Positions 1-54,298 of a stretch of DNA of 54,298 nt are shown in pieces. Source of the DNA: Muribaculaceae bacterium (GTDB taxonomy: Bacteria; Bacteroidota; Bacteroidia; Bacteroidales; Muribaculaceae); the NCBI GenBank assembly GCA_017624155.1, contig JAGANS010000093.1:1-54298 (forward strand), read 5' to 3'. The position numbers and the translations under genes are program-made. The notes below the pieces were generated by a model. That model was given only the letters and a program-made list of their open reading frames with translations. It made no database searches and was not told the DNA's origin. How positions within the stretch are numbered: position 1 is the stretch's first letter; the number at the start of each line of letters is the position of its first letter.

Positions 1-220
1 GGGCGCTGCGTATTTGGGGGATGGCACCAAATACGCGAATAATACAGCGGGGCAAGCCCCGCGCACAATGGACAAAAATGGATGGCGATGCCGGTATCAC
101 GAGGCGTCTCTCCGAGACTTAATATGCTGTATGTTAGTTTCTACCCCAGGATTCTCCTGGGGCTCTCTCATTATTGCGGGGTCTCCGACCCCTTGCGATG
201 CCACTTGGGGATTTGAAATG
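1..220. repeat. Non-coding cluster of short hairpins
   Basis: No supportable gene. The stretch holds five separate perfect inverted repeats: 8-17 with 27-36, 47-53 with 56-62, a GTCTC/GAGAC pair near 106-118, 144-150 with 156-162, and 178-182 with 188-192. The stems are GC-rich and the loops short. This looks like a REP-like or structured intergenic element rather than a decayed gene. The 108-codon open frame on the plus strand here runs through all five hairpins and into the terminator, and has no recognisable protein features. The nature of the element is inference. Confidence 0.5.
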
Positions 221-250
221 AAAAAGCACCCGGCGGGGGGCCGGGTGCTT
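221..250 (-). terminator. Intrinsic terminator of the subtilase gene
   Basis: An 11-bp perfect stem (224-234 with 240-250) with a five-base loop is followed, on the minus strand, by five T residues (221-225). It lies 20 bp beyond the stop codon of the large protease gene, in the correct orientation to end it. Confidence 0.85.
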
Positions 251-270
251 GGGGTAGAGGGAGTTTATAT

Positions 271-3200
271 TCAGGGTTTCACGATGCGGACGGTGCTTGT
301 GGTGCCGTCGGCGGTGGCTGTGAGGATGTATATGCCCTGAGCAAGGCCTGCACCGGGAAGCACTGTGGCCTGACCGGCGTTTACGGCAGCACGGATGCTG
401 AATACCTGACGGCCTGAGGCGTCGTAGAGCACGAATAGTGCCTCACTGTCGGTGAAATCGGCATAGACGTTGATGTCGCCGTCGATCGGATTGGGTGTGA
501 CGCTGATCTTGCCGGTGTCGGCAGTGGCGTTGCTGATGCCCGATGCGTCCTTGACCTCGACAGGCAGTTCGATGGTGGCTGTGGCGCCGGAGGGATCGGT
601 GGCGGTGACGGTGGCGGTAGCCTTGCCCTGATGCTTGCCGTAGAATATCACGCCGGTGGCGTTGGGATATGCGTCGACATAGCGGCTCTGTGGCATATCG
701 AAGGTGTAGGTGAGCTCGTCGCCGTCGGGATCGGTGAACATATCGGCGAAGCTGTATACACCCGAGGTGGTGCCTGCCGCAAATGCTATGACGGGAGCCT
801 CGGCGGCCACGGGGGCGCGGTTGACATGTTCGATGCTGTAGCGCACTGAAGCCTCGGCGCTAAGGCCGTGGATGTCGGTGACTGTGAGGTCGAAGATGTT
901 GCCGGTGGATGCGGATCCGTAGTCGGGCTCGATGGCGACATTGAACTTCACGGGAGCGAATGCATCGGCGACGCTGATGGTGCCGTCGTCGCCGGTGGTG
1001 ACGGTGGCGGTGCCTGCGTCGGCCACGTTGATGGTGGCGTTGCCGCGGGCGTCATTGAAGGCGATGGTGAAGTTGTCGGTGTCGGGATCGCTGACTGTAA
1101 CGGGCACATTGGTGACGGTGCCTTCCTTGGCATAGATGATGCCGGCGGGAACGTCGATGACGGGAGCGCCGTTCTTGTCGAGGATGACAGGCAGGTTGAT
1201 GAGCGGACGGGCGGGGTCGTTGCCTTTGATCACGATCATGGCCTTGTTGTTCTTCTCGAGGCGTGCGGCTGCGGCATTGATCTCGAGTTTGATCTCAGCA
1301 GTTGAGCCGGTTTCGAGCTCGGCGTCGCCTGCCGGAGTGAGAAGCTTGATCCAGGGTTTTCCCTCGGCTGTTTCGAGACAGGTGAGGATGTATCCGAGCG
1401 AGCCGTACTGCTCCTCGAAGAGAGCAGCGACGTCAAACCAACCGTTGGCCTCGGTCCAGCCCATGTACCGGCCTTCGATCATTGCCTCTTCCTTGGTTAC
1501 GACATAGGCGGGGAAGTTAACGCCGGCGGCATAGGTTACCTGTACGTAGAATTCCTCGCCCGGGTTGAGGAATGCGGGCTTGTCGAGAGCGACTGCAAAG
1601 AACTGTCCGACCTGAGGATCGGCCTGCGACTCGATGATGAGCTTTCCGCGGCCTATCACATCGCCTTCGCCGACGACATTGCCGGTAACGACTTCGAGGA
1701 TCACCTCGTAGTCGGTGGCTGTCTCTATGTTGACGGGCAGGTAGATGTGCGACACGTTGAAGCCCTCGGCGGGCGCGGTGAACAGTGTGGCAGCCTTGAA
1801 TATGTCATACTGCGAGTTGGAACCGTAGTTGTAGGTGCGGGGACTGAGAGGCGCAGCGGGGTAGTAGAGGGCGTTGCGGTACTCAAAGTCGTCCGGGGCA
1901 TCAAAGATGCTTGTCGACGAGGCCTTGTCAGCGGGAACTCTGGCAAGGGTGACAGCAGTGCACTCGGTGACGGCAGCGGCCTTGCGGGCCTTGCGGCTCC
2001 ATGGAGCGATGCCGCCTCCCTGGTCGGGATCGGTCTCCTCACCGACGCAGGTGGGGTCGAGAGTGATGTTGTAGGACAGCTTGTATTCGCCGTCGTTGCC
2101 GAGGACAACCGTTTCGCTGAATGTATCTGACTCGCCGGTGGCCTTGACGTACACCTCCTCGCGGTCGAGGGTGATGGCGGGAGCGGGGGTGACGACAAAC
2201 TTCACATTGACGTCGCGCTGCTGCTCGCCGGCCTCGGTGGTGGCGTGGAAGGTGAGGCGGATGTTGTATTCGCCGGGGGTGTAGGCCGATTCACCTTCCA
2301 TCATGGGAATGGCGAACTCGAGCGGCTCGTCGGTGACGTTGAGCACTGTGAATCCCGGTTCGTACAGGCCCCATGATTTTTCGCCGGTGGGCTCGCCGGT
2401 GATCCAGTCGATACTTTCCTGCTTGACGAAGAGGGGGAAGATGTCGAAGTACGTATCCATCCACTCGTCGTACTGTTTGGGCCCGTCGATCTCGATGTTG
2501 TCGATCGTGAAGGCGGCGGTGCCATTGTTGTCCACATTAAAATATGCGGCATACATGGCGCCCATCTGTACCAGCGGGTCGGAGTAGTCGGTGCTGCGGT
2601 ATCCGAGTACGTTTTCGACTGTGACGTCGGCCGGCCACTGAGGATCGGCTTTGCCTGTGATGTCGAGTGTGACGGGAATCTCGATATTCTCGCTGCCGGG
2701 GACGTTGGTGGCGACTTTGAGAGCGGTGGAGTATGTGCCTGCAAGGCGGCGTGTATCGAAGTCGAGTGTGACGGTCTCGCTGTTACCGGGAGCCACGGTA
2801 GCCTCGACTACGGGCGAGAATGTCACGGCATTGCCGAAGGAAACCATGCGCTCGGGCAGACGGATGCTGCTCGAACCGTCGGTATTGGCGATACCGGCCA
2901 GACCGAAGATGCCGTAGATGACAGCCTCGTCGAACGCGGGCTTATATTGGAACTTGAATGAGCCGTCCTTGAACAGAACGAGCTGGAAGTCGACGCCGAT
3001 ATTCATCGAGTTGCCATATTCGATGAAGGATATGACTGCACGGTCGTCGGTCACATAGTGGAATGTGCCGGCGGTGCGTGTCTGATCCATCGTGTGCATG
3101 CCCCAGTAGGGAGCGATGATATTGGTGTAGACGGAACCTTCCGGGAATTCGGCCGGCGGCTCGGGCCAGATGCGGTCGTCGTGGCGCTCGGTGAACGATA

Positions 3201-6200
3201 CGAAGCCGGTGTTGTAGACATACATCTTGTTGTACTTGCGGCCATAGAACGGGAATTCAAAGGGGAGTTCCACTTCCACATAGTCGTGCAGGTTGTAGTA
3301 GGTCATGCCATGCTGTGTGCCGAGGCCGTTGGTCTCGATGTCGATCCAGTCGAACTTCACGTTGCTGTCGTCGCCCGAGAAGGAGTAATCATAGCTTGTG
3401 ACGGCGTCGGGATTGTCGGGCAAGGTGAGGCGTATGAGCGGATCGGGAGTGATGGCGTAGGTGAGTGGCTCGTTGCCGCTGTTGGTGACGGTGAGTTCCT
3501 TGACGAGTGGTGTGCCGCTTTCAAGAGTTTCTGTCACTTCGGTGAGGCTCAGAGCGATTTCGGGGCAACCGATCACATTGGCCTTAATGTCGGCCGAGAG
3601 GTTTCCGGCCGATGTTTCGACTGTGATGCGGTCGGCAACAGCGCCCTCGCTGGCGGTAGGCACGGTGACTATGATGTCTTTGGCCATGCCGGCCTCAAGG
3701 GTAAATGGAAGTTCAGCGCTGAAAGCGAGGAGGCCCTTGTCAGTCCTGACGGCAGTGACATCAAGTGCACGGTGACCATTGTTGACTATGGTGACGGCGG
3801 CCTTCTGCACCGAGGTACGGAATACGTCGCCGAGGTCGATCGCTGTGCGCTCGAGAGCGGCAACGGGTATGAGTTCCTCACCGTCGATGACTGCGTCGAA
3901 GCGTACGAAGGAGTGCGCGGGCGCGGGGTCGTTGGTGGCGATGGCGAGGTTGTTGAATGTCGGGCCGGCATTCATGGTGGCATCGGCGGCGAGGGTAGCG
4001 GTGATCTCTACCGATTCGCCGGGGTTCACCATACCGTACGGGAGGTTGAGGTTCTGTACGAAATAGGGCTTTGGCGCTCCGAACTTCACGGCAGTTCCTG
4101 TCCCGAAGCTGCGGAAGCGCTGATTGTCGGGAGTAGGTTCTTCCATGCCCCATATATCGGCCTGGTCGGCGCTGGTAATGGTCACAGCATCGGCGCAGTC
4201 TGGGTCGTTGATACCGCAGAACAGACCGCTGCCGCTCTGGAATACTGCGTCGGGCATATAATCATCGTAGAACATCTCGATGTCGCCGTTGCCCGAGAGT
4301 GCGATATGGAAGCTTACGGGAATATAGTCCTTGTCGTATACGGATGCGAGGACGTTGATGAATTTCACGACAAATTTGCCGTCGGACTTGCTGTATTCCA
4401 CGCGCGACTGCGGGTTCATGAGCAACTGCTGGCCGTAGGCCGATATGAGGCCTGTGCCGCGCACAGCCGAGAATGTCGGTGTGAGCGGTGTGCGGAATGT
4501 CTCGTCGTTGGGCGCGAACATGATACCTCCGAAGCTGGTGATATATACACGGTCGTATGTCTTGCCGTAGTAGGGGAAGGCAAAGCCGAGCCTTATGGCC
4601 GACGATACGTAGTTGTCATCGGTGAACTGCGATGAGATGTCGGTGGCGTCCACCAGGTCGGGATTGCCGTCGTAGGCAAAGGTGTTGTAGCCTTCGAGGG
4701 TCGATGATACGGTATATCCGTATTTGTGGAGAGTGGCTGTGCCGCCCTCGATGGTCTCCTGCGAGAAGCGCGGGAATACGAATTCGAGAGGATACTTGCC
4801 GTTGTTGGATATTTTAAATGACTTCTGTACGGACCCGGCACCGACGGTAAGGGTGCCGGCGTCGATGGTGGCTGGCTCTATAGCCAGTTTGGCCGGCTCT
4901 GTGGCGACACCTTGCACCACGATGCGTGCCTGGCGGCCGTCAACGTCGGTGAAGATGATGTTGCCGGTGTGGCTGCCGGCTTCTACCGGGGCGTATGTCA
5001 GCTCGACGCGGGTGCGGGTACGGGCGGGGAATCCCTGCTGCACGCCGTTCTCGGGGCCGTGGAAGTTGACGGATGTCGACGAGATGTTGTCGGCATATAG
5101 GCCGCTGCCCCACTGCGAGCCGGCAAACTTGCCATAACCGCGGTTGTAGATCTCAACGGTAAGGGTTTTGCTTTCGCCCACAAGCAGCGATCCGAAGTTC
5201 ACTATCCTGGGTGTGACGATGTCGGGGGTGTTGCCCGATACGGTATATGTGACGGGGATGAGAGTCTCGGCGCCGTCCGACTGGTTGGCAGTGAGGTGTA
5301 GATTGAGGCTGTAGGTGCCGTTGACGAGGTGTGAGCCGTCGGCGCTTACCTCGACAGTCTGTTTCTCGCCGCCAAGCACGGTGCCCGATGCGGGATTGAG
5401 CACGAGAACCTCGCTCCAGTCGGGGTTGGCCGAGCGGGCGGTGATTGCCCATGTCATATTGGCGGCTATATCCTCGTAGGCGCTGCCGCGGAGGGCTGCG
5501 GAGAGCTGAGTCCAGTTCCGGCCGCCGTCGTTGCTCATGTAGCTGTAGCCGGCTATGCCGTCGACGTCGGCCTCGGCCATGCATAGAGGATAGCCTTCCT
5601 GACCGCCCTCAAAGTGTACGGCAACCCAGAAGGATTCGCCGGGGGCGAAGTGGATCTGCTCGTTGAGAGCCACGGGATATCCGTATGCGAAGTAGGGGTA
5701 GTCGACTGTCTGGAGCAGGGATGCCGATGATATGGCCACGTCGCCCCTGAAGATCTGTATCACGGGGTTGGCGCCGTTAGCACCATCGATATTCAGATGG
5801 GTGAGGTTGAAGCCGTCGGGATATTGCGAGGGATCGACGCGGAACCACTGAGCCATCGAGTTGGGGAGCGAACGGTCGGTGTCGCCGATGTATGCCCAGA
5901 TCTCCGAGTAATACTTGATTTCGGCGGGATAGTCGGCTGCGTCGTAATCGGCGGCGAGGGCAGTGGCGGCCTTGACCTTGGCAGAGCCGAGTGTGCCGCT
6001 GTAGGGATGCACACGGCCGATTGCCGGGCGCGATACGGATGCGGGCATTACCGATGCGGTGCGCTTGTAGGCACTCCATTTGAGTATGCCCTCGGCTTCG
6101 TTGGAGATATTGAACGATGCGGTTGCGACGGGCTGCCCGGCCGACGAGTTCATGAAGAGCCCGGTGGCGTCGACGCTCATCTGCGGGCCGGCGTTAGTGC

Positions 6201-8028
6201 TTATCTGCTTCACGGGCGAGAGAGCCGATGCGTTGCCCCAGCGGTTGACTGCTGCGAGAGCCACATAGTAGGTGGTAATGGGCTTGAGACCGGTGATCTC
6301 GTGGGTGAAGGTATCGCCCGAGCTGACAAACTTGGTGTCGGCCACGGTGCTCTTGAGCGCGCTGAGGTCGGATGAGGCAGAGAAGGGCGATTCGCTATAA
6401 TATATAATGTGGTGGTGTACATTATTGTCGGACGATGCGGGGATAGTCCAAGTTAGCGAGATATAGTCCTGTGCGGCTGCGAGGCTGAAGTCGGCAACCG
6501 GCGATGGAGCGGCACCGTCGCCCATCTGCAGTGCTTTGGCTGCATCGATGTATCCTGAGCCGTAAAGGCCGCGGAAGCGCTCGTTGTCGCCGTAGCCGTA
6601 GAAGTCGTTGACCGATGTCTCGAGCTGTGTGCGGAGGCTGCTGCTTACAAATGTGGGACTGCCATATCTGGACAGCACCAGTGCGGCGATGCCAGATACA
6701 TGCGGAGTGGCCATTGAGGTGCCTTCGCTGTATCCGTATTCGTTGTTGGGCAGAGTGGAGAGGACGCCTGCGGCCTCGCCATAGTCGAGCAGACCGCCGG
6801 GGGCGATGAGGTCGACCCATGGGCCATAGTTGGAGTAGGATGCGGGCTGCAGTTCGTTGGTCATGGCTGTCACAGCCAGCACCTTGTCGTAGGCGGCGGG
6901 GTAGTAGTTGCCCGTGGCGCCGTTGTTGCCTGTTGCGAATATGCAGAGGCCGCCGGTCATGTTGTCGGAGCGGGCAGTCTCTGTGAAGTAGTCGATAGCG
7001 TCGAACACGGCCTGCTCGTAGTATTCAGGCTCGGCCCAGCCCCACGAGCATTGTGCGATGGTGGCGCCGCGCTCGGCCGCGTAGACTATCGCGGCGGCGA
7101 AGTCGCCGTCGCCGCTGCCCTGTCGTGGATCGAACACCTGACAGGAGATCATCTTCACGCCCGAACCGGGGGTGCCGTCGCCGCCGGCCACGCCGGCCAC
7201 GCCGATGCCGTTGTTGTTGACAGCGGCTACAGTACCTGCCACGTGTGTGCCGTGGTTATGCGGATATATCTCACCTGAGTTGGTGCAGAAATTATAGCCG
7301 TAGATGTCGTCGACAAAGCCGTTGCCGTCGTCGTCGACACCGGGCTGACCGTTGAGCTCGGCTTCGTTGGCGAGCATGTTGGCGGCGAGGTCCTCGTGGC
7401 GGTAGTCGACACCGCCGTCGATGATAGCTACGGTCACTTTGTCACGGCCGGTCTCCGACTTCCATGCCTCGAAGAGGTTGATGTCGGCGCCCCTGACAGC
7501 TGTGCCGATGTTGCCGAAGTTCTGATAGTGCCACTGGTCGGGCAGACGCGGGTCGTTGAAGAAGTAGTCGACGCCGGCGGCCTTCATTGGCGGCCGGGAC
7601 ACGGAGCGGAAACCGCCGGTACCCTCTTTGAGTACCATCGGGGTTACGGCTTCGGTAAGTTCGATGCCGGGGGTGGCGGCAAGTACTTTGCGGGCTTGAG
7701 CGACGGGCATGCTTTCGTCGAAGCTTACCACGTACCAGCGGTCGAGTCCGTAACGGGCGCGTTGCTCGGCAAACTGCGGACTATATGGCAGCATGGGCCT
7801 GATAGACATGGCCTTGATCTGCGATGAAGCGCGGTCGAGCGTCGAAATGCCTGTGCTCAGACGGCCCTTGGCTGCCTTGAGGGGAGCATTTCCGAGCTGA
7901 CCGGCAACTTCGGGCTGCAGTTTCACGCGCAGCACACCCTTGGCGGGCTCAACGCTCTGAGCGCTGAGAGTTGCAGCGGCGCCCAATGTGACAAGGGCAG
8001 CTGCGAGCCATCTGGAAAATTTGTGCAT
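271..8028 (-). CDS. Giant secreted subtilisin-like (S8) serine protease with T9SS-type C-terminal tail
   Basis: A 2585-aa exported protease. Residues 1-23 are a signal peptide ending in LSA. An S8 catalytic domain follows at about 185-460, with Asp204 in AIIDGGVD, His259 in HGTHVAG, oxyanion Asn368 and Ser438 in GTSMATPH, so the triad is intact. A fibronectin type III-like module (about 510-610) and a long chain of Ig/ASH-like beta modules of the choice-of-anchor type come next, then cadherin-like modules (about 2330-2490). The last 75 residues match a T9SS type A sorting domain (PNP near its start, GRQVF, LAQGIYIL, ending IVKP), which predicts export across the outer membrane and surface attachment. 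It has its own promoter and terminator, so it is separate from the fructan operon upstream. The substrate is unknown. Domain boundaries in the middle are approximate. Confidence 0.9.
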   Translation of the reverse strand: MHKFSRWLAAALVTLGAAATLSAQSVEPAKGVLRVKLQPEVAGQLGNAPLKAAKGRLSTGISTLDRASSQIKAMSIRPMLPYSPQFAEQRARYGLDRWYVVSFDESMPVAQARKVLAATPGIELTEAVTPMVLKEGTGGFRSVSRPPMKAAGVDYFFNDPRLPDQWHYQNFGNIGTAVRGADINLFEAWKSETGRDKVTVAIIDGGVDYRHEDLAANMLANEAELNGQPGVDDDGNGFVDDIYGYNFCTNSGEIYPHNHGTHVAGTVAAVNNNGIGVAGVAGGDGTPGSGVKMISCQVFDPRQGSGDGDFAAAIVYAAERGATIAQCSWGWAEPEYYEQAVFDAIDYFTETARSDNMTGGLCIFATGNNGATGNYYPAAYDKVLAVTAMTNELQPASYSNYGPWVDLIAPGGLLDYGEAAGVLSTLPNNEYGYSEGTSMATPHVSGIAALVLSRYGSPTFVSSSLRTQLETSVNDFYGYGDNERFRGLYGSGYIDAAKALQMGDGAAPSPVADFSLAAAQDYISLTWTIPASSDNNVHHHIIYYSESPFSASSDLSALKSTVADTKFVSSGDTFTHEITGLKPITTYYVALAAVNRWGNASALSPVKQISTNAGPQMSVDATGLFMNSSAGQPVATASFNISNEAEGILKWSAYKRTASVMPASVSRPAIGRVHPYSGTLGSAKVKAATALAADYDAADYPAEIKYYSEIWAYIGDTDRSLPNSMAQWFRVDPSQYPDGFNLTHLNIDGANGANPVIQIFRGDVAISSASLLQTVDYPYFAYGYPVALNEQIHFAPGESFWVAVHFEGGQEGYPLCMAEADVDGIAGYSYMSNDGGRNWTQLSAALRGSAYEDIAANMTWAITARSANPDWSEVLVLNPASGTVLGGEKQTVEVSADGSHLVNGTYSLNLHLTANQSDGAETLIPVTYTVSGNTPDIVTPRIVNFGSLLVGESKTLTVEIYNRGYGKFAGSQWGSGLYADNISSTSVNFHGPENGVQQGFPARTRTRVELTYAPVEAGSHTGNIIFTDVDGRQARIVVQGVATEPAKLAIEPATIDAGTLTVGAGSVQKSFKISNNGKYPLEFVFPRFSQETIEGGTATLHKYGYTVSSTLEGYNTFAYDGNPDLVDATDISSQFTDDNYVSSAIRLGFAFPYYGKTYDRVYITSFGGIMFAPNDETFRTPLTPTFSAVRGTGLISAYGQQLLMNPQSRVEYSKSDGKFVVKFINVLASVYDKDYIPVSFHIALSGNGDIEMFYDDYMPDAVFQSGSGLFCGINDPDCADAVTITSADQADIWGMEEPTPDNQRFRSFGTGTAVKFGAPKPYFVQNLNLPYGMVNPGESVEITATLAADATMNAGPTFNNLAIATNDPAPAHSFVRFDAVIDGEELIPVAALERTAIDLGDVFRTSVQKAAVTIVNNGHRALDVTAVRTDKGLLAFSAELPFTLEAGMAKDIIVTVPTASEGAVADRITVETSAGNLSADIKANVIGCPEIALSLTEVTETLESGTPLVKELTVTNSGNEPLTYAITPDPLIRLTLPDNPDAVTSYDYSFSGDDSNVKFDWIDIETNGLGTQHGMTYYNLHDYVEVELPFEFPFYGRKYNKMYVYNTGFVSFTERHDDRIWPEPPAEFPEGSVYTNIIAPYWGMHTMDQTRTAGTFHYVTDDRAVISFIEYGNSMNIGVDFQLVLFKDGSFKFQYKPAFDEAVIYGIFGLAGIANTDGSSSIRLPERMVSFGNAVTFSPVVEATVAPGNSETVTLDFDTRRLAGTYSTALKVATNVPGSENIEIPVTLDITGKADPQWPADVTVENVLGYRSTDYSDPLVQMGAMYAAYFNVDNNGTAAFTIDNIEIDGPKQYDEWMDTYFDIFPLFVKQESIDWITGEPTGEKSWGLYEPGFTVLNVTDEPLEFAIPMMEGESAYTPGEYNIRLTFHATTEAGEQQRDVNVKFVVTPAPAITLDREEVYVKATGESDTFSETVVLGNDGEYKLSYNITLDPTCVGEETDPDQGGGIAPWSRKARKAAAVTECTAVTLARVPADKASSTSIFDAPDDFEYRNALYYPAAPLSPRTYNYGSNSQYDIFKAATLFTAPAEGFNVSHIYLPVNIETATDYEVILEVVTGNVVGEGDVIGRGKLIIESQADPQVGQFFAVALDKPAFLNPGEEFYVQVTYAAGVNFPAYVVTKEEAMIEGRYMGWTEANGWFDVAALFEEQYGSLGYILTCLETAEGKPWIKLLTPAGDAELETGSTAEIKLEINAAAARLEKNNKAMIVIKGNDPARPLINLPVILDKNGAPVIDVPAGIIYAKEGTVTNVPVTVSDPDTDNFTIAFNDARGNATINVADAGTATVTTGDDGTISVADAFAPVKFNVAIEPDYGSASTGNIFDLTVTDIHGLSAEASVRYSIEHVNRAPVAAEAPVIAFAAGTTSGVYSFADMFTDPDGDELTYTFDMPQSRYVDAYPNATGVIFYGKHQGKATATVTATDPSGATATIELPVEVKDASGISNATADTGKISVTPNPIDGDINVYADFTDSEALFVLYDASGRQVFSIRAAVNAGQATVLPGAGLAQGIYILTATADGTTSTVRIVKP

Positions 8029-8080
8029 GTTTGTGATTGGTTAATATTTTGAGTTATAAATAGAAAATACAATTATTCTG

Positions 8081-8088
8081 CAAATGTA
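8081..8088 (-). promoter_or_regulatory. Promoter -7 element of the subtilase gene
   Basis: On the minus strand the bases read TACATTTG, a full match to the Bacteroidetes -7 consensus TAnnTTTG. It lies about 50 nt upstream of the protease start codon in AT-rich sequence. No clear TTTG -33 box is seen. Confidence 0.6.
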
Positions 8089-8196
8089 GCGAATTTTTTA
8101 TTAATTTTGACATTTTATAATTAGTTATTAATCTTTTATAGGGTTTATAATATATTTTTTTCGTAAAAACGGCAGGAGTTGTAATGGCTCTGACAT

Positions 8197-8227
8197 AAAA
8201 ACGCCGCAATCCGATGGACTGCGGCGT
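8197..8227 (-). terminator. Intrinsic terminator ending fructan PUL A
   Basis: A 12-position stem with one mismatch and a three-base loop (8201-8227) is followed by a T-run on the minus strand. It lies 26 bp after the stop of the last gene of the SusC-led minus-strand operon and separates it from the protease gene. Confidence 0.85.
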
Positions 8228-8253
8228 CGTGCTTGTATATCTCAGGTGCGTGA

Positions 8254-9162
8254 TTACCTGACGTAGACTTTTTTGCCACCGGCGATGTAGAGGCCGGCGG
8301 GAAGTCCGACAGTGGCGTCAGCTGCGTTGACGGCAGTTCTGACGGCCACGCCCTGCATGTTGTAGACGTTAACGAGGTCGTTGTCGGCGGCGATTATCGA
8401 GCTGATGGAACTGAGAGTGCCGCTGAGGGTGACCGATGTGATATTGAAGGGAGCGTTGCCGGGGCCGGGATTCATCTGGATGAACAGAGCGCTGACATCG
8501 GCGAGCGCATCGGCTACGTTGATGCCGTCGAGGTCGATTACTGCCTGCGATGCGTTGCGGTCGGCCTTGTCGTTGCCGGCCCACAGGGCAGCCGGATTAT
8601 CGAAGGCGGTCATTACATTTATGTCGTAATTGGTAAAATCGCCCTTGTCGGCTGAAAAGTTGATGTTGAGGTAGCGCTGGTCGGCATATTCGTCGAATGC
8701 GGTTTTGAACAGTTCGAGGGTGTTCCAGTCGCTTACCCAGAAGTATCCGCCCCAGATGGCGTTGTCGGGCATTGCGAAGCCGTCGTTCATCACGGATACT
8801 TCCTTTACAGTGAAGTCGGCGCCGCAGATCTCTATGCCGTACTGACGGGCTGTGTTGAGACCGGCGTCGGTGAGGTAGAGCCTGAAGTCGGAGGCATTAT
8901 CGCTGAGTGTTGTTTTGATCGAGCCGGGGAGCCATGTGCCGTTGGCCTTGACTTCGATTACATCGCTTGTGTTTTCGAAGGTTATGTAGATATAGTTGCC
9001 TGTGCTGATACCGTCGGCGAAGTCTTCGGCAGGGATGGTGAGCGTGTTGTCCCAGGTGACATTGACAGGCTCGCCCGAGTAGAGGGTCTTGACAGTTTCC
9101 TGTGCCGATACGGGCATGAGAGTGGCCGTTGCGACCGCGGCCGCAAGTAAAAATTTGTTCAT
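8254..9162 (-). CDS. Secreted two-module beta-sandwich protein with sorting-type tail, last gene of PUL A
   Basis: A 302-aa exported protein. The signal peptide ends at PVSAQ (about residue 20) and there is no lipobox. Two similar modules of about 110 residues follow (about 24-130 and 135-255), each opening with an LxxG...W pattern and rich in beta-strand alternation. They resemble carbohydrate-binding modules common in secreted Bacteroidales proteins. The last 40 residues (VYNMQGVAVR ... LPAGLYIAGGKKVYVR) form a tail shared in pattern with three PUL B proteins, which suggests T9SS-type export. It lies 21 bp after the GH32 lipoprotein and before the operon terminator, so it is probably induced with the fructan genes. 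A fructan-binding role is inference; no catalytic motif is seen. Confidence 0.75.
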   Translation of the reverse strand: MNKFLLAAAVATATLMPVSAQETVKTLYSGEPVNVTWDNTLTIPAEDFADGISTGNYIYITFENTSDVIEVKANGTWLPGSIKTTLSDNASDFRLYLTDAGLNTARQYGIEICGADFTVKEVSVMNDGFAMPDNAIWGGYFWVSDWNTLELFKTAFDEYADQRYLNINFSADKGDFTNYDINVMTAFDNPAALWAGNDKADRNASQAVIDLDGINVADALADVSALFIQMNPGPGNAPFNITSVTLSGTLSSISSIIAADNDLVNVYNMQGVAVRTAVNAADATVGLPAGLYIAGGKKVYVR

Positions 9163-9183
9163 AACGATAAGGTTGTTAAGGTG

Positions 9184-10713
9184 TTATTTTGATTGCAATG
9201 TTATATCCGAAATATTGATGTCGGCACCGTAGGAGTTGATCGACCAGCAGTTTTTGAGAGTGCCGTATATGCGGGTAGTGAAGGCCGCGGCGTCGTTGAT
9301 ATAGACGGTGATTACCGAGTTGTCGGTTACTATCGTGATGTGGTACACGCCGTCGGCGGGGGTGGCGAAGGTGTATCCGTCGGTATCGGGTATGAATCCG
9401 ATGCCTCCTTCTTCTTCAAGGTTGATCTTGCGGGTGTCGCCGTTCTCGGGATTGACGATTATGGAATAGTATTTTTCAGAATCGGAGCCGCGGGCGAATG
9501 ACATGCCGAAACGGTCGTGGGCCGATGACGCGGTGACGGTGAATTCGATGCGGTTCTCGGTGCCGAGGCGCGGCATAAGGCGCGACTCGTTGCCGCTGAG
9601 GCTGAATCCGGCGATAGTGCGGGCCTGTCCGAGCATAGAGGCGATAGCGGGTACCTCGGTGGTGTACAGGGTGCCGTCGGCGCGTTGCATCAGTTTGTGG
9701 GCCACGAGGTTGCCGGCCCAGTCGGCGGCGTTGACGGTGCTGCTGCCGGCTCGGGTGGCACACCAGCCCCAAATGTATCGGTCGGTGCCGTCGCTTGCGG
9801 TTTTGCCGGCGTAGAATCCGCGTGAGTCGAGGAAGCCTTCGTGGCTGTCGGGCCACAGGCCGGCATCGTTGGCGGTGCAGGCGCGCAACTCATCGATAGT
9901 GCGGCCCTTGAAGTACTGCACACGGCGTATGGCGTCGTGCTGCTCGGAATATACGAGATACCACCAGTCGCCCATTCTGAACAGGTCGGGGCACTCGTAG
10001 AAGCGATCCCACATCATGGTCATGAATACGCCGGCCGAAGTCCAGTCGCGCAGGTCGGTCGAGGTGTATTCGGCCAGGACGCCTTTGCCGCCGAGACGTG
10101 TAGATACCAGCATATGGAATGATCCGTCGTCGGCGCGGTACACGAAGGGATCGCGGAAATCGGTGCGGCTGTATGTGTCGCCTCCGTCGATGAGCACGCT
10201 GCGGTCTTTGGTCCAGGTGCGGAAGTCGGTCGATGTAGCGAGCATAACAGCTTCGTTGATGCCGGCTGTGGTGGCCGGATTGGGCGAATGTGCGGTGTAG
10301 AATGTATAATATGTGCCTTCGTGGTATATGGTGGAGCCGGTGCCGATGGCGGCGTCAAGCTCCGAGGCAGTGCCGGTAGGCACGATCTCGCCGAGCGAGG
10401 TGTATGATGCGGCGTCGGATGTCTCGACAGCCCATATCGGATGGTATGTGACAGCCTGATTGGGACGGTAGTCCTGTAAGTACAGCACTTTGAAATTCTT
10501 GTCGACCGGATCGAAGAACGGCATCGGGTCGCCGACATAGCCTACGTAGGGTTTGTAGTATATATTCTGGCTCTGTGCCTCGGCCGACGCGAAAAAAGTG
10601 TCGGTGCCGTCGAGGTCGCGGTGTGTGAGTACGGGCTGGTCGTCGCTGCATGCGCTCAGTGCCAGGGCCGATAGGATGGCCGGTGCGGAGATATATCGTG
10701 AAATGTTGCTCAT
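9184..10713 (-). CDS. GH32 surface lipoprotein (fructan hydrolase, possibly endo-acting)
   Basis: A 509-aa lipoprotein; the start at 10713 is chosen because it gives a signal peptide with lipobox LSAC (Cys22) followed by SDDQ, an acidic pattern associated with surface export in Bacteroidetes. The GH32 five-bladed propeller covers about residues 45-340. The nucleophile is Asp62 in a GDPM context instead of the usual NDPNG; RDP is at 187-189 and the acid/base Glu240 sits in YECPDLF. The C-terminal beta-sandwich (about 360-505) is typical of the family. It lies 8 bp after the DUF4960 lipoprotein gene. By analogy with the B. theta fructan locus, where a surface GH32 (BT1760) cuts levan next to the binding protein BT1761, it is probably the surface fructan-cleaving enzyme of PUL A. 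The linkage preference cannot be read from sequence. Confidence 0.85.
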   Translation of the reverse strand: MSNISRYISAPAILSALALSACSDDQPVLTHRDLDGTDTFFASAEAQSQNIYYKPYVGYVGDPMPFFDPVDKNFKVLYLQDYRPNQAVTYHPIWAVETSDAASYTSLGEIVPTGTASELDAAIGTGSTIYHEGTYYTFYTAHSPNPATTAGINEAVMLATSTDFRTWTKDRSVLIDGGDTYSRTDFRDPFVYRADDGSFHMLVSTRLGGKGVLAEYTSTDLRDWTSAGVFMTMMWDRFYECPDLFRMGDWWYLVYSEQHDAIRRVQYFKGRTIDELRACTANDAGLWPDSHEGFLDSRGFYAGKTASDGTDRYIWGWCATRAGSSTVNAADWAGNLVAHKLMQRADGTLYTTEVPAIASMLGQARTIAGFSLSGNESRLMPRLGTENRIEFTVTASSAHDRFGMSFARGSDSEKYYSIIVNPENGDTRKINLEEEGGIGFIPDTDGYTFATPADGVYHITIVTDNSVITVYINDAAAFTTRIYGTLKNCWSINSYGADINISDITLQSK

Positions 10714-10721
10714 GGCTTGGA

Positions 10722-12095
10722 TTATTGGCAGAGGTAGTTGATGGCGTTTTTGGTAAGGGCGATGATGTTGTCGCGGTAGGGGTTGTCGGCGTTGTTGCGG
10801 TCGTACCATTCATAGGCCGGGGTGCCGATGGTGATGACACGTCCCGAGGAGAACCCCTTGAGTGCCTCGTAAGGCTCGAATTCGGCTATTGTGACGCGGT
10901 TGATGTCGTAGAAATGGCCTGATGCGAGAGCCTTGGCTCCGGTGCGTTCTTCCCATCCCTGCATCGATCCGTAGGGATCCCAGTCGACGCCCCACTGCAA
11001 GGTGCGGTTGGTGTTGGCACAACCCTTGGCGAGCAGCAGTATGCGGCTGTCGGAGTCGGTTTCGATACCGTCAAAGAGCGGGTGAGCCTCGTGCCCGGTG
11101 ACAGTGAATCCGAGATTGTCTTCAAGAGTTTCGCTGCTTTCGCCGCCGAACATGTTGTTGGGGCTCTGCTGGTCGCGGGCAATGCGCCATACATCGTTGA
11201 TGTAGCGGGCGCCGTCGCGCGAGGCGAGGATGGCTCCGCCGTGCAGCCAGTAGCTGTTGAACAGGTCGCGGGAGTCCCACATCTGTCCGGGCCAGTCGAG
11301 CCAGTCGAAATGGCACCATATCATGGTGAAGTCGTCGAGGCGTACTGTGCCGTCGATGATTTGCTGAAGCGAAACGTAGCGTGATGCCGGTATATTGTCG
11401 AGCATCCAGCGGCATGCGGTGCGTGCCTCGTCGCCGAGAGCGTCGACAGTTGCGGCGTTGCCTATGAATGCCTTGGGCGCCTGCGACATTTCGTCTTTGA
11501 TGACTGTGACGGTGTAGCGAACGGTGGCGGTGCGCAGGGTGGCGGTGAACACCACGGGAGCGGTAAAGTCCAGTACGCTGCCCGATTCAGGATCGACATC
11601 AGCGCCGCCGGTGACGGTGAACGATGCCTGCATGGCGGTGACATCGGCGTCGAGCGGCACGAATATCAGGATGGTGCGGGCCTCGTTGTCGATGGTGCCC
11701 GAGTACTTGTTGTCGAGTGTGAAGCTGAGGAACTCTACGTTGTCGTGGGCGGCCCGAAGTGTGTATTCGGTATGGACGTCGCCGTTGGTGACACGTATCG
11801 CACGGGGAACCGAAGCGTTGAAATGTGTGCCGGCGGGGTAGTCGCATGTGGCTCCGGGGCTGAGGGTGATGGCATCTACTGTAAGGTCGGAAAGGTTGGT
11901 GCCGGTGGGAAGATTTACTTCGATGCTGCGCGAGTTGTGTTCCACCACACCTTCGTAGCCGCTCACTGTGATGGCTTCGATGCGGGTCTCTCCCTCAAGA
12001 CGCAGGCCGGAGGTGTTGTCGTCGCTGCAGCCTGCGAGGATATATGCCGCAAGAGCTGTAAGAGCGATATATAATATGTTGACTATGGTTTTCAT
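10722..12095 (-). CDS. DUF4960 lipoprotein, probable surface fructan-binding protein (BT1761-like)
   Basis: A 457-aa protein with signal peptide and lipobox LAGC (Cys23) followed by SDDN, predicting a surface lipoprotein. Residues about 35-205 hold two Ig-like beta modules; about 208-457 is the DUF4960 region. In B. theta the protein in this position of the fructan locus (BT1761) binds levan, and a binding role is inferred here by position and domain. This copy is divergent: the block HNC(M/K)WD conserved in the three DUF4960 proteins of PUL B is replaced by TLQWGVDWD. It lies 25 bp after susD and 8 bp before the GH32 lipoprotein gene. Confidence 0.8.
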   Translation of the reverse strand: MKTIVNILYIALTALAAYILAGCSDDNTSGLRLEGETRIEAITVSGYEGVVEHNSRSIEVNLPTGTNLSDLTVDAITLSPGATCDYPAGTHFNASVPRAIRVTNGDVHTEYTLRAAHDNVEFLSFTLDNKYSGTIDNEARTILIFVPLDADVTAMQASFTVTGGADVDPESGSVLDFTAPVVFTATLRTATVRYTVTVIKDEMSQAPKAFIGNAATVDALGDEARTACRWMLDNIPASRYVSLQQIIDGTVRLDDFTMIWCHFDWLDWPGQMWDSRDLFNSYWLHGGAILASRDGARYINDVWRIARDQQSPNNMFGGESSETLEDNLGFTVTGHEAHPLFDGIETDSDSRILLLAKGCANTNRTLQWGVDWDPYGSMQGWEERTGAKALASGHFYDINRVTIAEFEPYEALKGFSSGRVITIGTPAYEWYDRNNADNPYRDNIIALTKNAINYLCQ

Positions 12096-12120
12096 TGCTG
12101 TGAGGATAATAATGGATTGG

Positions 12121-13851
12121 TTACCAGTTGCCGATATTTTGGTGATAGTGTCCGTTGGACGCGCTTACCTGCGAGAAGGGGATGGGCAGATATTCGTTCT
12201 TGTCGGCGGTGAACGATGCCGATGAGTATATGGCGCAGTTATCGGCCTCCTCGGCATAGTATTTGTTGAGCGTGGCGGCAGCCTCGCCCCAGCGGACGAG
12301 ATCGAAGAATCGCTCGGATTCCATAGCCATCTCCACGCGGCGTTCGTGCTTCACTATGGTGAGAGCCTGCTCGCGGGTGTACGAACCCGGGTAGGGGCGT
12401 ACGCTGAGGTGAATGCCGTACAGGTTGCCGTAGTCGGAGATCATGGATGTGCTCTGTGCGGCGCGGCGGCGCAGTTCGTTTACCAGCTCCATGGCTTCCG
12501 GGATATTCATGTCGAGTTGCACGAGGGCTTCGGCACGCATGAGCATCACGTCGGCATATCGGAGTACGATGCGGTTCATCGGCGAGCCCCACCATGAGCC
12601 CTTGACGAGGTATTCTGTATCGGGGTCGACGTTGTGTTTGAGCGATACGTAGTATCCGTAGAGTCCGTTGGAGCGGCTCCATACGGCGCTGCGGTCCATC
12701 ATGTAGTTCTTATTGAACATGTAGGGGGTGCCGGGCATACCGACGGTGAGATAGAGGCGCGGGTCGGCGTTGTCGGCAGCCGGGTCGTAGTCTTTGTTGT
12801 TGAATGTATCGGGCATGGGCAGACCGTCGCCGTCGGTGCGGAAAGCGTTGACGAGATTCTGCGAGGGCTTGTAGAAGTCGCAGCCGCCGTCGGTCACGCC
12901 GGGAATATTGGGAACTATGAGGCCATACGACCAGTTGCAGTTGCCGTGAGTGGTGCCGTCGTTGAACGAGTATTGCATTGCCCATATCGACTCGGGCCCG
13001 TTTTCGTACTGAGGCTCGGGGCGGAAGTTGTTGTGGAAATCGGGTTCGAGAGCGCATCCCGAAGCCGACATGATTGCCGGGTCGGTGTATTTGACAACAT
13101 TGAGCAGGTCCTCGCGGTCGATCGATGTGACGCGGTGCGATGCCGGATCGTCCTGACGGTATGCTTTGTAGAGATAAGTCTTGGCGAGATAGGCAGCGGC
13201 AGCGGCGCGGTTGGGCCGTCCGACGCTCTTCTGCACCTCGGGCAGGTTGTCGAATGCGTATTTGAAGTCGTCGGCTATCAGCTGCCAGCCTTGGTCGTTG
13301 GTATAAGCGGTGTTTTCAAGATCGTTGTACTGCGAGGGCGTGAGTGACTCGTCGACAGCAAAGGGTATCTGTTTGTAGAGGCGTTTGAGCAGGAAGTGAC
13401 CGTGTGCGCGCAGGAACCGCATCTCGGCTATGCGGGTATCGCGCTCGGGATAAGTCGAGGCGTCCATCGAGCCGAGGACTTCGAGGGCCGAGTTGGCGCG
13501 CGAGATGGCATTGTAGAGGCGTTGCCACATGTCGGAAATGTTCCAGTTGGTGGTCATGATGCCCTGTGATATTTCCAGGGCGTGAAACACGTCGCCGTCC
13601 TCGGTGCCGTTGCCGCCCTTATAGGCGTCGTCGGAGCGCACGTCGAAGTTCCACATCGAGAACGACGAGTTGATATCCTCGGCCGAGATCCATACGGCGT
13701 AGGCCGATATCACGAGGTTGTCGACGTATCGTGGATCGAGTACCTGATTCTGGTCGAGAGTGCCCTGGGGCTTGGGGTTGTCGAGGAAGTCGTTGCAGCC
13801 CGTGCATATTGCGGCGAGGGCGAGAGCCGCGGTGTATATGATTCTTTTCAT
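12121..13851 (-). CDS. susD: SusD-family outer-membrane glycan-binding lipoprotein (PUL A)
   Basis: A 576-aa SusD/RagB homologue. The lipobox is CTGC (Cys19) followed by NDFLDNPKPQG, the usual start of mature SusD proteins. The N-terminal TPR-like scaffold and the C-terminal block RRVEMAMESERFFDLVRWG are present. It forms the lid of the SusC transporter on the cell surface. It lies 7 bp downstream of its susC partner and 25 bp upstream of the DUF4960 gene, so the four genes form one transcription unit. Confidence 0.95.
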   Translation of the reverse strand: MKRIIYTAALALAAICTGCNDFLDNPKPQGTLDQNQVLDPRYVDNLVISAYAVWISAEDINSSFSMWNFDVRSDDAYKGGNGTEDGDVFHALEISQGIMTTNWNISDMWQRLYNAISRANSALEVLGSMDASTYPERDTRIAEMRFLRAHGHFLLKRLYKQIPFAVDESLTPSQYNDLENTAYTNDQGWQLIADDFKYAFDNLPEVQKSVGRPNRAAAAAYLAKTYLYKAYRQDDPASHRVTSIDREDLLNVVKYTDPAIMSASGCALEPDFHNNFRPEPQYENGPESIWAMQYSFNDGTTHGNCNWSYGLIVPNIPGVTDGGCDFYKPSQNLVNAFRTDGDGLPMPDTFNNKDYDPAADNADPRLYLTVGMPGTPYMFNKNYMMDRSAVWSRSNGLYGYYVSLKHNVDPDTEYLVKGSWWGSPMNRIVLRYADVMLMRAEALVQLDMNIPEAMELVNELRRRAAQSTSMISDYGNLYGIHLSVRPYPGSYTREQALTIVKHERRVEMAMESERFFDLVRWGEAAATLNKYYAEEADNCAIYSSASFTADKNEYLPIPFSQVSASNGHYHQNIGNW

Positions 13852-13858
13852 GGCTTGA

Positions 13859-16800
13859 TCAGAAAGTGACGTTAAGACCGAAAGTTACATTGGTCGGAAT
13901 GGGATAGCCGAAGTTGGGATTCTCGGGGTCTACACCCGTGAATTTCTTGCTCTTGATTGTGAGGAGATTCTGAGCGCTGAGGTAGAAGCGGAGTTTCTGC
14001 ATGTGCAGGCGTCCCGAGATGCGCGATGGCAGGATGTAGCCAATCTGTATGTTGCGGAGCTTTAGGTATGAGCCGTTCTCTACGAAGTAGGTCGATACGC
14101 GCTTTTCGTTATTGAGGTCGGAGCGGCTCAGGGCCGGAATGTCCGAGTCGGTGTTCTGCGGAGTCCAGGCGCCGAGCAGTCGTTCGCCTTTGTTGAGGAA
14201 GCCTATGTTGAGTCCGCTCCACAGATCGGTTTCTTTTTTCATGTCGGATATCACATCCTGCCCCTGCGCTCCTTGCCAGAACATCGAGAAGTCGAAGTCG
14301 CGGTATTGCAGGTACACGTTGATGCCGTAGGTGAAGTCGGGCGTCGGGTCGTAGATCCACTGCTGGTCCTTCTCGGTGATGCGCCCGTCGTTATCGAGGT
14401 CGCGCCAGCGGAGGCGGCCGGGAGCGGCGCCCTCCTGTATGGCATGGTTGTCGACTTCTTCCTGCGAGCGGAATATGCCGTCGGCCACGTAGCCGGCCTG
14501 TGCGCCGAAGGGATGGCCGATGACGCTGTACACGCCGTTGCCGCCGAATGTGCCGTTGGCGGCTACTGTGCCGGGGATGTCGGTAATCTTGTTGCGGTAG
14601 GCTGATATGTTGCCTGTGATTTCGTATCGCAGGCCGCAGGGTGCGGTATCGCGGTAGCCGAGGTTGAGTTCGATGCCGCGGTTTTCCATCTCGCCGGCGT
14701 TGATCCACTGCGACGAGCCTTCACCCATGGCAGCGATGCCGACCATCTGTACGAGTATGTCGGATGTCTTTTTGTAGTAGGCGTCGAGCGAGCCGAAGAA
14801 GCGGTTGTTGAACATCGCCCAGTCGAGGCCGGCGTTGTATTGCGTGGTGGTTTCCCACTTTATGTCGGGGTTGCCGATCTGGTTGCGTTTGAATCCGGAG
14901 TCGAGAATCGAGCCGCCGTTGGTGCCGTCGATGTCGTATGAAGTGCCGTAGCTCTGTCCGCCCGACTCGTTGACACCGTAATTAGGTACGTACACGAAGT
15001 AGCGGGCGAGGTTGCTGATCTCCTGATTGCCGGTCTGGCCCCATGAGAGGCGCAGTTTGAGGTCGTTGAGCCACGTCGCGGAGTCGCGGAGGAAGGCTTC
15101 GTTGTTGATGCGCCAGCCGAGCGATACCGAGGGGAAAGTGGCGTAGCGGTTGTGTGCGCCGAAGCGCGACGAGCCGTCGTGACGCAGGGTGACGCCGAGC
15201 AGATAGCGTTCGTCGAAGGAATAGTTGGCCTTGGCGAAGAACGATACCAGGGAGAAGCCGTCGCCCGAACCGTATGCCTGAGCTGTGCCTGCGCCGGCGT
15301 CGGGCCACATGAAGTCGGGGTTGAGCACCGAGAAACCGGTCTTGTAGCCCGAGAACCACGATGAGTTCTCGCGGTTGAGTTCGATGCCGGCGAGAGCGTC
15401 GATGTGATTGCGGCCGAAGTCGATGTTGTAGTTGGCCACGAGATTCCACATCCATCGGGTCCAGTGCTCCTGCTTGGCCTCTACGGCGTTGGTGGAGTTG
15501 GCCACATTGCCCTCGGTGATCGGATAGGTGAATATGCGCTGCTCCTTCTGCGAGTAGTCGAGGCCGAAGGTGGTGCGTATGTTGAAGCCCCTGAATGGAT
15601 TGAGATTGACATATGCGTCGCCGAACATGCGCCAGTATGTATAGCGGTTGTCCTTGTTGCGGATGAGGCGGGCGAGGGGATTCTCACGGTCGGGATAGCC
15701 GCCTACGGGGCCGGCAAACTCGCCGCTCTCTGTGTAAACCGGAAGCGAGGGATTGGCCTGTAGTACATTCTCGAGAAATCCGCCGGGCGCCTGTACCTCG
15801 TCGGTACGGTTGACGGTAAAGTGCTCGCCGATGGTGAGCGCGTTGCCGAAAGGCTTGAACTCGGTGTTGATGCGTGCCGAAAAGCGCTCGAAGTCGGAAT
15901 ATTTGATGACGCCGAGATTTTTGTAATATCCGAGTGAGAAGAAAGCGCTCATCTTGTCAGTGCTGCCGCTTACGGAGAGGTTGTAGTTCTGTACAAAGCC
16001 CGTACGGGTGGTTTCGTCGACCCAGTCGGTGTCGGCGGCGGGGGTGGTGCCGGCGGCGTCGAGATATTTCGACATGGATATTGATCCAAGTACAGGATAG
16101 CCGGCCTTGTCGTATCCCCAGTCGAATCTGTAACCGAGTCCGTTGGTGTTGGGATCCTGTCCGTCGTTGACATACGCCTGCCACATCGCGCGGCCATAGC
16201 CCTCGGCGTTGAGTACCTTCATACGGCTTGTGTAGAACTGGGCTGCCACTGATGCGTCGAGCTGTACGCGCAGATCCTTGCCCTTCTTGGTTGTGATGAT
16301 GATGACGCCGTTGGCGGCACGCGAGCCGTATATCGAGGCGGAGGCGGCGTCTTTGAGTATCTGTATCGATTCAATGTCGCCGGGATTGAGCTCGTGCATG
16401 CCGCCCTTGGTGGGCACACCGTCAATGATATACAGAGGATCGTTGTTGTTGAGTGTGCCGATACCGCGGATACGCACTGTTGATGCACCGCTGGGATTGC
16501 CGTCGGCGCTGATATTCATGCCCGGGACGCGTCCCTGAAGAGCCTTGATAGGGTTGTTCTCGTTCTGCTTTGAGATTTCGTCGACGTCGATGGCCGTGAT
16601 GGCGCCGGTGACGTCGACCTTGCGCTGTGTAGAGTAGCCCACTACCACTACTTCGTCGAGCAGCTTGTTGTCCTCCTCGAGCGCTATTTCGAGATGGGGC
16701 TGAGCCTTGACGGTAGCGGTGCGGAATCCGATATAGGATATGACAAGACGTGAATCTTGCGGCACGGTGATTTCAAAGTTGCCGTCGATGTCTGTGACAA

Positions 16801-16957
16801 CACCGTTGCCCGACTGGCCTTCGGGTACAACGCCGGCTCCGATAAGCGGCTCGGAGTCGACGGCTGAAACAACCGTTCCCTGAACTGTGATGTTCTGCGC
16901 CTGAAGTGTGATGCTTGCCACAATCATCAGCAATACGGCGAGGATTGATTTTTTCAT
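13859..16957 (-). CDS. susC: SusC-family TonB-dependent transporter (PUL A)
   Basis: A 1032-aa outer-membrane transporter. Signal peptide 1-20 (TLQAQ), carboxypeptidase-D-like regulatory domain about 22-110, TonB-box-like stretch DEVVVVGY, plug domain with the SusC signature SIYGSRAANGVIIITTKKG, and a 22-strand barrel ending in a terminal Phe (LNVTF). It imports oligosaccharides captured by its SusD partner with energy from TonB. It is the first gene of PUL A, with the susD gene 7 bp downstream. Confidence 0.96.
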   Translation of the reverse strand: MKKSILAVLLMIVASITLQAQNITVQGTVVSAVDSEPLIGAGVVPEGQSGNGVVTDIDGNFEITVPQDSRLVISYIGFRTATVKAQPHLEIALEEDNKLLDEVVVVGYSTQRKVDVTGAITAIDVDEISKQNENNPIKALQGRVPGMNISADGNPSGASTVRIRGIGTLNNNDPLYIIDGVPTKGGMHELNPGDIESIQILKDAASASIYGSRAANGVIIITTKKGKDLRVQLDASVAAQFYTSRMKVLNAEGYGRAMWQAYVNDGQDPNTNGLGYRFDWGYDKAGYPVLGSISMSKYLDAAGTTPAADTDWVDETTRTGFVQNYNLSVSGSTDKMSAFFSLGYYKNLGVIKYSDFERFSARINTEFKPFGNALTIGEHFTVNRTDEVQAPGGFLENVLQANPSLPVYTESGEFAGPVGGYPDRENPLARLIRNKDNRYTYWRMFGDAYVNLNPFRGFNIRTTFGLDYSQKEQRIFTYPITEGNVANSTNAVEAKQEHWTRWMWNLVANYNIDFGRNHIDALAGIELNRENSSWFSGYKTGFSVLNPDFMWPDAGAGTAQAYGSGDGFSLVSFFAKANYSFDERYLLGVTLRHDGSSRFGAHNRYATFPSVSLGWRINNEAFLRDSATWLNDLKLRLSWGQTGNQEISNLARYFVYVPNYGVNESGGQSYGTSYDIDGTNGGSILDSGFKRNQIGNPDIKWETTTQYNAGLDWAMFNNRFFGSLDAYYKKTSDILVQMVGIAAMGEGSSQWINAGEMENRGIELNLGYRDTAPCGLRYEITGNISAYRNKITDIPGTVAANGTFGGNGVYSVIGHPFGAQAGYVADGIFRSQEEVDNHAIQEGAAPGRLRWRDLDNDGRITEKDQQWIYDPTPDFTYGINVYLQYRDFDFSMFWQGAQGQDVISDMKKETDLWSGLNIGFLNKGERLLGAWTPQNTDSDIPALSRSDLNNEKRVSTYFVENGSYLKLRNIQIGYILPSRISGRLHMQKLRFYLSAQNLLTIKSKKFTGVDPENPNFGYPIPTNVTFGLNVTF

Positions 16958-17024
16958 GTGGTTATGAAGATTTTTGAGGTTAAAAGCATTTCAGAGCCGT
17001 TCATGCCGGTGCTGAACGGTGACG

Positions 17025-17032
17025 CAAAATTA
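17025..17032 (-). promoter_or_regulatory. Promoter -7 element of PUL A susC
   Basis: The minus strand reads TAATTTTG, matching TAnnTTTG, about 67 nt before the susC start codon. The same octamer precedes susC of PUL B. No TTTG -33 box is found at the usual spacing, as expected for a promoter that needs an activator. Confidence 0.65.
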
Positions 17033-17054
17033 GCTATGGAATCAAGAGAACGGT

Positions 17055-17091
17055 TATAAAGTTTGCGTCTTAGGATATAAAAATTGTTGCA
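17055..17091 (-). promoter_or_regulatory. Candidate operator for the fructan sensor-regulators (PUL A copy)
   Basis: On the minus strand the 37 bases starting TGCAACAA and ending TTTATA align without gaps to 22810-22846 on the plus strand, with 24 of 37 positions identical. The first base lies 59 bp upstream of the -7 element here and 58 bp upstream there. The AraC-type domain of the neighbouring hybrid regulators is the natural candidate binder (inference). Confidence 0.5.
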
Positions 17092-17158
17092 GGGCGGAAA
17101 ATTCTAAAACAAATGTCGGATTTTTACAGGGACAGGCTATGGCTCTGATACACACCGC

Positions 17159-19909
17159 TCATCTGTCGAGGCGCGATCGCAGATCGGAGGGCGCTTCGCC
17201 GAAGAGGTCGCGATAGCATTTGGAGAAATAGGCCGGCGATGTGAAGCCGGTGGCATAGGCGATTTCGCTCACCGACTGTTCGGTGGCGGCAAGCATCTTG
17301 CGGGCGCGGTGCAGACGGTAGTTGCGTATGATTTCTACCGGGGTATAGTTGGTGAGGGCTTTGATCTTGCGTGTGAACTGCGACTGACCGAGTCCCATGC
17401 GCGAGGCGACTTCCTCGATGCTGAGATCAGGATTACTGCTGTCGGCCCGGAGTATCTCCATGAACCGGCTGTAGAACTCGCTGTCGATATGCCGCATGCC
17501 GTCGGGGACTGAAACCGGGCGGCCGGCGCGGATGTTGTCGCCTGTATTGCTCATACCGAAGGTGTCGCGTATGCGCCTGCGATTGTCGAGCAGGTTGCGG
17601 CACCGCGAGCGCAGTACGTCGGCATTGAAGGGCTTGGACAGATATCCGTCGGCTCCGCTGTCGTAGCCTTGCACGCGCTGTTCGTCCATCGAGCAGGCTG
17701 TGAGCATCAGTACGGGGATGTGCGACGTGCCAAGTTCGGCCTTCAGCGCCCGGCAGCATTCCATACCGTCCATCACCGGCATCATAACGTCGCAGATTAT
17801 TATATCGGGGACGTAGCGTGAGGCCGCGCGCAGGCCCTCGCGGCCGTCGGCTGCGGTGATGATGTCGTATTCAGTGTCGAGGAGTGCTGCTACAAGACTG
17901 CGGATGTCGGCATTGTCATCGATGACAAGCAGCAGCGGCTTTCCGGTGTCACTTGCGTGGCTGCTGTCGCGATCGGGAGTCAGCACAGGCTCGTCAGCGT
18001 GTATTGTGGCGGCGGCCTCGGTCGCGGTCTCGTTGACTGTGTGCCTTACCGGCAGGTTTACTGTGAAAGTGGCTCCGTTGCCCGGTGTGCTTTCAGCCGT
18101 GAGCGTGCCTCCGTGAAGTTCCACAAAGGCTTTGGACAGTGCCAGTCCGATGCCGGATCCCTCGGGGTGTACCTTGTCGACCTGATAGAAACGCTCGAAT
18201 ATGCGGCTTATTTCCTCGGCGGGGATACCTTTGCCGGTGTCGGATACAGATATGGAGGCGTTGTCGTTGCCGCACTGTGCGGTGATAGTGATACTGCCGT
18301 TGTCGGGTGTATGTTTGAAAGCGTTGGATACAAGATTGAAAAGTACACGTTCGATTTTTTCGCGGTCGATGGCGATATGGCGGCCGTCGGCGGCGAATGT
18401 ATCAACTGTGAGGCGTATGTGGCGTCGGCGCGCGAGGGTGGCGAACGATTCCATCCATGCCGATACCGAGGCGCCGAGGTCGGTTTCGGCAAGGTTGGCA
18501 ATCATCTTGCCGTTCTCGTATTTGCGGAAGTCGAGAATCTGGTCGATGAGGCGGTGCAGTATCGCGACATTGCGGTGTGCGATGGCGAGGAGCGAGCTGC
18601 GCCGTGTGGCATCGAGATCAGGATTTGCCATGAGTTGGTCGACCGGTTCGGCGATAAGTGTGAGCGGCGTACGCAGGTCGTGCGACACGTTGGTGAAGAA
18701 CATCAGTTTGGACTGCGTGGCGGTGTCGAGCTGGCGGTACAATTCGCGCTGCTTGTCGCGTTCCTGCTCGAGCTGGCTGTTTTTTTCGAGAAGCGCGATG
18801 CGGTGGCGCCGGTTTTGCCAGAATGCCCGCAGCATCAGAAATACTAAGCCGAATGTGAGGATAAGTATGGCGACGATGGCATAGAGAAGAGTCTGCTGGG
18901 CCGAGTGGCGCGACCAGTATTCGTCGATACGGTTTTTCAGAATCTTCATCTTATTGGTTTCTTCGCGCAGCAGGTCGTCCTGACGCAGGAGTATATCTGC
19001 GTTGGACAAATCTACGGCCGACATCGGAGGAATGGCTACCTCGCGACGGTATGGCTCACCGTGGAGTATAGCCATGGCGGTGCGTATGAGGCGTGCGCCC
19101 TCGGTGGGGTAGAGGAATGTGGCGTCGATGATGCTGTCGCGTACGGCTTTGATACCTATTTCGGGCGAGCCGTCGATACCCAGTATCTTTATGTCGTGCC
19201 GCCCCATATCGCGGACTCTGCGTGATGCGGCTATGGCCATCCGGTCGTTGTGGGCGTATATGAGGTTTACCTCGGGATACAATGGCAGCAGTGAGTCGAC
19301 AAGCGCTGCTGTGCGGGCCTCGTTCCAGTCGCCGTAGACACTTGCCGCAATTCGGGCGCGGCTGTGGTGTGCCATTGCGTCGGTGAATCCGGAGTGGCGC
19401 TTCTGTGTCGGGGTCATGCCGGCGGTGCCCTGGATTTCGATAGCCCGGATGGTGCCGGGTATTATGTTGAGCGCGTATTCGGCGGCACTGCGGCCCAGGC
19501 CGGTGTTGTCGACTTCAATATGTGCCGTGTAGCTGTCGCCCACTATACCGCGGTCGAATGTTATCACCGGTATGCCGGCTTCATAAGCCTTGCGTATAAC
19601 CGGTGTCACCGGCGCGGCTTCGTTGGGCGCGGCGATGATGATGTCGAAATGATTGTCGATAAAGTACTGAATGTCGGCAATCTGCCGGTCGTTGTTGTCA
19701 TCGGCCGAGCGTATCTCCACTGTGGCGTCGTCGTGAAACATCATCTCGCGCAGCACCTCGGCGTTCATCTTGGCACGCCAGTCGTCGGCCGAGCATTGCG
19801 ACAGGCCGATGCGCAGTTTTGGCTCGCTGTCGCTGTGGCACGACAGCATACAGCCGAGAAACAGCAGTGAGGCAAACAATACGGGTATGTGGCGGTGCAG
19901 TCTGTTCAT
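17159..19909 (-). CDS. Hybrid two-component system regulator with periplasmic sugar-binding domain, copy 2
   Basis: A 916-aa one-protein signalling system resembling B. theta BT1754, which senses fructose. The start at 19909 is chosen because it gives an N-terminal export signal. Order: signal segment 1-24, type I periplasmic binding domain (about 33-310), transmembrane helix (about 338-360), histidine kinase with SHDLRTPLTL (His near 409), ATPase domain (DTGKGIP, GSGIGLALSK), receiver domain (DVMMPVMDG, KPFNAD) and a C-terminal AraC-type DNA-binding domain. All catalytic blocks look intact. It starts 17 bp after the stop of its paralogue, so the two are co-transcribed, and its binding domain has diverged more than its signalling domains. 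It should activate one or both flanking fructan operons; which one is unknown. Confidence 0.93.
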   Translation of the reverse strand: MNRLHRHIPVLFASLLFLGCMLSCHSDSEPKLRIGLSQCSADDWRAKMNAEVLREMMFHDDATVEIRSADDNNDRQIADIQYFIDNHFDIIIAAPNEAAPVTPVIRKAYEAGIPVITFDRGIVGDSYTAHIEVDNTGLGRSAAEYALNIIPGTIRAIEIQGTAGMTPTQKRHSGFTDAMAHHSRARIAASVYGDWNEARTAALVDSLLPLYPEVNLIYAHNDRMAIAASRRVRDMGRHDIKILGIDGSPEIGIKAVRDSIIDATFLYPTEGARLIRTAMAILHGEPYRREVAIPPMSAVDLSNADILLRQDDLLREETNKMKILKNRIDEYWSRHSAQQTLLYAIVAILILTFGLVFLMLRAFWQNRRHRIALLEKNSQLEQERDKQRELYRQLDTATQSKLMFFTNVSHDLRTPLTLIAEPVDQLMANPDLDATRRSSLLAIAHRNVAILHRLIDQILDFRKYENGKMIANLAETDLGASVSAWMESFATLARRRHIRLTVDTFAADGRHIAIDREKIERVLFNLVSNAFKHTPDNGSITITAQCGNDNASISVSDTGKGIPAEEISRIFERFYQVDKVHPEGSGIGLALSKAFVELHGGTLTAESTPGNGATFTVNLPVRHTVNETATEAAATIHADEPVLTPDRDSSHASDTGKPLLLVIDDNADIRSLVAALLDTEYDIITAADGREGLRAASRYVPDIIICDVMMPVMDGMECCRALKAELGTSHIPVLMLTACSMDEQRVQGYDSGADGYLSKPFNADVLRSRCRNLLDNRRRIRDTFGMSNTGDNIRAGRPVSVPDGMRHIDSEFYSRFMEILRADSSNPDLSIEEVASRMGLGQSQFTRKIKALTNYTPVEIIRNYRLHRARKMLAATEQSVSEIAYATGFTSPAYFSKCYRDLFGEAPSDLRSRLDR

Positions 19910-19926
19910 GGGTGAGAGAACCGGAG

Positions 19927-22677
19927 CTATTTCTTGCCGGCGAGGCGGTCGCGGAGCTCGGTGGGTGTCTCGCCGAAGGCTTCGCGGTAGCATTTGGTAA
20001 AGTATGCGGGGTTGGAGAAGCCTACTTCGTATGCTATCTCGCTTACGGTGCGTTCGGTGCCGGTGAGAAGTGTGCGGGCCTGCTTGAGGCGCAGATGCCT
20101 GATGAGTTCTACCGGCGAATAGTTGGTGAGCGATTTTATCTTGCGGTAGAATTGTGAGCGCCCCAGTCCCAGGCGTGATGCCAGTGAATCGACGTTTATG
20201 TCGGGATTGGACATCTCGGCTGTGAATATGTCGAGGAAGCGACGGTAAAATTCGTTGTCGATATCGCCGGCGGCGGGAACGTTTTCGGGAACTGAGGCCG
20301 GGATGCGTGCAGCCGTGGCTTTAACCGGATCGGATTCGTGTCTGAGCCACAGATTCTTGATGCGCTTGCGGTTCTCGATGAGGCTCGCCACACGGCTGAG
20401 GAGCACTTCGGCGTTGAAGGGCTTGGCCAGATATCCGTCGGCGCCGCTGCGGTATCCCTGGGCACGCTGTTCGTCCATCGAACAGGCGGTGAGCAGCAAT
20501 ACGGGTATGTGAGAGGTGCTGATCTCGTCCTTGATGTGCCGGCAGCACTCCAGTCCGTCCATGCCCGGCATCATCACGTCGCTGATAATGAGGTCGGGGG
20601 TATATCTGGCGGCGAGATGCAGGCCGTCGGCACCGCCGGTGGCGGTTATCACGTTGTACTTGTCGCTGAGCAGGGCAGTGAGCAGGTGCAGGATGTCGGT
20701 GTTGTCGTCGATGGCCAGTATCAGCGGTTTGTCGGACTGAGCGGGTGCGGATGCCTTGTCGATGGGTTGCAGCAGTGCATTGAGCTCGCGCGGATCCACG
20801 GTCGGAATCTCGGCCGGGCTGCCGCTATCGACGTGGCGTATCGGCAGGGTTATGGAGAATGATGTGCCGCGGCCGAGCCCGCTGGCCGCTGTGATGTTGC
20901 CGCCGTGCAGCTCGATGAACGCCTTGACGAGCGACAGACCGATACCGGAGCCGGTAGGATGAATCTTGTCGACCTGATAGAAGCGCTCGAATATGTGGCC
21001 GAGCTCTTCGGGGGGAATCCCTTCGCCTGTGTCGCTCACCGAGAAAGTGAGCGTATCGGCTGTGGCGCCGCAGGCAAAGGTGATGGTACCGTTGTCGGGG
21101 GTGTGCTTGAAAGCGTTGCTCATCAGATTGAAGAATACCCGCTCCATTTTCTCGGTGTCGACGGCGAGGGTATGTGGCAGGCCGGGAGCTATGTCCACCA
21201 CAAGTTTTATGTCGCGCCGGCGTGCCATAGGCCTGAATGATTCGGCCCAGTCGCGGGCGGCTGCGGCGAAGTCGGTTTCGGAGAGGTGCAGGTCGAGCTT
21301 GCCGTTCTCATATTTGCGGAAGTCGAGTATCTGGTTGATAAGACGTTTGAGTATCAGCACATTTTTGTTGGCGATCTGCATCATGGAGTGTTGCTGCGGA
21401 GTGAGGTTGGTGGCCTCCGACAGTTGTTCGACCGGCTCGGCGATAAGTGTGAGCGGTGTGCGCAGGTCGTGTGACACGTTGGTAAAAAACACGAGTTTGG
21501 ACTGTGTGGCTTCGGCGAGCTGGCGGTTGAGCTCGCGCTGCTTGTCGCGTTCCTCCTGCAGGAGGCTGTTGCTCTCCTCGAGGGCATGCTGGTGGCGTCG
21601 GCGCTGCCAGTAGGCGCGCAGAAGCGCGAACACGAGTCCGAACATCAGCACGACGATGGCTATGACGGCATAGAGGAGGGTGGTCTGCGCCGAATGTCGG
21701 TTCCAGTAGTCGTCGACCTGCGATTTGAGCAGGCGTATCTTGTCGGTTTCCTCTTCAAGAGCCTCGGTCTGCAGTTGCAGTATGTCGGCATTGGAGAGGT
21801 CGACTGCCGATGCCAGAGGTAGATTGAGTACGGTGTCGTATGGTTCGCCTTTGAGTATGGCGAGGGCTGTGCGCACAAGGCGGTGTCCTTCGGTGGGATA
21901 GAGGAAAGTGGCGTTGATGACGCTGTCGCGCACGGCCTTGATACCGATGTCGGGGGCGGCGTCTATGCCGATGACTTTAATGTCGAGTCCGCGTGCGCGC
22001 GCTACCTGCGAGGCTGCGATGGCCATGCGGTCGTTGTGTGCGTAAACGAGGCCGGCGTCGGGGTGCTCGGTGAGCAGCGAGTCGGCTGCGCGGGCTGCAT
22101 CTTCGTAGTTCCAGTTGCCGAGGGCCGTACCCACGAGTTCGAGGCGTCCGTCGGCTTCGAGCTGTGACACGAATCCATCATGTCGCCCCACGGCAGGTGT
22201 GGATTTGGGCAGGCCGTATAGCTCGAGTACCTTTGTGCCAGGTTCCACCAGTGTGAGGGCGTAGCGGGCGGCAGCCCGGCCTATCTCGGCGTTGTCGACG
22301 CCTTGAAATGCAGTGTATGTGTCGCCGTGTATGTTACGGTCGAATACAATCACGGGTATGCCGCGCTCATATACATCCCTTACGACCGGGGTTATGGCGT
22401 CGGCTTCGTTGGGCGCCACGACGATGATGTCAAATCCGTTGTCGGCAAAGTAGCGGATGTCGGCTATCTGCTTGTCGTTGTCATCGTCGGCCGAACGGAT
22501 CTCGACCTCAGTGTCTTCATGAAAGATAGTTTCGCGACGTATCTCGTCGTTCATTTTGTTGCGCCAGTCGTCAGCCGAGCATTGCGACACGCCGATGCGG
22601 TATTTTTTCTCTTGCGAACATGATGCGAGGCATAGTGCGGCAAGAATCAATGGTAACAGATATTTCAGCCTGAACAT
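19927..22677 (-). CDS. Hybrid two-component system regulator with periplasmic sugar-binding domain, copy 1
   Basis: Also 916 aa, the first of the tandem pair. Signal segment 1-20 ends in a lipobox-like LASC (Cys20), unusual for a protein that also has a transmembrane helix (332-354). Type I periplasmic binding domain 26-300, phospho-accepting His403 in SHDLRTPLTL, ATPase domain about 510-612 (DTGEGIP, GSGIGLSLVK), receiver Asp700 in SDVMMPGMDG, AraC-type domain about 815-912 (LGLGRSQFYRKIKSLTNYSP). It resembles BT1754 of B. theta, whose periplasmic domain binds fructose directly. It lies divergent from the PUL B GH32-importer-kinase operon, sharing the 22678-22997 region. Confidence 0.94.
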   Translation of the reverse strand: MFRLKYLLPLILAALCLASCSQEKKYRIGVSQCSADDWRNKMNDEIRRETIFHEDTEVEIRSADDDNDKQIADIRYFADNGFDIIVVAPNEADAITPVVRDVYERGIPVIVFDRNIHGDTYTAFQGVDNAEIGRAAARYALTLVEPGTKVLELYGLPKSTPAVGRHDGFVSQLEADGRLELVGTALGNWNYEDAARAADSLLTEHPDAGLVYAHNDRMAIAASQVARARGLDIKVIGIDAAPDIGIKAVRDSVINATFLYPTEGHRLVRTALAILKGEPYDTVLNLPLASAVDLSNADILQLQTEALEEETDKIRLLKSQVDDYWNRHSAQTTLLYAVIAIVVLMFGLVFALLRAYWQRRRHQHALEESNSLLQEERDKQRELNRQLAEATQSKLVFFTNVSHDLRTPLTLIAEPVEQLSEATNLTPQQHSMMQIANKNVLILKRLINQILDFRKYENGKLDLHLSETDFAAAARDWAESFRPMARRRDIKLVVDIAPGLPHTLAVDTEKMERVFFNLMSNAFKHTPDNGTITFACGATADTLTFSVSDTGEGIPPEELGHIFERFYQVDKIHPTGSGIGLSLVKAFIELHGGNITAASGLGRGTSFSITLPIRHVDSGSPAEIPTVDPRELNALLQPIDKASAPAQSDKPLILAIDDNTDILHLLTALLSDKYNVITATGGADGLHLAARYTPDLIISDVMMPGMDGLECCRHIKDEISTSHIPVLLLTACSMDEQRAQGYRSGADGYLAKPFNAEVLLSRVASLIENRKRIKNLWLRHESDPVKATAARIPASVPENVPAAGDIDNEFYRRFLDIFTAEMSNPDINVDSLASRLGLGRSQFYRKIKSLTNYSPVELIRHLRLKQARTLLTGTERTVSEIAYEVGFSNPAYFTKCYREAFGETPTELRDRLAGKK

Positions 22678-22809
22678 ATATTAATGTAGGTGAAGTGTTT
22701 TGGATGGCAATGGATTTCGGTTATCGTTTTATCGGTATTTATATTTATGAGGGTAAAGTTACGCAAAATATTATAAAAATGTATGCATAAAACACTAAAA
22801 ATGTGTGGT

Positions 22810-22846
22810 TGCAACAAATTTTATTGTGAAAGCGCGATTTTTTATA
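22810..22846 (+). promoter_or_regulatory. Candidate operator for the fructan sensor-regulators (PUL B copy)
   Basis: It begins TGCAACAA, continues TTTTAT, and ends TTTATA, ungapped-alignable to the PUL A copy at 17055-17091 (24 of 37 identical). It starts 58 bp upstream of the -7 box at 22868. Shared sequence and shared distance make chance unlikely but not excluded. Confidence 0.5.
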
Positions 22847-22867
22847 CTGTATCACATACCAATGTAT

Positions 22868-22875
22868 TAGCTTTG
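22868..22875 (+). promoter_or_regulatory. Promoter -7 element of the GH32-importer-fructokinase operon
   Basis: TAGCTTTG matches TAnnTTTG and lies 122 bp before the GH32 start codon, giving a leader of about 115 nt. No TTTG is present 19-21 bp upstream, which suggests activator dependence. Confidence 0.6.
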
Positions 22876-22997
22876 CAAAGTGAATCGGCCGGATTAGGTT
22901 GAAGCCTGTCCGGCAATAGTTTCCATAGCTACGATTTTCCAAGGTAAAAAAGGTTGTTTCCCGATATGCCTACAACCATAAACGAAACCAACATATC

Positions 22998-24836
22998 ATG
23001 AAAAAAATCATAAAGACAGCAATGGTGATAGCAGGCGCTGCGATGACGTGCCATGCATCGGCAGCCGACGGGATTACCGTCGACCATCTCGGTGTGAACA
23101 ACACCCTCGTGCGTGTCGGAGCCGATAATGCGGCCCGATATATCCTGCTGCCTGTTCAGGAGGCCAATGACGACGCTACGGTAAATGTGCTTGTCGACGG
23201 CAAGCTCGACCGCGTGATATATGTGCGGCTTGCCAAATCGAAAGTCGACTACAAGGTTCCATTCGATATATCATCGTACAAGGGGCACGACGTGGTGCTC
23301 AACATTGTTAGTTCGCAGAACCGCGCCAACGTGCGCGAGGCCAAGGACGATGCGTGCTGGAGTGCCATATCGCTCTCCGATACTTTCGATACCACCAATA
23401 CGGAGAAGTATCGTCCGGCATACCATCACACCCCCCTCTACGGGTGGATGAACGATCCCAACGGTATGTTCTACAAGGATGGGGTATGGCATCTGTATTA
23501 TCAATGGAATCCTTACGGCTCCAAATGGCAGAATATGACCTGGGGACACTCTACCTCGACCGATCTCGTCAACTGGGAGCATCATCCGGCGGCCATAGAG
23601 CCCGACGGCCTCGGCTCGATATTCAGCGGCAGCTGCGCAATCGACCATACCGGCTCGGCCGGATTCGGCAAGGATGCCGTGCTGGCGATGTACACGTCGG
23701 CGGCCACAAGTCAGGTACAGAGTCTCGCAGCGAGCCGCGACAACGGCATGACCTTTGAAGTATATCCGGGCAACCCCGTGCTGCCCCTGGAGAGCGAGGC
23801 CCGCGACCCCAATATGTTCTACGACAAGGAGGATGGCCTGTGGCATCTGGTGCTGGCACATCCTCTCGAGCATGAGATGCTTTTCTTCACTTCGCCCGAT
23901 ATGAAGACCTGGACCTCGACCGGCAGTTTCGGCAAGGGACTGGGGGCACAGGGCGGAGTATGGGAATGTCCTGATCTGTTTGAGCTTCCGGTCGACGGCG
24001 GCAAGGGCGGCTCCAAGTGGGTGCTTCTGTGCAATATCAATCCTGACGGTCCCTTTGGCGGCAGTGGTATCCAGTATTTTACAGGCGATTATGACGGCAA
24101 GACATTCACAGCCGACACCGGTGCAGACGGCAAGGTGGTTACCAAGTGGCTCGACTTCGGCAAGGACAATTACGCTGTTGTGAGCTGGAGCGATGCTCCC
24201 GACGCACGCCGCACCCTGATAGGCTGGATGAGCAACTGGCAGTATGCTGCCGAGGTGCCTACCCGCCAGTACCGCAGCGCCAATACGCTGCCCCGCGAGG
24301 TAAGTCTGTTCACGGCCGACGACGGCCAGGTGTACGCGGCCACTGTGCCATCGCCCGAAATCGACGCTTTGCGCGGCAAGCCCACAGTGCGCCGGAGTTT
24401 CTCAGTCGGAGCCAAAGGTAGTGAAGTGGCACTGCCCGCAGCCAACGGCGGTATATGCGAGATCACTCTCGACATTGATGCGCGCCGTTGCGATACCGTG
24501 GAACTGACGCTCAGTAATCCGGCCGGTGAAAAGGCTGTGATGACTTACGACCCCAAGGCGCAGACATGTAGCTTCGACCGCCGCGAGAGCGGTATAACCG
24601 AGTTCAGTGTCGACTTTCCGGCCGTGACCACCGCACCGACATTCGGCAGCAACGGCTATCTCACACTGCGTATATTCATCGACCGCTCGAGTGTGGAGAT
24701 ATTCGGCAACGACGGCCGCTTCGCCATGACCAACCTTGTATTCCCCACGGAGCCATACAACACCTTTACGGTAAAGGCGACAGGAGCGAAAGCCAAGGTG
24801 AACAAGCTCACAGTGTATCCTATCAGCATAAAATAA
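22998..24836 (+). CDS. Periplasmic GH32 exo-fructosidase (levanase/inulinase type)
   Basis: A 612-aa exported enzyme. The signal peptide ends at HASA (about residue 22) with no good lipobox, so the periplasm is the likely location. Residues about 25-135 are the N-terminal beta domain often found in Bacteroidales GH32 enzymes. The GH32 propeller (about 140-450) has all three acidic motifs: nucleophile Asp153 in WMNDPNG, RDP at 269-271 and acid/base Glu323 in WECPDLF. A C-terminal beta-sandwich follows (FIDRSSVEIFGNDG). It should remove terminal fructose from imported fructo-oligosaccharides. It is first in an operon with the importer (14 bp downstream) and the fructokinase, matching the arrangement of BT1759-BT1757 in B. 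theta. Confidence 0.94.
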   Translation: MKKIIKTAMVIAGAAMTCHASAADGITVDHLGVNNTLVRVGADNAARYILLPVQEANDDATVNVLVDGKLDRVIYVRLAKSKVDYKVPFDISSYKGHDVVLNIVSSQNRANVREAKDDACWSAISLSDTFDTTNTEKYRPAYHHTPLYGWMNDPNGMFYKDGVWHLYYQWNPYGSKWQNMTWGHSTSTDLVNWEHHPAAIEPDGLGSIFSGSCAIDHTGSAGFGKDAVLAMYTSAATSQVQSLAASRDNGMTFEVYPGNPVLPLESEARDPNMFYDKEDGLWHLVLAHPLEHEMLFFTSPDMKTWTSTGSFGKGLGAQGGVWECPDLFELPVDGGKGGSKWVLLCNINPDGPFGGSGIQYFTGDYDGKTFTADTGADGKVVTKWLDFGKDNYAVVSWSDAPDARRTLIGWMSNWQYAAEVPTRQYRSANTLPREVSLFTADDGQVYAATVPSPEIDALRGKPTVRRSFSVGAKGSEVALPAANGGICEITLDIDARRCDTVELTLSNPAGEKAVMTYDPKAQTCSFDRRESGITEFSVDFPAVTTAPTFGSNGYLTLRIFIDRSSVEIFGNDGRFAMTNLVFPTEPYNTFTVKATGAKAKVNKLTVYPISIK

Positions 24837-24850
24837 AAACAATTTATATC

Positions 24851-26038
24851 ATGTCAACCCAATCAATAGCCATGACTCGTAAAAGCACCCTGCTGCAATT
24901 CATCCCCGTGATGCTCTGCTTCTTCGCTATGGGCTTTGTCGACCTGGTGGGCACAGCCTCCAACTATGTGCAGAAAGACCTGGGCCTCACCGACTCGCAG
25001 GCCAACCTGTTTCCCTCGCTCGTATTTTTTTGGTTCCTGATTTTTTCAGTTCCTACGGGCATGCTTATGAACCGTATAGGCCGCAAGCGCACCGTGCTTC
25101 TCAGCCTTGCGGTCACCGCGGTGTCGCTGCTGATACCTCTTGCCGGTGACAATTATTGGTTCATGCTCACCGCCTTCTCGCTGTTAGGTATAGGCAATGC
25201 CATAATGCAGACTTCGCTCAACCCCCTCGTAACCAATCTTATCAGTGGTGACAAGCTGGCATCGACCCTGACGTTCGGTCAGTTTGTCAAGGCCATCGCC
25301 TCGTTCCTGGCGCCTATAATCGCCGCCTGGGGCGCCACTACACTTATGCCCACCCTCGGACTTAGCTGGCGCGTATTGTTCCTTATCTATGCTGCGGTGT
25401 GTCTGCTGTCGATTTCGGCGCTTGCGGCCACACCCATCGAGGAGGAGCGTCCCGACAAGGCTTCGGGCATCGTTGAATGCCTGCGTCTGCTTCGCCGCCC
25501 CTTCATCCTGCTCTGCTTCCTCGGCATCATGTGCCACGTGGGTATCGATGTAGGCACCAACACCACCGCTCCCAAGATCATCATGGAGCGCCTTGCCCTG
25601 CCGCTTGAGGAAGCCGGCTTTGCCACAGGCATCTACTTTATATTCCGTACGGCGGGCTGTTTTATCGGCGCCTTCCTGCTGCGCATGGTGCCCGCCAAGT
25701 GGTTCTTCGGATTCAGTGTAGTGCTGATGGCCGTCGCCATGGGTATCCTCTTCGTGGCTGATTCGCTGCCTCTGATCTATACCGGCATCGCCATGATCGG
25801 TTTCGGAAACTCCAACGTATTCTCGGTAATTTTTGCTCAGGCGCTCACATCATCGCCCCGTGAGCAGAACGAGGTGTCGGGCCTCATGATCATGGGTCTA
25901 TTCGGCGGCACAGTGTTTCCTCTTGCTATGGGCTATGCCTCTGATGCCGTATCGGCCCAGACCGGTGCCGTGGCCGTGATGGCCGTCGGTGTAGTGTATC
26001 TGCTCTATTATACTTTGAAAATCAAAACCGTAAAATAA
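24851..26038 (+). CDS. MFS sugar importer, probable fructose transporter (BT1758-like)
   Basis: A 395-aa inner-membrane protein with about 11-12 hydrophobic helices. Residues 1-13 are polar, then LLQFIPVMLCFFAMGFVD begins helix 1. The MFS loop motif NRIGRKRT follows helix 2, and FGQFVKAIASFLAPIIAA matches the fucose/glucose-galactose porter subfamily. A second ATG eight codons in (24872) is an alternative start. Placed between GH32 and fructokinase genes, it should carry released fructose into the cytoplasm; the B. theta counterpart BT1758 is described as the inner-membrane monosaccharide importer of the fructan locus. It is the only monosaccharide importer in this window, so both PULs probably use it. 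Confidence 0.9.
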   Translation: MSTQSIAMTRKSTLLQFIPVMLCFFAMGFVDLVGTASNYVQKDLGLTDSQANLFPSLVFFWFLIFSVPTGMLMNRIGRKRTVLLSLAVTAVSLLIPLAGDNYWFMLTAFSLLGIGNAIMQTSLNPLVTNLISGDKLASTLTFGQFVKAIASFLAPIIAAWGATTLMPTLGLSWRVLFLIYAAVCLLSISALAATPIEEERPDKASGIVECLRLLRRPFILLCFLGIMCHVGIDVGTNTTAPKIIMERLALPLEEAGFATGIYFIFRTAGCFIGAFLLRMVPAKWFFGFSVVLMAVAMGILFVADSLPLIYTGIAMIGFGNSNVFSVIFAQALTSSPREQNEVSGLMIMGLFGGTVFPLAMGYASDAVSAQTGAVAVMAVGVVYLLYYTLKIKTVK

Positions 26039-26046
26039 TCATCACC

Positions 26047-26928
26047 ATGAACAAGAATCTTGTAATCGGTATGGGCGAGGCCCTGTGGGATGTGCTTCCC
26101 GAGGGTAAGAAAATCGGCGGCGCGCCTGCCAACTTTGCCTACCATGTATCACAATTCGGGCTCGACAGCCGCGTCATTTCAGCCATCGGCCAGGACGCTC
26201 TCGGCGCCGAGATACTCAAGACCTTCGACGAGAAAAAACTGCAATACAATATAGAAACTGTGCCATATCCCACCGGAACCGTACAGGTCGAGATCGATCA
26301 GGCCGGCATCCCCCAGTATGAGATAAAGGAGAACGTGGCATGGGACAACATTCCATATACCGCACGCCTTGAGGCTCTCGCAGGACGTACACAGGCTGTA
26401 TGCTTCGGCTCGCTGGCACAGCGCAACGTGGTGTCGCGCAACACAATCAACCGCTTCCTCGACGCCATCCCAGATGAAAACGAGGCGCTGATAGTGTTTG
26501 ATGTCAACCTGCGTCAGGGCTTCTACAACAAGGAAATCCTGTGCAACAGCATGAAGCGCTGCAATATCCTCAAGATCAACGACGAGGAGCTCGTCACGGT
26601 GAGCCGCATGTTTGGCTATCCCGGTATCGATCTTCAGGACAAGTGCTGGATACTGCTGGGCAAGTACAACCTCAAGATGCTGATACTCACCTGCGGCATC
26701 AACGGCAGCTATGTGTTCACCCCCGGCAACGTATCCTTCCAGCCCACCCCCAAGGTAGAAGTGGCCGATACCGTCGGCGCCGGTGATTCGTTCACAGCCG
26801 CTTTCATCGCCTCGATTCTCAAGGGCCTGCCCGTAGCCGAGGCACATGTAAAGGCTGTCGAGACTTCGGCATTTGTGTGCACCCAGCAGGGCGCGATGCC
26901 TATACTTCCTGCAAATATTACTGAATGA
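26047..26928 (+). CDS. PfkB-family fructokinase (BT1757-like)
   Basis: A 293-aa cytoplasmic sugar kinase. The N-terminal GGAPANFAYH block binds substrate and the C-terminal signature DTVGAGDSFTAAF contains the catalytic Asp of the ribokinase family. It phosphorylates fructose at O6 with ATP, feeding glycolysis. It starts 8 bp after the importer and is the last gene before a strong terminator. The start codon is the only reasonable one and gives the usual family length. Confidence 0.94.
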   Translation: MNKNLVIGMGEALWDVLPEGKKIGGAPANFAYHVSQFGLDSRVISAIGQDALGAEILKTFDEKKLQYNIETVPYPTGTVQVEIDQAGIPQYEIKENVAWDNIPYTARLEALAGRTQAVCFGSLAQRNVVSRNTINRFLDAIPDENEALIVFDVNLRQGFYNKEILCNSMKRCNILKINDEELVTVSRMFGYPGIDLQDKCWILLGKYNLKMLILTCGINGSYVFTPGNVSFQPTPKVEVADTVGAGDSFTAAFIASILKGLPVAEAHVKAVETSAFVCTQQGAMPILPANITE

Positions 26929-26953
26929 TCCTATAACTGATTCAAGTAAGCGT

Positions 26954-26989
26954 AATCCCCGTTCCCGGTCGAGTGAACGGGGATTTTCT
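26954..26989 (+). terminator. Intrinsic terminator after the fructokinase gene
   Basis: An 11-bp perfect stem (26954-26964 with 26975-26985) with a ten-base loop, followed by a T-rich run. It separates the GH32-importer-kinase operon from the susC-led operon of PUL B. Confidence 0.88.
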
Positions 26990-27063
26990 TTGCTGTACGG
27001 TTATCCGTGGCTATAAAGATATCGGTAAAAGCTTTAGATAATTCGCCGAGTTATGCCATAATT

Positions 27064-27119
27064 GTTGCAAAGAGTATGACAAATCGTGCATTGACCGTTT
27101 TTTTATACCTTATGCAACA
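27064..27119 (+). promoter_or_regulatory. Candidate regulator-binding region upstream of PUL B susC
   Basis: It contains TTGCAA at 27065-27070, TTTTTTATAC at 27099-27108 (the same decamer occurs at 22838-22847) and TGCAACA at 27113-27119. These words recur from the other two fructan promoters, but their spacing to the -7 box differs, so the exact operator here is not clear. Confidence 0.35.
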
Positions 27120-27150
27120 CTTAAACTACATGCGGCAAGCCGCTTTAATA

Positions 27151-27158
27151 TAATTTTG
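27151..27158 (+). promoter_or_regulatory. Promoter -7 element of PUL B susC
   Basis: TAATTTTG, identical to the octamer in front of PUL A susC, 45 bp before the start codon. There is no TTTG -33 box at the expected distance. Confidence 0.65.
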
Positions 27159-27195
27159 CACAAGAATTTCTAACAAAACCAATTAATAACTAATC

Positions 27196-30100
27196 ATGAA
27201 AAAGACAATCCTCAGTGCGATATTGCTGCTGCTTATGGCAGTAATGGCGCAAGCGCAGAACATCACTGTGCACGGGACTGTGTGGGGCCTCGCTGACGAT
27301 GAGCCGCTGATCGGCGCTTCAGTCACCCCCGCCGACAATCCCGGCAAAGGTGTGACCACCGACATTGACGGTGCATTCACAATCACCGTGGCCGAGGGCT
27401 CACAGCTCACATTTTCTTATGTAGGATACAAATCACAGACTCTTGCAGCCGTGCCCGACATGAAGGTAGTGCTTGCCGAGGACGCCCAGGCGCTCGACGA
27501 AATCGTGGTAGTCGGTTACACCACCCAGCGCAAGGCCGACCTCACCGGCGCCGTGGCCGTGATGGACATGAAGCAGCCCATGAGTGAGAACTCGGGCAGT
27601 ATCATCAATTCGATGCAGGGCCGTATGCCAGGTGTGCAGGTTACCACCGATGCCGCTCCCGGCGGCGGCGCTATCCGTGTGCGCGGTATGTCGACTGTCA
27701 ATGCCAACGACCCTCTCTATGTAGTTGACGGTATCGCCACCGACAATATCACATCCATCAACCCCAGCGACATCGAGTCGATGCAGGTGCTCAAGGATGC
27801 CGCATCGGCCTCTATCTACGGTTCGCGCGCAGCCAATGGCGTCATCATCGTCACCACCCGTCAGGGCAAGGGCGACAAGATGAATATCAACGTCAACTAT
27901 GCAGCTTCGCTTCAGACTGTAGGTAAGCGCTATGAGGTGCTCAATGCCACCCAGTGGGGTGAGGCATATTGGGCAGCCAACCTCAACTGCGGACTCACCC
28001 CCTCGCATCCACTATACGGCAACGGTCCCAGGCCTGAGCTTGTACAGTATATCGGCGGCAACACCAACTTCGCCACCACCAACACCGACTGGCAGGATGA
28101 AGTGTACCATGCCGCATGGACCAACAACCTCACCGCAAGTATCTCCAACAGCAGCGAGCGCGGATCCTTCCTTTTCTCGGCCAACTACATCAATCAGAAC
28201 GGTATGATGATCGACACGTTCTATCGTCGCTACTCGGCACGTGTCAACTCCACATACAAATTCAACAAATACATCACCGTGGGCGAGAACCTGATGATCG
28301 CCAACTGGAACGACCGCGGCTACAGCACCAACGACGACCGCGGCATTCCCTATACAGCCATGCGTCAGCATCCGGCACTTCCGGTTCGCGGTGCCGACGG
28401 CGACTGGGCACGTCCGATGGATCTGATCTCCTCGGATATCGCCAACCCCGTGCAGCAACTCTACAATGGCCGCGACAACACCAACCAGAGCTGGCGCATA
28501 TTCGGCAACGCCTATCTGGCCGTGATGCCTGTCGAGGGTCTTACCCTGAAATCCAATCTCGGTATCGAGCATGTGCAGTACTTCAACAAGGTGCTCAACC
28601 GCAAGACTATCGCCAGCGACATGAACAGCATGAGCCGCGAATACGGTCAGGGCGACACATGGACATGGACCAACACGGCCAACTATGTGCGTACATTCAA
28701 CGAGAAGCACCATCTCAACGCACTCTTCGGCGTTGAAGCCATCAAATACACATTCGAGAACGTAGGCGCCGCCCGCACCGACTATGCCTTTGAAGATGAC
28801 GACTACATGCACATCGACTCGGGCGAGGGCACTCAGACCAACAACGGCACCAAGCGCCAGTGGAGCCTCTTCTCGATCTTCGGCAAGGTCGACTACAACT
28901 ATGCCGACCGCTATCTGGCATCATTCACACTGCGCCGCGACCAGTCGTCGCGCCTCGACAAGAACCACAACTCGGGCGTGTTCCCCGCAGCCACCGTGGC
29001 ATGGCGTCCCACCCAGGAGGAATTCTTCCCCGAGAACAACATCCTCAACGATCTCAAGATCCGCTTCGCATGGGGCCAGAACGGTAACTCGGCAATCGGC
29101 GACCTCTATGCCTCGTACAGCACTTACCGCTACGACATGGGCAACGGCGCCTACGACCTCAACGGCACCAACACCGGACAGGTGCCCGGCATCATCGTAG
29201 CCACCTCGGGCAACGACAAGCTCAAGTGGGAAACCACCACGCAGACCAACATCGGTATCGACCTCGGCCTCCTTAACGGCTCGCTCAGCGTCAGCGCCGA
29301 TTACTATATCAAGAAAACCAAGGACATGCTCACCATCCCGCCCGTACTGTCGGTAGCCGGCGAGAATGCCGCCATGTGGATGAATACCGGCGACATGGAC
29401 AACCATGGCTGGGAAGTGACCGTCAACTATAACTCACCGCGTTACGGCGACTTCTCGTGGAGCGGCAACTTCAATATCTCGGCCTACCGCAACAAGCTTG
29501 TCAAGCTCAACAGCCTCGTCAAGAGCGTGGGCGGCGACTTCCGTCTGATGGTCGACGAGCCGATGGGCGTGTACTACGGCTATGTATGCGACGGCATCTT
29601 CCAGACTCCCGATCAGGTAAGCAACCATGCCATCCAACAGGGTGCGGCCCCGGGCCGTCTCATCTATCGCGACATCGACGGCAACGGTGTGATCAACGAG
29701 AACGACCGCTGCATCATCGGCGATCCGAATCCCGACTTCTCTCTGGGTCTCAATCTCGATTTCCGCTATCGCGATTTCACCCTCAGCACATTCTTTACCG
29801 GTGACTTCGGCTTCGACATCTACAACACCACCAAGCGCCAGCTCTACTTCATGAGCAACGGCGGCGTGTCAACCAACCGTTCGGTAGACATCCTCAACGC
29901 ATGGACTCCCAACAACACCAACACCGACATACCCGCGCTCGCCGTCACCGACGACAACAACGAGACCCGCATGTCGACCTACTATGTGGAGGACGGCTCC
30001 TACTTCAAGATGAAATACATCAAGCTCGCCTATCAGCTGCCGCAGAAGGTGCTCCGTCCTATCGGCGCCTCGACCTGCAGCGTATACGGTCAGCTCGAGA

Positions 30101-30231
30101 ACGTGTTCACCGCCACCAAGTACAAGGGACTTGATCCCGAACTGCCTCTGGGCGGCTACGGCGCCCGCGTGGACAATGGTCCGTATCCGCGCTCGCGTGT
30201 CATCTCATTCGGTCTTAACATCAACTTCTAA
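27196..30231 (+). CDS. susC: SusC-family TonB-dependent transporter (PUL B)
   Basis: A 1011-aa outer-membrane transporter. Signal peptide 1-20 (VMAQAQ), regulatory beta domain about 22-110, DEIVVVGY TonB-box-like stretch, plug with SIYGSRAANGVIIVTTRQG, barrel ending in LNINF. It is clearly paralogous to the PUL A transporter, especially in the first 110 residues, but the barrel loops differ, suggesting a different fructan length or linkage. The susD partner begins about 14 bp downstream. Confidence 0.96.
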   Translation: MKKTILSAILLLLMAVMAQAQNITVHGTVWGLADDEPLIGASVTPADNPGKGVTTDIDGAFTITVAEGSQLTFSYVGYKSQTLAAVPDMKVVLAEDAQALDEIVVVGYTTQRKADLTGAVAVMDMKQPMSENSGSIINSMQGRMPGVQVTTDAAPGGGAIRVRGMSTVNANDPLYVVDGIATDNITSINPSDIESMQVLKDAASASIYGSRAANGVIIVTTRQGKGDKMNINVNYAASLQTVGKRYEVLNATQWGEAYWAANLNCGLTPSHPLYGNGPRPELVQYIGGNTNFATTNTDWQDEVYHAAWTNNLTASISNSSERGSFLFSANYINQNGMMIDTFYRRYSARVNSTYKFNKYITVGENLMIANWNDRGYSTNDDRGIPYTAMRQHPALPVRGADGDWARPMDLISSDIANPVQQLYNGRDNTNQSWRIFGNAYLAVMPVEGLTLKSNLGIEHVQYFNKVLNRKTIASDMNSMSREYGQGDTWTWTNTANYVRTFNEKHHLNALFGVEAIKYTFENVGAARTDYAFEDDDYMHIDSGEGTQTNNGTKRQWSLFSIFGKVDYNYADRYLASFTLRRDQSSRLDKNHNSGVFPAATVAWRPTQEEFFPENNILNDLKIRFAWGQNGNSAIGDLYASYSTYRYDMGNGAYDLNGTNTGQVPGIIVATSGNDKLKWETTTQTNIGIDLGLLNGSLSVSADYYIKKTKDMLTIPPVLSVAGENAAMWMNTGDMDNHGWEVTVNYNSPRYGDFSWSGNFNISAYRNKLVKLNSLVKSVGGDFRLMVDEPMGVYYGYVCDGIFQTPDQVSNHAIQQGAAPGRLIYRDIDGNGVINENDRCIIGDPNPDFSLGLNLDFRYRDFTLSTFFTGDFGFDIYNTTKRQLYFMSNGGVSTNRSVDILNAWTPNNTNTDIPALAVTDDNNETRMSTYYVEDGSYFKMKYIKLAYQLPQKVLRPIGASTCSVYGQLENVFTATKYKGLDPELPLGGYGARVDNGPYPRSRVISFGLNINF

Positions 30232-30245
30232 TCGTGTCAACAACA

Positions 30246-31913
30246 ATGAAATCATCATATATCACCAGCAAACTCCGCCGCGCCGTGCTGGCAGGTGCCT
30301 GTGCAGTGCTCGCAGCAGGTGCCATGACATCGTGCGACGACATGCTCGACATGAAGCCCCAGGGCCAGTTCACTGCCTCGCAGCTCGACGACGAATCGAT
30401 CGAAGGCCTGATGGCAGCAGCATACGCCGGCCTGCAGAGCCACTTCTTCGGCAATAACGAGGCCTTCGCCGGCCCTATCACCAACTGGATTTTCGACGTC
30501 CGCTCCGACGATGCCTACAAGGGCGGCGGCGGTGTGTCGATGGAAGGCAACATCCATCAGCTTGAAGTATCCAACATACAGAGCGACAACGTGAGCATAT
30601 TCAACAAGTGGCAGAACAACTTCTATGCCGTGTCGCGCTGCAACAAGGCCATACAGGCCGTTACAAATTCAGAGGCATCCGATAAGGAAAACCTGATCGC
30701 TCAGCTCAAGACCTTGCGCGCCTACTTCTACTTCGACCTTATCCGCATATTTGACCGCATCCCGTATTTCACAGAGAACGACAACCCCAACGAGGCACGT
30801 TACGACCAGTACACACGCGATGAGATATTCGGGTTCATCAAATCAGACCTTGCCGACGCCTACAAGGTGCTCCCCGAGACCCAGAGTCAGGTGGGCCGCT
30901 TCAACAAGTATGTAGCCGCCGCTATCCACGCCAAGGTATCGGCATTCACATCCTCATGGAGCGAGGTGGAGCAGTATGCTGACTATGTGATCTCCTCGGG
31001 CCGCTACCGGCTGTATCAGAACTTCCTCGACATGTCGAAGATCGAGTTCAACAACCAGTATGAGTCGGTGATGGCCATACAGTTCTCCACTGCCAACAAC
31101 AACGCCAACATCAACTGGTGCAACCTGCTCAACACCACCTACTCGGCCGGCAACCTTTACGGCAACGGCGACGACTTCTTCCTGGCCTCGCAGAATCTTG
31201 TCAACGCATTCCGCACCGACGACAATGGCCTGCCCATTCTCGACGGCACATTCAACGACGTGAAGGTTACCACCAACTATCCCGGCAATGTGGATCCGCG
31301 CCTCGACTTCACTGTCGGCCGCATAGGCATGCCATTCCGCGGCTATACATATACGATGGAATGGACCCGCGCCTATGATGTTTACGGCGAGTATTCGGGC
31401 AAGAAGGGCCTTATCGACCCCAATTCGCCCGACATGGTTCAGGGCTTCCCCTGGGGAGCTTCGCCGCTCAATTTCATTCTCATCCGCTATGCCGACATCG
31501 TTCTGCTCAAGGCCGAGGCCCTGATCGAGCAGAACAAGCAGCTCGGCGATGCCCGCGAACTCATCAACAGCGTGCGCCGCAAGGCTGCCCGCTCGGTTGA
31601 TCCGTCATACACACCGGTCGACTGCAATCCCAATATCGCATCCTATTATGTAGCCGAATATCCCGCCGAGGGCTGGAATCAGGATTATGCCCGCCGCGCC
31701 GTGCGCATGGAGCGCCGCCTCGAGCTGGCCATGGAGGGCAACCGATGGTTTGACCTCGTGCGCTGGGGCAATGTCGTCGAGACTATGAACGAATACTTCC
31801 GCACCGAGTCGCTCCTCCGTCCCTACTACGAGAGCGCTACGATGACCGCCGACGAGACCTACTTCCCCGTGCCTCTCAGTGAGGTGGAGAACGCAGGCGG
31901 CCTTTACAATTAA
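30246..31913 (+). CDS. susD: SusD-family outer-membrane glycan-binding lipoprotein (PUL B)
   Basis: A 555-aa SusD/RagB protein. The ATG at 30246 is preferred to an upstream GTG at 30234 because it begins the signal peptide directly; lipobox MTSC (Cys33) is followed by DDMLDMKPQG. The C-terminal block RRLELAMEGNRWFDLVRWG is typical. It is the partner of the susC gene just upstream and should hold fructan chains over the transporter mouth. The gene ends 20 bp before the DUF4960 lipoprotein gene. Confidence 0.95.
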   Translation: MKSSYITSKLRRAVLAGACAVLAAGAMTSCDDMLDMKPQGQFTASQLDDESIEGLMAAAYAGLQSHFFGNNEAFAGPITNWIFDVRSDDAYKGGGGVSMEGNIHQLEVSNIQSDNVSIFNKWQNNFYAVSRCNKAIQAVTNSEASDKENLIAQLKTLRAYFYFDLIRIFDRIPYFTENDNPNEARYDQYTRDEIFGFIKSDLADAYKVLPETQSQVGRFNKYVAAAIHAKVSAFTSSWSEVEQYADYVISSGRYRLYQNFLDMSKIEFNNQYESVMAIQFSTANNNANINWCNLLNTTYSAGNLYGNGDDFFLASQNLVNAFRTDDNGLPILDGTFNDVKVTTNYPGNVDPRLDFTVGRIGMPFRGYTYTMEWTRAYDVYGEYSGKKGLIDPNSPDMVQGFPWGASPLNFILIRYADIVLLKAEALIEQNKQLGDARELINSVRRKAARSVDPSYTPVDCNPNIASYYVAEYPAEGWNQDYARRAVRMERRLELAMEGNRWFDLVRWGNVVETMNEYFRTESLLRPYYESATMTADETYFPVPLSEVENAGGLYN

Positions 31914-31933
31914 CCTTAAACTGCATTACGACA

Positions 31934-33115
31934 ATGAAATTCATCAAATATATCGCTTTTGCGGCCATAGTCGGCACCGCAGCAGCATTTCAGGCATGCT
32001 CAAGCGTCGAGTATCCCGAGACACCTGTAGTGCCGGGTGTCACCAATCTCGCCTATACACTCGCAGGCCGTAACGTGACCCTCACATGGGACGCTCCCCA
32101 GGGTGCGACCGGATTTGAGGTGATCCGCAATGCCCAGCTTGTGGAGACTCTTCCCGCCGGAACAACCACCTATACCCTGCAGCGCCAGAGCACCGGCGTG
32201 GAACTCGCATACACAGTCAAGGCCAAGTACGACAACGATCTCGTATCGCTCGGCCAGACAGTCCGCTTCATTATCGAGGCCATTCCCGCCAAGGTGGGTA
32301 TGCTCATCCCCTGCGCAAGTGTCGCCGAACTCACCGACGATGACGAGATCGCCGCAGCCGAGTGGTTCCAGACAACCTATGCCTCCAATGGCAGCATCCT
32401 CACTCCGGCCGACATCGCCGGTATCGATCCCGATGAATACAATGTGGTATGGGTGAACATCGACCGCGTGGGTCTTGCCTACGGCTGGGAGAACCTCCCC
32501 GCTCCGCTTGTCACTCCCGAGGCTGTCGAGGCCATGGCCCGCTATGTGGCCGAGGGCGGTAACGTATTCCTCACCAAGATGGCCACTCAACTCACTGTGC
32601 CCTACGGTATACTGGCTCCGGAATTCGCTCCCGGCATCTTCGGCTCGGGCGAAGGCGGCGAAGGCAACGACAACTGGTGTGTGAACGCCCAGATCGGCTA
32701 CATGAACCACGAAAGCAATCCCTCGCAGTACTATGACCACCGTGCCGACGATATCTATAAGGGCATGACAACTCTGCCCGACTACGGGCACGAGACATTC
32801 GCCCTCGAGGGTCCGGGATGGCGCGAAGACCACAACTGCATGTGGGATCTCAATGCCTACCAGTACACCGCTCAGGGCGCCAATACGGTCGAGAAGTTCC
32901 AGAATCAGAACAACTGTATCGTTCTCGGCACATGGGCCCACGTGGTTGACTATGCCGTAGCCGGTATCGTACAGTTCAATCCCACAGCCGAGCATCTCGG
33001 CAGCTGCATCGCCATCGGCCTGTCGGCCTACGAATTTGCACAGCGCGGCGGCAATCCCTATCAGGATAATGTCAACCGCCTGACACAGAATTGTATAAGC
33101 GTTCTCAGCAAGTAA
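31934..33115 (+). CDS. FnIII-DUF4960 lipoprotein, probable surface fructan-binding protein
   Basis: A 393-aa protein with lipobox FQAC (Cys22). A fibronectin type III-like module (about 38-115, NLAYTLAGRNVTLTWDAP) precedes the DUF4960 domain (about 120-393), which contains WREDHNCMWDLN, also present in the next two genes. It sits in the third position after susCD, where B. theta has the levan-binding protein BT1761, so a surface binding role is inferred. It has no sorting-type tail, unlike its two neighbours. A strong hairpin follows at 33138. Confidence 0.82.
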   Translation: MKFIKYIAFAAIVGTAAAFQACSSVEYPETPVVPGVTNLAYTLAGRNVTLTWDAPQGATGFEVIRNAQLVETLPAGTTTYTLQRQSTGVELAYTVKAKYDNDLVSLGQTVRFIIEAIPAKVGMLIPCASVAELTDDDEIAAAEWFQTTYASNGSILTPADIAGIDPDEYNVVWVNIDRVGLAYGWENLPAPLVTPEAVEAMARYVAEGGNVFLTKMATQLTVPYGILAPEFAPGIFGSGEGGEGNDNWCVNAQIGYMNHESNPSQYYDHRADDIYKGMTTLPDYGHETFALEGPGWREDHNCMWDLNAYQYTAQGANTVEKFQNQNNCIVLGTWAHVVDYAVAGIVQFNPTAEHLGSCIAIGLSAYEFAQRGGNPYQDNVNRLTQNCISVLSK

Positions 33116-33137
33116 GGGATCACGATAAATAATAGAT

Positions 33138-33167
33138 ATTGGGCGCCGCTTGTCGGCGGCGCCCAAT
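33138..33167 (+). other. Intra-operon hairpin between DUF4960 genes
   Basis: A perfect 12-bp stem (33138-33149 with 33156-33167) with a six-base loop. It lacks a T-run, so it is a poor intrinsic terminator; it may protect the 3' end of a processed susCD mRNA or attenuate transcription into the downstream genes. Confidence 0.6.
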
Positions 33168-33200
33168 AATTTGACACACATTCATTAACCTACATTTCGT

Positions 33201-34286
33201 ATGAAAAACACTTTACGCAAAAGCGTAATTGCAGCCTTGGCCCTCGGCCTCGCCGCAACAGTACAGGCTAATCCGCGTCAGGCTATTCTTATCGCGGAGC
33301 CGACAGTAGATCAGCTCAACAGTCAGGAAAAGGCTGCTGCCGAATACTTCCAGCGCCTCAACAACGACGGCGTTGTTATTGCCCCGGGCGAAACATCAAA
33401 GATCGATGCACAGCAAGTCGACGTAATATGGATCCATATCGACCGTCTGAATGTCGGCAAGGGTAATCTCCCCGCTGTATTCGACGAGGCCACAATCAAC
33501 GCTCTTAAGCAGTACCTTGCCGACGGCGGCAACCTGCTCCTCACCAAGCACGCCACCCAGCTCGTGGCTCGGGTTGGCCGCGTAGCCCCCGAATTCGACG
33601 TCAACATCTATGGCGACGGCGATGGAGGCAATGGCACTGACAACTGGGAAATTATGGCGCAAATCGGTTATGATAATATAGAGAAAGATCCCAGCCAATA
33701 TTACGACCGTCGCAATCATCCGATTTATGCCGGATTAACGACCGGCGATCGTGAGGGTCATGAAGTGTTTCCTTTGCTTGGGACAAACGGCGCCGGTGAA
33801 ATGTGGCGCGAAGACCACAACTGCAAGTGGGACTTCAATGCATACAATATCGCTGGTCTGTTCGCAGTTGACGGCGCAAATACGGTTGAGAAATTTGAGA
33901 AGCAGACAAATTCGGTAGTATTGGGTGCATGGGGCCATGTAAAAGACTATGCCTGCGCAGGTATCATCGAATTCAAACAGCAGGCTCTCGGTCGCAGCAG
34001 TGATAACAAGGGCGTGATCATTGCCAACGGCCTTGCTGCTTATGAGTTGGCCCCACGTAATGGCGGTAATGCTTTCCAAAGCAATATCGAGAAACTTACA
34101 GCCAATTCGCTCAACTATCTCAGCGGTGACGGTGATCCCTCGGGCATAACCGATGTGGAGGTCGCCGGTGACAGCGCTGCCGAGTATTTCAATCTGCAGG
34201 GCGTGCGTGTGGCTGAAGATGCTCTCTCGGCCGGTCTTTACATCAAGCGTCAGGGCAACAAGTCTACAAAAGTAATCATCAAATAA
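33201..34286 (+). CDS. Secreted DUF4960 protein with sorting-type tail, first of a tandem pair
   Basis: A 361-aa protein with signal peptidase I signal (ends TVQA, about residue 23), mature start NPRQAILI, and no lipobox. The DUF4960 domain fills about 25-310, with VDVIWIHIDR, ADGGNLLLTKHATQL and WREDHNCKWDFN. The last 45 residues (YFNLQGVRVAE ... GLYIKRQGN ... KVIIK) form a tail like those of other secreted proteins here. It is a close paralogue of the gene 11 bp downstream. Segments resemble class I amidotransferase-like (ThuA-like) folds, so an enzymatic role cannot be excluded; fructan binding is the simpler inference. Confidence 0.78.
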   Translation: MKNTLRKSVIAALALGLAATVQANPRQAILIAEPTVDQLNSQEKAAAEYFQRLNNDGVVIAPGETSKIDAQQVDVIWIHIDRLNVGKGNLPAVFDEATINALKQYLADGGNLLLTKHATQLVARVGRVAPEFDVNIYGDGDGGNGTDNWEIMAQIGYDNIEKDPSQYYDRRNHPIYAGLTTGDREGHEVFPLLGTNGAGEMWREDHNCKWDFNAYNIAGLFAVDGANTVEKFEKQTNSVVLGAWGHVKDYACAGIIEFKQQALGRSSDNKGVIIANGLAAYELAPRNGGNAFQSNIEKLTANSLNYLSGDGDPSGITDVEVAGDSAAEYFNLQGVRVAEDALSAGLYIKRQGNKSTKVIIK

Positions 34287-34297
34287 GAATCACAACA

Positions 34298-35377
34298 ATG
34301 AAACTCAATATATTCAAAACCGCTGTCGCAACTGCTGTTCTCAGCTGTGCTGCTTCGGCCATGGCCAATCCCCGCCAGGCTATTCTAATCGGCTATCCTA
34401 CCGTCGACGGTATCGACAACTTTCAGGAATATGCCGCCGCCAAGTTCTTTGTCGACAACAACAAGGACGGTGTGGTGATCGCGCCGGGCGAAACCGACAA
34501 AATCGATGCTAAGAATCTCGACTGCATCTGGATACATATCGACCGTCTCGAGGTCGGCAAGGGTAACCTCCCCACCGCGTTCAGCAACACCGCTACCGTC
34601 GAAGCTCTCAAGAAATTTGTCGCCGACGGCGGCAATCTGCTCCTCACCAAGCATGCCACCCAGCTGCTGGCCAAGATCGGCCGCGTAGAGCCTTCATTCG
34701 ACATCAACATATATAGCGACGGTCAGGGCGGCGAAGGATTCGACGACTGGACCCTCAACGCATATCTCGGCTACTGGCAGGAGAATCCCGATAATCAGGG
34801 CGACAAATTTCCCGAGCAGATCTATGACCGTCGCGGCCATGATATCTACAAGGGCCTTGAAACCAGCGACGCCTTTGCCTGGGAGACATTTCCCATGGAA
34901 GGTACCGGCAATATAGAGACATCGCTTTGGCGCGAGGATCACAACTGCATGTGGGATCTCAACGGCTACACATATACCGCCGAGGGAGCCAATACGGTTG
35001 AGAAGTTCGAGAAGCAGACAAATTCGGTAATTCTCGGCACATGGGGCCATGTACAGGACTATGCCGTGGCCGGCGTGGTGGAATTCCTCCCCGCCGACAA
35101 CTCGGGCCGCATCATCGCCAACGGTCTGGCCACCTGTGAGTGGTCGCCCCGCAACGGTGTGAACGCATACCACAGCAACCTCGAAAAACTCACTCAGAAC
35201 TGTCTCAGCTACCTCGCCCCCGCCTCGACCGACGGAGTGGCCGACATCGAAGTTGCCGATGATGCCGCAGCCGAATATTTCAACCTCCAGGGCGTTCACG
35301 TCGATGCCGAGGCTCTCGCCCCCGGCCTCTATATCGTGCGCCGTGGCAATAATGCTACCAAAGTTCTCGTTAAGTAA
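34298..35377 (+). CDS. Secreted DUF4960 protein with sorting-type tail, second of a tandem pair
   Basis: A 359-aa paralogue of the preceding gene. The signal peptide ends SAMA (about residue 23), mature start NPRQAILI. It shares DCIWIHIDR, ADGGNLLLTKHATQL, LWREDHNCMWDLN and EKFEKQTNSVILGTWGHV. The tail YFNLQGVHVDA ... APGLYIVRRGN ... KVLVK matches its twin. The two genes look like a tandem duplication, with the strongest identity in the DUF4960 core. It is followed about 70 bp later by the LamG-GH32 gene, with which it is probably co-transcribed. Confidence 0.78.
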   Translation: MKLNIFKTAVATAVLSCAASAMANPRQAILIGYPTVDGIDNFQEYAAAKFFVDNNKDGVVIAPGETDKIDAKNLDCIWIHIDRLEVGKGNLPTAFSNTATVEALKKFVADGGNLLLTKHATQLLAKIGRVEPSFDINIYSDGQGGEGFDDWTLNAYLGYWQENPDNQGDKFPEQIYDRRGHDIYKGLETSDAFAWETFPMEGTGNIETSLWREDHNCMWDLNGYTYTAEGANTVEKFEKQTNSVILGTWGHVQDYAVAGVVEFLPADNSGRIIANGLATCEWSPRNGVNAYHSNLEKLTQNCLSYLAPASTDGVADIEVADDAAAEYFNLQGVHVDAEALAPGLYIVRRGNNATKVLVK

Positions 35378-35448
35378 ATATATTTTCCACACAGGTGCCG
35401 CGGCCATCCGCGACACCTGTGTATTACTACCCTAAAATCAGAATAATC

Positions 35449-37812
35449 ATGAATAAACCCTTTGCAACCCTGCTCCTTGCCGCGACTGCGGCAGTACCTG
35501 CGAGTGCCGGCATAGTGGCGCAATTTCCCATGGATGTCCGTTCGGGTCAGATTGTCGAGACCGTGAGCGGTAACCGCTTTGCCGTTCAGGGGCACTTCTC
35601 GCCCGAAAATGTGCCCGGTGCCGTAGGTCAGGCACTACGTTTTGACGGATATACATCGTTTGTTGACGCGCGCCTCGGCGCTATCCTTCCCGACGGTAAC
35701 AAAAAGATGACCTTCTCGGTATGGACGGCCATAGAGTCGTATCCCATTGTTAAGATCGATACCGACACGCCCGAGAAAACCGCCATAGTGAGCTGCCTCG
35801 ACGAGTCGGCCAAGACAGGATTCGGCTTTTTCATCGGCTTCAACGGCAAGTATTCGTTCCGCACATTTGTGGGCGGCTGGCCGGTTGACATCAATATCGA
35901 CACTCCGATGCCTACCTATCAGTGGAACAATCTCGTGGCCGTAGTCGACTGCGAGGCACGCAATGTCAAGGTCTACAACAACGGCGTTGAGGTGGGCTCG
36001 GCCCGCTGTAACGGCACATTCACATACGCCGGCGGCGCATTCCGCATGGGGCACGGCACACTTGAGAACTACTCGGGACCCTTCCTCCTTACCTCCTACA
36101 ACGGCCTTATCGACGAGGTGACCATATGGGACGAGGCAATCGACGTAGCCACCATCAAGTCGTGGACACCCGAGAACGAGGCCGATCTCAGCATCCCATC
36201 ATCGCGATTTGCCGATGACATACTGCGCCCCCGCTTCCACGGTATGCCTGCCGCCGCATGGACCAACGAATGCCACGGAATGGTATATGCCGACGGCCGG
36301 TATCATCTGTTTTTCCAGAAAAATGCCGACGGCCCCTATATGGCACGTCTTCACTGGGGACATATCTCGAGCGAGAATCTTTACGACTGGCGCGAGGAAA
36401 AGATAGCACTTGCCCCGGGCGCGCCGTACGACATCAAAGGCTGCTGGAGCGGCTGTGTATTCACCGATGATGTTGTCACAGGCGGCAAGCCCAATATCAT
36501 CTATACGGGTGTGGACTACGGCCACGCTTCAATCGATCTCGCCACGCCCGACGATGATGCGCTCATCAACTGGACCAAATCGCCGTCCAACCCGATTATC
36601 GCCGGCCGTCCCGACGGATTGTCCGACGACTTCCGCGACCCGTATTTCTTCCGTAATGGCGACAATGCCTATATCATCGTGGGCTCGTCGCGCAATGGCG
36701 TGGGCACCACCACTCTGCACCGCTTCAATCCCGACAGCCGCACATGGTCGGCCGACGGACTGTTCTTCACCGGTTCATCGGCATCGCAGGACGGACGTTT
36801 CTGGGAGATGCCCAATATCACGCCGATGGACAACGGCCGCTGGCTATTTACCGCTACTCCGCTCGAAACCTCCACAGGTGTGCGCACGATCTACTGGACA
36901 GGCACCGTCGGCAATGACGGCCGCTTCACTCCCGCCGCCAACTTCCGCACCGGCAAGAATGTGGAGCTTAACGCCCGCGACGGCTTCGGCCTCCTCTCGC
37001 CCACGATTTACCGCCACGACGGCAAGACTATCGCTATCGGCATCGTGCCTGACAAGCTGTCGGGCGAGAACAACTGGAATCTTGGCTGGGCCCACTGCTA
37101 CTCGCTGCCGCGCGAATGGAGCCTTGACGCAAGCGGCGAGCTTGTGCAGAAACCATATTCGGGGCTGACGGGCATGCGCTCCGACAACATGTACCAGCGC
37201 AACGACTTTGACCTCAACGGCTCGGTATCGCTGAGTCCTGTCGAGGGCCGCGAGGTGGAGCTGCTGGGACGCTTCATTGTCGGCACCGAGACATTCGGCT
37301 TCAAGGTATTCAGAAACGGCTCGGGCGAGGGCTCGATAAGCTACAATCCCAATACGGGCGAACTCATAGCCGACTTCTCGCGTCTCACCCGACTGGTGAA
37401 CGACGGCGGCGTGTACAACGGCATCTACCGCTGCTCGTTGCCTGAATTCCAGCGCTCGGGAGCAGAATTCAAGCTTAACGTGTTCATCGATCACTCGATA
37501 ATCGACATATTCATCAACGACCGCTGGGCCACATCAATCCGCGTGTTCCCCACCGACGCCGACGCATCGGGCATTATGGCGTACTCGACCGGCAACGTCA
37601 AGGTAAAGGAAATGCATGCGTGGACACTGAGCAAGACCGGCTCTTCGGGCGCCGTAAGCGACATTACGGCCGACGACGCATCGGATGCGCCTGTCGACGT
37701 GTACAACCTTCAGGGCATCGCCGTGCGCAACTCGGTCGCACGGGCCGAGGCCACCGAGGGCCTGCCCCGCGGCATCTACATCGTGGGCGGCCGCAAGGTG
37801 ATAGTAAAATAA
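35449..37812 (+). CDS. Secreted LamG-GH32 protein with altered nucleophile motif and sorting-type tail
   Basis: A 787-aa protein; the ATG at 35449 is chosen because the signal peptide (ending VPASA, residue 20) starts there. LamG/concanavalin-like module about 22-235, GH32 propeller about 255-560, C-terminal beta-sandwich about 575-725, tail about 740-787 (VYNLQGIAVRN ... LPRGIYIVGGRKVIVK). The GH32 motifs are changed: WMNDPNG becomes WTNECHG, placing Glu274 where the nucleophile Asp belongs; RDP is intact at 396-398; the acid/base motif reads WEMPNI (Glu453) instead of WECPDL. NExHG-type variants with LamG modules occur in Bacteroidetes GH32 proteins as I recall, so it may be a distinct active subgroup or a binding protein. 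Last gene of PUL B. Confidence 0.88.
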   Translation: MNKPFATLLLAATAAVPASAGIVAQFPMDVRSGQIVETVSGNRFAVQGHFSPENVPGAVGQALRFDGYTSFVDARLGAILPDGNKKMTFSVWTAIESYPIVKIDTDTPEKTAIVSCLDESAKTGFGFFIGFNGKYSFRTFVGGWPVDINIDTPMPTYQWNNLVAVVDCEARNVKVYNNGVEVGSARCNGTFTYAGGAFRMGHGTLENYSGPFLLTSYNGLIDEVTIWDEAIDVATIKSWTPENEADLSIPSSRFADDILRPRFHGMPAAAWTNECHGMVYADGRYHLFFQKNADGPYMARLHWGHISSENLYDWREEKIALAPGAPYDIKGCWSGCVFTDDVVTGGKPNIIYTGVDYGHASIDLATPDDDALINWTKSPSNPIIAGRPDGLSDDFRDPYFFRNGDNAYIIVGSSRNGVGTTTLHRFNPDSRTWSADGLFFTGSSASQDGRFWEMPNITPMDNGRWLFTATPLETSTGVRTIYWTGTVGNDGRFTPAANFRTGKNVELNARDGFGLLSPTIYRHDGKTIAIGIVPDKLSGENNWNLGWAHCYSLPREWSLDASGELVQKPYSGLTGMRSDNMYQRNDFDLNGSVSLSPVEGREVELLGRFIVGTETFGFKVFRNGSGEGSISYNPNTGELIADFSRLTRLVNDGGVYNGIYRCSLPEFQRSGAEFKLNVFIDHSIIDIFINDRWATSIRVFPTDADASGIMAYSTGNVKVKEMHAWTLSKTGSSGAVSDITADDASDAPVDVYNLQGIAVRNSVARAEATEGLPRGIYIVGGRKVIVK

Positions 37813-37843
37813 CTCTCCGTACCAAAGGGTTTATTTCTGATTG

Positions 37844-37868
37844 GGGGCGCCACGGCGCCCTCTTTTTT
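37844..37868 (+). terminator. Intrinsic terminator ending PUL B
   Basis: A GGGCGCC/GGCGCCC stem with a very short loop followed by seven or more T residues, about 30 bp after the LamG-GH32 stop codon. Confidence 0.85.
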
Positions 37869-37906
37869 TGCTCTATAGTTCCAACGGCGGCGGATTATGC
37901 AAAATA

Positions 37907-37938
37907 TTTGCGGAAAATATGGAAATTTTGTAACTTTG
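37907..37938 (+). promoter_or_regulatory. Full Bacteroidetes promoter of the AT-rich two-gene cassette
   Basis: TTTG at 37907-37910, exactly 20 bp, then TAACTTTG at 37931-37938: both consensus boxes at the canonical spacing. The predicted leader is about 38 nt. Unlike the fructan promoters it has a proper -33 box, so expression probably needs no activator. Confidence 0.8.
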
Positions 37939-37982
37939 CATAATTCAATACATAATGCTTAAATAAATATAGATCTCTTACC

Positions 37983-39284
37983 ATGAAATATAAGCATAAA
38001 TTTGTGCTGTTGTTTATGCTGTTTTTGGGTAGCATGACAAATCTTTGTTTTGCACAGCAACTGTCGACATGGGATTTCTACACGAAATACCTCGCAAATG
38101 CCTCGGAATTTACCGGCACATATTATTATAACAAAACATCGAAAGGTGCTACGATATACGAATTGGTAAAATCACGATGGGAACTGTTTCCCCACTCTGA
38201 ATTCAAAGGGCAGGTATATAGACTTGATGGATGGACGGAGTTTTTTTATACGAATGTAGATTATGGGTATAATAGATATGATTATGATGGTGCAAGTCTC
38301 CGTTTAAACATGGCGTGTGAAGCCAAGGCACTTTGTGGTTGGGATAGTAGTATAAATACAGGCCCTTTTTATACTCTGGATACTAATTTGTCAATTCCGG
38401 TACTAACGTCTGAGAATAATATTTCGTTCTTTCATGACCAGTCATGTGGACATCAGATTGATAAATATGATGTGCGGAATTGCATCTCAAGGAATAACTT
38501 TAATATGCCTCAATGGGAAATAATCAATAAAAGCAAGTCGTTTTCCTTGACAAACACATTGGGAGATCTATATCAATTCTCCTGTGACTTTGAATCTAAC
38601 AATTTTGATTATAAAGTAGAGAGTTTCAATTCAGGGGGTATTTTGCATATACAGAATATGCTCCCGTCATTGAGCAAAATAGAACTTAGGATTGATAAGA
38701 AAAATATGACAATCAATGATGAGTTCGGAGAATGGCAGTGGGATGACGAGCACACGCATTTTTGGCTCGATTCGAAGGGTAAAGGCATCCTGAATTATCA
38801 GCCGATTTCTTTGAATATACACTATTTAATCGCTCTTAGTACTAAACCGATTACTGCTGATTTATATTTGGGCGATGATAAAGAGGCTCACTATAATGAT
38901 GTACGATATACTTATACCAAGCGTCAAGAATTTGAGCTGGAACTTAAAAGCGATGACTTTGAGTTTGTAAACGAGCGTACAACTCTGCCTGACAATTCAA
39001 AAATCTTTGACATCGAATTCAATTTTGGCAACGGCAATATTCCTATTACGTTTGTCGGTAAAGCAGATGATAATGGGCGCATTAAGTCAGTTAAATTTGC
39101 AAATTACAACCGATTTAAGAATTCAATTAGTTGCAATGCGACTTCGATCCTTGACCAGATGAAAGACAATGATTATTGTGTGGTAACTCTGAAAAATAAG
39201 TCGGGTAATTATCAAAGTTATGTTTACCGCCTTGAAGGCTTGTCAGTAATATTGGATAATATTAAGAGCGATGAAGATCAATAA
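37983..39284 (+). CDS. Secreted protein of unknown function, first gene of an AT-rich cassette
   Basis: A 433-aa protein I do not recognise. Residues 1-24 are a signal peptide (FLGSMTNLCFAQ). The rest is rich in aromatic residues, Asn and Asp, with no membrane helix, and has the alternating pattern of beta-rich secreted proteins; the end (NYQSYVYRLEGLSVIL) looks like a beta module. Codon use and base composition are much more AT-rich than the fructan genes on the left and the housekeeping genes on the right. Its last 14 bases overlap the start of the CsgG-like gene, so the two products are probably made together. Confidence 0.8.
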   Translation: MKYKHKFVLLFMLFLGSMTNLCFAQQLSTWDFYTKYLANASEFTGTYYYNKTSKGATIYELVKSRWELFPHSEFKGQVYRLDGWTEFFYTNVDYGYNRYDYDGASLRLNMACEAKALCGWDSSINTGPFYTLDTNLSIPVLTSENNISFFHDQSCGHQIDKYDVRNCISRNNFNMPQWEIINKSKSFSLTNTLGDLYQFSCDFESNNFDYKVESFNSGGILHIQNMLPSLSKIELRIDKKNMTINDEFGEWQWDDEHTHFWLDSKGKGILNYQPISLNIHYLIALSTKPITADLYLGDDKEAHYNDVRYTYTKRQEFELELKSDDFEFVNERTTLPDNSKIFDIEFNFGNGNIPITFVGKADDNGRIKSVKFANYNRFKNSISCNATSILDQMKDNDYCVVTLKNKSGNYQSYVYRLEGLSVILDNIKSDEDQ

Positions 39285-40410
39285 ATACGCTATACTGCTG
39301 CTCCTTCTCGTTATGCAATTAACGGGATATTCTCAGATCGACATTGCCATTTTGGACTTTGATCACGGTGTCGGTATTAGCCAGGAGAATGTAAGCGGTC
39401 TGCAGCAGATGCTTACGACAGAACTTAATAATACAAAAGAATTCAGAATCAAGGAACGCGATCGCTCAAGCGACCTTTTGGCCGAGTTGGAGCGTAAAAA
39501 AGGCAGCGAAATTACACTTGAAGAAATAAAGAAATATGGTCAGCTTTTAGGAGTCGATGCTATATTGGTCGGCACAATAAACTATCAGGTGCGTGAACGC
39601 ACCCTGGAAGATGTGCAGACCGACATGAGCAAAGGCGAATATAATGTTGACGCTCGCCTTGTCTCGGTCTCAACGGGCTCGCTGCTGAGTACCGGAGGTG
39701 ATATGCAGCATTCAAATGAAACGACCCGCTCATTAATGAAAAGAATTGCGGCTCAGTTAGTCGATAATTATTCTGATAAGGATGGCGATGGTTCTGCGAG
39801 TCCGACAGATCCTATAGAGATGCTTGGATATCTGATAGTTTATCCCACAGATCTTGGCGTTTTCACTTCTTATCCGTTCGATACGATTGACCGATTAAAC
39901 AGGCAGGCATCATTCGGATATAATGACTGGCGTCTGCCGTCGAAAGAAGAACTTGATCTGATGCTTTCAAATAAGAATATTTCAGGACTCCGCGGCAATA
40001 AGCTGTATGCCTCAAATCTCTCAACATTCAGCGGAAGTGTGCCGTTAAATGTACGATTGGTAAGATCCAAAGTGATAGTCTCTGAAACTGTGGAAGATAA
40101 GTCCGAGCCTTATCTCTCCCCGGCTTCAAAGAATTTTGGCATGGTTCCTATGCTGAAACGCAAAGTATCGACAAGCTTTAAAATTGTAAATCCAACCTCG
40201 TCCACACTTGAGATTGAGGGCATAAAATGTGCTTCGTCAATAGTTAAAATCGGGCCATATCCGTCATCTATAAGACCTGGAGAGTCGATTGAAATAAATC
40301 TTGATATAGCTACCGCAAAACGTCAGGGCATGACATTGCATCGCGACGTAAAGGTCTATATCAAGGATATGGAACCTCTGATTTTTAAAATTGACATGCA
40401 GGTGAAGTAA
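39271..40410 (+). CDS. CsgG-like / DUF1566-like / DUF1573-like secreted fusion protein
   Basis: A 379-aa protein. Signal peptide 1-21 (TGYSQ). Residues about 23-165 resemble the CsgG/curli-assembly-like fold (IDIAILDFDHG, TTELNNTKEFRIKERD, LLGVDAILVGTINY). Residues about 185-265 contain YNDWRLPSKEELDLML, typical of DUF1566/Lcl C-terminal modules. Residues about 280-379 are an Ig-like DUF1573 module (FGMVPMLKRKVSTSFKIVNP). The combination is unusual. CsgG relatives form or assist outer-membrane export pores, but a pore-forming segment is not evident here. Translationally coupled to the unknown secreted protein upstream; together they may form a surface assembly (inference). Confidence 0.75.
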   Translation: MKINKYAILLLLLVMQLTGYSQIDIAILDFDHGVGISQENVSGLQQMLTTELNNTKEFRIKERDRSSDLLAELERKKGSEITLEEIKKYGQLLGVDAILVGTINYQVRERTLEDVQTDMSKGEYNVDARLVSVSTGSLLSTGGDMQHSNETTRSLMKRIAAQLVDNYSDKDGDGSASPTDPIEMLGYLIVYPTDLGVFTSYPFDTIDRLNRQASFGYNDWRLPSKEELDLMLSNKNISGLRGNKLYASNLSTFSGSVPLNVRLVRSKVIVSETVEDKSEPYLSPASKNFGMVPMLKRKVSTSFKIVNPTSSTLEIEGIKCASSIVKIGPYPSSIRPGESIEINLDIATAKRQGMTLHRDVKVYIKDMEPLIFKIDMQVK

Positions 40411-40436
40411 TTCCTTGCTTTATTGGTTGTTATCGG

Positions 40437-40649
40437 TCAGAGTAGGGGCGTCATGTATATTGGCAGGAATACGATGCCGTGCTCGTCAAATGCAAGGTTT
40501 ATCAGAAGACCGGTGTCGCACAGATAGCATTTCAGCGTGCTGCGGTCCTCGTTGATACGCAGGTCTATGTCGGGAGCGGTTGAATTGTAGCAGCAGTTTA
40601 TAATCCGTGCGTCCTTAAGCCAAAAGAAAGCATCGGAATAATCACGCAT
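40437..40649 (-). pseudogene. Fragment of an AAA-type ATPase with DUF4143 C-terminal region
   Basis: The 70 codons encode FFWLKDARIIN, STAPDIDLRI and LKCYLCDTGLLI, which match the C-terminal third of the ATP-binding proteins with DUF4143 common in Bacteroidales. The Walker motifs and the whole N-terminal ATPase part are missing, and so is the normal C-terminal end. There is no coding continuation in any frame on either side, so this is a doubly truncated remnant. Confidence 0.65.
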
Positions 40650-40714
40650 GCGGGCATCTTTATTTAAAGATGCGAGACGGAATTTCTTTTCATTTTTTTG
40701 CAGTTGACCGGGTA

Positions 40715-40799
40715 TTACACCTTTCTGAGATTAACAAACGCCAGTTTTTACACCTTTCTGAGATTAAGGAATGCGTGATTTTACACCTTTCTGAGATTA
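40715..40799. repeat. Three direct 19-bp repeats at exact 33-bp spacing
   Basis: The sequence ttacacctttctgagatta occurs identically at 40715-40733, 40748-40766 and 40781-40799. The start-to-start distance is 33 bp both times, about three helical turns, so a bound protein would face the same side of the DNA. The 14-bp gaps differ in sequence. The array lies between the ATPase remnant (minus strand) and the DUF5715-type gene (plus strand), and could be an operator for either, or an old element end. Confidence 0.85.
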
Positions 40800-40852
40800 T
40801 CGGCCTGTGAGATTGGGCGATTTTGGGCTATTTTTTGTACTTTTGTGGTGAA

Positions 40853-41635
40853 ATGAAGTCATACATGTATTTTTTATTGCCGGTAATATTGCTGTTGTCG
40901 TGCCTGATATGTGCCGGTTGCTCGGATGACGAGGCTGTCAGCGCTGCGGCACCGTCGCCCGAAGGCCTTGCCGCTCTGCTCGCATCGCCGGCCAGCAATC
41001 CGTATGAAAACCACCTCGATACCGCGCCCGACGACGGATGCGCGCGAATCCATATCAACTCCGTAGGGCCGCTGCGCAAGGTGTTCAACGATTCCAACCA
41101 TGTACAGCTGCAGGCCGCGTCGCGGGTGGGCTTCAGGCCGATAACCCGTGATGCCGACATTCTGCATCTCGGGCGCCCGGTGCGGCGCGTGGCCTCGTGC
41201 GAGGATTATTATATCGACGACCTCACACATTCCTATCCTTATCTCGTGCCCGAGGCTGCCGATCTGCTGGCCGATATCGGCCATGCCTTCCGCGACTCAC
41301 TGCAGGCGCGTGGCGGCGGCGCTTACCGCATCAAGGTGACGAGTGTGCTGCGCACGCCGGCCACCGTGAGAAAGCTGAGGCGTGTGAACCGCAATTCCAC
41401 CGAAGAGTCGACCCACTGCTATGGGACTACATTCGACATATCGTACTCCAAATTCATCTGCGACGATGCCTCGGCCCCGCACCGCACCTTTGAAGATCTT
41501 AAAAATCTCCTGGCCGAGGTGCTTTACAAACTAAGGGAGGATGGCCGTTGTTATGTTAAGTATGAGGTGAAGCAAAGCTGTTTCCACATCACTGTGCGAC
41601 CGACCTCGTCCGATGTTACTTCTTCTGCCCGATGA
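40853..41635 (+). CDS. DUF5715-type lipoprotein, putative peptidoglycan-related peptidase-like protein
   Basis: A 260-aa protein. The ATG at 40853 is preferred to an upstream TTG because it begins the signal peptide; lipobox ICAGC is followed by SDDEA. The C-terminal half has VTSVLRTPATVRKLRRVNRNSTEESTH and YGTTFDISY, in the pattern of DUF5715 proteins, related in fold to D-Ala-D-Ala carboxypeptidases of the M15/VanY type (SxHxxGxAxD-like arrangement). A role in cell-wall turnover is inference. Its stop overlaps the start of the AsmA-like gene (ATGA), so the two are translationally coupled. A TACTTTTG box at 40838-40845 is very close to the start and may not be the promoter. Confidence 0.75.
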   Translation: MKSYMYFLLPVILLLSCLICAGCSDDEAVSAAAPSPEGLAALLASPASNPYENHLDTAPDDGCARIHINSVGPLRKVFNDSNHVQLQAASRVGFRPITRDADILHLGRPVRRVASCEDYYIDDLTHSYPYLVPEAADLLADIGHAFRDSLQARGGGAYRIKVTSVLRTPATVRKLRRVNRNSTEESTHCYGTTFDISYSKFICDDASAPHRTFEDLKNLLAEVLYKLREDGRCYVKYEVKQSCFHITVRPTSSDVTSSAR

Positions 41636-44600
41636 ACGCTGTCAAAACCGTGCCTTTATGGCGCAAAATCCTGAAAATCATATTGTGGACGGCCATGGCC
41701 TGTGTGCTCGCAGTGGCTGCCACCGTGATGTGTGTGGTGTATGTGATGTCGCCCGAGCATCTTACGGCCATCACCGAGCGCGCCGCCAACCGCATCCTCG
41801 ATGCCGATGTGTCGGTGGGCCGGGTGGAGCTTGCACTGCAGGGCCGTCTGCCGTTGCTGCGTGTGCGCGTCGACTCGGTGACGGTGATCTCCCGGCCGAT
41901 GCTGCGCCTCGGACCCACGCAGCGCGACAGCCTGCCGCAGTGGGCCGATACGCTCCTTACTCTCACGCGTTTTGAGGGCGGCCTGAATGTGGGTGCACTT
42001 TTCAGCCGCAAGTTTGATCTTTATGATGTGGAGTTCGAGGAGCCGGCCATCAATCTCGTCACCCTCAACGACTCGATAAGCAACTACTACATATATTCGT
42101 ATCATAGCGAGGAGCGCAGCGACACAATATCCGAGGCCACGATGCCGGCGATATCCATCAATCGCTTCTCGATAATACGGCCTAAGCCGCTGAAATTCTA
42201 CAACGCCTACACAGGGGAGCACTTCCGGGTGGCTTTGCAGACCCTCTCGATATCCTCGGGGGCCACGCCTGCTTACAATCTGAATGTCGGCGGCGATATT
42301 CACAGTCCGTCGCTGAGCCTCTACAATCTCGACAGTCTTGACTTTGGTGTCGACGGCAGCGTTGGTTGGAATCCTGAAAAGCCTACAGAACTTCAACTCG
42401 ACAATTTCCGTCTCAAGGCCGGCTTTGTCGATGCCACAGCGTCGGCTCTTGTCGACTTCGGGCGCGAGATCGTCGTGCGCCATTATGCCATGTCGGTAGG
42501 CCCGACGCCGATCGACAGCATCCTGTCGGTGATTCCCGACTCGCTGCGGACACGTTACGGACTCGGTGCCGACAGGCTGTCGACCGATGCAGGCGTTAGC
42601 CTCAGTGTAAATTCAACGGGGCCGTTCAATCTTACAACCGACTCAGTGCCTATGGCCGATGTGGTGATCGGCATATTGCCGGGCAAGCTGCGCTATGGCG
42701 CCGCGCGTTTCCGCAACGTCAGCGGCACCCTCCGCGCTTTCCTGCACGGCAACGATATCAATGAGGCCGTCTTCGAGGCAGAGAATCTTAATGTGGCCGG
42801 GCCGGCTACTGACCTGACCATAAACCTCAGGGCATCGCAGGTGATGGACGACGCTTTGCTCGAGGGCTCGGTTAAGGGCGTCACCGGCCTGCAATATCTG
42901 CCGGCTGTAGTGCGCGAGATGGCCCGCGGATATATCAGCGGCCGCGTCACCACGGGGCTGAAATTTACCGCCCGCCGCTCAATGTTCACTCCCGACAAAT
43001 TTCACCGCATACATCTTGCGGGCCGGATTGCAGGACGCGACCTGTATTATCTGTCGTCAGACACGGCCAATCTTTTTACCGCCCACCATGCCGACCTCAC
43101 TTTCGGCACTCATGTGCCAACGAGTTCCGACTCGATGCTGTCGGCGGTGATAAAGGTGGATTCGGCCGATATCCTGCATACGCAGTATTCCATGAAGGTG
43201 GCCGATCTGCGCCTCGGAGTAGGGGTGAGCAACCGCAACCCTTCGTCCGATACCACGCTTGTGATACCGATGGGGGGCGGTATCAGCATCGGCAAGTTCT
43301 ACCTTACAGTGCTCGGCGATTCCATAGCCTTCAACATGCGTGAGGCCAAAGGCCGTGTCACCATGCAGCGGTATAAGGGCAATGCCCGCCAGCCTGTGCT
43401 GGGTCTTGATCTCGACGTCCGCAATATCTCTACCGGCTCGCCTACTACGCGGTTCATGTTATCGGGCGCCGAGATACATGCCGATGCAGTAAAACTTCCG
43501 CCGCGCGAGATTCCAAAAGCCATAAGACATGCCGCAGACTCCATAGCGCGCGTATATCCTGATATGCCCGTCGACTCGGTATACAAACGCGCCATTGAGA
43601 TTCAGCGCCACAAGGTGCGTGGCCGGTATCCGCGCATACATCCCCAGTATACTGATGCCGAAACCGAGATAATCGACTGGGGAACCTCCAAGCTGGTGCG
43701 CAGAATGCTGCTCGGATGGGATATACACGGCAATATCAAGGCACGTCGCGCGGGTATATTCACCAACTTCTTTCCCTTGCGCAACCGTCTGCGGAATTTC
43801 AATGTGGAGTTCAGCAACGATTCAATAATACTTACCAATGTGAAATATAAGGCCGGTTCGAGCGACTTCCAGATGTCGGGTGTAATATCCAACCTCAAGC
43901 GAGGATTTACATCGCGGGGCTACCGTTCGCCCTTAAAACTCAATTTTGAGCTGCTGAGCGATACTATCGACATCAACGAGCTGGCCGGCAGCGCTTTTGC
44001 CGGTTCGGCCTATGCCGCGCGCCGCAATGAAGAGGGGCATCGAGATTTCAGCCTGCAGGCACTCGAGGATGCCGAGGCCGATTCGGACGAAGAATTTGAG
44101 CGGGCCATCGGTCGTGTGGTGGAAAACGCCCCCGACTCTATGGCACCCCTGCTGATTCCGCGCAATATCGAGGCCAATATAGACCTTCGCGCGGCCAATA
44201 TACTGTATTCCGACCTCTTGTTTCACGACCTGTCGGGAAGTGTGCTCGCATCGCAGGGGGCCCTGAACCTGCACGATCTCAAAGCACGTTCTGATGTCGG
44301 ATCGGTAAACCTGTCGGCCCTGTACTCTGCGCCGAGTGCAAGAGATCTTAAATTCGGTTTCGGCTTGCAGGTAGAGGATTTCAATGTACAGCGCTTCACA
44401 CGCTTGATGCCTGCGCTTGACTCGATAATGCCTCTTCTGCGCGATTTCTCGGGCATCATAGATGCCGATGTGGCGGCCACATGCGACATTGACAGCGGCA
44501 TGAATCTCGTGCTGCCCACGCTTGCCGCAGCGGTGCGTATAAGTGGCGACTCGTTGCGCCTGATCGATGAAGATACTTATAGGAAGATTGGCAAGTGGCT

Positions 44601-45216
44601 TATGTTCAAGGACAAGCAGGACAATCTTATAAAGCAGATGAACGTAGAACTCACCGTCCGCGACAACACTATGCGTATCTACCCCTTCATATTCGACCTC
44701 GACCGTTATCGGCTGGGCGTGCAGGGCTACAACGATCTGGCGCTGAACTTCGACTATCATATAGCTGTACTCAAATCGCCACTGCCTTTCAAGTTCGGTG
44801 TCAATATCAAGGGCAATCCCGAGCATTACAAGGTGCGGCTCGGCAAGGCACACCTCAACGAACGGCAGGTGGCTCAGAGCGTCAGCATCGTCGACACCAC
44901 ACGCATCAACCTGCTGGCGCAGCTCGAGAATGTATTCCGGCGCGGCGTGGCAAACTCACGCTTCGCGACACTCGACATCGCAGCTAATCCCACGGCCGAC
45001 AAGATCGATCTCAACTCCGACACCATATCACGGGCCGACTCGCTTGTACTGATACGCGAGGGGCTGATTCCGGCCCCTGTGACGCCGCCCGATGCATCCG
45101 ACAATGCCGGTGATAAGGGTAAGGATAAGAAAAAAGGCCGCAGGAAGAGCCACGGTGACGACCGTCAGCAGACGCAGCCTGTTGCCGCAGTCAAAACAGA
45201 GAAAGATGAACAATAA
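41632..45216 (+). CDS. AsmA-like envelope protein
   Basis: A 1194-aa protein anchored by one N-terminal helix (about residues 15-36) with a large periplasmic part. Beta-rich repeats similar to AsmA/TamB-type bridge proteins run through the sequence; the start (ANRILDADVSVGRVEL) and the C-terminal part (VNIKGNPEHYKVRLGKAHLN) are typical of the Bacteroidetes AsmA family. The extreme C terminus is Lys-rich and probably disordered. Such proteins are linked to lipid transport and outer-membrane homeostasis. It overlaps the genes on both sides (4 and 11 bp), so it is part of one transcription unit. Confidence 0.85.
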   Translation: MNAVKTVPLWRKILKIILWTAMACVLAVAATVMCVVYVMSPEHLTAITERAANRILDADVSVGRVELALQGRLPLLRVRVDSVTVISRPMLRLGPTQRDSLPQWADTLLTLTRFEGGLNVGALFSRKFDLYDVEFEEPAINLVTLNDSISNYYIYSYHSEERSDTISEATMPAISINRFSIIRPKPLKFYNAYTGEHFRVALQTLSISSGATPAYNLNVGGDIHSPSLSLYNLDSLDFGVDGSVGWNPEKPTELQLDNFRLKAGFVDATASALVDFGREIVVRHYAMSVGPTPIDSILSVIPDSLRTRYGLGADRLSTDAGVSLSVNSTGPFNLTTDSVPMADVVIGILPGKLRYGAARFRNVSGTLRAFLHGNDINEAVFEAENLNVAGPATDLTINLRASQVMDDALLEGSVKGVTGLQYLPAVVREMARGYISGRVTTGLKFTARRSMFTPDKFHRIHLAGRIAGRDLYYLSSDTANLFTAHHADLTFGTHVPTSSDSMLSAVIKVDSADILHTQYSMKVADLRLGVGVSNRNPSSDTTLVIPMGGGISIGKFYLTVLGDSIAFNMREAKGRVTMQRYKGNARQPVLGLDLDVRNISTGSPTTRFMLSGAEIHADAVKLPPREIPKAIRHAADSIARVYPDMPVDSVYKRAIEIQRHKVRGRYPRIHPQYTDAETEIIDWGTSKLVRRMLLGWDIHGNIKARRAGIFTNFFPLRNRLRNFNVEFSNDSIILTNVKYKAGSSDFQMSGVISNLKRGFTSRGYRSPLKLNFELLSDTIDINELAGSAFAGSAYAARRNEEGHRDFSLQALEDAEADSDEEFERAIGRVVENAPDSMAPLLIPRNIEANIDLRAANILYSDLLFHDLSGSVLASQGALNLHDLKARSDVGSVNLSALYSAPSARDLKFGFGLQVEDFNVQRFTRLMPALDSIMPLLRDFSGIIDADVAATCDIDSGMNLVLPTLAAAVRISGDSLRLIDEDTYRKIGKWLMFKDKQDNLIKQMNVELTVRDNTMRIYPFIFDLDRYRLGVQGYNDLALNFDYHIAVLKSPLPFKFGVNIKGNPEHYKVRLGKAHLNERQVAQSVSIVDTTRINLLAQLENVFRRGVANSRFATLDIAANPTADKIDLNSDTISRADSLVLIREGLIPAPVTPPDASDNAGDKGKDKKKGRRKSHGDDRQQTQPVAAVKTEKDEQ

Positions 45217-45889
45217 ATATCACATCAAGGCCGCCCTTATCGATATGGACGGCGTACTCTACGACTCGATGCCAAATCATGCCCGCGCGTGGATGGGGGT
45301 GATGCGCCATGCAGGTATAAAAGCTCGTCCGGAGGAATTTTTCCTCAATGAAGGTTGTACCGGAGCCTGGATGATCGACCACAAGATTCGCGAGGCTTTC
45401 GGACGTCCGGCCACCGACGACGAGAAAGTTGAGCTGTATGCCCTTAAGAAAAAATTCTTTGTCGAGCAGCCGCCGGTCATGGTAATGCCCGGAGCGCAGC
45501 AGATGATATGCGAGCTGCAGCGCCACGGCATTGTGACAGTGCTCGTTACCGGCTCGGGACAGAATTCCCTGCTCGACCGCCTTGAGAGCGATTATCCCGG
45601 TGCGTTCCCGCCCGAGCGTCGTGTCACATCGGCATCTGTCACCCATGGCAAGCCGCATCCCGAGCCATATCTGCGTGGCCTTGAACTTGCCGGAGTACGG
45701 GCCGACGAGGCCATCGGCATCGACAACGCCCCCCTTGGTGTGCGCTCGGCTCATGCCGCCGGTGTCTTTACAGTCGGTGTTGTAACCGGTCCGGTGCCAA
45801 GCACCGAACTTGCGGCCGGCGGAGCCGACATTGTATATAATTCCATGATGGAATGTGCCGAAAACATTTCTCAGTTGTTAGAAAGATAA
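45206..45889 (+). CDS. HAD-superfamily hydrolase (beta-phosphoglucomutase-like)
   Basis: A 227-aa cytoplasmic phosphatase or mutase. The ATG at 45206 gives the normal N terminus, with catalytic Asp13 and Asp15 in DMDGVLYDSM. Motif II is VTGSG, motif III is HGKPHPEPY, motif IV is IGIDNAPLGVRSA, where the second acidic residue of the usual EDS is replaced (DNA). A helical cap domain lies between motifs I and II. The substrate cannot be read from sequence. It overlaps the AsmA-like gene by 11 bp and precedes aroB by 32 bp. Confidence 0.88.
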   Translation: MNNKYHIKAALIDMDGVLYDSMPNHARAWMGVMRHAGIKARPEEFFLNEGCTGAWMIDHKIREAFGRPATDDEKVELYALKKKFFVEQPPVMVMPGAQQMICELQRHGIVTVLVTGSGQNSLLDRLESDYPGAFPPERRVTSASVTHGKPHPEPYLRGLELAGVRADEAIGIDNAPLGVRSAHAAGVFTVGVVTGPVPSTELAAGGADIVYNSMMECAENISQLLER

Positions 45890-45921
45890 AACACGTTTCA
45901 ACGACAAAAATATCTTTCACA

Positions 45922-46992
45922 ATGAATCAGAAGCTTATCTTTACCAACCTCGTGGGCGAGGCGCTTGATACACTCGTGGCCGATCTCGGCAATCCGCCTG
46001 TATATGTAATCGCCGATGTCAATACCAATCAGTGTGTGATGCCTGTGCTTATGGAGCAGTCACAGACCGTTGCCCGGGCGCCCAAAATCATAATCAAGGC
46101 CGGCGACATGAACAAGAATCTCGACAACGTGCAGTCGGTATGGAAAGCACTTCACGATGCAGGCGCAACGCGCGGCTCAGTCGTCGTCAACGTCGGCGGC
46201 GGGGTGGTCACAGACCTCGGCGGATTTGCCGCCGCCACATTCAAGCGGGGTATGCGTGTCATCAATGTGCCCACAACGCTGCTTGGTGCCGTGGATGCTT
46301 CGGTCGGCGGCAAGACAGGCATTAACTTTAACGGCTATAAGAACGAGATCGGAACATTCACCGAGCCGGAAGCCTCGATAATCTCAACCGGTTTTTTTGT
46401 TACCCTGCCTCAGCAGGAGCTTCTTTCGGGCTATGCAGAGATGCTCAAACATGCCCTCCTCGAGAATCGCGAGGAGCTTTCCAGACTGCTGAATTACAGC
46501 GTGGTATATCCGATATTTAATCCTGATACTCTGCTGCCGCTCATTGAGAGTACCGTGCAGGTGAAGTCGCGTATAGTGGAGGCCGACTTCCGCGAGGCCG
46601 GCGCCCGCAAAGCCCTCAACCTCGGCCATACCGCAGGCCATGCATTCGAGTCGCTGGCCTTAAGGCGGCAGTCGCCCGTCGCGCACGGTTTTGCCGTGGC
46701 TCAGGGCCTTGTGGTGAGCCTCGTGCTGTCGCATATCAAGCTTGGCTTCCCATCCGATGTGCTCCATACCTTCGCCGGATATGTCCGTACCAATTACAAT
46801 GCCTTCTCCTTCACCTGCGACGATTATCCGGAGTTGCTGCGTTATATGGCTGCCGACAAGAAGAATACCGAGCCGGGCAAGGTAGCCTTTACCCTGCTTG
46901 CCGATGTGGGCGATGTGCGCATTGATCAGCAGCTTGCCGACGACGATATTAAATCGGCTCTCGACATCTACCGCGACCTGATGGGGATATAA
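45922..46992 (+). CDS. aroB: 3-Dehydroquinate synthase
   Basis: A 356-aa enzyme of the shikimate pathway, converting DAHP to 3-dehydroquinate with NAD and a divalent metal. Visible motifs: GGGVVTDLGGFAAATFKRG (NAD binding), PTTLLGAVDASVGGKTGIN, the metal/substrate region EMLKHALL, and NLGHTAGHAFES with the metal-binding His residues. The start at 45922 gives the usual family length; upstream in-frame ATGs lie inside the HAD gene. Last gene of the 40853-46992 cluster. Confidence 0.96.
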   Translation: MNQKLIFTNLVGEALDTLVADLGNPPVYVIADVNTNQCVMPVLMEQSQTVARAPKIIIKAGDMNKNLDNVQSVWKALHDAGATRGSVVVNVGGGVVTDLGGFAAATFKRGMRVINVPTTLLGAVDASVGGKTGINFNGYKNEIGTFTEPEASIISTGFFVTLPQQELLSGYAEMLKHALLENREELSRLLNYSVVYPIFNPDTLLPLIESTVQVKSRIVEADFREAGARKALNLGHTAGHAFESLALRRQSPVAHGFAVAQGLVVSLVLSHIKLGFPSDVLHTFAGYVRTNYNAFSFTCDDYPELLRYMAADKKNTEPGKVAFTLLADVGDVRIDQQLADDDIKSALDIYRDLMGI

Positions 46993-47028
46993 GCGATTCG
47001 ATGTTTTCGGCGTTTTTTTGTTGTCCGG

Positions 47029-47060
47029 CTTGTACAAGTCGTGCATTTGTGCTATTTTTG
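47029..47060 (+). promoter_or_regulatory. Promoter of the PH-domain membrane protein gene
   Basis: CTTG at 47029-47032 (three of four bases of TTTG), 20 bp, then TATTTTTG at 47053-47060, about 16-22 bp before the start codon. The spacing is canonical. Confidence 0.55.
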
Positions 47061-47075
47061 TATGGAAAATATCAC

Positions 47076-47513
47076 ATGATAATGGGTGACGGAAACAAGA
47101 CAGTATACAGGTCGAGGATTGACTGGTGGGTGTGGTGCACGGTCATATTTGCTTTAGTGGTGATATGGGTGGCGTCTATCGGCACATATTGGTGGCTCAC
47201 GCTTATAAATGGCGGCGGGATGACATTGCTTATGGTTGTGTTGATATTCGGATGCTGGTACGAAATTGACAATGACAGCCTTGTCGTGTATCAGTTCTTC
47301 CGTCCACACAGATTCCCCGTCAGCAAGATAAAGGAAGTGAAGAAGACCATCGGCTATCTCGCTACGGCCGGAATGTCAAGTCGCAGGGTTTCAATCAGAT
47401 TTGTCGACCGATCCGTTCTCAAAAGTTATATGCCGCTTGAAATATCGCCTAAAGACCGCGACGGCTTCATTGCCCGACTGAAACAGATGAATCCGGAGAT
47501 AAGCATAGGCTGA
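47076..47513 (+). CDS. Small membrane protein with bacterial PH-like domain
   Basis: A 145-aa protein with two hydrophobic helices (about 14-35 and 40-60) followed by a cytoplasmic beta-rich domain (YEIDNDSLVVYQFFRPHRFPVSKIKEVKK) with the pattern of bacterial PH (YdbS/YdbT-like) domains. The ATG two codons further on (47082) is equally possible. It has its own promoter and lies just upstream of the tRNA gene. The function is unknown. Confidence 0.75.
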   Translation: MIMGDGNKTVYRSRIDWWVWCTVIFALVVIWVASIGTYWWLTLINGGGMTLLMVVLIFGCWYEIDNDSLVVYQFFRPHRFPVSKIKEVKKTIGYLATAGMSSRRVSIRFVDRSVLKSYMPLEISPKDRDGFIARLKQMNPEISIG

Positions 47514-47525
47514 ATTGTAAGCGCA

Positions 47526-47557
47526 TTTGCAAATTTGCGAAAAATAAACTAATTTTG
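47526..47557 (+). promoter_or_regulatory. Promoter of tRNA-Arg
   Basis: TTTG at 47526-47529, 20 bp, TAATTTTG at 47550-47557: both boxes match consensus and lie 11 bp upstream of the mature tRNA 5' end. Confidence 0.8.
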
Positions 47558-47568
47558 CACCGCAAAAC

Positions 47569-47642
47569 GGTTCAGTAGCTCAGCTGGATAGAGCAACAGC
47601 CTTCTAAGCTGTGGGTCTTGGGTTCGAATCCCAACTGGATCA
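47569..47642 (+). tRNA. tRNA-Arg, anticodon TCT
   Basis: A complete cloverleaf of 74 nt. Acceptor strands are 47569-47575 and 47635-47641 with two G-U pairs; the D arm starts GCTC; the anticodon stem ACAGC/GCTGT encloses loop CTTCTAA with anticodon TCT (47603-47605), reading AGA; the T arm contains GGTTCGAATCC. The discriminator is A47642. CCA is not encoded. It is the likely integration target of the element to the right. Confidence 0.96.
47620..47642 (+). other. Candidate attachment site (attL) in the tRNA 3' half
   Basis: A tyrosine recombinase gene begins 480 bp downstream, and such elements commonly recombine within the T arm and acceptor stem of the target tRNA. No second copy of this sequence was seen in the window, so the far attachment site must be beyond 54298 and the exact core is unproven. 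Confidence 0.45.
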
Positions 47643-47645
47643 CAG

Positions 47646-47673
47646 AAGGGTCACAATTTTGTGGCCCTTTTTT
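47646..47673 (+). terminator. Intrinsic terminator after tRNA-Arg
   Basis: The arms AGGGTCAC and GTGGCCCT (one G-U pair) close a short loop and are followed by six T residues. If integration occurred in the tRNA end, this terminator may be supplied by the element. Confidence 0.8.
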
Positions 47674-47826
47674 CGTGCTCGTAAGTGACTGATGTGCAAG
47701 TGTTAGCAATTTTATAAAATCTTGATTTAGAAAGATTTAGCACAAATCGCATTTCCTGCCGATAGCCAAAGTTAGCATTTGTTAGTTCGGAATTAGCACA
47801 GTATCTTTGGTACAAATTTCGTGGAT

Positions 47827-48078
47827 GTACCACAAAAAAGTACCACAAATGTACCAGCATTTCCATCAAATATCAGCCGAAGTCTTCTCCCACGGTCTTG
47901 CCATAGCGACCGGAGCCTGTTCAGAGTGCCAACTCTCTGATATTTGCTATTTTGTGCTAAATGTTTCCAAAAGATTCGGGGCGTGCAACAGCCCCGTTGC
48001 CAGATGCGTTGGAATGGTATGTGGTACACGTGTGGTACATTTCCCGGAATTTGTGGTACACGCTTTTTCGTGTACCAC
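47827..48078. repeat. Cluster of GTACCAC/GTGGTAC heptamers, probable recombinase arm-type sites
   Basis: The 479 bp between the tRNA and the recombinase gene have no gene. Exact heptamers lie at 47827, 47840 and 48072 (GTACCAC) and at 48021, 48032 and 48053 (GTGGTAC), with a near copy GTACCAG at 47851. Neighbouring copies are 11, 13, 19 or 21 bp apart. Two of them form a perfect 10-bp inverted repeat (48053-48062 with 48069-48078). This layout is what arm-type binding sites of a lambda-like integrase would look like. Confidence 0.6.
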
Positions 48079-48121
48079 ATCACGAGAAATTTTAATGTAT
48101 CATTCTTAAAATCTTTTACTT

Positions 48122-49246
48122 ATGGCAGGAATACCACAGATTAAGATTGTTTTCGACCGCCGCAAGAAGGCATCGGCCGTCAACCCCGGCACCGTTGAGA
48201 TCGAGGTGTCGTACAACCGTGAGCGCGTCCGTCTCTCCACCGGCGTGGCTGTCCTCAAACAGCAGTGGAGCGGCAAGGAGGTAGTCAACCACCCTCAGGC
48301 CGACCACCTGAATGAACAGATACGCCGTGTCTATGACGGTATCCATGAGAAGATGTCGTCCATAGCCTCGACAAAGGGCGAATACGACCTGTCGCTTCTC
48401 AAAAAGGTCAAGAAAACGAAGTTGCAGGGTTCGTCTGCAAGTTTCCTCGACTGGCTGGAGGAACGTATCGACATGCGCCCTGTCACGGAGTCAACACGCA
48501 AGCAGCACAAGGTCATGCTCAACTGCCTGCGCGACTTCGGACTGATACGCTTCTTCAGCGACCTCACCCCCAAGAACATCAGGTTATGGGACGATTTCAT
48601 ACGCAAGCGTGTGACAGCCCAGGCATCGGTTCATGGCTATCACAAACGCCTCAAGCCCTATATCGTGGAGGCGATACAGTTTGAGAAGCTGGAATCCAAC
48701 CCCTACGACGGCATGAGGATTTCCCGAGGAAAGTCGGAGGGTATAAAATTCCTTACTGAAGAGGAACGTGACCGTGTGGAAGCCCTCGAACTCTACGGCA
48801 TGACGGAGAAAGTGCGCGATATGTTCATCTTCTCATGCTACACGGGGCTGGCATACTCCGACCTCGTGAAGATCAAGAAGTCGGATGTGTTCAGGCAGGG
48901 CGAGGACTACTGCATACGGGACAAGCGTATGAAAACCGGTATGCCCTATACGATTGTGCTGTTGCCTAAGGCGATAGCCATACTGAAAAAGTATAATTAC
49001 GACCTCAATCTGATGAGCAACCAAAAATGTAACGACCAGCTGAAGATAATCGCCAACCTTGCCAAGCTGCACATCAACCTGACAATGCACGTCGGCCGCC
49101 ACACGTTTGCGACGTGGGCGTTGACAAAGGGCGTGGGTATCGAGACTGTGAGCAAGATGCTCGCCCATTCCAACGTGACAATGACCGAGAAATACGCCCA
49201 GGTGCTTCAGACGAGCGTCATACAAGGCTTCGGTAAACTCAAATAA
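48122..49246 (+). CDS. int: Tyrosine recombinase (integrase) of the mobile element
   Basis: A 374-aa site-specific recombinase. N-terminal arm-binding-like region about 1-100, SAM-like core-binding domain about 103-195, catalytic domain about 210-374. Visible catalytic residues: Lys271, His323 and Arg326 in HVGRH, His349 in LAHSN and nucleophile Tyr358. The first Arg of the family is replaced by Ala244 (TGLAYSDL), as in many Bacteroidetes integrases; IntDOT has Ser at that position. It is next to a tRNA gene and reads away from it, so it should catalyse integration and excision at tRNA-Arg. Confidence 0.94.
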   Translation: MAGIPQIKIVFDRRKKASAVNPGTVEIEVSYNRERVRLSTGVAVLKQQWSGKEVVNHPQADHLNEQIRRVYDGIHEKMSSIASTKGEYDLSLLKKVKKTKLQGSSASFLDWLEERIDMRPVTESTRKQHKVMLNCLRDFGLIRFFSDLTPKNIRLWDDFIRKRVTAQASVHGYHKRLKPYIVEAIQFEKLESNPYDGMRISRGKSEGIKFLTEEERDRVEALELYGMTEKVRDMFIFSCYTGLAYSDLVKIKKSDVFRQGEDYCIRDKRMKTGMPYTIVLLPKAIAILKKYNYDLNLMSNQKCNDQLKIIANLAKLHINLTMHVGRHTFATWALTKGVGIETVSKMLAHSNVTMTEKYAQVLQTSVIQGFGKLK

Positions 49247-49267
49247 CATATACCGCAATATCAGAAC

Positions 49268-49304
49268 AGCCGTCACTTCTTCCGGGAGGTGGCGGCTTTC
49301 TCTT
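49268..49304 (+). terminator. Probable terminator of the recombinase gene
   Basis: The arms AGCCGTCAC (49268-49276) and GTGGCGGCT (49289-49297, one G-U pair) are followed by a pyrimidine-rich TTCTCTTTT run. It overlaps the end of the convergent repressor-like gene. Confidence 0.5.
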
Positions 49305-49737
49305 TTGCCGACAGTTCAGAGCGTAGCCGCTCAATCTCCTTTGCCTGTTCATCAATCCGTTTTTCCAGACGTTCAAGCCGGTTATTCATCGGCCCCATGA
49401 AGGCTGTCATGTTCTTTATTATCTCCGCCATGTCAGCAAGGATATACGAAAATCGGTCAAACTGCGGAGGCTCAGGATCCGACTCCTGCTGCCGTGCAGC
49501 TGTCTCCTGTATCATACTTCCATTGCCGCTCCATATCCATTCAAAACTCAGGGGCGGATATATGCTGCAAAGGCTCTTGACAAAGCGTTCCGATACGTTG
49601 GATTTGCCGGTTATCACCTGCGACACGACGCTGGGATTGTAGCCCATCTTTTCCGCAATGGCACGGTTGGAGTTGAACAGCCTGTTGTCTTTCAGCCATT
49701 CCATCGCCTGTCTCACTCTTTCTCTTATGCTGTCCAT
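49273..49737 (-). CDS. Cro/CI-like HTH regulator with C-terminal coiled coil
   Basis: A 154-aa protein; the start at 49737 (MDSIRERVRQAMEWL) is preferred to one 75 bp upstream because it begins the family-like N terminus. An XRE-type helix-turn-helix covers about residues 15-60 (NRAIAEKMGYNPSVVSQVITGK), and a coiled coil about 110-150 (MNNRLERLEKRIDEQAKEIERL) probably mediates oligomerisation. It has no catalytic or cleavage motif. Divergent from the excisionase-like gene and convergent with the integrase, it is well placed to be the repressor that keeps the element quiescent. Confidence 0.82.
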   Translation of the reverse strand: MDSIRERVRQAMEWLKDNRLFNSNRAIAEKMGYNPSVVSQVITGKSNVSERFVKSLCSIYPPLSFEWIWSGNGSMIQETAARQQESDPEPPQFDRFSYILADMAEIIKNMTAFMGPMNNRLERLEKRIDEQAKEIERLRSELSAKEKAATSRKK

Positions 49738-49947
49738 AAACTTGCGTTTATATTTTCTAATAAATTTGATTAGGTATTTCCAATAATAACACTTCAAACA
49801 ATCATTTAGCACGATTAGTTTGTTAGTGTTATTGCAACTACCTAATTTAGATTAATTATTTCTAATTGCAAAGATAATCATTTTTCTAAATATAGCTAAT
49901 GGTTGCTAACAGAAAAAATGTCAAACAGCTTATAAACGGATACGACT
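49738..49947. promoter_or_regulatory. Divergent control region between repressor-like and excisionase-like genes
   Basis: AT-rich intergenic DNA. ATTAGGTA at 49769-49776 and its inverted copy TACCTAAT at 49839-49846 are candidate operator half-sites 62 bp apart. A minus-strand -7 box TATCTTTG lies at 49869-49876 and could drive the repressor-like gene. Further CTAA/TTAG words are scattered through the region. Confidence 0.5.
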
Positions 49948-50223
49948 ATGAGTGAAGACCGACGCATAACAATGAGGCTCACGAGGATTGAGAACACCCT
50001 TGAAGAGATAAAGCGGAACATCACCGCGCCAATGCCTCCTGACAGGAAGATAACCGTGCGTGAGGCAGCCGAGATCATGCACTGTTCAGACCAGCGTGTA
50101 CGCGACGCGATACATGACGGCTCCCTGAAAGCGGAGCGTAACGGACGGCGTTTTTTCCTCTCTCTTTACGATGTGAGGGCGCGTGCCGGATACGCAACAC
50201 TTGAAAAAAAACGGCAGACCTGA
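49948..50223 (+). CDS. Excisionase-like helix-turn-helix protein
   Basis: A 91-aa protein with an N-terminal coiled segment (about 5-27) and a MerR/Xis-type winged helix at about 35-80 (KITVREAAEIMHCSDQRVRDAIHDG). Such proteins bend DNA at attachment sites to direct the integrase towards excision, or act as regulators. It is the first gene rightward from the control region. Confidence 0.8.
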   Translation: MSEDRRITMRLTRIENTLEEIKRNITAPMPPDRKITVREAAEIMHCSDQRVRDAIHDGSLKAERNGRRFFLSLYDVRARAGYATLEKKRQT

Positions 50224-50249
50224 TTCATTTAATCTTAAAGGACGAAATT

Positions 50250-50525
50250 ATGACTACACAACAGATCAAGGAGATTGATTCCAAGTGTCTTAACGACTAT
50301 CTCGCCACGCTACCCCATACCGATCACCGTTTTTTCGTGACAGCGGTAGTGAGAGCCTGCGGAGAAGGCATCAAACGCAAGACATTTTACAACTGGAAAG
50401 CCGGATGTTGCTGCATACCCTCCTTCTGCAAGAAAGAGATAGAGAGGATTGCCGGATGTGTGGTGTTCCCGAAGGAACTCTATGTTACAGACCGCGATGT
50501 TGACACTCCAAGCGGAAAAGCCTGA
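50250..50525 (+). CDS. Small protein of unknown function in the element's early operon
   Basis: A 91-aa protein, not recognised. It is Cys-rich in the middle (AGCCCIPSFCKKEIERIAGC) and has a helical N-terminal half with GIKRKTFYNWKAG, reminiscent of a helix-turn-helix recognition segment. It lies 26 bp after the excisionase-like gene and 53 bp before the replication protein gene. Confidence 0.65.
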   Translation: MTTQQIKEIDSKCLNDYLATLPHTDHRFFVTAVVRACGEGIKRKTFYNWKAGCCCIPSFCKKEIERIAGCVVFPKELYVTDRDVDTPSGKA

Positions 50526-50578
50526 CGCACACGCACCAATTCCCATATATATGTACCCCAAGAATATAAACAGCCGAA

Positions 50579-51376
50579 ATGAACCGTTCATGGATACCCG
50601 TAATGCACTATCTCCGCAACGTGGAATGGCTCTACTCCGAGAGCCGGATGGTACATCTCTGGCTGGAGATACTTTTCCGCGTGCAGAGAGCCAAAGGCAC
50701 ATACCCCATAAAAGGCACGACAATAGACATCCTGCCCGGTCAGTTCGTGGCCTCGACACGAAAACTGGCCGCCTCAATCGGAGCGGACAAAGACACAGTA
50801 GGAAGATACATGAGGATTTTTGAAGCGCAGAAGTGGATACGGCGACTTGAAATAGGCAACGCGACATTATACACGGTACTTGTCATGGATCAGATACCCG
50901 GCTTTTCAATCATGGCTCCACAGGATACAGCGGCTATCGGGGCTTCTTCAGAAGCTCAATCCTCCACAAATGGGGACACTTCTTCCGACACTGTTGGGGA
51001 CACCTTTGGGGACATATATTATATAGATAATAATATAAATAAAAATTCTCTCTCCCCCGCGCGTGAGGGAGAAGTTTTTGAAATTTTTTCAAAGGATACG
51101 GCTTCGCTCGACGAAATAGCCGGAGCCTTGCACTGCGAAAGGAAAATACTTGAAGATATGCTGCCTGACTTTTTTCAGGAGTGCAGGATCAAGAAAAAGA
51201 ACCATCCGACCGTGCAGGATTGCAAGGATCATTTTTTCAACTGGGCCCGCGCCCGATTAGAACGAGAACGGAACAATGGCAAACCCCAAGAAAATAAACC
51301 CGGCGGAAGCCGTCAGGGAAATCAGAGAGGCCGCAGAACGCCGGTCAAACCGAACTGTGGACTTATCGAGGATTAG
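50579..51376 (+). CDS. Winged-helix replication-initiation-like protein
   Basis: A 265-aa protein. The N-terminal half (about 30-110, GQFVASTRKLAASIGADKDTVGRYMRIFEAQKWI) is a winged helix as in phage replisome organisers and plasmid replication proteins. A low-complexity linker (about 115-160) leads to a C-terminal module (about 165-230, LDEIAGALHCERKILEDMLPDFFQECR) similar to those in Bacteroidales element replication proteins, and a basic tail. The start overlaps an unrelated frame; RBS evidence is lacking. Its end overlaps the DnaC-like gene by 101 bp in another frame. Confidence 0.78.
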   Translation: MNRSWIPVMHYLRNVEWLYSESRMVHLWLEILFRVQRAKGTYPIKGTTIDILPGQFVASTRKLAASIGADKDTVGRYMRIFEAQKWIRRLEIGNATLYTVLVMDQIPGFSIMAPQDTAAIGASSEAQSSTNGDTSSDTVGDTFGDIYYIDNNINKNSLSPAREGEVFEIFSKDTASLDEIAGALHCERKILEDMLPDFFQECRIKKKNHPTVQDCKDHFFNWARARLERERNNGKPQENKPGGSRQGNQRGRRTPVKPNCGLIED

Positions 51377-51983
51377 CGAATACAAGACGCTTTTCATGCA
51401 GTGTGCCGTTGCCGTCTGCCCGGGCTTCACAGTGAGGGAAGAAATGAAACCGGCATACAACGACATCGTTCACTGGGCGGTGATGGACTATGACGGCAAC
51501 CTTGACCCGGACAAGGGGCTGCTTATCTGGGGCGACATCGGAACGGGCAAATCCACCATGCTGAAAATCATCAGGGAGTTTTGCTCCTTTGTGAGACCGC
51601 ACATTGACGGCAACCGCTATTATTTCCGGATAGACAACGTGATTGATGTATGCGCCGCTTACGCAGATGAGTCAATATACGGAGGCTACCGGGGCATCAG
51701 GCAGTATATCGACAGCCCGAGGCAGGCGTTTGACGAACTTGGCAGCGAGACAGTGCCGACAGGAAGGTACGGCAACTTCGAGAATGTTATGCAGTACATC
51801 TTCCAGTCACGCTACGACAACCGCTACCACCAGTTTACCCATGCCACCACCAACTTCACGATTGACCAGATACAGGATGTCTATGGCGAGAGGATATACG
51901 ACCGCTTCAAGGAGATGTTCAATTTCGTCGCCCTGCGAGGAAAGACATTCAGGATAAACACTCAAAAGAACATGGAAAAATGA
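51276..51983 (+). CDS. DnaC-like helicase-loader ATPase
   Basis: A 235-aa AAA+ protein. Walker A GDIGTGKST is at residues 86-94; the Walker B and sensor region lie further on within about 110-190, where the pattern is less canonical (IDNVIDVCAAYADE; HATTNFTIDQIQDVYGERIYDR resembles the sensor/arginine-finger region). It should load the replicative helicase at the element's origin opened by the preceding protein. The start at 51276 is within the preceding gene; the next ATG (51396) would remove the first 40 residues. Confidence 0.85.
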   Translation: MANPKKINPAEAVREIREAAERRSNRTVDLSRISEYKTLFMQCAVAVCPGFTVREEMKPAYNDIVHWAVMDYDGNLDPDKGLLIWGDIGTGKSTMLKIIREFCSFVRPHIDGNRYYFRIDNVIDVCAAYADESIYGGYRGIRQYIDSPRQAFDELGSETVPTGRYGNFENVMQYIFQSRYDNRYHQFTHATTNFTIDQIQDVYGERIYDRFKEMFNFVALRGKTFRINTQKNMEK

Positions 51984-52222
51984 AAGACAACGTAAAACCC
52001 ACACCCATAGACTGGGAACAGCGGAAATATGACCTTGCGGTCGCGCTGTATTATCACGACATACGGCTGTCGGATATAGTCACGCCGGAGAACCGTCTTG
52101 CACGGTGGCCAGAACATATCAGCGTCTCCGCAGAAATGGCAGTGGAAGCCGCCGAAGTTTTCATAAACGAATACCGCCGGCACGCGGTGATGGAAAGTGG
52201 GGAGAAAAGCCATGCGCCCTGA
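51980..52222 (+). CDS. Small acidic protein of unknown function
   Basis: An 80-aa soluble protein with no recognised domain (WEQRKYDLAVALYYHDIRLS near the N terminus). It starts within the last four bases of the DnaC-like gene (ATGA overlap) and overlaps the next gene by 11 bp, so it is part of the replication operon. Confidence 0.6.
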   Translation: MKDNVKPTPIDWEQRKYDLAVALYYHDIRLSDIVTPENRLARWPEHISVSAEMAVEAAEVFINEYRRHAVMESGEKSHAP

Positions 52223-52445
52223 TTTTCAAAGGATAGTCCCCGATTTGCTGTATTCGGTGATGGCGGCAAGAAAACTGCTTGGCATAAGCCATACGACGAT
52301 TTACGAATACATGAGGCAATCGCCCCCGGTACTCCCGTACCGCCGCTCGGAAAACGGCTGGCACAGGCTGATACTCGGAAGCGACATAATCTTCCTGCTC
52401 GACCACCCGCAGGTCAAGCGGGGAAGAAAACGGAAGAAACGGTAA
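52212..52445 (+). CDS. DUF3853-type helix-turn-helix protein
   Basis: A 77-aa DNA-binding-like protein. The ATG at 52212 is preferred to the upstream GTG at 52197. YSVMAARKLLGISHTTIYEY is an excisionase/MerR-type recognition helix pair, and the C-terminal tail (VKRGRKRKKR) is strongly basic. DUF3853 proteins are common on Bacteroidales mobile elements. It is the last plus-strand gene, 9 bp from the convergent minus-strand operon. Confidence 0.72.
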   Translation: MRPDFQRIVPDLLYSVMAARKLLGISHTTIYEYMRQSPPVLPYRRSENGWHRLILGSDIIFLLDHPQVKRGRKRKKR

Positions 52446-52454
52446 ACGGCACCG

Positions 52455-52826
52455 TCAGTTCCAGAGATACCACGGTGAGGGGCGCGGAGCGGAGAAGGCT
52501 TCGGAGAGGTCGATGGCGAGTAGCCATGCCTGGGTGCGTATGCCGTCCATGTCGGAGAGTGCCGGGGCATAGCGGCTCTCTCCGGCACCCGAAATCCGGC
52601 ACCACTGCCGCGCGAAGATGTCGGGTTGGAAAGCGTCGATGAACGACAGTATGTCGTCCACAAGCGAATCCGGTTTGCTATCGGTCATGTCGGCTGAGAA
52701 GCAGAACGGCACTCCGCTCTCGGTATTCCGCCGGAAATCGAAAGAGGTGATGTTGCCGTCTCTCACATTGGCGGTCACGCTCCAGCCGCATTTTGCGGCA
52801 ACTTGGATTATGGTTTGTAAAATCAT
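52455..52826 (-). CDS. Conserved mobile-element protein of unknown function
   Basis: A 123-aa protein (MILQTIIQVAAKCGWSVTAN) without a recognised catalytic motif, alpha/beta in pattern. Proteins like this accompany DUF2958 genes on Bacteroidales conjugative elements. It is the last gene of the minus-strand operon. Confidence 0.65.
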   Translation of the reverse strand: MILQTIIQVAAKCGWSVTANVRDGNITSFDFRRNTESGVPFCFSADMTDSKPDSLVDDILSFIDAFQPDIFARQWCRISGAGESRYAPALSDMDGIRTQAWLLAIDLSEAFSAPRPSPWYLWN

Positions 52827-52926
52827 GTCAGTACACGTTTATGTCTGCCACGTCCGGCATGGAGGTGGCAGACCGAATTTTTCGGTAATGTCAGCCGTGG
52901 AACGACACCACGGCTGACGTGTTCGG

Positions 52927-53289
52927 TCAATCATAGAGGCGGTTCAAGAAGTCTTGAAGCCTCTCATCGCTTATCTGCCCTATGGGGCATGGGGTGAAAT
53001 ACGGCATTTGTATTACTCGGATAATGCCGAAGCCTTGTTTGCGGTAGTCAAGTTCGACATCGGCAAGTTCGTTGAGCGACACATAGCCGTATTCATCTTC
53101 GCCGAGTCCGACCACTATGCAGTAAAGGATTGTATCGTCTCCCTCTTTGCCTCCTTCAAGCACAAACCAACGGATATTTCCGATAGTGAATATCGCCACG
53201 CACACTGCGGCTCTCGCCTTGCCGTCCTGCGAGTACAGAGGATAGTCCTTTATGGCTTCCTCAAATTTCGGTGTCAACAGTCTGTTCAT
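52927..53289 (-). CDS. DUF2958-domain protein
   Basis: A 120-aa protein with the DUF2958 pattern (LYSQDGKARAAVCVAIFTIGNIRWFVLEGG; GEDEYGYVSLNEL; GFGIIRVIQMPYF). The family is common on conjugative and plasmid elements; its function is not established. It starts 2 bp after the end of the 55-aa gene upstream. Confidence 0.78.
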   Translation of the reverse strand: MNRLLTPKFEEAIKDYPLYSQDGKARAAVCVAIFTIGNIRWFVLEGGKEGDDTILYCIVVGLGEDEYGYVSLNELADVELDYRKQGFGIIRVIQMPYFTPCPIGQISDERLQDFLNRLYD

Positions 53290-53291
53290 AG

Positions 53292-53459
53292 TCAGTCAAA
53301 TTCAATTTCATCTTCATAAAGTTCAATCCTCGCGCCACTGCTTACCTCGATGATGAAGCGGTAGCCGCTCAGTCCTACGATTGTGCCACGGTGGTAGCCT
53401 CGCCACGGTGTCAGCAACTCGCACTGGCGTCCGTATTCGGGAAAATCGGTGTCGTTCAT
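53292..53459 (-). CDS. 55-aa protein, KOW/SH3-like in pattern
   Basis: A short gene: MNDTDFPEYGRQCELLTPW then HRGTIVGLSGYRFIIEVS and an acidic end (LYEDEIEFD). The GxxxGxI-type turn followed by alternating beta residues suggests a small SH3/KOW-like barrel. It overlaps the preceding gene by the four bases ATGA and is 2 bp from the DUF2958 gene, which strongly supports it as a real, translationally coupled gene. Confidence 0.7.
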   Translation of the reverse strand: MNDTDFPEYGRQCELLTPWRGYHRGTIVGLSGYRFIIEVSSGARIELYEDEIEFD

Positions 53460-53776
53460 ACGCTTTTATCCTTTAGTTCCTTATATTCGGGGTCATAGAT
53501 TTCATCGCCGTTCATCAGCGTGTCGTACATCATAGCTGCTCTACGTGCTGCCGTTTCGTTTCGCTCGTCATAATAGCCGGTTCGGTAGTTGACAGCGAGC
53601 TGACGGAAATATGCCACGCACACCTTGAAAGCCTGCGACTGCAAATAGCGGTGTATTGTGGCGAGTGCCTTTCCTGTGTTGGTTGCGGATTGCATTTTGC
53701 CGTTGACGAAGTTGTCAAACGCCACGACAAATTCCTTGTCGTTCTTGGATATTGCTATTCCGTTATAATCTTCCAT
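53456..53776 (-). CDS. Helical mobile-element protein of unknown function
   Basis: A 106-aa mostly helical protein (GKALATIHRYLQSQAFKVCV, ERNETAARRAAMMYDTLMNG). No domain is recognised. Neighbours and spacing place it in the same operon as the DUF2958 gene. Confidence 0.7.
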   Translation of the reverse strand: MEDYNGIAISKNDKEFVVAFDNFVNGKMQSATNTGKALATIHRYLQSQAFKVCVAYFRQLAVNYRTGYYDERNETAARRAAMMYDTLMNGDEIYDPEYKELKDKSV

Positions 53777-53788
53777 AGTGTATTTGTT

Positions 53789-53983
53789 TTAGATTGTTGC
53801 CTTATTGTAGATTGAGGGTTCGGAGGTCACGTTGTAGATGTAGTTGCCACAGCGTACCAAAAGGCAGTCCTCGCCATAATAGAGTTTTTTCATGCCCCTA
53901 ATGGAGCCGGAGCGGTGGAAATTTGGGAACTGCCCGATATTGAGCCGTCTGCCCTCCGCTACTTTCATTCTTTTTACTCGCAT
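53789..53983 (-). CDS. Small basic protein of unknown function
   Basis: With the start at 53983 it has 64 aa; the body GMKKLYYGEDCLLVRCGNYIYNVTSEP looks like a small beta-rich domain. The frame stays open upstream to 54202, so a longer product is possible, but the extra sequence has no family-like features. It is 12 bp upstream of the helical protein gene. Confidence 0.55.
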   Translation of the reverse strand: MRVKRMKVAEGRRLNIGQFPNFHRSGSIRGMKKLYYGEDCLLVRCGNYIYNVTSEPSIYNKATI

Positions 53984-54298
53984 AGTCCTTTGATGTTTGA
54001 GCGTTTGAGTTAATTTTTTCCCTTTTGTTTGAAGCTCTTTGAGCTTCTCCGGCAGGGCTGGCCGTTTTTCGTGCAGTCCCACAACTGCGGCCATAAGGGA
54101 GGATAAGGCAAGTGTGTAGTCAGCGGCAAGCGAGGGATACCCATTTTTTCGGAATTGAAGGAGAAAAAAATGTGGAGGCTCACGAGTGCGGACGCCGACC
54201 ACAAGCGCAGCGTCACTTGACGTTCCTCCCGGACGCAGTAACTTCGCACGCCAAAACGCCTGTCCCTGCCGAGGCTCAAAATCTTCAAGGGAAAGAAC
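53984..54298. other. Window edge within the element; no gene supported
   Basis: Overlapping open frames exist on the minus strand, but none shows recognisable protein features or a convincing start. It may hold the promoter region of the minus-strand operon or the end of a gene beyond the window. Confidence 0.4.

Follow-up and report, generated by a model that had tools for sequence, protein, structure and literature searches.

A candidate fructan locus in a Muribaculaceae genome: two dissimilar SusCD cassettes around a pair of fructose-type hybrid regulators

When two SusCD cassettes with similar kinds of genes face away from one pair of regulators, do they stem from a single duplicated set, do they take in the same substrate, and are they controlled together? 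We addressed these questions for a locus in a draft genome (97 contigs, 88% complete), apparently from a member of the Muribaculaceae. The explanation that we favor, with a probability of about 0.6, is a single fructose hub that serves two outer-membrane intake cassettes of separate origin, with wiring that is partly split between the two regulators.

Layout of the locus

All GH32N matches (3/3) and all DUF4960 matches (4/4) detected in the genome lie inside the window, that is, the whole stretch of 54,298 nucleotides that was analyzed. The initial annotation had described two SusCD-DUF4960-GH32 sets with a central pair of hybrid two-component regulators (HTCS), and the gene and domain anatomy of the window confirmed this two-cassette layout. 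The features are as follows.

8200..8228, minus strand: terminator-like hairpin downstream of the set 1 genes (13-bp stem followed by Ts; consensus match only)
8254..9162, minus strand: hypothetical secreted protein, encoded by the final gene in set 1, with a T9SS-like C-terminal tail
9184..10713, minus strand: GH32 endo-levanase homologue with a BT1760-like C-domain (Pfam PF16346; PDB matches)
10722..12095, minus strand: DUF4960 surface glycan-binding protein, BT1761-like (PDB 8a9y_T, 2e-88)
12121..13851, minus strand: SusD1, 60.7% identical to BT1762
13859..16957, minus strand: SusC1, 65.6% identical to BT1763
17159..19909, minus strand: HTCS_A, hybrid two-component regulator of the accessory clade with a fructose-type sensor
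19927..22677, minus strand: HTCS_B, hybrid two-component regulator of the core clade with a fructose-type sensor
22998..24836, plus strand: exo-fructosidase-type GH32 (DUF4980 + GH32) with a WMNDPNG motif
24851..26038, plus strand: MFS sugar importer
26047..26928, plus strand: PfkB-family kinase, a fructokinase judging by its neighboring genes
26954..26985, plus strand: hairpin separating the core operon from set 2 (71-nt fold, -23.6 kcal/mol, z -2.77)
27196..30231, plus strand: SusC2, type II
30234..31913, plus strand: SusD2, type II
31934..33115, plus strand: DUF4960 protein 2a, with an N-terminal extra region and a lipobox by eye
33201..34286, plus strand: DUF4960 protein 2b, with a signal peptide lacking a lipobox and a T9SS-like tail by eye
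34298..35377, plus strand: DUF4960 protein 2c, 59% identical to 2b, with a T9SS-like tail by eye
35449..37812, plus strand: LamG-GH32 with Glu at the nucleophile position (WTNECHG) and a T9SS-like tail

The two sets are both present, but they are asymmetrical: beyond SusCD, set 1 carries one DUF4960 gene, an endo-levanase-type GH32 gene, and one extra gene, whereas set 2 carries three DUF4960 genes and LamG-GH32. The importer and kinase had been counted as part of one set only. They are better read, together with the third GH32 gene, as a core operon separate from set 2; the hairpin at 26954-26985 follows this operon, and SusC2 has a promoter box to itself. This single core (GH32, importer, and PfkB kinase) in between the sets supports the proposal of an intracellular branch common to both. 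By eye, the signal peptide of the core GH32 (22998..24836) is without a lipobox. Apparent open reading frame overlaps between HTCS_A and HTCS_B and between the set 1 GH32 and DUF4960 genes arise from upstream start codons; the likely start codons are at 19909 (HTCS_A) and 10713 (set 1 GH32). Scans of the window gave 17 sigma-70 promoter sites (11.8 expected) and 13 terminator sites, the latter with no excess over the 16.8 expected from shuffles. Single sites of either kind are therefore weak evidence.

Predicted substrates of the two cassettes

All four parts of the Bacteroides thetaiotaomicron levan utilisome (BT1760-63) have homologues in set 1. SusC1 and SusD1 group with BT1763 and BT1762 as type I (100 SH-aLRT, quick trees), and the set 1 GH32 matches PDB entries 8a9y_E (4e-170) and 6r3r_A (8e-167). 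The initial annotation had proposed a comparison of barrel-loop and SusD binding-site residues, and we compared the two sets at the SusC and SusD levan-contact positions given in the available text of PMC7782687. Set 1 keeps most of these contacts (SusD, 6/8; SusC, 8/10) and set 2 few (1/8 and 2/10, respectively). The positions changed in set 1 are C298 and Y395 of SusD and T380 and D383 of SusC; with C298 changed, SusD1 would be without the vicinal disulfide. These residues support the suggested specialization of the two importers and make levan the likely substrate of set 1. The more specific split, levan versus inulin, is better worded as levan versus another fructan, plausibly inulin. We also observed a lipobox, by eye, in the set 1 GH32 (9184..10713), and several other cassettes of type I have a homologue of the hypothetical protein (8254..9162) next to their levanase gene.

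What might set 2 import? Its LamG-GH32 combines an endo-type motif with predicted export signals. The RDP motif and the acid/base Glu are kept in 35/35 rows (duplicates included), and Glu replaces Asp as the nucleophile in 34/34 distinct homologues (35/35 rows with duplicates). A Glu nucleophile is described for endo-inulinases in the available text of PMC6042768 and PMC5984348. By its motifs (W-x-N-E, RDP, and acid/base Glu), LamG-GH32 thus looks like an endo-inulinase, and inulin is a plausible substrate of set 2. One alternative, which we consider possible, is that set 2 takes something other than linear inulin (graminan, a fructan with branches or mixed linkages, or fructo-oligosaccharides) or that branched levan is a substrate of both sets. 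Cassettes behind the HTCS genes of relatives are of four types, and the type II SusCD pair differs, by identity to BT1763/62, from the class that resembles a pair shown to use inulin. The set 2 values are 41.2/36.3%, the type III medians are 48/42%, and those reported for the inulin pair of Bt-8736 are 49/39% (PMC5967196, available text), so that on published identities the Bt-8736 pair resembles type III, not set 2. In addition, types II and III co-occur in G029, G022, G399, G269, G273, and G261, which argues against redundancy of the two types. Against this alternative stands the endo-inulinase-type Glu, invariant among the distinct LamG-GH32 homologues.

On the reading that we favor, the set 1 DUF4960 protein would bind levan at the surface, the endo-levanase would cut it, and SusC1/D1 would import beta-2,6 oligosaccharides. 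Set 2 would import a different fructan, most plausibly of the inulin type, with the help of its three DUF4960 proteins and the exported endo-inulinase-type GH32. Both sets would supply one shared exo-GH32, fructose importer, and kinase.

As for the export signals, the T9SS sorting domain profile TIGR04183 scored below its curated cutoff of 23 for the hypothetical protein (18.1 bits) and LamG-GH32 (12.7 bits), and the same search listed no match for DUF4960 proteins 2b and 2c. Of the T9SS machinery, SprA (2715 bits) and three C25 peptidase matches were detected in the genome. A literature search combining Muribaculaceae, type IX secretion, and PULs found nothing.

Regulators and their candidate boxes

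HTCS_A and HTCS_B each contain a periplasmic-binding-protein sensor, HisKA, HATPase, receiver, and AraC-type HTH domains, and both keep the SHIP motif. PDB 2x7x is the best match for both sensors, and 69 sensor columns show no variation across a set of 12 sensors that contains these two. This domain set identifies them as putative BT1754-type fructose HTCS, with fructose as the probable ligand. Four candidate boxes were located.

17050..17097, minus strand: HTCS box preceding SusC1, a 21-bp direct repeat (core-promoter matrix, 24.4 bits; SusC-promoter matrix, 12.7 bits)
22804..22851, plus strand: HTCS box preceding the core operon (28.1 bits, core-promoter matrix)
27079..27131, plus strand: HTCS box upstream of SusC2 (35.4 bits, SusC matrix)
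27051..27103, minus strand: second HTCS box, overlapping the SusC2 box on the opposite strand (31.4 bits, SusC matrix)

The box model was derived from other genomes, of Muribaculaceae and other Bacteroidales. Within the window, only the three operon promoters had boxes that exceeded background (the highest scores in 20 shuffled windows were 8.3 and 11.4 bits). Boxes spotted by eye served as the seed for the SusC matrix. For core promoters, a random-start motif search converged on the box that the seeded search had given. A random-start motif from the SusC upstream regions was discarded, having landed on the 3' end of HTCS coding sequence, which those regions included. With the core matrix, the opposite-strand box scores 28.9 bits, at 27049. 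To the extent that one kind of HTCS box occurs at all three promoters, these candidates support the joint control proposed earlier, which would be triggered by fructose.

Do both regulators act through the same boxes? HTCS_B appears to belong with the core regulators and HTCS_A with regulators of extra cassettes. HTCS_A clusters with 13 other regulators, of which none directly flanks the exo-type GH32 gene (GH32ex) and 11 lie directly upstream of SusC. The core/accessory label required one change in 200/200 bootstrap trees. In the careful 44-row tree, the accessory-clade branch had a bootstrap of 93 but an SH-aLRT of only 42; in the quick 105-row tree, its SH-aLRT was 99. A recent tandem HTCS duplication was rejected (HTCS_A and HTCS_B as sisters, AU P = 0.003), and a domain-by-domain identity table of the two revealed no clear conversion tract apart from the stretch after the sensor, where identity is slightly high (65%).

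The two regulators also differ in the recognition helix. In HTCS_B numbering, R840 occurs in 25/27 and Y844 in 27/27 core-type rows, and HTCS_A has Q and T at these positions; the counts cover 8 of the 13 other accessory rows and 27 core-labeled rows, among which is the outgroup L121 (Alistipes). Box scores were lower next to accessory regulators than at the other promoters (12 versus 62 promoters, P = 5e-7); within type I cassettes only, the difference was nonsignificant (4 versus 6, P = 0.13). The accessory promoters comprised 11 from the tree clade plus L173, assigned by best BLAST hit. The core promoter set left out the diverged-HTCS loci L139, L162, and L149; promoters with non-ACGTN letters, duplicates, and SusC promoters not directly behind a best hit to HTCS_B were also left out.

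Because the recognition residues of HTCS_A are changed and the boxes beside such regulators diverge, the wiring may be split. Periplasmic fructose would bind both sensors, and these would activate three operons via the 21-bp direct-repeat boxes, most likely with HTCS_B acting on the core and set 2 and HTCS_A on set 1. HTCS_B may also act at SusC1, since that box scores 24.4 bits with the core matrix. The assignment of set 2 to HTCS_B takes its evidence entirely from the box, because in the nearest relatives of set 2 (G029, G022, and G182) an HTCS_A-like regulator stands directly upstream of SusC2. Full joint control, in which both regulators bind the same boxes as a redundant or mixed pair on three operons, seems to us rather unlikely. 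It would fit the recognizable box at every promoter, the intact sensor, kinase, receiver, HTH, and SHIP motif of both proteins, and the paralogous HTCS pairs with one motif proposed for B. thetaiotaomicron (BT4111/BT4124 and BT4178/BT4182) in the available text of PMC3878776. It is at odds with the replacement of R840 and Y844 in HTCS_A and with the lower scores of accessory-regulator boxes. We tentatively suggest, as a broader possibility, a second Muribaculaceae lineage of fructose HTCS with recoded DNA recognition that travels with extra cassettes, a separate switch for the same sugar. If so, the locus would parallel, in nature, the engineered B. thetaiotaomicron strain with two cassettes, its two switches being adjacent, and a single sugar might then set a graded or ordered consumption of levan and inulin.

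Origin of the cassettes and relation to known systems

The search for the same layout in related genomes, also proposed initially, revealed mostly single cassettes. Among 75 distinct core loci in relatives, 57 had one typed cassette behind the HTCS, 14 had none, and 4 had two (duplicate contigs removed; flank fragments L034, L036, and L051 dropped). Second cassettes may be missed in these counts because many loci end at the 10-kb flank or at a contig end, and the counts are not rates because multicassette genomes were deliberately included. In a 98% complete genome of the same genus (G194), one contig carries GH32ex-MFS-SusC2-SusD2-DUF4960-GH32lam-SusC1; PfkB was not found in the stretch from GH32ex to SusC1. 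This contig, which holds core genes, set 2, and SusC1 together, bears on whether the PfkB-SusC2 junction is an assembly chimera of loci that lie apart in the real genome. The draft state of our genome would allow it, and among the matches listed in 397 genomes no other row spans that junction. Given G194, the similar G+C content of the PUL genes (0.52-0.60), and boxes of one kind on either side of the junction, we consider a chimera very improbable.

SusC1 and SusC2 are 37% identical, and SusD1 and SusD2 35%; across sets, where BLAST aligned them, the DUF4960 proteins are 20-22% and the GH32s 23% identical. Types I and II form separate groups (100 SH-aLRT, quick trees), and closer relatives of each set were found in genomes where only one of the two sets was detected. 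These comparisons indicate that set 2 is a different cassette, anciently diverged from set 1. The initial annotation had suggested an in-place duplication of one set followed by specialization, for which the same kinds of genes on either side of the regulators might speak, but the low identities, separate clades, and single-cassette relatives leave duplication unsupported and hardly credible, and the trees gave the opposite of the grouping of SusC1 with SusC2 that it would need. Separately inherited cassettes that were stacked fit these data, and the earlier interpretation as a whole is partly supported.

The closest known system is the levan PUL BT1754-BT1765 of B. thetaiotaomicron VPI-5482, which, in the available text of PMC7618045 and PMC7782687, shares SusC, SusD, DUF4960, endo-levanase, and a fructose-type HTCS with our locus; its published gene list also holds the exo-GH32, importer, and kinase. 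Relative to that description, our locus adds a second, distant SusCD cassette and a second HTCS, its core operon is divergent from the regulators, and set 1 has one additional gene, whose product ends in a T9SS-like tail. In Bacteroides, strain-level swapping of SusCD decides which fructan is eaten, and the locus resembles the Bt-8736 fructan PUL and the engineered strain Bt(8736-2) in having a fructan core with interchangeable SusCD; Bt(8736-2), with two SusCD pairs, used inulin and levan and lost growth on inulin without BT1754 (PMC5967196, available text). Unlike in that strain as described, the cassettes here are whole, natural, and linked, and there is a second HTCS; unlike the Bt-8736 pair, set 2 belongs, by identity, to another class of SusCD and brings a separate GH32 bearing an endo-type motif. 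A PUL of the Bt-8736 inulin type would be expected to lack a surface endo-enzyme. The direct-repeat boxes about 21 bp apart and the paralogous HTCS pairs per locus are like those of HTCS_Fru and the paired HTCS regulons of Bacteroides (PMC3878776, available text). Unlike those pairs as described, the pair here falls into two clades with different recognition-helix residues, and our box model, unlike that for the Bacteroides HTCS_Fru regulon, comes from Muribaculaceae and other Bacteroidales. The locus may thus represent a next step in another family, with cassettes stacked on one fructose hub under regulators of two lineages, and it offers a direct test of how two diets that release one signal molecule are separated. 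For Muribaculaceae, it suggests a simple rule by which fructan genotypes are read from the core together with the type of cassette (type I, levan-like; types II and III, other fructans); gene counts of GH32 or SusCD by themselves would misjudge genomes of this kind.

Layout of the locus and its counterparts in relatives

Pfam searches recovered the gene layout proposed in the initial annotation, and we place very high confidence in this layout and in the homology of the locus. The window is contig 36 in a 97-contig genome of 2.44 Mb; all four DUF4960 matches and all three GH32N matches of this 87.8%-complete genome fall inside it. Leftwards of the centre lie two HTCS regulators (HTCS_B adjoining the core, HTCS_A adjoining SusC1) and then the operon SusC1-SusD1-DUF4960-GH32-hypothetical (set 1). 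Rightwards lie the core, GH32(DUF4980)-MFS-PfkB, whose first gene we call GH32ex, and then SusC2-SusD2-DUF4960 x3-LamG-GH32 (set 2).

271-8028, minus strand: subtilase of 2585 aa adjoining set 1, with Ig-like repeats and a C-terminal Por_Secre_tail match slightly below the cut-off
8254-9162, minus strand: hypothetical protein of set 1
27051-27131: two overlapping predicted regulator boxes on opposite strands, before SusC2
33201-37812, plus strand: DUF4960_2b, DUF4960_2c and LamG-GH32 of set 2
37983-40410: two genes directly after set 2, one of them CsgG-like, with G+C of 0.36 and 0.43 (0.52-0.60 in PUL genes)

C-termini of the type '(Y/F)NLQG...GLYI' end four of these proteins (the hypothetical protein of set 1, DUF4960_2b, DUF4960_2c and LamG-GH32) and recur in many homologues. 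PUL surface proteins of this kind may use the type IX route, whereas SusD, DUF4960_1, DUF4960_2a and the levanase resemble lipoproteins.

Is the layout shared by relatives? We compared 75 distinct loci in which GH32ex and an HTCS are divergently oriented (loci cut by flanks and contig ends): one typed SusC stood behind the HTCS in 57, none in 14, and two in 4. By SusC/SusD cassette class, the 57 single cassettes were type IV in 23 loci, II in 19, III in 13, and I in 2. A conserved core is combined with interchangeable cassettes. The window is unlike those loci, in that type I (set 1) lies behind the HTCS pair and type II (set 2) past PfkB on the other side. Where a gene was called downstream of PfkB (57 distinct PfkB genes), a codirectional SusC homologue came next in one case (25% identical), and the PfkB-SusC2 junction was spanned by no other row among the matches listed in 397 family genomes. 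G194, which belongs to the same genus, nevertheless carries the consecutive genes GH32ex-MFS-SusC2-SusD2-DUF4960-GH32lam-SusC1, so the window is not alone in stacking them in this order; no PfkB was found in that stretch of G194. Other linked double sets differ in composition (I+II in G244, G333, and G349; II+III in G399, G269, G273, and G261). Among the 37 same-genus genomes first compared, the window's alone had DUF4960 matches of both I and II classes; G182 and G194 were later added as same-genus genomes with both. A 1898-aa open frame in G194 (L146, contig C12) carries two DUF4960 matches and LamG-GH32 similarity, and further long fused forms occur in G212, G261, and G137.

Origins and predicted substrates of the two cassettes

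The sets had been proposed to be duplicates. SusC2 and SusC1 are 37% identical and SusD2 and SusD1 35%, and in quick trees (99 SusD rows, 100 SusC rows) a branch with 100 SH-aLRT sets off each of types I, II, and IV. These data argue against duplication in place, and we consider an independent origin of the two sets highly probable. Type III is not a single group in the same trees, with the long-branched row L049 sitting apart. Set 2 has its closest relatives in two genomes of the same genus, G182 and G029.

SusC1 and SusD1 are 65.6% and 60.7% identical to SusC and SusD of the Bacteroides theta levan utilisome, and the set 1 GH32 and DUF4960 proteins match their counterparts at 4e-170 and 2e-88; all four outer-membrane parts of the solved utilisome have matches in set 1. 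SusC2 and SusD2 are 41.2% and 36.3% identical to BT1763 and BT1762. The suggested comparison of binding sites separated the two pairs: at the levan-contact residues taken from PMC7782687 (8 in SusD, 10 in SusC), set 1 keeps 6/8 and 8/10, whereas set 2 keeps 1/8 and 2/10. SusD1 is without the vicinal disulfide (C298 replaced by G) and has W for Y395. Set 1 is thus predicted with high confidence to be a levan system.

Does set 2 take inulin? LamG-GH32 carries Glu at the position of the exo-enzyme nucleophile Asp, with N-E in 34/34 distinct homologues; the core GH32 has N-D in 85/85 distinct ones. An inulin-type substrate is plausible, because PMC6042768 and PMC5984348 name this Glu as a typical feature of endo-inulinases. 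Set 2 may instead serve another fructan, since type III (48/42%), not type II, shows identities like those that PMC5967196 gives for the SusC/SusD pair with which Bt-8736 uses inulin (49/39%); the conserved Glu points the other way. Inulin as the putative substrate of set 2 has about even odds.

Two regulators and their predicted boxes

HTCS_A and HTCS_B are 57.5% identical, each with a BT1754-like sensor, kinase, receiver, and AraC-type HTH. The best PDB match for both sensors is 2x7x, which we take to be BT1754, and fructose is the likely candidate signal for both. Both retain the SHIP motif, linked to control of DNA binding in PMC11253607. In a 105-row quick tree, HTCS_A falls in a 14-row clade (accessory regulators) and HTCS_B in a 77-row clade (core regulators), nearly all flanking GH32ex; each clade has 99 SH-aLRT. 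We also built a careful tree from 44 rows of our choice among the 105; in it, the core/accessory labels need one change in 200/200 bootstrap trees, the separating branch having 93 bootstrap but 42 SH-aLRT. Holding HTCS_A and HTCS_B together was rejected (P = 0.003). None of 13 other accessory regulators directly flanks GH32ex; 11 of them immediately precede a typed SusC (type I in six cases, III in three, II in two). The B-A tandem also occurs in G029 and G022, there upstream of SusC2. At L141 (G269, contig C25), an accessory-clade HTCS directly precedes a lone levanase-type GH32 with no SusC between, and in two larger same-genus genomes (L045, L046; G006, G013) the fructose HTCS appears as two adjacent open frames, either a true split or a frame error.

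HTCS sites are reported as 21-bp direct repeats on average (PMC3878776). Our box model, a direct repeat of 21-bp period (TGCAACA...TTnATA), was built from promoters at other loci (82 core, 62 SusC); the whole window was scanned on both strands, with the maxima of 20 shuffles as background (SusC matrix, 8.3 bits; core matrix, 11.4 bits). Predicted boxes above these maxima were confined to three intergenic regions: before GH32ex (28.1 bits, and 16.4 for a box on the other strand), before SusC1 (24.4 bits, only 12.7 with the SusC matrix), and before SusC2 (35.4 bits, core type). Because such boxes lie before all three operons, these look like members of one predicted HTCS-type regulon. The minus-strand box overlapping that of SusC2 (31.4 bits) faces only the PfkB end and may be what remains of a divergent pair of SusC genes like those in G244 and G269.

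Box scores were lower behind 12 accessory than behind 62 core regulators (the latter scored by leave-one-out; P = 5e-7; type II, P = 0.02; III, P = 0.001; I, P = 0.13, 6 against 4). Two residues of the first recognition helix, R840 and Y844, are conserved in 25/27 and 27/27 core-type rows and are Q and T in HTCS_A; eight other accessory rows have Q in 5 and T in 4. Together with the core-type SusC2 box and the 12.7-bit SusC1 score, these differences suggest that HTCS_B would drive the core and set 2 and HTCS_A set 1; conditional on the other claims, we put the chance of this division at about one in two.

Comparison with known fructan systems

Literature on Muribaculaceae and fructan PULs is sparse, and among the titles and abstract openings of the open-access papers searched we found none describing linked dual fructan cassettes. 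According to PMC5967196, Bt-8736 differs from the B. theta type strain in its SusCD pair; adding that pair to the type strain conferred inulin use with levan use retained, and the gain required BT1754. The window is a natural, larger counterpart of that engineered two-pair strain.
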